Assembly (NCBI GenBank): GCA_914767715.1
Contig: OU612065.1
Span: 21,452,001 to 21,516,000, forward strand
Source of the DNA: Membranipora membranacea
Lineage: Eukaryota; Bryozoa; Gymnolaemata; Cheilostomatida; Membraniporidae
Direction of reading: 5' to 3'
Length of the DNA stretch: 64,000 bases
Positions 1 through 64,000 of the stretch are shown piece by piece. The position numbers and the translations under genes were made by a program. How positions within the stretch are numbered: position 1 is the stretch's first letter; each line of letters begins with the position of its first letter. The notes beneath the pieces were generated by a model that did no database searches, was not told where the DNA came from, and saw nothing but the letters and a program-made list of their open reading frames with translations.

Positions 1-3000
1 GCTTCAATGTCTACAAATTTATACACGCAAGCAAATTTAGAAAAATCAAGGCTGGATGGTTATCTTCAATATTATCGAAAAGGGAGTACCATAATTTTCA
101 AAATTTAGGAATTTAAATTTTTTCTTAAAATTGTATGTAAACTTCGGCGAATGTTGTTACAGATCTTATTGCACAATGATTATATTGCTGCACATTTTCA
201 CTTTTCCGTAATCTGATTACTGCAATAATCCGTGACTGTAGACAGTATCTAGTCTGGTCTTTTCTAAGCGTAAGTGACTTGATGCAATACTGTAAATAGG
301 AGCTGTTTACAGAACAGACCTAGGAAAGGGCATTTTTTCAATTAAATGCACCACAAGATTATTGCATCATTATCTCCAGACATTTTATGATGGTTGCATC
401 AAAGTTTTCTTTTTGTAGATTTATTCAACATACATGTTGATGACAAAGGCTGGGTGCTAAGATGGGGTCTTTGGGTATTTCTTAATGAATATGTAGGCCA
501 TTTCCATTAAAAACACTACCACAATTTCTTTCTAATGAGACAAGAAGTGCATGTTGGTTTTGTTTACCGCATAATTACCAGAGCAGCTACAATAAAGTTG
601 AAGCTGGTGGATGAAGTCAGAACAGGGTTTACCCTGTTCTGACTTCATCAGTATAATATTGGCTTTAGGGCCTAGTTATACATAAGGTTAATGGGATGTT
701 AGCTAGCATCAATTTTAGCTAGAAATGGTGGGAGTTCATAAATTAAGTTGACTAATTGTTTTTCATAAATTTTAGCTATTACAAGAATGTGCAAATAGGC
801 AAACATTTCCTGCTGCAATTACTTTACTACTCTAGGGTGGGTTGGTAAAATCTTCTTTGTAAATATGGGAGTCAAAAAAGGGAAGGGAAGTAAAATACTC
901 TAACTGGAATGCGACCACGAGTTTGCCCGTAATGATGTTTTTTTCAAAAGAAAAAAAAAACAAATTAGCTAGCCGCTACCTTAGGTACCTTATTATCGGT
1001 AAATACCCGCCGCTATGACGCAGGGCTGAAATAATATACAGATATTTAACTTGTTAATCTCTGCCCACATCCCCACGGTATGGCTTCCCGACCACGTGCA
1101 GACCAGAGCCAGTGACGATTAGGCGTGGAGGCTCGGTTGTGGTCGTACTGTAGTTGATTGCTGTCAGGGCGTTTATTTCACTTCCTTATTAGCAATAGGT
1201 AGTATTGATAATATATATAGACGGGAAATCTTGATCAATATTGATTTCAACTACATCAATCTCACTCAACATGTCGGCACAACTAACACCATTCAATGTT
1301 TTTATTGCTAATTAATTTTTTATAACCTTTAACACTCAACCTGAAGCATGAAAATGAATTCAGCAACATTTAGCTGGTGGGCTAATTGCACAATAATCTC
1401 TGCAAATGTTATAAAAGTGTTAATGGTGGCATATCTAACATTACCGAGATCCTGAATGATCAATTTACCTCAGCAAATGTCTTTCAAGAATTTTCACCCA
1501 AATGTTAACAGTTTCATTCACATTTCATTCCCTTATTCCCACCAGCCTGGATAGCAAAGCAATCCTTAACTTGATGCCCACCAAAAGTTAAAAAAGCAAA
1601 AATCAGAGTCAGGCTGCTCGCCTGCGCTAGACAGTATGGCAACACCCAGCCGCTGCTGCACAGCATACACAGCTGTGCTTAGAGGTGAATAACACAAAGA
1701 ACCTGCAATGTGAAATAATGATATTCTAGACTAAAACACAGTCACCAATCTCATTTCCATCTGATGCCACCAATCATAGAAACCGGAGAAAATGGTGTGG
1801 AGAATAGGTGCAATAATTTAATGTATTTTATGTACAACAAACCAGAAAAGAAATATTTTTAGTGATTTACCTTTATAACCTCACTTTTTTGTAATCAACA
1901 AATCCTGTGGCACCACCAGGTAGCTTATATTATCAGCTTACTAGATTCCGATGCCACATTTAAATCAGAATTTGGTGCCAGGTAAATTGGAGAAGAGTCT
2001 GTGAATGTTAATGATTCAGTTCGCCAAGCAGTTGATCAGTTCATATGCATAGCCACATAGTCGCGGCAGCGACAGCTTATGTTAAACTTGCACAATCTTG
2101 ATAATAATGCATAACTCAATGGGCACCGGGTCTATGTTTATGTAAGTGATGACAACTCTGTCATATTGATGTATATATCTAATAAACGTAGTGAAAATTC
2201 TAAAGATTTACAAGGCTAAAAGTTATAGCTGAAGCTTGCAATGCACAAATCCATGGTCTGAAAAGAATCAAAAATTGCTTTTTGATGGTACTTCTCGCCT
2301 GTTCCAATTCATTGTCAAGTCTAGAGAATGTACAATGTTGGAGCTGCTAGCTATTGACCAGAGACACATTGCCATCACCCTCACCCATACTGGTTATTTA
2401 ACCTAAGGACTCCAAAAGCTGGCACAGGTAAGATGCGCTTCCTGATTATCTCCCGCTGAAGCTGACCTTTTCCCATGAGACCCTGGTGTTACCCATATAG
2501 CCTTGTCTATTCCCTTTTCAACTCGTTTTTGAATACCCTTTTATATGAGCAGTAAATGAGAAAAAAAAACAAAGAAAACACTACCCATTAAAGGACCAAA
2601 AAATAGTACATTGATAATTTAGATGATGCCGGTGATATTGTCAGCGACTATACAGCTTATATGATTAACCCTCTGTATTGAACAGGTAGCCGTGTTTGGG
2701 TTTAAACTGATGCAAACAGCTTCGTGATCACACGATTCCACAATCTGTTCCACCAGACTGCAATACCTTGATCCAAGGAAGCCTAATCAGTATATAGCAG
2801 AAGTAAAATTGCATTTGTCACCTTTAATTTAGAGCTGATCCCTACAATTTAAATACTGCCCTTATGGTCGCGTTTTATGTTTTCTCCTACCAAAGAAGAC
2901 ATTTATATAATTCCATCACCATAGATACCTACCGAAGATGAAAAAGCGGAATTAATTAAAAACTGTCAACACGTGGCTGCTCCAGTGGTTGGTTTACATT

Positions 3001-6000
3001 TCCATAGTTGGCAATCCACCTGGTTGAATTCTGGCAAAGGGGAACCCTGGCTGAGTGATCCAAACATTTCGTGCGGTGAGTTTTAGATTATACATCTTCG
3101 ATCTCATGATTGGTTTTAATCCTCCTACATAAATAACCTTTAATGCGTAGTAATGATAACATTAGCGATACGCTATCTTCTGATCTTGTTCGCCGATGTT
3201 CAGATACATCACTTTCACATCTTGGCCTTTTCTTTCATCTCGCTGTGACATAAGTTTGTGTGTGATAGGTATGAGCATTGCGTAATTTATCTTCAAATTC
3301 ACTCGGCCACCATTTCAAAGTTGAGGTACTTCAGATTTAAATGTGAATTTAGATTTGGAGAGAAAGAGACAGAAAGAGATGTCTCGCCTAAATTTGGAGT
3401 TATTCAAATCTGTAATGAACAGGTGTTTCTTTCTGTGGTAGTTTACATGTAATCTATATTTAACATTTTTCACGCTGGTAAACATTGTGTAATTTTCCAC
3501 ATTCTCATGCATTCTAGGCACAACCGGCGCTCTGTGTCATGTACCGTGTGTTGCCTGAACAAAATGCTATTTTTAAAACAATTAAAATTGGACTGGAAGC
3601 CAAATACTTTGAAATAAATACATATATATATATATGCACGACATTCAATGGCAACTCCTAGGGTCACACACCCATTGCAAGGATGACTAATAAATTTATT
3701 CAGTTAGATTAACATTATGTAATGGTGAAATGAATAATTGACCTTCGTTGGTGACTGCATACAACTACCTGAATTTTTACACACAGCAAAATTTTGCCGT
3801 AAAGTGACCTGATGACAAAAATACGCACAATCCATGATTTGTCTTTGTAGAAAGACACCATGCATGCTTCCTTAGTTCGCAGTATGGTGGCCGGATTTTT
3901 CGAGATGTCTTAGCTTTTACATTTATATGCACCAACCAAGAGAAGAGTCAGCCTTTAAACTCCCCTCTGGCAGATATCAAAAATACTCCTTCCTCGGACA
4001 TATGATTTTGACGTTACAAAATATTTTTCGTTTAATCTGCTGTCATGCACTAGTAGTCAGACTATTTTTTCTCTAGATTTTTATATTTTTTTAAACCTTA
4101 TTCCCCATGCAACAGTATAAACATCCAAATCTCGCAGCCTACATAATGTTTGTGATACAATAAACCAACCAACCTCACATATCTTGTATACTCTCTATTA
4201 TATTGTCTAAACTCTAAAATGACACCTGAACCGATTTTCTGACAGTTACCAAACACTCTTTGCCAGACTGTAGGCAGAATACTCATTGGTCTTTGTTCCA
4301 TGCCCAATTCAATAACATTAATGAATTACATTAGAGTGATATTTCTCGTGATATTTCTCGGCCTATTGGCTAAGATCAAAGTGTCACTGCCAATGGCCGA
4401 TTAGTGCCAGTTCAGTTTTGGCAGCTCGCTGCACATCCACGATTAGGAGGTCCACAATGGCCTCACCTTTAGGATGCATTCTAGTTTTCAAGGATGTATC
4501 ACATTCTCAGTATGAGGATTTAGGGCACCTTGCGTCCCTCTTTAGGGGCAGCCCAATCTTTTGTTTGTTCGCAAACAGCAAGAGTGATATTTTTCTTAAA
4601 CTTTATGAGAGGTTTCATAAAAAATAGCATAATGAGACAACATATTTGACAGGTAATTCTATGACTTGTTCTAAATTGGAAAAATCAGTGTGTCTTCCTG
4701 AAATCTCAGGAGCACAATGAAACCAAAAAATGACATAAAACATAGACAATAAAGATTTGAACACTTTAAATGGCCACCGAACACATTCATTCACAATGTC
4801 ACATTAATTGAGTTAGTCTAGTAATTTATAACCAAACACAAGCCAAGAGGTAAAAGAGCTACACCCAGATTTTATGACAATAAGTTCTCAGTTCAAACAT
4901 AAAATTCTCATAACCAGAAAAAGTTGCCAGAATTATGATTAAAAACATTTCTTTAATTAATTCTGGTGGGACCTAATGGTGATCACTTTCAGTCTGGGTA
5001 ATTGTCTTTTTATCGCAGCATGGTGATTTAAAAAGAATCCGAAAGTTTGAGACTAGAGTTAAGTCGCACCATTTCAAGCAGCTTGCAATTCCCAGCATCC
5101 TGCTCCAAACATCCTGCTCCGAAAGCAAACCGCCAGCTGCTTTGTAAAAAGTAATGATACATAGGGCCTCCAAAGAAGTTTACAGAGGTGAAATGCATTA
5201 TCTTTTTTTTCAAATGTAGTTTTGATCTTGATCAGTTTTGAGTTTTGCCCAAATTTTAAAAGTTTTGGTGGTTGCTAATACAAAAAATTAGCAGTTTTCT
5301 TCTCTTGGAGAGACATTATAAGCATAGTTGTAAAAAAAATAATTAGTCTGTGCTCACCTCACAAAACATTAAAATTAACATTATTCTAAATTAATTAAAC
5401 CCTAGAAATACGGGAGAGTAAAGTGGTTACTTGAGGGTGATTTGTAAAGCAGGAAGAACTGATACAACGTCGTGATAATGAAGTACCGTACTGCGAAAGC
5501 TGGGAACAGCCTCTTCATCAAATACGGCCAGTGTATGTAAACAGATCTTTAGCTGACATGTCTCTATTATAATAATGATAATTTTGTGATTTACTATGAT
5601 GACGCTATACGATTTAATGTATTTTTCTGTACTGTCAGATCTAATTTATACATTTTATTGTATCTTGACCGACAAATTAAAGTAACCACAGACAAACAAA
5701 TCCAAAAGCCTGCATTCAACTTTGAGTATGTTTGTTTGGGTGCTATCACATCTCAGAATTAGCGGATATGTAAAGCAATAGTCAATATTGATTATAGTCT
5801 TGTCATCTAAAAGCTTTATGAGATAGTGGAACATTTTTTTTTAAATACACTCACTATGTGTAATCTGAAATTAAAATCGTTAATCTGTAATAGCTCCTAG
5901 ATGCTTACAGTGTTCAACAGTATTAAGATTTTGAAGTCTGTAGTTTTCTGGTTGGGCCCTTTTTTGTCGAGTCTTTAAAAGTTCATCACCATTTTTTAAT

Positions 6001-7940
6001 CTTTCTTTCGAATAATCAAGCACATCGTTGAGATGAAAATTAATGTCAGATAAAAGTAATAAGAAAAGGGCACTGCTACTGAAACTTTGTCACTAACATA
6101 GAACTTCAGGCTTAGTGTGTAGAATGATACAAATAAGTAATTAGGGATTTCACTACGAACCTATGTACGAGATAACACCGGTTTACTTTTATGAACCATA
6201 GCAAATTCTTTTTGAATTGAATATTTCGAAAGAGATTATATATTTGATATTGATATACATGTTTTTTATTCAGAAATTTTTTAATGTCTTACGGTTTTTT
6301 TTTTGTATTTCTAAAAATTCATTGACGGCACAATCAGCGGTCTGAGATTTACGAGATTTAAAATTGATGGTTGAAATGTGTGAAATATTAAATGAGCTCT
6401 GTTAAAATTCTTTCAACCAAGGCGAGTTTAATTTCCTGCTAATAATATAAATTCAATTAATATTTATGATTAATTATTACAATAGAATAAAATCAGAGAC
6501 ATTCTCCCTTACATTGATTACAAGGTTATTATCACAATCATTTTTAAATAATGGCAGGCATCCCGGATCGCACATTATTCCATTTTTAAGCATTTTAATA
6601 TAAGAATGTGCCATTATTTAAAACAATTTCAGACTACTTCAATTTGAGACTGAGGTGCAAACATTGCTCACTTGAAATTTAATTTTTTTCGTCACTTTTT
6701 TAGCCTTTTTTTGCACATGTGCAAGCAATCAGGTCAGGTTGGTTATCTTTGCACCAAAGGGCTTGGATAAATTAGAATGTGCCTGAGTTCTAAAACCTCC
6801 ACTGGAAAATCCTTTGCTTCTATAGACAGAATTTTAATGGTAAATTGGGCCTATTTGTGACACTGTGTTACAGTGGAAGGAGACTCGTAACTCTGAGTCA
6901 ATCTGCGACCAGTGTGCTTCTGTAGGCTCAGTTTCAGGTCTAACAAAAAACAGCTATAAAGGGTTTTGCTCTAATATAGTTTTTGAGTCCCAATAGGCTG
7001 CAAAAAAGTTGCAGTTAACTGACAAAAATCTCCCCTCTTACAAATCTCAATTTTTTGCCATTAGCGTTTTGCGGGATAATAGGATGGAAGAATGTTTGGA
7101 GACAATGAAGTTTGCTACATGATGAACTTCAAGGAAGTTTTTTCAAGATGTTGGGATGTTATGATGAATGGTAATCGTGGGAAAAGCAAAATACTGCCGC
7201 TGCTAATTGAACATAAAGTACCCATTATTTTGACAATTTAGATATTCCAACCATTTCTAAATGACTTGAACCTATAAATGGGTCGTTATGTATTATTTTT
7301 CACAAAGGTTTAGCTACCAGCGAGATTTATTGACACACAATTATGGGGGTCGCGTGATTTTGAGAGGATTATCGCTGTATGGTGTGATTGACGGAGTTGT
7401 GCTCTTCACAAACAAAGTTTTAAATTCTCATATAATATACTTTTATTGTCAATCTACAATCATTTTTTTTTAGGTCTTCCATGCAGCGACAGACCAAATA
7501 ACTTAACAAATAAGGAAAAGCGGAAAGCAAAGCAAAATACACTAGTAATAAAAATCAACAAGACTTATTATTTTTATAGCATTTTTATTTATTTGACAAA
7601 CTAAAAAATTATAAGGATAAATATTTCTTCCATCTTGTAAAGGAAAGAATTAATCAAATTTGATAATTAAGGTCAAACCAGTATATATATGTACAGGGAA
7701 AAATTGATCTTTTACAATCTTGATATATACTTAAAGAAAATATAATTTCAAATTTTGGTTTTAGGCAGAAAATCAATCAACAAAAAAGTTCTCCCGAACA
7801 CTTTGTAATGGTTAAAAACACGTTGATGATCGTCAATTAAACTGCACCACAATACCCTTAATCTACCAAGACAGAGGACAGCGCTCAAATGCAGATAATA
7901 TATAGAAATTTGATAATATTTATTGCCCTGTACGCAATAC
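1..7940. other. Gene-free stretch, left edge
   Basis: No convincing coding exon was found on either strand. The open frames here are short, lack paired splice sites and have no recognisable motifs. A slightly GC-richer patch near 960-1160 holds an E-box core (CACGTG) but no gene could be tied to it. A perfect hairpin lies at 610-649 (listed separately). Because the two Hox genes to the right are transcribed leftward, this stretch lies on the side where the more anterior part of the cluster would be expected, so it may hold cluster regulatory DNA. That is inference from position only. Confidence 0.6.
610..649. repeat. Perfect 18-bp hairpin
   Basis: An 18-bp arm, GATGAAGTCAGAACAGGG, is followed by a 4-base loop (TTTA) and its exact reverse complement. 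No direct repeat flanks it, unlike the small hairpin insertions elsewhere in the window. It may be a fold-back element whose flanks have decayed, or a structured RNA. Nothing around it decides between these. Confidence 0.85.
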
Positions 7941-7944
7941 CTAC

Positions 7945-8740
7945 CATTGGTTTAAATAATGTGCAACATCCTGAAGAATGGGTGTCAACATAGAAGCTGC
8001 AATATTTGCACCAATTTGCTCTTTGTATGAAAGCAGGTCGATGCGCGCCCAAGAAGACCCGTGGATTTGAGCTTCAACACTTGCACTCTGAAGACCCATC
8101 ATTCTAACTCCTCTGTTGAATACCTTTGGGTCAGGAGGTAAAAGACTTCTGCGTTGGTTAAGAATGATGATGAAATACAATTTGGTGAACAGGCATTAAT
8201 GTAAGTTTTGGTTTACAGGTAGAAATTATATACTAAATTGTAGGATTCAAACAAATCTTATCTTGGTCATGCTTTTTCTTGTAATATGGAATTATTGTTG
8301 TTTAAATTAAGCAAGCTTTAAAATGCGGACATACAGAAATTGAAATTCCAATGGAGGTCTACTAGGTGAAGGGTATTATTATGATAACATCTCCAGTAGG
8401 TTATAGTTTACATACGCCTACATACCAGACCCTGATGAGCAGCCAACAATCCTGGAATTTCTCCAAAGAAACTCATATGAGGACAAATCATGACAACTTG
8501 ACTTGACATTATAGACTGTTCAAGATTACAACAACATACATAATCGGCAGCATCAATTGTTAGGGAAATGAAGCCTTGAGTAAACAGCAACCTTCTGGAA
8601 GGGCAAACATCAGGCGGGAAAGCCCGAATGCAAAATGAGAATTGATACTCGAAGAGTGCTTCATTAAATTCAATTGTCATTGCCAAGTTTTGGGTTTGGT
8701 GCATTATGCCCAATAACAAGTCAAAGACATGATACCCTTC
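7945..8740 (-). CDS. Two exon-like segments, unidentified protein
   Basis: I do not recognise this gene. Two open minus-strand segments look like internal exons. The first runs 8740-8426 (105 codons), opens after an AG (aacag) and ends at a GTATGT donor. It is rich in aromatic and cysteine residues and includes the motif FPPDVCPSRRLLF. The second runs 8148-7945, opens after a CAG and ends at a GTAGGT donor. It includes HGSSWARIDLLSYKEQ and looks like ordered, amphipathic protein. The phases of the two do not match directly (0 against 2), so either an exon between them was missed or one boundary is wrong. No start or stop is visible. The segments lie 2 kb downstream of the central Hox gene on the same strand and could belong to a non-Hox neighbour. 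They could also be chance open frames. Confidence 0.35.
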
Positions 8741-9455
8741 CTGTTTCTAGTGGATATTTTTGATTGAGTCTAGGTTAAGACAACTTCTGATTTCTTAATT
8801 TGCGAATGGATAGAAGTGAAATCATTGAGAAACATTAACTCAATTATGTCGCCTTACGTCTCTTTTAATATGACACACAAGTACAAAAGTGATGGTGTAA
8901 AGTTCAGAATAAATTATCAAAAGTTTGGAGGTATGGCGAAAATTATAGCGAGAAATATGTATCGACAATCTGTATAATGGTGGTTACTGGAGGAGAAGGA
9001 GAACATTTACAAAAGTGAAACCCTTTAAACAACCCTGTAGTTATTACTAATGCTCAGCTATTTTTTATTCTTTTGTCAGGGAAATGACTTTAAACTGAAG
9101 AACAGGCCTCTTGTTTTTCTAGGATTCTCCCTAGCTTGTTCAATAGCTCAACCCTGTTCCATAATATCAGATAATAAGCAGTTGAGTTAACTGGAGCTAG
9201 TACTTCAAATGGTCAAACTGCATTTTATGTGGTTTTCTGTTTATGCATGGCAAACGGAACTGACATACAGTGATAATATCTTTGAATTTCATCATTCATA
9301 ATTGCATCAGGTTAAATCTTGGCCAGGCCATATTAACCTGAAAAATTCTCTCAGTAGGAAGGTTCAAATTGTCGGCCTACAAGATCAAATATGGTGTAGG
9401 AGACTAGTCTGACTCGCAGTAAAACCTTACAAACCTATAGATGTAGAGTGAGTTT

Positions 9456-9545
9456 GTTCCCTCTGTGGTGGCGTAGTGAATAGAGATAATGCTAAAGCTT
9501 TGTAAATGTCCCTCCGCATACATGAAGGGATCAAACTTTCTCTAA
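9456..9545 (+). repeat. Possible tRNA-derived SINE remnant
   Basis: A segment reading TGGCGTAGTGAATAGAG resembles a Pol III A box, and a degenerate B-box-like segment (GGGATCAAACTTT) follows about 50 bases later. The spacing suits a tRNA-derived promoter, but no cloverleaf can be drawn. It is therefore a remnant at best and could be chance. Confidence 0.3.
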
Positions 9546-9704
9546 TTCTAACCATAGATGCGGACTCCGTTTTCATGAAAGGGTAACTCCAAAAAGTTAA
9601 ATTGATAAAAGCAGTAGCTTGGGAATACTTCCTACTAGATATACACTCCTCACCAAATCTTTGTAATGATTACTGTATTTAATGATTATCTTGGCATGCC
9701 TAAG

Positions 9705-9775
9705 TAGCCTGGGTAAGCTGTCTCGGTCGGCGGAGACAGCCTACCCCACCCAATCTACACAGCCTACCCAGGCTA
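9705..9775. repeat. Fold-back element, TAGCCTGGGTA arms
   Basis: The left arm TAGCCTGGGTAAGCTGT is mirrored at the right by ACAGCCTACCCAGGCTA, with one mismatch over 17 bases. The spacer contains a second small hairpin (GTCTC...GAGAC). The TAGCCTG ends resemble the fold-back element at 62575-62652. No target-site duplication is evident. Confidence 0.75.
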
Positions 9776-10593
9776 ACGCCAGCGGATGCAGAATCACTCT
9801 AACTTTCTGTCGTTGACTTATTACTATCTCATATCTGAGAAATATAGTGGTTGATGAGAGTGAGCAATAAAATGTGATGATTAAAATGTCAACATAATGC
9901 TGCTCGCTCTGGACTGTTATCTATCATCTATCAGTAACTGTTTATGCTCCTGCCATTATGCTATATAAGGCCCATAATGCATTGTGACGTAGTCATTGCC
10001 TGTGCGTTAAATGTTCTCAGGCTTCATCGACATACTCATTTGTATAAGTGATTTCTCCCATTGCTGACAATCGTCAATTGTCGTATACCAAACTATGTAG
10101 GGGAACATGTCGCTTTTCTGTTAACTATTTTTATCGACCATAACAAAGTTCATGACCTTCAGTGTAACTACGATATTCGCTTTTCACTAAAACTGTTTAA
10201 AGAACAAATATTTTTTGAGCTCTTGAATTTATGATACAACGGATGAAATAGAGTAATGCTTGTGTGCACCAAGGACTCTGGTCTCAATCTCCCTTTGTCA
10301 ACCTACTGTCAACGAAAAGAGACTCAATACAAAGTCATCTCCTCCTTAAGCAAGAGGCCATGACCCTGTTTGTCAGGTTTTATTCCTGCTAGTTGTTTTT
10401 AATGTAATGGTTCCCAATAAAGCAACTAGGATCTTTGTTGCTCCAGGGCCATAATTTTATTGCTGGCAATCTAAAGGTGATAGGTGCGATGTCCACCAAA
10501 GTTAACGGTTCCAATTGTCTTTAACCCTAAAAGCTGTCGACAATCTTTGTCCTCAGAGAGTTATACACTTTGGCATCAGATTTAGGGCACTTT

Positions 10594-10599
10594 TTTATT
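10594..10599 (-). promoter_or_regulatory. Poly(A) signal of central Hox gene
   Basis: AATAAA on the minus strand lies about 140 bases beyond the stop codon of the central-class Hox gene. Its distance and orientation make it the likely cleavage signal. No experimental support is available. Confidence 0.5.
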
Positions 10600-10735
10600 T
10601 ACAACTCAAGGGTTCATTTGAAATGGAAATTATAAATTTTTCTCATATGCGTAAACAGCTACCAAGTGTGGGTTATAAACCATGTAGAAACAAAATATGC
10701 ACAATGAAAATAACAAAATATGTAAAAAAAAAACA

Positions 10736-12354
10736 TCAATTAGACACATCAATATTCTCATTCTCCCGAGTCTCTGTGTCCGAGTCCCTATCCGATGTGT
10801 GGGAGTCAGTTCTATCACAAGCTTTAGCAATTCTCGAGGTTTTGCCAGGCTTGATCGAATGCTGCATTTGGCGCTCCCGTTTCTGTTTCATTCTTCGATT
10901 TTGAAACCAGATTTTTATCTGTCTCTCCGATAGACTAAGTGTTTGTGATATAACTATACGCCTGGTTCGGGTCAGATACGCATTTGCTTGAAACTCATTC
11001 TCAAGTTCAATGGTTTGATGTCGTGTGTAAGTCTGTCTTCCTCGCCTCTTGCATAATGCTTGCAAAGCTGTTGGATCTGAAAGATAAATAAGCAAAATAA
11101 TGTTAGCTATTTGACAAAAGTAAATTCGAGAGATTTTTATGTATGTCTGACCCTGTTGTAATATTAACTAGGTGAACTAAGACGTGGAGTGCTCATAAAT
11201 TTGGATAATTTGAAAGAGTACCCTTCTTCTAATATTCTTTAACAACATGAAAGAATTTGGTAAGATATGTATTATCAAATAATACAGTGACACATTAAGA
11301 CAGCATAGTTTATGGTCACTCCATCAAACCTTAACATTGTCAGCTCAATGTGTCAACTCTACAAATACAGTTCACTTTTACAGTTGATCTCAATTGCTTA
11401 TTCATGTAAGCTCTCTGCTCTATGGGTGTAATGGGTAAGGAACATGTGGGCAGAATTTGATCTTGAAACTAGCTGGAACTGTTATGAACGGTTGCTTGGG
11501 CTTACCTATAAAGTTCGACCAAGATGGAAAAAGTGCTGGAGGTGGAATAGAGATTGGAAGGAAGTTTGGAAAAACAGGTGTAGGATGTAATGTATGATCT
11601 TCTGGGTTATCGTGTGACCAGCTGGGTCCAACTTTCAACAGAAGGCTACAAAGAAATTGATTAAAACTGTCAAAACAATTTAGAGTTGTTTCCTCTTTGT
11701 TAGGTATTGCTGAAATTTGCCGAATTGCCATGTATGAAAGATAGTGTTGGTAAAATGATCCAACTAAAACTACAAATAACAGCAGGGGAAAGAGGTGTGG
11801 GGTTGGAAGTGTTTATGTTTTGTCAATGGAACCGAAATATAGTTTTATCATTCTCACCATGACAATAATAATGTTCTTCAAATACTTGACAGGTCAATCT
11901 GACCTGGAGTGGAGCAACGGCCAATTTACTATTAATGTTGGTTATGAGAATTGAGATGTAATGGAAGCGTACACTTCTGGGTTTTGTTTATTCCATTTTA
12001 GGTTGAACTTCAAATAAAATTTGGTCTATCGGGGCAAAAGTAAGGTCCAGAGAATGTCTCTTCTTCGAGCCGACAGACAACTCGTGACAATGGTGCAAGA
12101 AATCGATCAAATTATTTCTGCAGTGCTCTCAAACAGCCCTAATACCAGTTTGACATTGTACTCATGTAGCCTCACCTGTGGGGGTTGAACTCCAGCTGAG
12201 CTGCATGTGGCAAAAACAGACTACCTGGCGCTGCAGACGTTGATGAAACTTCTGAACTTAACTGTGGGTAGTGTGTTGTAGGTGAGAAAAGCGGTGGTAA
12301 CTGGCTCATAAGCTGCGCCAGTTGTAAGGGATGATTCGTCATTATATCTTCCAT
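10736..12354 (-). CDS. Central-class Hox homeodomain protein
   Basis: This is a homeodomain transcription factor of the Antennapedia class, predicted to act in the nucleus in body-axis patterning. Three exons fit together in phase: 12354-12176, 11645-11506 and 11076-10736 (219 residues). The homeodomain occupies about residues 115-174 in the last exon. It opens with [12 protein letters not shown], a central-Hox signature, and carries [15 protein letters not shown] in helix 3 with Gln50 and Asn51 intact. It departs from typical central Hox proteins at several sites ([16 protein letters not shown], and MKQKRER in place of MKWKKE). No clear YPWM hexapeptide is present; FPSW just before the homeodomain may be a remnant. 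The intron upstream of the homeodomain is in the usual Hox place, but a second intron is unusual. The start chosen is the first ATG of the exon; a further 5' exon cannot be excluded. Assignment to Hox is firm, but the paralogy group is not. Confidence 0.88.
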
Positions 12355-15300
12355 GCGTCGGTAACTTGTGTAGTTTGTCCTGTTGGCATTCACTTGTTCC
12401 AAGGAGGAATAGATTTTGCACCTTTCCCTGTTCACAGTCTCTAGCTTTATGACCTGTAAATTAGTCCTATACTGGCTATCAGAAATTTTATTAGTTGTTT
12501 ATTCATAATCAGAGAGTAATTTTGGTGAAATTGTTACACATTTAACACATTTTTATGAGTTTTATCAGAAATATTCATCCTCATTTGCTACGATCAAAGA
12601 CAAACAATAATGTGGGAATGGAGAACATCCCTAATAAACACAGGGCTTCTGTTTTTCATAATGGTTTTGCAATAAATGGCACTTAATTATTATCAAACCA
12701 TCTCTAGTTATTGGTCACCAGCATCTCGACATCAAAGTTATTGATCTGTTTCTGCTAATTTTTCTATACTTTAATGGTGCCATTATGGCTTTTTGATGGC
12801 CCTAGCTGTTTGTCTTCCTATACCTCAAAGATATAAGTTCACAGCACACCCGATGCGCTGATAGAGATTAATAAAGACTGGCGAAATGTTAATTCCAGAT
12901 GTTGTCCCCGCGCCAAGTTTATTGAGTTGTTTGACATCGCAAAATGCTGGAGACCTGTTTGTTTCAATATGTATCATTTTAACTAAAAACATCCATGGAT
13001 TGCATTCTTGAGCTGGAAATCTAATTCTCTCACTTGCTATGCCAGGACAGTAAACTGCGTGTTTACAGGTATATAGGCGGTTCTATGCCAACCTGTGACC
13101 ACATATTTGCTGCACGACTATCCAATCATGAAGCCTTACCAGAAATCTTAATCCAAGAATTCAGATGTAACATTCTTTGCAAGCTTCGAAATGGCCATAA
13201 TGAAATTCCAAACATTCAATCCCCCATGCAGATTAAAAGGCTAACCAGCTGAAATTTCTTGATCCTGCGATTTAACTTTTATAAGTAGATCGCATGGAGA
13301 GGTCACTAGTTTGAGACTCCCTATATTCTTGTCCACCACCAGCCTCGACTGAACGTCGGAGGCTCTGACCTTGGGAGGTATGGAAATTAAAATACAAGGT
13401 ATTCAAGCCATTCTACATAAAATGGTGGCAAAGAACCCGGACCACAAACACGACCTTTTAAGTCATTGCCAGATGGGGTTCAATCCCTAGGCAGGAAGAG
13501 GGGAGACAACCTTTTTATACAGTAAAAACTGCCTCACGGATACCTAATTTAATTAAGATAATTCATCATATATTGGTCGTTTTCGGCTGTAGTGACAAAA
13601 ACCTGCAAGTCATACTCATCATTCAACCAGTGACATGACGCAATATTAGTTTGAAGGCTCTAATTGGTGGTCAGATGGAATCTTGTAGGTTATGAAATAA
13701 TTATTCATGTGCCGTTATTAAGTTGAAGTATGCACGCCTTAGTACATATGAGTTTCCTACTCAAAACTCCTTCCTTACTGTCACATCATGTAGATGGTCA
13801 CATATGGCGGGCTTATTGAAACATCATACAAAATTAGCATGGAAGAAAATATGTGTATCATTTTGATTCACTGGTTAATCTGCTATGGAGTAATCTTGGC
13901 GCACCAACCCGTATGTCTTGTGTCCAGATTTCAGGGTACCTAAAACCAGGCTGTGATCAAAACATAGGAGCAGAACCGGTGTGTGATCCTAGCTTTCCAA
14001 GCTTTTAAACCACCTGGATCATTTTGGGTTGTGTTGAATCAAATCGACAGAGCAAAAAATCCTCAAAGTTAATCTGCAACATCCTCCAGTAACGAGAGAA
14101 ATCCATCTAAGATGAAAAACCTTGGAGCCACCTGTTGATGAAGATCTACAAGAATCAATAATAGTTTTTCAGCCGCGTGGTGAATGGATTGAGAGGCCTC
14201 CTGTTTTTTTCTAGTAATCTCCTCAACATCATCCAATTATTTCATCTTTTGATGACAATTACCTAGAATTTCTATGGAAAAGCCGTATACCTTTTAGAAA
14301 CTTGAAAGGGGCTTTAATTATTTCAACAGGATTGTGGCTTTGACAAACCACAGGTATTAAAGAGTTAGATGACAGAAGCGTATGATCGTTGTTCAGTGAT
14401 CGAGTGCTCAGTAGTAGAACCCTCAAAGAGCTAACTGACTCATAGGAGACTCCTAGTCTGCTGCCGAACTGCTGACCTAATGCCAACAACGATATAACCA
14501 TTTGTCAAAAACTCGCTCATCAATATGTGTAATACATCAAGCAAACGCACCCAAAATACACCTTTGAAGCTATAAAAAATTTGTTGACATAAGCGAGCAG
14601 CTGATGTCATTTGAATGTCTTCAAAAGGATTCTACTGACTGTTATCTTGAGTTCATTACTATGACAGGCTTGGCCTACTGCACTCATACCCTTTTGTCTT
14701 GGCAGTGAAATACTTCTGTCAACCCTCCATAACATAGACATGGTATGGATATTTCCAATCATCCCATGATAACAAAACATCAGGACAAGAGGGAGGGGGG
14801 GCTGTCGTAGGGGTGAGGGGAAAAAGTTTTGGTGCTCAAACTGGAAACAGAGCGATATTGAGTTATATTATATTTTCTTCTCGTATTGCAAGAGAAATCC
14901 TGTGTGGTGGTGATTTATTAGAAGTGACATGAGCGTTTTGATCATACAGCGAGGTACCAAAAAAACTATTAGATTACTTGGACTTAAAGTTGTGTCTATT
15001 TTTAGCTTTGCCAAGCAGGAAGGTGTGACTAACGACTTCAGTGCTTGTTAGAGATTTAGCGTGCAAGCTTACGTTTTTGGCTTCTCCAATCGTTGAAACA
15101 AATTTTACAATTATTTTCTGAGAAGTGGCGTTTCACAAGTTTGATTTCCTAAATCCCTGTGAAATTTTGGCTCCAGTGCCTAGCAAAAGCAGAACAATAT
15201 CTGCCCAATTGTGGAAGTGAGTCTAGGCATGCTGGCTGTCTATCTAGATAATTTATGATTTGAAAAATTGTCTCCTAATCAGTGGAAGGCTATGAGGCAA

Positions 15301-16080
15301 TGCAGTCTGATATCACGATATGAGATCGGTGTAAAGGTGATTTAGTTCTATTTGCTGTGTATCCGTGCAACTCGAGCTGTCTATTGTGACTGACGACAAC
15401 AACTTTGAAAACAAACAGGCAAGCTCAAAATTAACAGTGACGACAGCCTGTTGGGCAGTTCAAAACCCTGAAAAATTACAAACTGTCTCTGGAATTTTCA
15501 TAACACTCAGCTGTTGTTTCAAGATTGTATTTTTAAATATGATGAAAATATTCGGAGCACAAACTCATCTTCAACAATGGCAAACAAAAATGAGAAAAAT
15601 TTAGGGAAAAATAAAGACGGTAGTGTGCAGTAAAATTGTCCTACTGTACACTAAAATTTCACTTCAGGTTAACTAAATAGATTCAAACTTCAGTTTTGAC
15701 CAAGAGCATAAGCAACACTGACATGTGACAAATGAGAAAAATAATATCTTTTGGTAATTATTTACAAATTATAAGTTTGTCCTAAAATCATTTTCTTCAA
15801 CCCAAGAAAATCAAATTGAGCATATTCTCAGGTATTTTAGACGCACACAAAAGTAACACACAAAAAAAACACTGTACAGAAAGTGATGCTACAATATTAT
15901 GCAGTAATGCCACTCATCGAACAACACAAGAATTTTTATACAAAACACGGTTTTGATTGATAAATGAAATAAATTAATTTTGACTGAGCACCCAACTGCA
16001 TAATGGCAGCAAAAAATATTTTGTCTCAAAAAGAGACAGCTTCGGTTTGAGCAAAATTATTTTTAGGTGCACCTAAATAG
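12355..16080. other. Spacer between the two Hox genes
   Basis: This 3.7-kb stretch separates the start of the central gene from the stop of the posterior gene. It should contain the promoter and cis-regulatory DNA of the central gene. I see no coding exon on either strand. A G-rich run lies at 14791-14820 (listed separately). No homeobox fragment was found, so no Hox gene appears to have been lost within it. Confidence 0.6.
14791..14820 (+). other. G-quadruplex-type run
   Basis: Four G tracts of three or more are spaced by 1, 8 and 3 bases (GGGAGGGGGGG, then GGGG and GGGG). The run stands out in AT-rich DNA between the two Hox genes. It can form a quadruplex in principle, although one loop is slightly long. 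Confidence 0.5.
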
Positions 16081-19000
16081 TCAGCTCGGCTTTGCGTAGC
16101 ATAGACTGAGCGCTGTGGCATTGTCACCTGCAGTATGACACTGTATGGCAGGTGCTGTGTGATGATATGACAGTCCTGATGTGACGTGGTGAGGCATCGG
16201 TGGTTGTTGAACAGTTATTTGTGCATTTTTGGCTCGATCATTTAGCTTTTTTCGTTTCATTCTTCGATTTTGAAACCAGACTTTGACTTGCCTTTCTGTG
16301 AGACGGAGCCTGCAAGAAATTTCCCACCGTTTTTGACGGGTAATATAAGAGTTATTTATGAATTCAGTCTCGAGCACCATTGTTTGATAGCGAGTGTAAG
16401 GCTTGCGTTTCTTGCGTGAGGATGCTGATCCATCGGTACCAGTAGAGCTATTTTCAGCTTCTACAAAGAAAATAATGAATATAATATGTCATATCGTATT
16501 ACATTCTTTAACCTATTAATTACTTATCATAAAACCACTCCCTTTTCCGCTCTACCTGGTTGAGGATAATCCCAACTGTTATCTTGTGTAATTAAAACTC
16601 AAATATATATGATTAAATTTTGTTTGTTTTAATAATTAGCAAAAAAATGTGAAGCGTGCATATTTAAACTAAATTGTCTAATCTTCTTTCTTTCGGCGAG
16701 ACAATAAAAAGGGGCGGGAGTGTCCCTGAACAGGGCGCCGGTACAGGAAAACACCGCTAATATCTAACATGATAAATTAAAGCACTTCTCTAATCAAATT
16801 ATCTAATGGTATCAGAAATTTGCATGCCAAAAAATAAACGATTTTTCCCATAATCCCATAATTAATCATTATAATCTGGAAATGGTAATGCTCTGCAGTT
16901 GTAGTTTGTGGCCAGCTCTGTGCGTATGAATCATTACAGGTGTCATTTCAGCTCGCAAAGTGAGTATTCCGCACTTTCATCCTCCAGATATGGCGAGGAG
17001 AAGACAGAATATTGGCTATTAATACTCGTCGCAGTCGCCAAAACGTGCGACATTGATGAGTTTCGTAGTAAAAGCTTGCGGTTGGCTAATTGACGAGTTA
17101 TATATTGGAAAGTTTTTGGCAGTTTGAAGATCGACAAACAAGAAAACAAAATCTTTGCGTATTATACTTATTATGGTAGCTTAGCCCGGTAAAGTAAAGA
17201 AAATTGGGCATTTGAAGGTGCCTCGTGTATTCGAAGCGTAGTTCATTTTTTTCAATTCACTTCACATTGCTTGTAACATGAAATTATTTTATACAAGTCT
17301 ACTGTTTCCAATGACACAGAGGGCTTTCACTATCAGAAAGTCTGAAACCAATTCAGAAGGGAATGTCAGCAATGATTTAAGGGATATATAAGGGACAGAA
17401 GGCAGCAAACTAGATGAACTAGAACTCTTCGTTGACCCAAAATTATCAAGACCTCAATCTAAACCATAATATCTCTAGTTCAACAACCTTTTTTGGATAC
17501 TTCGATATGTGGATTTTTTGCAGAATCATCTTCATTTGGATGGCAATTTAAAAATGGTTAAACTTCACCACAGGTAATCTGGGAATGTTTTGCAAGTGTA
17601 GCTTATGACAGTTGGATTCAAAGATCCAATCTTTCCGGAAGTATCATGCTTGTCAAGTAGCCAACGCAGAGCATGGTTCAGCGACTCAAACCAAACACCA
17701 GGGAGTAGTGGTACTGCCTTCAGTGAGTAAAGCCAGACTGCTTGGGGTCCACTGGAGCGGTACTGGAAACACATGAGTGTCTCTGCATCACGCTGTCTGA
17801 AGCTTATCAGAAATATCAAAGCCTTCGGTTGTCTGCTTGGCGTACGCATTAACTGATCATAATTAAAGACAATTAGCTTTTTTGTGAGTTCGAAAGAGAA
17901 AAATTCCGTTTATCCACCTTGCAAGTCCAAATGTGATAATATCAAGTGTGGCAACATGAATGAACGCTAGCGCTTCAAAATAGCCCATAAATATTAGGAT
18001 TTCTTTGCTTTGGTGTTCTGAAGCGGAAGCTTGTGATCTTACACCACGTCTAGAGAAAATAATACATTAGCTGGCACAAATCAATGAATGTATCACAGTC
18101 CAATGTCAAAAAGATTCACAGGTCCCGACTCCAGCAAGATGCTCAAGCCAGCCAAAAAATTAAATATAATGTAGGTTTTAATCTGCAGTAGTTCTTCACT
18201 AGTAGGGTTTTTTAAGAGGTGTCATAGCTGATGCAATGAAACACCTGGTTAGCTCAGCTCCAGACATGCCTGAGGGGTTCTGGTAGAAGCTACCATACAC
18301 ACCGAGGACCTTTTTTCATAATAGCCTATGATGTGGATTGAACGGTCAGCAATATTTTAGCACATACTTTACATCATGGCCCAAGACAAACCCAGAGTTA
18401 CTGAAAATGAGCCTGAGATTTGGTTCATTCAGGGAGGATGGTTCATTCCAGTTCACAAATTTACTATGATACAACCTTTGGGAGAATTTCAAATTTATTA
18501 CTATTTCATTGCCTGTGACCATTTTAATGTCAGTTTAATGACTTACAACTCAAGAAAAGACAACATCCCATAAAAAATTAAACTACAAGTTCCAACTATA
18601 CAAGTATATACTTTTAGCTGCTGTCAAACTGGGTATACAACTGCCAAAAAACATCCTTGATATGGTGAAGGGAAAAATGATGTAAAATTGTTGAGAAACC
18701 TGACAAAAATTCTAATTTATCTACAAAGGACTGCTTGAAATCCCGCTCTCCAGTCATAGTAATAATGGTAATCTTACGATAAAGGAGGATTATCGCACAT
18801 CACAATGTGCAGAGGATCCTTTTACAGGACGGGATAAACCTCTACTAAAAATATCACTGGCTATAATCCTGGGATTAATCCCATGCCATGTATGCCGCGG
18901 TTGTGGGAATGTTGCTGATGACACACCGCGCTGTGTGATGTCTGAAAATTCATGAATGGATCGGCCACTGGAACCCCAGGTTGGTATTTTAACAAAGAGC

Positions 19001-19958
19001 TATTTGTGGAACTCTGGAGTGATGCAATCTATCTCAAACTATACTAAACCAGTACCAAGTATTCATAGTTTTTGCTCTATAAAGTCAGGTTACCAATCAA
19101 CAGATTCTATGTGAGCTAGTGCCTCAGTGGAATAAATGTAGCTAAGCTTACTCTCATTTTGACTGGTACACTAACACGCTCCTACCCATTACAATTTAAC
19201 TTCGCAATAAAAGCCCACCACCATGGCATCCAAGGACCCAGGATTTTCGTTGACAAACCAGCTATAAATGATAGAATTAAAAATGACGTCCCTAACTTCA
19301 TCATTGCTCAAATCTATTAATTCAAGGTGTCTCCATTTCCTTCGTTGCTCACGTAGTGTCAAGGAAAATAGTAGGTTTTGCAACCATATTTTCATTAATT
19401 TGAGCCAGTTTTGGAGTTTCGCCACTCCTTGGCTTGCAATTACACTGTGAATAAAGCTGAGCCAATGCTATCCTGTAAGTGGTCAAAGCCACGATGCTTA
19501 AAAGATTGAAAAAGTATTGCAAATATGAACTCTAAAAACATACCTTTAGATCCAAGACTATCTGTGGGTGATGCCAGTTCCTGCTGCTGATTTTGTGCAT
19601 TAGGGCCTGTAGGTGAAGGATTGCTTATGCTTAGTTCTGCTGGAGAAGTCATACTCCTACTCTGCATCAGCATCGGGTGCGTAGTAGGATAGTATACACT
19701 CGGCATCGCTGAGCTGGCAGATATCAAAGGATGTCTATAAGTGTCCTGATAAAAACTCGATACAGGGTCAGCACCGAATGTAGTTCCGGCAGCAGCCATG
19801 TAGTCAGCGGTTTGTGCAGGGTTGTATCGGCAGCTCGCTGCTGGATTCTGTGACCACGCTGCTTGCATTGCCGCAGCAGTAGTCCCACGATTCATCACAG
19901 TCACATTGGGCGTGTTCGACCCATAGGCGGCCGGGTCCAGCCCCGAGTAATGCATCAT
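16081..19958 (-). CDS. Posterior (Abd-B-class) Hox protein
   Basis: This is a nuclear homeodomain transcription factor of the posterior Hox class (Hox9-13/Abd-B), expected to pattern the posterior body. Two exons, 19958-19544 and 16460-16081, join in phase 1 across a 3.1-kb intron and give 264 residues. The first exon encodes a low-complexity N-terminal part rich in Ala, Ser, Thr, Tyr and Gln. The homeodomain starts [12 protein letters not shown], continues [12 protein letters not shown] and ends [18 protein letters not shown]. The KPYT start, the RQKRWE turn and RQVKVWF are posterior-class marks. No hexapeptide is seen, as expected for this class. The start chosen is the tandem ATG opening MMHYSG. 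The frame is open a little further upstream, and an open segment at about 20167-20070 bounded by AG and GT could be an extra exon, but its phase does not fit. It is transcribed toward the central gene, giving collinear order. Confidence 0.92.
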
Positions 19959-22749
19959 GTCTATGGATGGTAAAAATTGTAAGGCAGCCACCTTGCTAGA
20001 GTAAGTGAGACGTAGAGTAAAAAAAACTGTTGATGATTTTGTCCCGAGTTGTTCTGGAGAATTATACCTGTGTTCAAGCTCTTCTCATAGCGTTCTGTAA
20101 CAGGATTCTCTGGCAATCTGTTCAAGGAGTTATAGCTGGAGTGAGGGCTAATTACCTTGGAACCTGTAGATATAGCAATTAGCTTTTGAAGACTCCGACT
20201 TGATTTCCTTTTGTTTTGAGTAATTTTATGCCCTCCCTATCCAATAAGATGCAAGCCAAATCAATTAACTTTATTGTTCCCTAGCAACCAATTATACAAA
20301 TTTGTGTCTTTCTACCAGCCAGGGTCTGGCTTGCATTCCAACTGACTTCAGAGAGATCAGCTTACATGCAATGTGACTGTGATATCAACCCTGTATGATA
20401 ATAGCAAAATCAGTGTCGTCTAGTGCAGCAGTTCAAAATTCTCTCAGATGTCAGCCATTCCGGTTTTTAGGTTTTAACGGAAGCTATCCTACATTGTTGT
20501 ACTTATGATTCTTATAAATCTCTTTTCCTATCAAAAAAAGATTCACCTGTTATAACAATTGCAACAGAAAAAAATATTGGCAACAAGGTTGGTTTTAAAA
20601 ATAGAATTTTCGAACTTGAGAAATTTTATATTTTCTCATCCTTTCGATGATTGTTTTAAAAGTCTAGTATTAGCTGGAAAAAATTTAAAAACGCAAACAA
20701 TTACAGATTTTAAACAACAAGTGTATATTTTCTTGTGAGTTTTGCTAGTTTTGGAATTGAATTAACTAATAAATCCAGTAATACCAGCCAATTCCATTTC
20801 AAGTGTTGCACTGATTGACAAAAAAATATTGGAATACATATTTGCATGAAATTGATAATTATGAATAATGAGACACACCTTGCAAAAAATTGAACACCGA
20901 GAATATTTTTAAAAACAAGAAGCAAGGTCAAGTTATTTTTTGGGATGTGATGAATTGATCTTGGCACTTATGTTGGATGAGAGACCTGTTGGCAAAACAC
21001 AGATAATTTACAGATTTAATACCACTTTCCATTCTTCGTTATTAGTGGCATACATGTAAGAATAATGTGTGACTGGTTGTTATACAGTTTCAAGATTTTA
21101 ATTCAATACTGACAAAGTTCTATATAACAAGAAATTGATTAAAAATATGCTGAACAGAGGCATCATTGCGGAAATAAATTTATCCTAAAAAGTGCTACGC
21201 CTCGATTCAAACCCTCTATGATTATTTTATCTCCAAAGATGGTGTGTTCCGGAGTAATAATATTCTGTTATTATGTCAAAACAAGCATAAAAAGTAAAGC
21301 AAATTTTATTTTCCCTGTGAAGCAAGGGGTCAAGTGTCAAGTAAGCAGATCAGTGTCTCAACCGCCGGACACTTTAGATGAGGTTAAAACTTCTATGAAA
21401 TAAAAGTAAATGTGAGAAATAAAGGGTTCCCACCATATGGGTCTTTTCAGCTCACCATGTATTTTGGAAGTTTAGGCCTGCAATACCCTCACATCCCCTC
21501 GCATCCTCTAATCACATGCAAGACATAGGTAATCATGGCAATAAAAATCTGATTAGGATTTTATCGCCCATAGCTTTAGGATTTTCCTAGCAGTACCTAC
21601 CGCTGGTGAGTCACATCAGTGAATGAGGTCATGACTTTTTCTGCGCTTTGTCAAAAAACTCAGACCAAAGAAAAAACCTGGCTCCATTATTTTATTACAA
21701 TAAATGCTCCCTACTTTGTAAAGCAAAAGCGGCCCAAAAAGAATGCTGCGATTCATGTGAGAAACTTCTAACATGAAAAAAGAGAATCTAATCTGCAATT
21801 TCCAGTGGCATCGATATGTTATTTTTGCTGTCTTCAATTGAAATCCGTAGGCTTCTTTCATCATGAAAAAGATGGCAAAATAAGGAAATCCGCCTACCTA
21901 ATTATATTATTTGGTGATCTGCAAGCCAAAATATGTACTCTTATACTTTGGAAATATTTTAATCTGGAGTGCTTTAACACCTTGGCCAAATTTATCACCA
22001 GGAATAAAACTATCATTTGTCAAACATAATATGGCCATAAATATAATTATATGTCATACAGTGGCAAAACTGTTATCGGCATTAGTTTTATCACATCAGT
22101 GTAATTGCTGTTTGTTTGTCATAGCAATTAAAGGATAAGAAGATACACCACTCTTAAAAGCCATGCTCGGCAACAAAAAAAGAAAGTTTCTAACAGTTTC
22201 TAAAATGTTTCTCTGTGATGGTGCTACTTTTTTCCTCGATTCTACACCAGATCACGGCGTAGATCGTTACATTTGGTTATAAAACTGTGAAGCGCACCCA
22301 TAATTTCCCTCACAATCTTTAAAATCATAAGAAAGAAAAAATAAGAGTTTTTAACCATTTCTAATATAAATTGGTCGATTTCGATCAACTCAATGATACC
22401 CCAGTCTCTATTGCATCAGTCAGGGCAACATAATTCATTAGTAGCTACCCAATATTATTGTGCAGCAAACAACAAACGAGGAAATTTCTAACTTATCATT
22501 GAAACAGCCTAAATTTTTTAGGGCGTTTCAATCTGGCAACATAACGTAATAGCAAGAAAAATATTAGGTTTCATTCTTATGCAATATTTCTCCATAACAA
22601 CAACAAAGTTAGGCTTAAATTTGTGAAATTGAGAAATTTCACTTTTTCTTTCTTGTAATCTAAAAGATTGCGGGTAAAGAAAATGGGTGAGTTTATAACC
22701 GCCATGGAGTTAGACAAAAAATTCGTTATGAAGACAGGAAATTTCATTC

Positions 22750-22799
22750 ATGTTACCAGAGACTATAGATAATAATATATCTATAGTCTCTGATGTTAC
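22750..22799. mobile_element. 36-bp hairpin insertion with 7-bp duplication
   Basis: The 36-bp core at 22757-22792 is a perfect hairpin with 15-bp arms (CAGAGACTATAGATA and its complement) and a 6-base loop. It is bracketed by exact copies of ATGTTAC (GTAACAT on the minus strand). Each copy is followed by a C, so the duplication could be counted as 8 bp. It belongs to the small hairpin-insertion class described in the findings, and its arms resemble those of the copy at 43458-43492. Confidence 0.8.
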
Positions 22800-25093
22800 C
22801 ACAAAAATTATTGATCTGACCGTTAAATGGTTAGCTCTGATGCTATGGTTGTACACAGTGATCTTATCATCTGTAGTATTTTGATGCAGACACAGAGACT
22901 AGGATAGTAGACACTCATATTTCCCAACGCACGCCTCTGCCTGTTATCCCCTCGGCTGATTAGCAGCAAACCTGTGGTGCAATGCCAAACTTGAGTTTAT
23001 AACCTTTTGAATCTACAATTAGTTCAAATAAGAATTTGTTTTAATGTTTTTATTTATTGTAGAAACATATCAATTAGTGCCTTCATAATGACCCTTGCCA
23101 TTAGGCGGCAATAAGCCTGTAATGCTTTTTGCCATAAAACCCATGATAATACATGTGGATTTAGCCACAAACCCATAAAATCAGAGGATGATGATATTTT
23201 GTATTCAGACTAGAACATCAAAATATCGCTGATTTATATAAGAAAGGAATGAAGTCATTCTTATTAATAATCTTCTGATGCTGCCAAGCTTTACAAGCCG
23301 ATTGTCGGCGCTGAAATAGGTCTGTCTCTATAACAAATCGTTCCACCTCAATACACTGTCTTTATACTAAATTATATCAAAGAGTGAAAATATTCAATTC
23401 TCAAAATCAAAGGCTGCGCTTGTCAATGCACTGGACAGTTATACCAAAAATCAAGCAAAAAATCTTCCCATGAAAACAAACGACAACACATGATGCCTCG
23501 GCCGCAGCATCAAGCTCTTGAGATAAGCCATACATTGGCTGCCTTTTGCCTTCTCTCTGTGCATATATATGAAGCTATAATAACCGCTGACTTGTGATGT
23601 TGTATGTTAGCGCTGCCAGTGATATAAGGACATGAAAGGGAGCTGTGAGTGAAGTAATTAAACGCACATTATGCCTCAATCACTTTCTGAGTCAGTGTCC
23701 CTTTTGTATAATTATATGTGGCCACAGCTAGCTCTACTCTCACAAACTTCAAAGGCAGCGAAATTAAGTCAACCTAAACGCCTTATGTAATATTTTTCAT
23801 CCAATGATATCAATAAATAAACTTGATATCACAAAGTTTGTTATGCTCGATGGCTAGACGCACAGTTTCTGGCATTCCGCTAACAGGAGGAGGTCATCAG
23901 AAATTTTATGCGGATTTGAGGACAGTGACAAACAATAGACGTGACAGGCCAAGGCTGTTATGAGCTAAGGTTACAAAGTTGGAATCAATAAGATCGAACA
24001 CATATTATTACGATATGCCTACCTTGGTCTTACAGTTAAAAAGAAATCTAGGACCCATACCTGGTGTGTGAAAATCAAGCTCGATACATGATCGTTCATC
24101 TAGTTGATAATATGATTTTGGCCAAAACTGTATCGAAAAGCTGTCACAAAAAATAACAGATTCGGTATTTTTCGAACTCGTGTATTGTATTTGGCAAAAA
24201 TTTGGAACAAAAGAAACTTGTTATTTTGTTTTTTTTGCAAATTACTCATGGCTGAAAAATCGACACACCCCGATCTCAGGACGAATTCCCCTCCCCAAGG
24301 AAATATGACCAATAATCACAGTCTGAGAGGAGATTTAGAGCAGCCCTTGGGTCATGCTGACTTTGTTATTTTTATTGATCATCCTTATCCAGGTAGCGCA
24401 ATAAAAGTGTGGGATTTATGCAACTCTATATTTATCCCAATTTTTTATCTATTCATGCTTGTTCAATCAAAATCTGGTTGCATGCATGTACCAACTGTTG
24501 TAATGAATTGCTTTCGCCTCTAAAATTTGTGGTATCGATCTCTTCAGTTAGGTATTTTGAGTCTAAGCTAAAGACCATACATCCTAGATAGAGTTGGACC
24601 CAAATTGCCAGCAATTCACTGAGAGTATTTGCACTCGCAATTCCTCCATCATTATCCCATCAATGTTTGCTTCTTTTGCTGCTGCTGCAAGGTAGCATGC
24701 TCTAAGGGGAGCATATTCTTTTATAGATTGAAGTTTGTGCAGACCTCGAATTTGGGTCCAGTATGGCTGCTGTTTTGCTTTGAATAAAGTCATCAAACAA
24801 ATGTTTGATCAGCCTCTAAAAAACCTGACAAATTGAGTTTGCGGCACTGCAGTCATTGTCTGAATACCACAATAATTTTGATACTTTGATGTAAAGTGGT
24901 AGTAAAAACCAGGAACAAATTCTTCATCAGGCTTACGTGACTGAAGTGCCTAACATTTTGTGTTCACCTCATGCATTCTGTGGTATAGCATCTTATTGTT
25001 CCTTTTTTGCTATAATTGCTCATGTATTTCAGTACCCATCCAGCACTTGTCAAAGTCTGATCAAACCTGCTGTAAAAGTTTGAGAAAAGTTCA

Positions 25094-25109
25094 GCTTAGG
25101 GCCCTAAGC
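25094..25109. repeat. Perfect 16-bp palindrome
   Basis: GCTTAGGGCCCTAAGC reads the same on both strands with no spacer. It has no flanking duplication and lies in the gene desert. It could be a dimeric protein-binding site or chance. Confidence 0.6.
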
Positions 25110-27097
25110 CTTCCTGAAATTCTCACATAAAATCTATGTACCAAGGTATTACTTCCATTGCTTCTCAGTCAAAATATGAGATGCTCATTGTTTTTTTATG
25201 CTCTTCCAATGGGGCACGAACCATGACCCCTGTGGTACCAATTATCTGGCAGTGAACAGCAAGGGGGACCAGTGCTTATGAATCAGTGCTGGCTAGCAAA
25301 CAAACAAGATGGAGATCGATAAAAACAAATATGGATTCTCAGATACGCTTATACAGTAGGGGGTCATGTGTGACAAATGAGCCTTGTCCTCTAATTTTGG
25401 CAGTTTGTTTTTTTATATATTAATAGACAGTGTAGCTATTCCTAGCTTCCGCTTTCCACTGGTTATAGTAGGTAAAAGAATCCAAAACAACTGGTGGCCA
25501 AACTATTCCAGCTAATCGTGCTATAATTAGCCTTGCTGAAAATTATTGTAAAATAACAATTTAAGTTGATTAAGGTAATTCCATTGCTAAGCTGGCGTTG
25601 GTATTTGTATGACTCCGGCTTAAGTGCAAGTGATGAATTGGACTTTTGTTTTAAGTGTAACATTGCGCAATCTACAACTTAACTTAATTTCTAGGGTCAA
25701 GCCACTAAGAGGACAGATATTCAGATATTCCCCACCATCATGCTCACTTCTTATGCTATCGGTCTGCTTGAAATATAGAAAATATAAATAAATAAAAAAA
25801 TTAAAATTAAAATGTATAAAAATGGCACGTACCAGGCAGTTTCATTTTGCAAACAGCAAATTTTTTCCTGACATTGCAGCTACACTTAGATATTTGGCAT
25901 GTGAGCCACGTCGACATTAAATTTATTTGACATTTACGAGATAGCAGATATGATATAAAACATGTAACGAGCATTTTATATTTTTTCTTAAGCCGTAAAA
26001 GAAAGTGTATTTTTATGAAAATGTGCGAATTAAACTAGATGTTTCTCTGGTTGCCTCCAGTTTGGTGAAAAATGAATATAATGTAATCATTGAATCATTA
26101 TCAATCTTATTATTCTTGGAAATCAGACTATCTAATGCTAGTCTGCTTTCTCTCCCATGACAACTTATAAAATCACACCATTTTCTTCTATTTTACAACT
26201 CCATCTATCTGTTGAATAATGTGAAATCTCTTCTTCTTATACCTAGTTGACGTCTTGTGTCCACTTTTCGCATATGTGTAGATTCTCTGATTGTGACGCT
26301 AATATGTATTCAAAGAGCAAGGTTATGTAATATATCAGGGTCTCTTGTTGCAATTCTTTTTCAACCGGTAAAAATCTGACTTTTTTGAAAATATTTCATT
26401 GACTGTCGTAATCATTTTAATGAATGTTTTCATCCACTTGTAAAACACCTGTATTCTTCAGGGCATTTTATATTTTATACAATCCCATTACCTCTGGTTA
26501 TGCGCCAATTCCAATCTGATATATTTCTCATTTTCATGAATCAAGTAAAAAGTGATTTACATATTATTACAATTTCTACCAGTACCAGTTTCCAAGTTCC
26601 ATATACTCAATTTGATTTCATAACTCTAGTGTATGATATAGCAGTAAAGCATATTATATAATTACGTGAAATTCTTGATTATTACTGTTTATACCAATAT
26701 GGTCCGTAGATTATGATGCTTAATTTTACATGAAATTATCGAGGCTGGCCATTTGAAATTTTTCAAAAATAATGATGGGGTTAGAAAATTGATTTGGACA
26801 TCTGGAGAAATTTTTAAAAATTCCCAGATAGAAAACTAATCTCAAACAGTTTTTGAATGATAAATACACCACAACAAAAAACGAATCAATGGTTAGTTCA
26901 TTTGTTTCCACCTGCGGTGCGGTCGAGATATCTCAGTTTTGCACTGCGTACCCAGGAAGAAGAATGCTCATGTCATTCTGAGAAGATAGATTCGCCAGAT
27001 ACACACAGGCTTTCACACTCTAGGCGTATCATATACACATGTAGTCTAAAAACCTTCCAGGTATATACAGGATTATAGCCCGCAACAAATAAACACC

Positions 27098-27141
27098 AGA
27101 TCAAAGCAGGGAGGGTGGGATACCGCCCTCCGAGATCAAAG
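27098..27141. mobile_element. 26-bp CAGGGAG hairpin insertion
   Basis: The core at 27107-27132 starts CAGGGAGGGTGGGA and ends CCCTCCG, forming a short GGAGGG/CCCTCC stem. Exact 9-bp copies of AGATCAAAG flank it. It shares its left end with the copies at 47264-47284 and 48357-48381. The flanking repeat is longer than the usual 7 bp and does not fit the GTNNNAT pattern. Confidence 0.65.
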
Positions 27142-30100
27142 TTACTAACATGCTTTGGTTAGTGAACTCTATGTGGTTATGTACAAACGTCAGCAGCAGC
27201 CCAAATCTCACCACAGTGAACTGCCAAGTTTACAGTGCTTATTCATCAATTTCATGGATACAAGTCACATGTGACAATACTGACAATAAGCTCGTTGCTT
27301 GTGATTCTCAATCTCACCCAACTGACCCTGACCGGCTTCTTGGAAAAGATTACTTGTGATAGTGATCACGCGATTAGTACACAAGGATTTGTGTGTTTGT
27401 CTTATTAGAAAACATATTTCCTGGCTGAGTTTGACTAGGTCAAGTATGAAAATGTTACAAATCTCAGCGGTCACCCAGTTTCTGCTTTGTTGTTTATGTT
27501 GTTCCCTTGCTGTAGCTTGGTGGAGGCACTTGTCTGCCAAAGCATTTAATCAGGTGTCGTTTTTTATCATTGATACCATCTAGAATCTGCATAATGTTAC
27601 CATAGGCTCACATCTGCTTGGCATGATGTCCCACTGAGATGGTCACTGATATATAAATACCCAAGAGTTGAGCAGATGTGTACAGTACACCACTGAGGGT
27701 TGTGACGGGCATCGATGGTGCGCAACTCACACTACACTTTGTCCGGTCTCATGTCTGGCCAAAACAACATTGACTTAGTCTCTGATATATGCATTTGAAC
27801 ATAAATTATGTAGTGTGATGTTAAAATGATATATTCTGGTTTACCCAGAGACAATCAGGAAATGTGGAGGTCTATGAAATTATCAATTCCTATAAAACTT
27901 CAAATTTCAATCAAATCTCAAATGGTTTTGAGGATATTTGTGAAAACCATAAATAATCCCATCAATTATTGGGCGTATTTTTCAGGAAATACTGTGAGGG
28001 TCTCTTTTGATTTTTTTGAATGAATCACCACCGAATATGGTTCGGTATGACCTACTTAATGTCACCAAATGTTAAACATTAAAGGGATTAAAATTTGATG
28101 GTAATTAATGAGATTTAATTCCTCATTATTGTCTAAGCCCAGGGATTAATAATCAGTAATAGTTGGTAACATACTAATTAGGGCCCGGTACAGTTACCAT
28201 TCAATGGTAGCAGATATCATGCTATGATACGATCAATCCCGGTTTCATATTTTAAAAATAGCCCTATTATTAAATTTCCTACAAATTGGATTGGCGACAG
28301 GATAGATCTAGCTCTGCCTTGATGTTAATCCTGGAGACTCAGTATCCTTCTTATCTTAGCTGGTCTGAAACATCCCCACATGCCAAGCGAAGAACAATTA
28401 GATGCATCGTTATCAGATTAAAAAACACAAACAACAAGAACCGACTGATGTTTCTTTGAGGTTGGATGGTAGAGGCAGAACTCAATGGAAAGATCAAACT
28501 ATTGATTACCAACAACAATGCCTCTGATAACTGATCAGAATTGGCAATGAACGCACCGATTAAATTAATTGTTTGTTTCAGTTGAGTTTCCTGGTTGCTT
28601 ATTTATGAATTCAAGAGATGAAGTTTTGGTACCTTGCGGTATAATCGGATTATCATATTGATTCATCTTTAATGACATCACTGACAGATGAATGTTTGTA
28701 CCATTGCCAAAATAATACTGCTGAACCGGGTGAGTCTGGGTCTTGAACTGGGCTTGTGGTTTTCCTGCACCTCTGCAACTGCAAATTATATTTTCAAAAC
28801 TAAAAACAACAATTTTATCTCAACTTTGTCTTGCCTGGCATTGACCGGCCCGGCTCAGCCCTTTGCACGCACTACTTTCAGGTTGAGATCTAAGCCTTTC
28901 TTCTGGACTATTCATCTTGAGGCTTGGGTAGAAAAAACGCTAGATCTTAGGGGAATGTATGTTTTCTTGAACTAATGCAGTGTCAATCAAGTGCACTGTA
29001 CAACTGCTATTGCATACGGTCTAATCATTGAATGTTATTTTCACTAGTTCAAACAAAACCTATGTCAAAGATTATAAATAAGTCATTGCCTATGTCACTA
29101 GACTCTAGAAAACTCTATTTTGAATTTGATAAGCAGCAAGTCATTTGGGAAGACCAATGCAGGGCAATGTTTGTAGACAAATCTGTGAATCAAAGATTAT
29201 GGAACCCTACTATTAGGTCGTTGAATTCTCATGCCGCTTGTTGATTTTATATTGGCAGATACCATGAGAAATTTGGATGGGGCCATGCATAATCTACGAG
29301 CTGACTCAGAGAAGCATGAACTTTGCAATAATAAAGCAGAGAGCGCTCAGGCAATAATATAGATTACGGGTCACCTGCTCCATAGTACAGCTGACTCATA
29401 ATGAAGGGGCAAGTGAAACAACAATAAACAGATTTTCAGATTACCAATCACCAAAAATACAGCATTACGTCACAGAGTAAGGATATATCATTTATCTTTA
29501 GCTTGTGAAGATGGAAGTAAGCTGCAGGCTAGATAATCCTTTTGTGGGAAAAAATTACAAAAGATAGTGGTAAAAATTGATCTCGGAGAGATAATGGATT
29601 CGAAAACACTGCCTCTGAAGCCGATGGTTTGTGCTTGTTTGGTGGCTGGAAAAGCTGAAAAATTTGGATCATCTTGGGTGTGGTCGGCCACAGACAAATA
29701 CAAAGGGTTTTAAATCCTCTTATAGTTTGCATTGCCATTCTACAGAACACTGAAAAAAAAATTATATTTTATGCTAATTTTCCAGACTGTTGACCGATCA
29801 CAGTTTCATACAAACATCCTACTAGTATTAATTCTAAGTGTGTACTGTTATAGTCTTGTCTAATTGATGATTTCCTCTTTGGCATAATCCCTACCTCAAA
29901 ATTTGTTTCAAAACATTCTAGCAAATAACCCCGAATTAAAACCATATAACTACAAGTAAATAAAAGAAAGTCAACCGGTACTCAAAACCAAGACTGACTA
30001 TAGAAGGTCAATAATTTACTTAGAAGTACAGCTATACAACCGGGTTCACTCGTCATCCTACCACTATATTCAATAGGCTTGTCTGTGGAGGAAGATTTAA

Positions 30101-30794
30101 GATGTCAGTTTGCTAGGCTCAGCTGCTGTTCCTACTGATTGCATTACCCTTCCCAGCTTTAGTCCTAGAGTGTCTGACGGGTCATGCCGAAATAACATTT
30201 AGTGGGTTTAAAATTGAGTTTGATCACTCGGAAGTTCTAAATATAGACAAATTTGTTTTGGGCTAATCCGGATTTGAGTAGCTAAATTAAATTAGACTAA
30301 ATGTGTTTTGAGTATCTAATATACAAAATAATTCTGCCAAAATCCAATCGATCTTCGAGCCAATATTTATATTTGATTAAGATTTACTCAATCTTTTTAT
30401 ATCAAACAAAATTGTTTATGCCCAATGAATGGCGGTGTCTTTTCACAGTGAATGTATTATATCTGATAATTGTTTTGATTGACTAACTTTATAGGGAGTT
30501 GCATACTTTTTAAGCAAGAAAGGACAAAAATCTTGAACAAAATAGGTATGAAATGGGATTCGAGATAGTTTTCTTCGGTCACAGGGATTCGAGTATATGC
30601 TTTATTTCACAACCGATCATTGGCTAAGAATGACCATGTGACCACGCTTGGCGGGTGTTGGAAAACCCTTTGCTGAAACTGAGAGAATATTATCCACATA
30701 GAGGTTTGTAGCTGAAACAATTTCCAACAGCATGATCTGGTGAAAGATTTCCCTCTAAAGCCGGCAACGTGCTGCCTCATACCACCACATCAAA

Positions 30795-36610
<5,816 letters not shown>

Positions 36611-36955
36611 CTTTGGTGTCGATGATGGTATGCTGTGGTGCTGGAAAAGGCTTCAGCGTTTATGTGCAATAAGCTCGTGTTGTGATAATACGAACTTCAT
36701 ATGTTAGGCGTAGCATGGTTTGTATATAGCAAAATTTCCTTAAGAAATAGATTCAGATCAAAGCCACAATCAACAGTTCTTCCTGTTTTATGTAGATTTA
36801 AAAAAAAGTTGTTTCACAGGCTGGGAGGTTCTTGCTTGTTTTATAGCCCTATTTGTAATAGACTACAGATTTGTTTTACCTTTTTGGCATTTTTTGCAAG
36901 TTATGTTATAACTTTTATGCAATATTCATGTGCAATTATTTTGTTTTAGTGTTTT

Positions 36956-36961
36956 AATAAA
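36956..36961 (+). promoter_or_regulatory. Poly(A) signal of CDK2-type gene
   Basis: AATAAA lies about 345 bases after the proposed stop in the short last exon and is the first canonical signal on that strand. It follows a T-rich stretch. Confidence 0.45.
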
Positions 36962-38019
36962 GTTATCAAGGTTTATTCTAATAGCTGACTATCCATCAAT
37001 GATTTAAATTACACTGATTTTATTACAGAAGTTATTAGTATGATTACTTATCAGAAGTAGAAGGTATAAACCTCAAGCAAAGTCAGAATTGATTTAGGGT
37101 TCGCATGAAAATATGAGAGCACAACTATATGGAGAATCTCCTGTTTATGCTTTATATGCTTTGCGCTTTTCATCAGGGAGTTTAGGACTATGTCCCTGTA
37201 TTAGCGTTTGATAATGTTTGATCCCTCTCAGCAACTTTTTATGTCCACATTTAGAGTGATATAAAATTATGTGCTCAGTAAACCCATTTTGGTAAAATCA
37301 ACATCTTTCTATGTGGGAGGATTAACAACCCCAAACTCTGCACAGTTGATGTGATATTGTCATTTTTCTATTTTCCTGCCTACTAATCATCTCTTAGAGT
37401 CTCGGGACATGCGGTTTATCTACCTGCAACCTATATTTTTGTTGTTCTCATCATCTCAAATATGACACAGTTGTATCATTTGAGTGGGATGCAATGCAAT
37501 GCAATGAGATGTTAGGGAAAAGCCAATCAGAGCTTTTTGGTCCATATATGGTTATGAAGAACTGCTGGCTCCCTGTAGATAGTTAGCCTTTGGATAGCTT
37601 CTGCAGATCCAAACTGAATATCTGGTATTCTCCATGTCATTTTATAGGATCTATATAAGCTTGTGTCAGTACTCCCCTCATTTTCTCTCTAGTTTGCTGC
37701 TAATAACTGGTGAAATGTCATTTTGACAAACTGAGAGTTGTCTTGACTCTATTGAAAAGCTTTAATCTCATTGGATAATTTTGTTTATGATTCAATTTAC
37801 AGATTTAGAAAAGTTATGCTTCAGTTATTGCGGCGTCATTGTAATCAGCCACAATTGTAAGGCAATGTATTATTTGGATTTCAGGCTACATTGTTATTAT
37901 TCATATCAGTGGTGAGTCAGAATTAACAAGTGATAGCAGGTGCTCTAATAAGCTGGACTGACATAATTTGTGTGACTTGTATCTGAACAAGGAAAGTATT
38001 AAAAGACTGGGAACATTAA

Positions 38020-38077
38020 TACTTCTAGAGAGGAAACATTTACACTTATACTTCTAGAAAGGAAACATACACACTTA
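38020..38077. repeat. 29-bp tandem duplication
   Basis: Two adjacent 29-base units beginning TACTTCTAGA differ at three positions. They look like a simple local duplication and carry no coding sense. Confidence 0.8.
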
Positions 38078-39029
38078 AAAAGGGTACTAAAGCACACACT
38101 TGACTTTCACAGGTGAGTTAATTTAGTTGTTGGATTCTGTTATCAGAGCAATTGTGATACTGTTGCCTACCAAGAACAATCTCATCAAGCTTATCAATGA
38201 CTTATCTCCACCAAATCTCTATTCTAGCAGACAGTGTAGGAGTCCCTGGCTAGTTGACTGCTGTATGCCAGGGTCATCAAATCATGTTGGGCCAGGGTTC
38301 AGCTTCTGTGTCATCAAGGAGTGTCATCTTGAGGGTTTGTGACACATTGTTTTGCTCATTGACTGCTGTCTCACTTAGGACTATGGTATGACTACAATGA
38401 AAGAGTAACTCTATGCTACGATATTGACCTCATTTAATATGACCACACCAGCAGAATTCCGCAATGTATCAATCCTGCAGTGTACTCAATGGTGTTGGTT
38501 GGTCTATGTTTGAGCAAGGAGTACTTATTGGTTTAGGTCACTACAATTTGGGCACAACATAGATTGGTAGGGAGATGGCATATAGTTCATGATTATGGGC
38601 AACGAGTGCAACAGTTGATTTGGTGTTCCATATTTCACAGCAGGCTTACATGATACATAGGTAGATACAAATGTACCGGCATGATACCAAAATTAAATGC
38701 ACTACTGAATAAAATAATCCAGACACAACAAGGAAGGTTAACTCATAAAGACACAGCTTTTATCATCAGATAAGGAGTAGGATCTCCTAGCTCTAATCAG
38801 GGATAATACATTCTCCGTGATCTAGTGGGCTCTTTTTATTTGACAGTGACTATTGCAATAAATCAGTTTGTGAGTTGATGTCAAGTTTTGAGTAGGTCAG
38901 CTGTGAGTATCTTAGTGGTATCAAGGCTCGTATCAGGTGTCAGAATAGCCCTGATTGGCATCTCACACAAGTATCGGTAGTATCAAAGTATCTGCAGTGG
39001 GAAGTGTCATATGTGCTCTAGAACAAGTT

Positions 39030-39133
39030 TTATCCAATTTGCTCGCATTCCAGTTGCTCCCCTTCCACTGGTCATGCCGCAGCGGAGGACCCAGTTGGGA
39101 GCGAGCATCTCTGAATGCAGGCAAATGGACCAA
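39030..39133. repeat. Palindromic element, copy 1
   Basis: Imperfect arms containing GCATTCCAGTTGCTCCC at the left and a mirrored GGGAGCGAGC...GAATGCAGGC at the right enclose a GC-rich centre with TGGTCATGCC. The same sequence recurs at about 44330-44460, so this is a dispersed repeat family. It lies about 750 bases upstream of the RASSF-type start. Confidence 0.75.
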
Positions 39134-39889
39134 TCTTGGTCTATATGTGCTCTGTATCTGGAGATTCCGCAGTCTGGTATTTTGATTTTGGTTTTTTCTA
39201 ACCTCTAAAAACTCATTAAACCTCTTAGATCAGATTAGCGGTATTATTGGAGTACTACAACCATAATCCATTTAATTTGTTTTTGGTTACACCTAATGAG
39301 AGATTTTTTAGTATACTTAATGGATTTAAAAGATATTAAGTTATGATTCATGACAAATTACATTCCCTGGAGGCTTGTTGGCTTAAATCCATACTCCACC
39401 TGCTGTATCGTACCGGCAGTGACCTGGGGAGGAGTTCACCATACATGATGAATGGGCAAGATAAGGTCTGGTTGCCTGAGCGCTATTAAAATACAATTTG
39501 TGATGATGATGAGTTATCTGTTTCCAATAATATTGTCAAGGTTTATGTCCTGATAATAAGTTGCTGCACCATCATAGTCAGTATATAATTAATTTTGCCT
39601 GTGTGTATCTTTCCTTCGATTTGCAAGTCACACAAAATCCTGTCTGTCATCTATGTGTTTCTGAGTAGGCCTTTTTATGTATTATTGACTTTTTTCCTCA
39701 ACTCTATGGCTTGAAAAATAACACATTGAGGTTTTCTTTTGTATTTCTAGAGGACATTATCACTCCCTGTGAAAGGATTTTGCTTCTACATCATCAATAG
39801 CTCATCGGATATACAGAAAGTAAACAGCAGTAGCACTGTTCTCTGCTCAGTAGTTTGACACTGACATGAGCTAAATGCCGAGCATGCAT

Positions 39890-42800
39890 ATGGAGTTGCG
39901 GGTATGGATAGGTTCCGTACAGCGGGTGATATCGGGTGTATCAGTCAACACCACAAGCCAGGAGGTTATTGTAGCCTTAGCTCAAGCCACAGGTAAAACT
40001 GGTAGATTCACGCTGGTTGAGAAATGGAGGGACTACGAGCAGACGCTTACGCCGGCAGACTGTCCACTAATGGTCGCTCAGAAGTTTGGAGATTACGCTC
40101 ATGAGGTTTGTTAAGTCTAAACTATACAGACCATAACCTGTAAAATACAATATAGCCAGGCTTATGACTGTTATTTTAGCATTTTACCCTCAATTTCATG
40201 GCCAATTAACCTTCAATCATAGTGTTTTTAGTCTTTGCAGGAAGCCAATCTTGAACAGTTTTATACCTAGGTAACCCTGCAGGCTATTGTTCCCTGTCAG
40301 ACTGTGCTGACTAGGACTATTTCACTTGTTCACTCAAGACACAGGAAAAGCTTTGATGTGATTCATAAAAGAACCTCTAACTTTTGAGTGCAATGTTTTG
40401 AAGAGATGAATACATTGTTTACAATTGATGGAGCGATTTGAATAGACATATTATGAATAAGGAGCGGCCACAATATTATGATCTGGTGTGATTATAATGA
40501 TTTCAGTGTTTTATTATAGCTTTATCGAAGCCGTTATATTCTAGACTATCGACTAAACTAAATTTCACTGAATTTGGACTCCTTGGACCAAATTAATGCC
40601 TTGACAGGAAAGAGGAAATTATTCATTCATAAAAAAACCTATGAACATTAATTGGAGAGTTTTGATGATGTATGTTTGGGTACTAAGTGACTGGCTGACA
40701 AATTAGCAAACTATGTCAAGAATCTACCATAACAAGATTGTGTTATCGGAAATTGTTGTAATACACTGTCTCTTTCATTGTTGATAAGCAAAAGGTTCCC
40801 CGATATGTTCTAACGTTTTACTCTATACCCTTTTCATCCATCATGCAAAATTTGGCCTCAGGGATTTGAGATTTCATTTGATTGAGGACAAGCATTACAG
40901 TGTTTGTTTCATCTTATGAGGTCATGTCTAACGCTATTCTTGTGATTGCAAAGAATTTATAATGATGTCTGCAAACTATCTATGACAGCCATCAAATTGC
41001 ACTTGTAAGCCAATTATCTGATATAAGTGCAATTTGAAAATTGGCAATTACATCGACTTGAAAAGGAGCCTAATCTAGTCTAAATTGTTAAAATTGCTGA
41101 AACCTGCAAGTATGTTTGGACTGGAGTACTTACATTCAATATGCAGGACCCTTGAGTGAGCGCAATAATAGCGAAATAAACCCATATCTGCAAATTAAAA
41201 CTCCCAAGACACCTGGAGTTTGTTTTATTGTGAATTATAGTCCCTGATGAAATTATCCAAGCCCTAAAAGTTTTCCTCTCAAGTACCAGAGTAGGCTATA
41301 AAGAAACATTTCTGGACATTCAAAAACATTACTGCTGTCAAAATAAGCTAATATATTGTTGATTAAAATAGTGGTTGATTAAAAATCAGATGGTCATATA
41401 AATATGAAAATAATTTACATCTTTTTTGCTCAGGTCCAGTTTATCCTTCGGCAGACCGGTGAGGCTTCCTCTGCTCAGAGCCGAAGATTAGCTGAAGCCA
41501 AGTCACCAAAGCCTCAGCGCCGTCAGACGAGAATCAAGAAGTCTATGAGTTTTAGTGGGGGTGCACAGTCAACCACCCCTCCTAGTCGTTCTCCAAAACT
41601 ACAGAATCCACTACATGGAGGCATTCAAGAAGAGGATATACAATCTGACCCAACTTATGTAGGTGGCCAGGGTTTCAATATCAATGACCTCCGAATTATG
41701 CAAAGTTATGCAGATCAAATTGCATCAAAGTGTTATGTATCTTATTGCCCATTCAGTAGTGAAGGCTAAAATCTTAGCAGACAGGGTATCTTGTGCCATC
41801 TTCAACTAGGGGATATGTTGATGTGCGATAAGTTTGACCTAAAACAGGATTGCCACTGTCACCTGGTCTATGATGAACATTGAGCTAAGCTGTGATCAAT
41901 CCACGCTTTGAGCAGAGTACCCATTAGAGTAAATGAGCCTGAACAAATGCTGAACAACATTATTATATAATGCTAGATGGCTGGCATATCCATTTGCTCA
42001 ATGCTCATCCATTTTAAAAATGGCTGTAAGCTCGAGTTGAACATGAACAATACACAAAGAGGGACATGATAAAAAGGGTTATGTCACATTACACAAAGGT
42101 TGAGTGGCCTCAAGATCAACCTCTGATAAAGATTACATACATTTGATACGGGTTAATTGTTCGTACATGGAATTCGATGACTGTAATTTGTCTTGATTTG
42201 GTGGTAATACATTACAAGTTACAAAGGATGGTGCTGGTTTACTACCTTCAGTCCCTCCTTGGCCCACTTGGAGAGTATTGAAGTGCTTTGCCCTTTGATA
42301 TATCTGCTAAATCAAAAAGCATTGGCAGAATGGTCCCACATTTTGCGCAGTAAGCTAGAAATAAAATCGGAAGCCTCACAAACCATTAATCCAGATTTTC
42401 TGTAGGTTAATAACTTACGTACTGTTATCCCAGGATCAATCAGTTCAGTGACATGCACACTTTCACGTACATTTCATTACATAATCACGCTAATGGACTA
42501 ACGAACTTTTGATTAAAATCCTAGCTTTACCGCTAATGGTTAGCAAAACACTAACTTGAAAACGTCAATATTTCTACCACGTTTAAGTCATGCATTATAA
42601 GTCCCCTAACCTGTACGTCATATTCCGATGGTACTGCATAAAAGTTGAATAACAGTATTTTGAAACCTTGAATCTAACCCAGGAGAAATCACCTGTATGG
42701 AATTTGTCCACTGACAGTTCTGAGCACAAAGTTTTGGTAATTTACATAAGTGATTACCAACTTATTTCTGAATGTAAGCGCATCAAAAAGTGGAAATGAG

Positions 42801-45800
42801 TAGGGAAGATTTTCAAAATATAGGCATCATTTCCTGTATTCAAGCAGATGGTGTATTTAATATGACACTTTAAATGTAGATTTATGATCCTTGGCCTAAT
42901 AGCGGAGACATGATTAGCGGAAGGGTAATATGGGGAACTTATGTGAAAATCTTCATGTAATATGCTTAGAGAAGCTGTTGCCTGTTGGTATAAAAGTCAG
43001 GTCAGCTGCCTGTGTCCGTAAAACTTAATGAGCTTTTTTGTTCTATATTATGCTCTAAAATCTAATGACCTCTTAGAACTTGCATCTTTAAAGAAAAGCA
43101 CAATCACTGCTTACGTAGGAAGACCAACATTTTTTCCATTTTATTTGATAAAAACCCAAAAATAACAATGAAAAACGATTTGTAGATATAATGTTTTTTG
43201 ACAGTATGCAATAATTTCATAACGTCTCATGCTTACAACGTAACTCATTCTTTGCGGTGTCATCTTCATCGCAATTACATCATAACAAGCTTTATCATTG
43301 AAGCTAAACTGCCTCATCAGGAATTGCCTGTCATAAATCTTAATAAAACGCAAAGTATGTACCATTTGTGGCTCACGGCTGTGTCTAGCCTCTTGTGATG
43401 TGGTTGAGTAATAGATGATTATCTCTCCCGCTCTCCTACAGCCATCTCTATCATTACCATAGACTTAATATAGACTAATATATAAGTCTATGATCATCAC
43501 CTTTACCTATTTGCCTGTTCCCAGCTTGACTTTGGATTAGGATTAGGACATATTATAGTTATTATCTACTATACAATTATAGTCTTAGGCTGATTGGTAG
43601 TCATTATGTTCTTATTCTCACTGTGGGGATCGTCTTACTCTTATTAAAATTACAGGGTCCTCAAACCATACCAAACCATACTGGAAACTTGTGGTGACCC
43701 GCGATTAGCTCAATGAATATTCTTTTACAATACCCAAAGTGGAAGTGAACAATCAGTTTTTGCACATATATGAATTGATAATTTTATTTACATAAGCTCA
43801 CAGAGTAAGGATATACTTACGCTGTGATAAGCTCATCCTGGATGCTTCACCAAATTATGTAATCTTTGATTGGGAAGGGTTGGTTGGATAGGAAGGGATT
43901 GTTATGAGATACATGTCACTTTATGGCACCTGCTTATCTGGGATAGCATGTAGATGAGTTCTTTGCTTGACGTTCCCATTTTTGTTATGTTTTGTAGGTT
44001 ACTCCTCAGCCGAGAGTGAACGTACCTCAACCTCACCCATCCGCTCACCCCTCTACCGCTCACAGGCCTAATTATGCAACTGATGATCAGAAGCAGGCGA
44101 GATCAGAGAGTAAACTGCCCGTCCCTGAGGTACGAGAGAGGAAACACAGACAGTCACCGTCAGTTAGTCAGCAAGTGCCAGAGTCACAACACAAGCATCA
44201 TCACCAGGAGAAGCAGCGTCCACGACGCCGCAGTGGTGAACGAGAATCTAGGTCAAGACAAGAAAGACAACAAGTGAGTCAATAGCAGTACAGTCTGTGC
44301 TCTTGGCTCTGTTAGTTCGACTCCTCCGTGTATATAAGTATAAACCAAGCTTGGTCCGTCTGCCTGCATTCGGAGTCGCTCCCAATCCTCTGGTCACGCG
44401 TGACCAGTGGAAGGGAGCAACTGGAATGCAGGCGATTGGATTATACTTGATCTAATATAAGTGTGGTACCCTGATGGATACAGTCATATTGGCACAGACA
44501 CTTGATAATATGATGTCAGGCATTAAATGCTTCAAATGACATTCTGAGAATCCTGAATGTTGGTGGGTTGTGAATGGACCGCAGCCTCAGGTTGTTAGTC
44601 ATATTATGTGATAAGGGAAGTCACAATGCATTACACACAGCGGGTCTGACTCAGATTTCTGGTATGAATTTCCGGTGTGTAATTTTTTTTGCATAATTAT
44701 GCAACGAAGTAAGGTTTTCCTTGCATCCTAAAATATTGGGACTAATTTGAATCATAGTTTTCAATGTGGTCTTTGTGGTTATTTTTAGGGCTAACGAGTG
44801 CCATCTGCAGAGCTGGAATCATAATCGCCCACCCACTAACTTCAAAATTCACAACAGATTATCTGATTTTGAATATCATTCGTTTTTTATGAACACGGTT
44901 ATAATTTTTTATTAGCAAAAGGAGAGAGAAGCCAGGCTGAGAGAGGCGTACGAATTGCAGCAAACCTTGGCTAACCACGAGAGGAGACTTGAAGATGAGA
45001 AGAGAAAGCTCAATAATGTAGACAGAGGTAACGCAAAGCTCCAGACATCTACATGATTTCAACTTAATCCATTACTATAATAATAGTTAATATTGAGAGG
45101 AAGTGCTTTGCTTTTCGCTGTGTGAAAGTATTACTCCTCCCAGCCTTTGAAGTTGCTATGGTTGGCGAAAAAGTCTAAACCGTTACTGGTACAATTATCT
45201 GTCACCAAGACTCAAACGTAATTGTGTTCAGGTTCCAAAATTGCAAGGCACAGCATAGCAACCGGTTTGGGATATGACAGTATGTTATGTTGCCAATCGA
45301 TTGAGCTTTGATCGGTATATGTCCATCAATCAACCTCCGCCCATCCTAAATGTCACCTTTTTCCTAAATTTAGTGAGATTATTTGAAAAATGTAAAATAT
45401 AATTATTCACTCAAGTGGTTGCCACATGGCCCACACAGCCTGGTAGTAACAAGAGGTTCTAGGATTTAGTAGTAATGTGATTAACCTAATGGCTCGTGAA
45501 TTGTTGTTTTTGTCACCCAGTGGGTGTTTTGCTGAGGTTTCTCTGTCAACAAGCCTATGCTAAGCCTAATGAGATTAATAGTTAATACCTATAAGTGCAA
45601 ACAATACATAGAGGTCATATATACCTAGGGTGATGGAGTTGACCATCTTGGCACTAATTACGTTGGTCTCAGTCATCTAACAAAGATCCTGTGGGATTTG
45701 AGATTTCTTATTATTGTAATGAACCGTGATGAACTTCATAAGGTAAAGATGACGCAACTTTACCTGGCAGTGAAGCTGTAAAAGTTAATACCATTTATAT

Positions 45801-47813
45801 ATTATTTACAGAAATCAGTAATGTGACTATTGAAGAGGAGAAGAAATGGGGTACACTGTACGATTGCCGAGATGAGATTAGCAGGTCACTACACACAGTA
45901 CAGCGATTAGAAGTAGACTTGGATTCATGTGATGAAGTGTTACTATCTGAAGAGCTCAATGTGCTATTAAGAAAGCAGGAAGAACTTGATGAGGAAATGA
46001 ATGAATTAAGGGTACAGTTGACGGACTGTGATAGTCATATACTCACAGAACATCAACAGACCAAATCTCTGGACAGTGAGCTTGATGATTTAGAAAAAGA
46101 CAACGCAGATATAGATAAAGAAATCAAGGGCACTGAAAACGAGATGGAAAAGTTGCAAAGCAGAGTGGAAGAAAAAAAGAGGTATGTTATATTGTCATGA
46201 GAAAAGTGGGAAAAGTTCTTGCTTTTCATTTTGATTGTCATGGTTGCATAATTTTAATGGCCTAATAGGTCACTGCTGCCTTTCGTATAGTAGTTCCCAA
46301 CAAAGGAAGAGTTGTTTGCCCATTGACATTAGATGGACAACTCCTCATATTACAGATACAACATTATTACACATCAAATTGCGCTTATTTTTTCATCCAA
46401 AGCATTGTATTTATGACATAGGTTTTTAATGGAGGCTGAGGATGGTTATATGTCAGCTTGTGATGATCTGAAGGAGGCAGATAACTCTCTAGAGAAGAGG
46501 AAACAGATGCTGGTGGAACTGGAGCGAGAATTACGAGAATATAATCTCAAAACATTCATCAACACCGGCTTTATTGATAAAAGTGAGTATAGATTCACTC
46601 ATATTGTATCTTTTTTCAACACAATGTTAAGTTTCAGAATCACTAGGCCCTAAGCTTCAGAGTTCCAGGTGTTAAAATGTTTTCTCGATGTGAATGTTAC
46701 AATCCAAACCATGATGTTAAGAATATACATCATCTTAAAAATGAATTATGAAGTAGAAATGTTTTTTATGGTTATTAGCTGTGTCAGCTGAAAGCTAGTC
46801 TCTGGCAGTAAGTTGTGTATGTTATTGTGAACTAAAGCTGAGCTTCCTTTCTAATTGTATCAACTAATCCGATCGTTGTGTATTAACAACCCCCTCGATT
46901 CTGTGTGATAAGAAACATAGGTCAGATGTTGAAGTGAAAATACTCAGTGTTCATTTTGCTCTTGTGAAAAGTGATACTAATTCTGATAATATTGATATTG
47001 TTGTTGAGTGTGAGAAAAATTCTTCTATAAACTACCACAATCGCTCATGGTCTCAGGGTGCTCTCCTCACTTGATGCGTTAACCTTAATTGTAAACTTTT
47101 TCAATATCTTGTAATCTATGCATGGAATTTCAAATAAAATCTCCACTGTAAGAACATAGGGTAGTGGAAATAGCGAGATATAACTAGTTTATTATACCCA
47201 TAGTTGTGTTCTCATTTCATATAACAGGACAACTCCCATGCACAACATCACCTTTTGTATGATCAGGGAGTTTGGGACTCCCTGGTATGATAAGCACAAA
47301 CTTAGAGGATAAACTTTCGTCTAGCTCAAACCAAGGAGTTTAACTCCTAGCTCAAACTCTCTACATTATCATGTGTCTTGTCTGTGGTCACACTTAGTGT
47401 CTACATAGTATACATGACATTATAGAACATTGTTAGGATTTATTCATTTTGAAACTTGATGTTGTGTCAGATTAAGCTGTTAAAGATTTCAGGGGTCAAT
47501 GAATTTCATTTCTAAGATTGTTATTGTCTTGGAATAGAGTAAGTCAGAACAAACTTCACCTAGACAACATTTGCCTCAATACATACACGAGCGCTTCAAT
47601 ATTTATTGTTTGTCATTATATTATGACATACACAATGTACCAAATCTTAGAGAGCCATACAGAAATATAGCATGATTCTAGATAATTATTGAGCTGTCGG
47701 GTGTAAGTGCAATCATGAATATGTTTGTTGTTTTTGCAGATATGGATGGTGCAAACTTACCATCTTTGCAGAGTAACAGTCTGCCTTCCTCTCACCCAGG
47801 CTTGCTGGTGTAG
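39890..47813 (+). CDS. RASSF8: RASSF7/8-type Ras-association protein
   Basis: This is an N-terminal RASSF family adaptor. In flies and vertebrates RASSF7/8 acts at cell junctions and the mitotic apparatus. Exons are 39890-40105, 41434-41658, 43998-44273, 44916-45027, 45812-46181, 46422-46582 and 47740-47813, giving 477 residues in consistent phase. Residues 1-80 form the RA domain, starting MELRVWIGSVQRVI and including EVIVALAQATGKTGRFTL and EKWRDYE, with VQFILRQTGE opening the next exon. A basic Pro/Ser-rich linker follows, with the KKSMSFSGGA motif that matches RASSF8. From about 240 to 440 the chain is a long coiled coil ending ERELREYNLKTFI, which aligns with the RASSF8 end. The C-terminus is HPGLLV, a possible PDZ ligand. 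Two ATGs at 39875 and 39884 are in frame upstream, but MEL is the family start. The end of exon 2 is the least certain boundary. Confidence 0.92.
43450..43500. mobile_element. 35-bp hairpin insertion in RASSF intron
   Basis: The core at 43458-43492 starts CATAGACTTA and ends TAAGTCTATG, a 10-bp perfect stem with weaker pairing inward. Flanks are ATCATTAC and ATCATCAC, 8 bp with one mismatch. The arms resemble those of the copy at 22757-22792. It fits the small hairpin-insertion class but is older or less exact. Confidence 0.65.
44330..44460. repeat. Palindromic element, copy 2
   Basis: The centre GGTCACGCGTGACC is a perfect palindrome. Arms of about 55 bases follow, with GCCTGCATTC at the left mirrored by GAATGCAGGC at the right, and outer ends TATATAAGTATAA mirrored by TTATACTTGATCTAATATA with a few indels. 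It is similar to copy 1 at 39030-39133. It lies in an intron of the RASSF-type gene. Confidence 0.8.
46305..46345. repeat. GAGTTGTC fold-back repeat, copy A
   Basis: GAGTTGT at the left is mirrored by ACAACTC at the right, around the shared centre CATTGACATTA. The same arrangement recurs at 61436-61472. It lies in an intron of the RASSF-type gene. Confidence 0.65.
47257..47291. mobile_element. 21-bp CAGGGAG hairpin insertion
   Basis: The core at 47264-47284 is CAGGGAGT, a 5-base loop and ACTCCCTG, a perfect 8-bp stem. Exact copies of GTATGAT flank it. This is the shortest clean member of the hairpin-insertion class in the window. It lies in the last intron of the RASSF-type gene, 30 bases from a second such locus. 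Confidence 0.85.
47321..47357. mobile_element. Small hairpin insertion with long duplication
   Basis: CAAGGAGTTTAACTC is flanked by exact copies of CTAGCTCAAAC, 11 bp. AGGAGTT and AACTCCT form the stem and use part of the right copy. The longer direct repeat and shorter core differ from the main class, so it could instead be a local tandem duplication. Confidence 0.55.
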
Positions 47814-49329
47814 CTGCCACAGAAGACAACTCAAGCTGAAGTTTAGAACCTATAGATACATGTCGGTGCTAGCTAGTGCTCACAAAACATATCAGGCTGT
47901 GATATAAGTATCTTAAAGTGCATATGGTTCATGGTTGTGAAATCTTTCAGTTGTGCGATTATTATCCAACCCGGAATCCTTCCAATAGCAGCTGGCCCTG
48001 CCATTTATTGTCAAACATAGATTTTGCAAATGGTTAGCCAATCATATCAATGCCAAGCCAAAATATTGGCTAGCGAATGGTTCATGGCTCATGTTTGGCT
48101 CACGTATCTGCTCTGGTAATTTTGTTATCAGTGTTCATTTTTTTCTATTTTTCCGTAATCTGTATGTTTTTTTGTCATTTTTCATTACATTGTTCTACTA
48201 GATGTAGGTCAGCCAAGAGTATTATACGATGAAAACACTGCAATATCATTATTACCTCTATGATTCTTACACTAAGACACTAGTTAGACTATATAACTGG
48301 AGGCCTTGTCAGTCATACCTCACACTCTCCCCTACTTGCCAAAACATCAGTCTCATCAGGGAGGGCGGGACACCCTCCCCGGTCTCATCAGGAAATTTGG
48401 CAATCTTCAGCAATATTTTGTACTGCACACTCTATTTTTTTCATGATCAAAATCTTTGGAATACATTCTCGTTTTCATTTTTATTCGTATTTCATTCGCA
48501 CTCATTTTTCTTGCCAAGCTGTGAGCTACCTGACCGACAAACTAAAGTATAACATTCACTCAGATAAACTGTATGAACACCAAATTATCTTTTAAATTTA
48601 TTGTTACCTATAATTTAATTGGTATGATAATAATAAATATTTGAAAATAGATCAGTTTCCAAGATTTGTTTTACTTCTCTTGCTCAGGAAGACCAATGTA
48701 TGTCAAATTCTAACTTGGAAGTTATTTTGTTCTAATTTGCTTAGCTTGATCATTGAGATGGCAGGTAGCATTCGAGTTCCTGGCCTGCAAGCACATGGTC
48801 ATTCTAGGTATTGTCAATGCCAATGTTGTGACTGCGTCGGATAAAAACTTTAGCTTGAAAACAAAAATAAAAGAGCTGCAGGTGAATATACATATATTGG
48901 GTTATCTGTAATTTATTCACATCAGTTACCTACTTATATTTTTTCTACAAAACTACAGATCTTGAATCAAAAATAAATGCTGTGAAAAGAGGTGAAAATA
49001 AAATTGAAGAATGAATATCATCTACTTTGTCCCAAGGTAGGAAATAAAGGTTAGTAAATAAAGCTAGGAGTGACTGTTGAACACCAGCCGAAGGTGTTAC
49101 ATTAATGAGTATTATGCAGTAGTAAAGCAAGGAGTAGCAGGGTTACTGTTGCTCATTTGGGTCAAGTAAAAACCTGAGTGTCGGGGAAACGAAACTGATA
49201 TTTAGCTTCAAACATTAATATAAATTCATACATGTGAATAAGTATCAGCGGGGTCAAACCATGTATCACAGGACTCCCTCCCCTTCATTAGTCACAAATA
49301 TTTGATAGAAAGCTAAAGACATTCTGATT
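47814..49329. other. Convergent intergenic region
   Basis: This region lies between the stops of the RASSF-type gene (plus) and the XNDC1-like gene (minus), so it should hold both 3' UTRs. Candidate poly(A) signals are AATAAA at 48632-48637 on the plus strand and at 48912-48917 on the minus strand. No coding exon was found. A hairpin insertion is at 48357-48381, and a GGTTAGCC/GGCTAGC fold-back lies near 48025-48080. Confidence 0.55.
48350..48388. mobile_element. 25-bp CAGGGAG hairpin insertion
   Basis: The core at 48357-48381 starts CAGGGAGGGCGGGA and ends CCCTCCCCG, forming a strong GC stem. Exact copies of GTCTCAT flank it. It shares its left end with the copies at 27107 and 47264. Confidence 0.8.
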
Positions 49330-52300
49330 CTATTCGATGATACAGTTGCTGGCATGAACTTCAATGAGATTAGACAAGAAATATTTGAAACATATCGGAC
49401 ACTGAACTGCATTAGAACTGTTCTGTGTTTTGTAAGTGAAGTAAGGATTTGTATAATCAGAGCTGGATGACCGATAACTGCCAGCGTTGTGATTGGTCTG
49501 CTGCGAGTTTGCTTTATAACCATGTGGAACATACGTCGCATTGGGTGTACTGCTACTTGGAGTATAAATGCTTAAACGAAACCATGATTCATCATTAAAT
49601 TAATGTGGTTTGTGATATTGTGGACATTTCAAAGGCAGAACTGGTTTACTGTATATATGAGCTGCGGGATAACAATAGCCATGATGTTTGTTGATTTTGT
49701 CACTGGGTGAACAAAACAGATTAAATCCAACCCCCAATCCCACATCACAAAACAATGAAGTGTCAACTCCCAGTATTTTATGCAATGAGATACATTCATA
49801 TCCTGAGGGAATGTGGGATACACATCCCACCCTCCCTGGTGACAGTGAAACTTCACCCTGCCAAGCTGACAGTTATCTATAAATGTAATTTGGGCAACAT
49901 GATGCTCAATGATATTCTATTAGAGGAAATACATGGGTGATGTATGGCACACAGCGGTCAATGAGTTTACCTTTTTGAGTGTCCGGTGGAAGTATCCAGA
50001 GTGATCTCCGGCAGGTCATCCTCATCATCACTAGATACTATGACATCAGGTGCCGCTGACAGCCCGCTGTATATCGCTGCACCGTGTACATGAGGTCGGT
50101 GAGGCATGTGATCCGAGAATAGACTAGGTTCTATACGAGCTGGTGTGGTGATATGTGTGGGTGGAGTATCACGTCTCATATGAGGAGAGGGTATAGCGGT
50201 GTTAGGCCTGAGCGGTGGTGGATCCCCTTCTTCCTCATCAGATGATGATAGCAGATCTTGGAGAGTGAGACATGATTGTGACTGTGATTGTGACGGAGTT
50301 TGAGTAAAACTTGCGCCGCCAGCTGATTGATTGAAGGAAGGTGTGGCAGTTGATGTCTGGGTCTTTTTCCGTGGGGGCAGCATTAAGTCATCATCGTCAT
50401 CACTGAGTAGGTCTTCAATGGTTCGCTTTTTGAGGTTGTTGCAGTTAGGTCTGATCTCCGTTCTTAGAGAAGTAGAGCTATGCTGACTCGGAGACACAGC
50501 AGTACTGTTGATATTACGCCTCGGCTGACTTGAGGTACTCTGGGACTCAGTTGGGGCTTTTGGGGTTTGACTATTAGCTACTGGCAGCGCTGTTGACCGA
50601 GCCGTAGCCGGCTGAGCTGTTGATCTGCGGGCTGCTGGTGATCGTGAGAAGCCTGACCTACGCTGTGATGCAGGAAGCAGTTTGAAGGATTTGGGAGTTG
50701 TCTCTGTAGCGCTTCTGAGTGGTGTGGTGTTTATTATTGGTGAGGGAAGGGATGGAGACGGTTTTGTAAAGCTGGGCAGATTCTTCAGAGGTGTTGAACT
50801 TGTCCTCCCCGTACTGACTCTCTGTGAAGCCTGGCTAACAGATAGAGAGATGCCTGCAATCTTTTGAGCAGCCATCTGAGTTAAGCTTGTTGACATAGGA
50901 GTGTTACCCTGACTATTTGAAATCGTACCATTCCCCACAAAACCCCCATTTCTTGTTACAGTGGTTAAGGAGCTCACTTTTTGTTTTGCTTCAGTTGGAG
51001 TCGACTGTACGGTAGCAATAGTCATCGCATTGACAGGCGGATTTACGACATTAGCTATAGTATTGTTGAAGGCTGCGGGTTCAGAAGGTAAGCTTTTATG
51101 GGCTGCTGCAACATCCTTGGGTTTACTCAACAACGATCCTGAATCGTTTACTACTGAAACGTTCCCCATCTTCCCTTTCGGAGTGATTGGCCTGTCTTGA
51201 GTTGCTGTACGCTTGGCTATTACTTGACCATTAGTCACAAAGTCTTTGAAGTGAGCTGGAGCTTTGATAATTCTTAATGATCTGCATCCGTTCACACTTA
51301 ACATAGCCTTCTTCAAATCCTCTACAGTTATATTGCCATTTTCATGAGTTTGGCTGATTATGTCCGATACTCTAGTAGGACCATTAGGCCAAGCAGTTAC
51401 AGTTGCGCCATTGGTCAGTTGAATGATAGGTGGGTTTGGCAACGTGTGTTTACCTTTGGGAGTGATAGCAGTATTAGTTGGTTTTCCTTGGATGGTATTT
51501 GCAGTGGTTGTGACAGGACTTGTTGCCGGAACACAGTTTTGTGTGGCATTAGTGCTTGGTGTTGTCACTGTACCAGGTCCTGGTTTGTTTGGTGTGATGG
51601 CTAGATTATGGATCTTATTTCCCTGTGCTACAAAATATTCAAAGCAGATTGAATTCAGCTAGCCTGCTCAAGTCTAATTCAGCATTGAGGCCCAACGGTC
51701 AGTGTCAACAAACTTTTTTATTGTTGTAGATATCTATGTGATTGGGCGCTTAAGCAAAAGGAAGGTATGCAAGTTCAAATTAATAGTTAAGAAAAATAAA
51801 ATGACAAATAAAGCAGTTTGCAATCTGAGGGAGATATCTGATTCGGCTACAAACCTGTATGAGCTGTTGGAGAATTCACAAGGTTAGTGCCAGCAGTGAG
51901 CTGAGGTGTCCTGGCCTGAGCTGTCACGTTCGTATTAGGAGATGTTAACACTGCCCTTATACCAGGAGATGCAGATGGCCTTTGTGGAGTAACAAACAAA
52001 CCATTAGTTCCTACTCCAGCTTTTCTGTCATGTTTTGGAGTTGTCACCACACACCCAGCAGCAGGAGTTTTTGGTGATATCACACTGTCGACAGCAGCAG
52101 ATTTTCGGGGTGTTACAGTGAGTATATCAGCTTCTCCAGAGGAATCATAAGTCATGTCTATCAGCTCAGGATTAGCTGAAGCGGCGGATGGAAGCTTTTT
52201 GAGTTGGGGTGAGTTATTGGGATTGTTTGTCAGTCCTTTAGAGAGTTGTTTGGCCATCTCCATCACTTTCAGATGAGCTGCTGTTGGCTTTTTAACTGGC

Positions 52301-55300
52301 GCTCTCTCTATCAAAAAAACAATGAAAATTTTCCAGTGAGGAATGTTTATGCTAACATTTAAAGTGATTTGATACTATTTCAAGTGATTTGCTACTATTT
52401 CTTACTCAAGAGACAGTAGATAAATGTAAGATTGATGGATAAATCTTTGAACACAGAAACTGTATCTTTCTTTGAATACTTGGATTTGCATTAGGCCACA
52501 CCAAATTGATGTCTTGATCTAGATTTACCTCCCTCCTCTAAAATATTATCTGGATCATAGAAATAAACTAAAATTACCTCCAGCCTCCAGCTGATCATTC
52601 TCTAAATTATTGTAAAAATAACACAAAATGTGTGATAAAATGAATTTCCCTCCAGCGTCCTCTCCATAATTGCCAAAAATAAAACAATAAAATGGAATTC
52701 CCTCCAGCCTCCTCTAGTATTTTGGCATAAAATGAAAAATAATATACCTCCTCCCTCCTCCAAAATTCCTTCTTGCTCGTCATCTAGATCAAGACATTAA
52801 TTTGGTGTGGCCTTATAAAGAGTAAATTAAAGTTGTACTAGAATTCACCGAGGCATATTGATTTGACTAACAACTCATGTTGAGCTGCAACCCTAATACA
52901 GAAAGTGCAATTTTATCAAAGGGGTAAAATGAGATGGAATACCTTCAGCATGTTGGGATGTTTTCTGAGAGCCGTTCACACGATTATCAAAGAACTCGAG
53001 AGCGTATCCTTTGAACAGCTTCTTCTCATCACTGCTCAGTTTTCTACATTTCACTTTTTCGAATTGGTGTCGCAGTTCTGTAATACATGAATATGAAATT
53101 GTTAAATATTTTTTCTGTTGCAAAAAATTGTTCAACATTTCAACCACTTATTATGGCATGGCGAATCATTGACACAAGTCAAGTTAAGATTTTGCAAGAC
53201 AGTATCACAGCATTTTATTTGACATGGCCACCCTGAGTATCGCTTTCTCACTTAGTGAGCCAGACCTGCTAGGGGTCTCTTTCCCAAACCGCTCAGTCAT
53301 TGATGCAACTATATGCATTCTGAGTGAACAACGAAAATTTGCTTTGAAAGCATGGATATTTCTGATTGCAAGACCCGTGTGGTTCCTCATTATCCAGAGT
53401 TGAACTCACCTGACACTTTCATAGAATATGGATCTATATTTGTTAGATCAAGTCCTCTAAAGAATGTCCTTATAGACCCCATAAACTACAAACAAAACAT
53501 GGCACACAAAATTACTAGTAGCAGCTTCCAAATCCTTTTTCTTTGAAGCTGTAGAAATATGTTTAGTTTGTTTAGGTTGCTTAGTTTAGAGAGCTCAGCT
53601 TTCAATTTCTTTTTCTCTACTGTCTTCAAAGCTGAAATTGGCAGTTCCAACCGAAGATAAGAATTGGTAACATATACAAAACCACAATTATTCTGTCAAA
53701 ATAGCTGAAATGTATACAAAAGAATTCAGACTATTCCACAGTCTGGCGCAAGCCTTTTATATATTATGCCAAAACAACTATTACTGTTATCTTACCATGG
53801 TGGTGAGAGATGTCAATTCTTTTTTTTGTCAAAAATATAATTACTTTTTATACATCTAACTAATATCATTTAAGTAACTTTGCTAATATCTTCAGTTGTG
53901 ATTATCTAGCTCAAGAATATACATGTACGATTTTAACCAGGTCAATCTAACCAGGGAGAATGGATCTAACATATTTTAATCTAGAATCTAAGAAGTCTGG
54001 AGATAAACACCAACGTAACTCACAGTTGGTTGTGCGCTGCTAGGACTAGATTTTTTCTCCATTAGCTCATGTACTAGCTGAGTCTTATGTGTTGGTGTTT
54101 TAACCGCCGCCATCACCATTCTCATACTCCTATCATTGTTCTGTGAGGTCTGCCCTGACTTCATTATCTGATTGAGTCGACCCTGCATTGCTCCTTTGAA
54201 CCAGTTCTCCTTAGAGCTACAATTACAATCACCATGTTTCCATGTGAGTTTCGAGGTCGACCTAGATCGAGCTGAGTTGTCACCTCTTGGCTCGATCTCA
54301 AAATATGCAGTCATTCCCATGGTAGAGCTGAGAAAAAAAAACATCAAAAAAATCTGCCGCCGCCGGGATTTGAACCCCGGCCTCCCGCATCAGAGTCTTT
54401 GATGCTAACCGCTCAGGGCCGAGCTCGCTGTAGTGCGAGCCAAAATGTGCGAGCTGAACCTTGGAGCTCAGGGCGATCTCGGAGGCAGTTCCATAGCTCG
54501 AAGTTAAGGCTAATTAGCCTCAGGTCGACTTCAGAACTACCATGGAAATGCAGTGATTGAATATGAACTTTATAGAGCTTTTAGTAAAAATCCCAATGCG
54601 CACAGTGGTGACGGCAATCAAACTACCAATGTCTATGGGTTTTAAACAAAGAAATATGAATATAATTATGGTTGGAGGGTTCCAGCAAGGAGTAACATGG
54701 GAGAGGAGTGATAACTTCCTGTATTTATTTGTTGAGGGTCCCCTCGCTGCATTCTGGTATATTTTCTGTTATAGGGGTATCTCAATTCCAGTATCAGTCA
54801 TGAAATGCATAAAAACACAGATTAACAAAAAGTTTAGGTTTGGCCAAAAATCCTTCGCAAAATGCAATGAGAAAATAATAGCACACAAACCTTGAGGAGT
54901 TGCTACTTGGGCTAGTCGAGTCATCTTTATCTTGTGCAGCCAACCTGTCCAACTTAGATCTGGAGGGACTCTACAAGTATTCATCAAGAGTTATAAGGTT
55001 ATGGTATTTGAGCTGAGGCCCGTTGTTTAGTATTTTGAAAACCAACTAAATTTACAAGCAAGCAAGGACTTTCAATAAAAAACAGCCAACATCGCTATCT
55101 GATCCCTCACTCAGCGATTGATGGAACAACAAATGAAAAACCCCCCTGATGTTTAGCATGACACATCATTTTCCTATGAGATCACATCATCATAAACGCT
55201 GTCTGAAATGTATCAATGTGATTAAGAACCAGTTCTCTAAAATGTGCAACTTGCCAAAATTGATGGTTTGAACTGGGCAACAAAAACCCAGGCCATTTTA

Positions 55301-56941
55301 TCACTCATACTTGTATATCAGCCTGACTTGACAAGCTTGTCATGGCAGGCAAACTTGTATCCACGAGCTTGTCAAGACAGGTCAACTTGAATGTGTATTT
55401 AGATGAAATATCAACTCACACTGTTATTGTTGTCAATGTCGAAATCTGTCTCAGCTCTTAGCTTTAGCATAGAGACTCCAAACGGCTTATCTTTTCTGAA
55501 AGGCTGAGTGCAGATAATCCTCATCCTGTCCCAGGTCTCCCGTCTGTTAGTCTCATCAAAGTTCTCTAAGAATCGTAACAATGACTAGTATTTAGTATAT
55601 TTTATTGAAATAAGATTTCATTTAGTCTCATCACAATAAAGAAAAGCCCAAAAAACACAGTCCCTCGGTAAGGATATGTATATATTATTGTGACAATGGT
55701 CACCATTGTAGGTTAGTCACAAAGTGAGAACAATTAGTCTGTTACAGTACAAAACTTGTTAAACTCAGGCAAACACAAACGGAAAGTTTGATGCAATACG
55801 AAATTGAATCCTTTTGCCAGCAACTTACCAATAAAATGGGAGCTTATTGAAATACAGAGAGTTGGTTCAAATGTTACCTTCAAAAGCCCATTGGTGATGG
55901 TAATAATGGCCTACCTGTTTTGAACATGCGTACGGCATTCTTGTTTGTTGCCGATCTTGAGTCGTTAGCAGACATGAATGTCGTAGCACTGATCAAATTG
56001 TAAAAGTTCTCATCACCGCTTCTGGCTACCTGTATCTCTATCGAGAAGCTACCATTGTTTCCTGTGTACAAAACAATACAGATAAAAAGTCATTACGGTT
56101 ACAGTCTGGCATTCAAATCTTTAAAAAAAATCATAATCCTTTAGCCAAAAAAAAGGCAGGATAAGCATATAAGTTCAAATATGCCACATCAAGTTTAATC
56201 TGTGTAACCCAAGTAGTATTTATTTTTGATTTGAATTCAATTTATTATATCTACTTTCAATTTATCCATCAATTTTATCATTCTTCACCTTTAATTTTAA
56301 AGTTCAACGCTTAGAAATTACTGTTTTCATAACAGCTCTATCAAGCGTTCCAAAAAATAAACACTTCAATGATTATTCCTAATAAATAACCTCTCAAAGT
56401 CTCACATTTATCTCAAAAAAATATGAACGACTGGTAAATATCGAGAAAGCCTACTGACCAATATCGATGTGCGCTAGAGCTGATCTCTGATCCAACCGGA
56501 TAGTAACTTCTGCCCTGCCTCTTTTCATATCCATTGCACTGCACAGCCAACCAGTACTTGATTTCTGGAGATTGCTAGCTGGATATTTCGCATCCTGTAA
56601 TAAAATGGGTTCACACTGGACATGCAGGGTTTGTCAGCTGCGCTCGCAGGAATTAAAGTTGGCCAATCTTGACAAAAAATTCAAAAAAACAAAATCCACC
56701 AATCGTGATTCGGAGGGACTTTTGAAAACAATCAGCAAGTGATGCTTGGCATATTATCATCAGTCTTAGCTAGGATTCCAATGATCCAGCAGCATGTCTC
56801 ATTTGAATGTCCAGTAAACACAGAGAGATACCGACATACCCTTTGACTTGAGATGATTATCTTACCAATGAACGGGAAGAGGGAGTTCATTGATCTTACC
56901 TGTGAGCTGTAGCTAGAGACAGTGAACTTCAGTGCAGCCAT
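49330..56941 (-). CDS. XNDC1: XNDC1-like protein: XRCC1 N-terminal domain and UBZ4 finger
   Basis: This is a probable nuclear DNA-repair adaptor. Eleven exons join in phase: 56941-56900, 56594-56459, 56061-55915, 55565-55420, 54970-54891, 54216-54024, 53485-53410, 53077-52943, 52307-51855, 51627-49971 and 49570-49330 (about 1101 residues). Residues 1-150 match the XRCC1 N-terminal domain, with KFTVSSYSSQDAKYPASNL, HIDIGNNGSF, TFMSANDSRS, NAVRMF and ETWDRMRIICTQPF. The BRCT domains of XRCC1 are absent. The long middle is disordered, rich in Ser, Thr and Pro, with SUMO-interaction-like motifs ELIDMTYDSSGE (about 367) and DVIVSSDDEDD (about 997) and acidic DLLS repeats. The last exon ends in a C-x2-C-x11-H-x3-C finger (1079-1098), a Rad18-type UBZ4. 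Alternatives: an acceptor at 54327 adds 37 residues, and exon 10 could stop at TAA just past 49971, losing the finger. The acceptor of the last exon could also be at 49549. Confidence 0.85.
52491..52815. mobile_element. Tourist-like MITE with TTA duplication
   Basis: The 319-bp element at 52494-52812 has inverted ends of about 31 bases that start GGCCACACCAAATT and carry TTGATCTAGAT. TTA flanks both ends. A 3-bp TTA duplication and GG-starting ends are marks of PIF/Harbinger-derived (Tourist-type) MITEs. The interior has repeated CCTCCAGCCTCCTC segments alternating with AT-rich pieces, about 65 bases per unit. There is no coding capacity. It lies in the intron between exons 8 and 9 of the XNDC1-like gene. 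Confidence 0.8.
54233..54555. mobile_element. Composite inverted-repeat element with tRNA-like core
   Basis: The left end carries TTTCCATGTGAGTTTCGAGG and AGGTCGACCT. The right end carries a mirrored version (TTTCCATGGTAGTTCTGA and AAGTCGACCT on the minus strand). The two ends define an element of about 320 bases. A tRNA-like segment sits inside (listed separately). Further internal inverted repeats include AGATCGAGC/GCTCGATCT. It lies between exons 5 and 6 of the XNDC1-like gene, ending about 16 bases from the exon 6 acceptor at 54216. Confidence 0.65.
54353..54427 (-). repeat. tRNA-derived segment with Pol III-type terminator
   Basis: On the minus strand a B box GGTTCAAATCC (54376-54366) lies in a near-perfect T arm. 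A five-pair anticodon stem (CATCA/TGATG, 54404-54388) encloses the loop AAGACTC, with GAC in anticodon position. A-box-like bases precede it, and seven T residues follow directly. The 5' acceptor strand does not pair with the 3' strand and base 33 is A, not T, so it is not a functional tRNA gene. It is most likely the tRNA-derived head of a SINE inside the composite element. Confidence 0.55.
55322..55380. repeat. Fold-back element, CTTGACAAGCT arms
   Basis: CCTGACTTGACAAGCT is mirrored by AGCTTGTCAAGACAGG about 28 bases later with one mismatch. The arms resemble those at 62575-62652. It lies in the intron between exons 4 and 5 of the XNDC1-like gene. Confidence 0.7.
56859..56899. mobile_element. 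27-bp CAATGAAC hairpin on a 5' splice site
   Basis: The core at 56866-56892 has 8-bp perfect arms (CAATGAAC and GTTCATTG). Exact 7-bp copies of ATCTTAC flank it. On the minus strand each copy reads GTAAGAT, and the copy at 56899-56893 is the 5' splice site of exon 1 of the XNDC1-like gene. The other copy forms a second potential donor 34 bases into the intron. Confidence 0.85.
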
Positions 56942-58105
56942 CCTCTTTTTATGTTGTGTGTCCTGCTACTATTCAATGAGTATTTGTTACTTGTACAGTA
57001 GTAGGTTTAGTAGAACTGTATTGGGAAATCCAGTGATATGCAATAGTTTAGTAGCTTATGCAAGTTCAATAAGTTTTTATACTACTTGTGACTGTTGTGT
57101 TAGCAGCAAGTGACAGTTGTGATTATGGCTCCCTATATGTATATATTAATTAATGAGTGACTGCCTTCTTCTGACTAGCAGTACTACAGTAGAGTAGCTA
57201 CGCTAGTGACTGGTAGTGACTCTGCTCTGAATTGTTGAAAACTATTGCTAGTATTGAACTTGCAGAAATACACACATACATATATTATTTGCTCATTATC
57301 AGGGGTTAATTTGTGACCTCTGAACAGACACAACAAGAAACTTTTACTGTGATCAAGAAAAGCAGAGTCCTTCTCATGCTCTTAGGCCTGGGAAATTACC
57401 CGCCAGAAATGATGATATCCGGTTTTGTTTATATCTGGAAAAACCAATTCAAGCATGGAAAGATAACTCCAATACTATCCCAACTGTAATTGGATAATCA
57501 CTGGATAATCTTAATTTTATTAGCAATCAATTATGAGATGAAGGTATAATGATGAATGTGAAATTACTGCCACTGGATATGAATCTGGGCTACTTTTACA
57601 GCATTACATCTGGTCATAAGCTCTACTTACAAGATAGGCAACGGTGAGAATAGCCCGTCTTGTCTATCATAACAGTTAAGTTATTTGGAAATGTGTTAAT
57701 GTGTTTGTTAGAGGGTTTAGAAGCTAACCTAACCTAACCTAACCTGATATTTATACAAACTATTTATTTTCTGATCTCGGCATTAAATTTTGTTAGGCAA
57801 ATTCCGGTGTCAACATAAATACAAATTAATCAATCAAATTAATCAATCCTCATGCATTTGGTTGAGTTTTGATTTATACACCTCAAAAGCAGTGCAAAAA
57901 ACCTGGTCAAAAGTAAACTATACAAAAAAAAAATTATTATCAATTTGCTCATTGATAGGTTACAAAGATTTGGTCAGCAAAAAAGTAACAGTTGGACGGA
58001 TATCAAAATCTTTATGAAAAAAACTTATTCCCCAAGCGATTTACCGCCCCCACTATTGGCAGTGCAGTATAATTGAGATTTTGATACACTCTGTCATGGT
58101 TAGAG
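56942..58105. other. Short spacer between SANBR and XNDC1-like genes
   Basis: Only 1.16 kb separates the SANBR stop from the XNDC1-like start, both on the minus strand. It must hold the SANBR 3' UTR and the XNDC1-like promoter. A minus-strand AATAAA lies at 57768-57763. A short CCTAA run of about four copies lies at 57724-57745. No further coding exon was seen. Confidence 0.6.
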
Positions 58106-63879
<5,774 letters not shown>

Positions 63880-64000
63880 TTATACACATACTAGGTAAAG
63901 GCAGTTGTCAGTCAAACTTCCTGTAGGCAGATCAAATGACAAAATGACAAATGAGCAAGAGTAAACCAGTGGAGAGATCTATTCGTTGCACAATACTAAA

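What the first reader, a model, noticed from the sequence alone, without database searches (positions are those of the whole stretch)
22750..56899. A class of 21-36 bp hairpin insertions with 7-bp GTNNNAT duplications
Five loci (22757, 31242, 47264, 48357, 56866) each hold a compact hairpin of 21-36 bp that begins CA and ends G, bracketed by an exact 7-bp direct repeat. Read in one orientation the repeats are GTAACAT, GTCAGAT, GTATGAT, GTCTCAT and GTAAGAT, so all fit GTNNNAT. A sixth (43458) has an 8-bp imperfect version and a seventh (27107) a 9-bp repeat. Exact flanking repeats plus a shared target pattern are hard to get by chance. The ends fit the hAT terminal consensus YARNG in most copies, and T at position 2 with A at the second-last position recalls hAT target sites, shortened by one base. 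No room exists for transposase-binding subterminal sequence, so these would be almost pure ends. This looks like an undescribed minimal element class, or a repair or replication product with site preference.
Basis: partly seen in the sequence, partly recalled or inferred. Interest (0 to 1): 0.88.

Follow-up and report, generated by a model that had tools for sequence, protein, structure and literature searches.

The report
Transposon exit scars, not tiny elements
The small hairpins scattered through this stretch of animal DNA are real and alike in kind, and they look like scars left when P-type jumping genes were cut out and the break was glued back together, rather than a new class of tiny jumping genes.

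Summary
The five named hairpins carry exact 7-bp direct repeats. An unbiased scan finds seven hairpins with exact 7-bp flanking repeats (0.20 expected, maximum 3 in 200 simulations), all CA...G, and none at 8-12 bp. Two are new (43799, 47332); 27107 also reads as a 7-bp case and 43458 as an 8-bp variant.

Best reading: excision footprints of P-superfamily transposons with 7-bp duplications (like 1360, Galileo), not a minimal hAT-like element. P transposase cuts 17 nt inside each inverted repeat; joining the two 17-nt donor overhangs leaves a hairpin of at most about 34 bp plus filler between the duplications. Observed: 19-36 bp. Two cross-locus pairs are identical for exactly 17 nt from CA, then diverge; copies of one family differ at the junction. 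Duplication length and target pattern match 1360/Galileo.

Limits: no parent element or transposase was seen, one family's shared end fades near position 15, three related hairpins lack duplications, and genome-wide, sister-species and protein searches could not be run. Known kind, new instance; moderately interesting as a fossil record of transposase cutting and repair.

The parts
22750..22799 (-). Footprint 1: 36-bp hairpin (22757-22792; read as 17+2+17) between exact 7-bp duplications GTAACAT (read on -)
27100..27141 (+).
31235..31281 (+). Footprint 3: 33-bp hairpin (31242-31274) of the CAATGAAC family, duplications ATCTGAC; first 17 nt identical to the end of footprint 9
43450..43500 (-). 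Footprint 4: 35-bp hairpin (43458-43492) between 8-bp duplications with one mismatch (GTGATGAT/GTAATGAT read on -)
43792..43833 (+). Footprint 5 (new): 28 bp (43799-43826) between exact duplications ATAAGCT; first 17 nt identical to 29471-29487
47257..47291 (+). Footprint 6: 21 bp (47264-47284) of the CAGGGAG family, duplications GTATGAT; read as 17+4
47325..47357 (+). Footprint 7 (new, weakest): 19 bp (47332-47350), duplications CTCAAAC (repeat extends to 11 bp); looks like a shortened relative of footprint 6 (10 of first 17 positions equal)
48350..48388 (+). Footprint 8: 25 bp (48357-48381) of the CAGGGAG family, duplications GTCTCAT; read as 17+8
56859..56899 (-). Footprint 9: 27 bp (56866-56892) of the CAATGAAC family, duplications GTAAGAT (read on -); read as 17+10
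29471..29507 (+). Probable footprint without flanking duplication: 17-nt end identical to footprint 5, then a weak second arm (12 of 17 pairs, 37 bp)
37174..37198 (+). Probable footprint without flanking duplication: 25 bp, CAGGGAG family (15 of first 17 nt as in footprint 6), 6-bp stem; not supported by the arm test, which tried only total lengths of 30-40
49805..49838 (-). Probable footprint without flanking duplication: 34-bp hairpin (2 x 17), CAGGGAG family; its far end reads TC, not TG
27785..27835 (-). Possible footprint: 37-bp hairpin (27792-27828) with a 7-bp repeat matching 6 of 7

Best explanation
The hairpins are excision footprints of P-superfamily cut-and-paste transposons of the 7-bp-duplication type. 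Steps inferred: (1) a P-like element with ends CA...TG inserted at an RTNNNAY-like site and duplicated 7 bp (occasionally 8). (2) Its transposase later cut it out, cutting one strand at the transposon boundary and the other 17 nt inside each inverted repeat, so each donor flank kept a 17-nt 3' overhang of transposon end. (3) The host's end-joining repair filled in and joined the two overhangs, sometimes keeping both nearly whole (33-36 bp), sometimes trimming one or annealing at short matches (19-28 bp). The result is duplication, up to 17 nt, inverted up to 17 nt, duplication: a hairpin, with no function of its own. Shown here: anatomy, enrichment, target pattern, length cap, and the 17-nt break in two cross-locus pairs. 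Inferred: the transposase family, the excision and the repair route.
For: Exact 7-bp repeats with CA...G hairpins: 7 against 0.01 expected. TSDs in one orientation: T at position 2 in 7 of 8, A at position 6 in 8 of 8, T at position 7 in 7 of 8 (orientation chosen by me, which flatters the counts). Published 7-bp target patterns of P-superfamily members: 1360 GTTNAAC / KTNBWAB, 274 of 279 insertions with 7 bp (passages of PMC3276498); Galileo GTANTAC/GTATTAC, mostly 7 bp, three copies with 8 bp (passages of PMC4168063), like locus 43458. P transposase cuts 17 bp inside the inverted repeat and leaves 17-nt 3' extensions, and the donor break can be repaired by non-homologous end joining (passages of PMC7776569); [quoted passage not shown] In the window 31242(+) and 56892(-), and 43799(+) and 29471(+), are identical over exactly 17 nt from CA and then diverge (3 and 2 of the next 13 positions equal). 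A TSD-less relative is exactly 34 bp.
Against: No P-like parent was found in the window: no long element with a 7-bp repeat and well-paired CA...TG ends (three candidates, each 9 of 17 pairs; none at 7 bp with CA...TG, though 60721-62810 has CA...TG ends, 10 of 10 paired, with a 6-bp repeat AATGGT). No transposase family in the 19 of 70 stop-to-stop frames that were tested. P elements of flies, mosquitoes and zebrafish duplicate 8 bp, not 7. The 17-nt cut was read for Drosophila P only, not for 1360 or Galileo, and no passage that I read shows a 34-bp palindromic joint; the zebrafish THAP9 assay reports flanking deletions, small with the fly transposase and larger with the zebrafish one. Averaged over 17 pairs, identity of the shared ends is 0.47-1.0 at positions 1-15 and 0.24 and 0.35 at 16 and 17, so the CAGGGAG family fades near 15, not 17. 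In the 43799/29471 pair the base before CA is also equal. Three related hairpins lack the duplication (29471, 37174, 49805). Empty sites could not be examined.
Confidence: 0.77

Rival explanations
1. A minimal mobile element class: 20-36 bp hairpins that are themselves inserted, in trans, by a hAT-like or P-like transposase.
Against: Copies of one family differ in total length and junction while sharing an end piece; no two of the loci listed here carry the same whole hairpin. hAT (hobo) duplications are 8 bp. No room for the internal transposase-binding sites that P ends have.
Confidence: 0.06
2. Excision footprints of another superfamily (for example a hAT or an unrecorded group with 7-bp duplications and a deep staggered cut).
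For: The anatomy shows only that the duplication is 7 bp, ends are CA...TG and end pieces of about 17 nt remain; the transposase was not seen. hobo's target pattern also starts GT and ends AC.
Against: hobo duplicates 8 bp; hAT excision puts hairpins on the flank ends and leaves random footprints, while Tc1/mariner leaves 2-3 bp overhangs. Of the families read about here only P has a 17-nt stagger.
Confidence: 0.11
3. Remnants of internally deleted non-autonomous P-like copies (aborted gap repair copied from a template) rather than end joining of a clean cut.
For: P breaks are also repaired by homologous recombination, and zebrafish has multiple internally deleted P-like copies.
Against: Such deletions should leave ends of varied length beyond 17 nt; no hairpin with paired ends of 37-70 bp and an exact 7-bp repeat was found, and two pairs break at exactly 17.
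Confidence: 0.05
4. Chance hairpins or replication slippage products.
For: The count of 7-bp repeats of any kind in the window is above the Markov model (450 against 223, inflated by a tandem repeat), and 5-bp repeats around hairpins are in excess.
Against: 7 against 0.20 expected at exactly 7 bp, none at 8-12 bp, 7 of 7 CA...G.
Confidence: 0.01

Closest known systems
Excision footprints of the Drosophila P element (17-nt stagger, non-homologous end joining)
   Same: Expected form: duplication, up to 17 nt of one end, inverted up to 17 nt of the other, duplication; ends CA...TG (recalled for fly P; zebrafish Pdre2 ends CATACC...GGTATG read)
   Different: 7-bp instead of 8-bp duplications; seen as sequence in a genome, not in an excision assay; parent not seen
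1360, P superfamily
   Same: 7-bp duplications; target GTTNAAC / KTNBWAB
   Different: Drosophila family; its footprints were not read about and its ends were not compared
Galileo, P superfamily
   Same: 7-bp, rarely 8-bp, duplications with consensus GTANTAC
   Different: Very long inverted repeats; Drosophila; target edges here are often GT...AT, not GT...AC
hAT elements (hobo, Tol2)
   Same: T at position 2 and A at the second-last position of the target; starting ends fit YARNG in the original five loci (by eye)
   Different: 8-bp duplications; hAT excision leaves random footprints

Membership tests
P-superfamily excision footprints | Target duplication of 7-8 bp with an RTNNNAY or GT...AC-like pattern | tested here: met
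   7 exact 7-bp cases, plus 27107 and one 8-bp case with a mismatch; base counts for 8 TSDs; published patterns. ATAAGCT (43799) fits the pattern at only one of the two inner positions
P-superfamily excision footprints | Ends begin CA and end TG, inverted | tested here: met
   Of the 7, CA at the start in 7; last two bases TG in 5 (AG at 47332, CG at 48357); the scan asked for pairing only, not for CA or TG
P-superfamily excision footprints | Transposon ends retained up to 17 nt each, total at most about 34 plus filler | tested here: met
   Lengths 19-36; two pairs break exactly after 17; in the CAGGGAG family the break is less sharp, about 15
P-superfamily excision footprints | A parent P-like element with the same ends in the genome | not testable with these tools
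   None seen in the window; genome search unanswered
P-superfamily excision footprints | P/THAP9-type transposase | tested here: inconclusive
   No such family in 19 of the 70 stop-to-stop frames listed; the rest of the window and the genome not searched
hAT superfamily | 8-bp target duplication | tested here: not met
   0 hairpins with exact 8-bp repeats, 7 with 7-bp; one 8-bp imperfect case (43458)
MITE | Many copies of one non-autonomous sequence of similar length | tested here: not met
   No two listed loci carry the same whole hairpin; same-family copies differ after the end piece; only one 64-kb window examined

The most novel reading that the evidence does not exclude
The small TSD-flanked hairpins of this animal genome are fossil repair joints of an uncatalogued, once very active P-superfamily lineage with 7-bp RTNNNAY duplications. 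They are dense enough here (nine within about 34 kb) to serve as a genome-wide record of where the transposase cut (17 nt) and how germline repair joined the ends, and the TSD-less 34-bp hairpin marks a joint between ends of two different elements, that is, a P-driven deletion or inversion.
Probability: 0.35. Interest if true: 0.62.

Novelty: new member of a known kind. Interest (0 to 1): 0.45.

Why it matters
If right, small hairpins that look like a new element class are read as scars. They preserve the cut position of a transposase and the repair outcome over evolutionary time, so the 17-nt stagger of the P superfamily, which I read of for one fly element, becomes testable from sequence alone in other animals. 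They also warn that hairpin-plus-duplication scans will report 'minimal MITEs' that were never mobile as such.

Tried and rejected
Cyanobacterial small dispersed repeats embedded in heptamers were my first idea, recalled and not seen in the listing (20 of 122 papers shown); dropped when the window proved to be animal DNA with homeobox exons. hAT-like minimal elements: rejected on duplication length and on junction variation. Long P-like parents in the window: none convincing. The 44-nt inverted repeat at 31703-32020 was considered as a possible MITE and left unresolved. A bacterial-type promoter scan of the first locus had no bearing. Literature: nine searches; I saw listings only, except for passages of PMC7776569, PMC10983969 (plus its whole section 6), PMC1562414, PMC4168063, PMC8230255, PMC3878927 and PMC3276498. 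No paper describing such hairpins as a genomic class of P footprints appeared in the parts of those listings that were shown; that is not proof that none exists.

Selections: the motif count uses eight 7-bp TSDs and leaves out 43458 (8 bp) and 27792 (uncertain). The pair comparison uses 17 pairs in three families that I grouped by eye; the singletons 22757 and 43458 are not in it. One search dropped low-complexity 7-mers before counting; of 450 repeats (223 simulated, mean of 60) 13 start CA with T at 2 and A at 6 (2.0 simulated, maximum 5) and 10 are CA...TG (1.1 simulated, maximum 6); the tandem repeat near 33213-33300 inflates the totals. In one search, of 35 CA...TG hairpins of 16-40 bp, 5 have an exact 7-bp repeat, 1 matches 7 of 8, 1 matches 6 of 7, and the other 28 show at most 5 of 7. 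In one search's arm test the share of random places doing as well was 0.004 for 29471, 0.001 for 49805, 0.02 for 43458 and 0.85 for 37174 (whose 25 bp lie outside the lengths tried). On re-checking I lowered the main confidence from a drafted 0.80 to 0.77, because of the contrary passages and so that the odds add up to one.
Full report
What the window is. It is animal DNA of 37.6% GC with six reading frames of 120 aa or more. Frames at 10736-11167 and 16081-16488 (minus strand) carry homeodomains and one at 34637-34921 a protein kinase piece. From memory the second homeodomain looks like a posterior Hox (Hox11/13) of an invertebrate deuterostome; that label comes from no call. The scars found lie right of about 22.7 kb.

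Noticed in passing
window 1-22700: None of the nine main footprints lies in the left third, which holds the two homeobox exons; with a uniform spread the chance is about 0.02 (boundary chosen after the fact). Hox clusters are said to be poor in transposons (recalled).
   Followed up: partly
window 31703-32020: 44-nt inverted repeats, 95% complementary, 230 nt apart, including CAGGCCTC...GAGGCCTG between GTCAGAC and GTCTGAC; could be a MITE.
   Followed up: no
window 52490-52816: 35-nt inverted repeats, 94% complementary, 257 nt apart; MITE-like.
   Followed up: no
window 60721-62810: 2,090-bp stretch with CA...TG ends, 10 of 10 terminal positions paired, between 6-bp repeats AATGGT; AT-rich, may be chance.
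   Followed up: no
window 33213-33300: 33-bp tandem repeat (CCTGTGTAACAGTTAGTGGCATTCCATAACATG) that inflates the 7-bp repeat count.
   Followed up: no
window 610-649: Perfect 19-bp inverted repeat with a 2-base loop; no 6-9 bp flanking direct repeat at the CA...TG core inside it.
   Followed up: no
window 53945-53970: CAGGGAGAATGG between exact ATCTAAC repeats; perhaps a footprint with one end lost, but ATCTA motifs recur locally.
   Followed up: no
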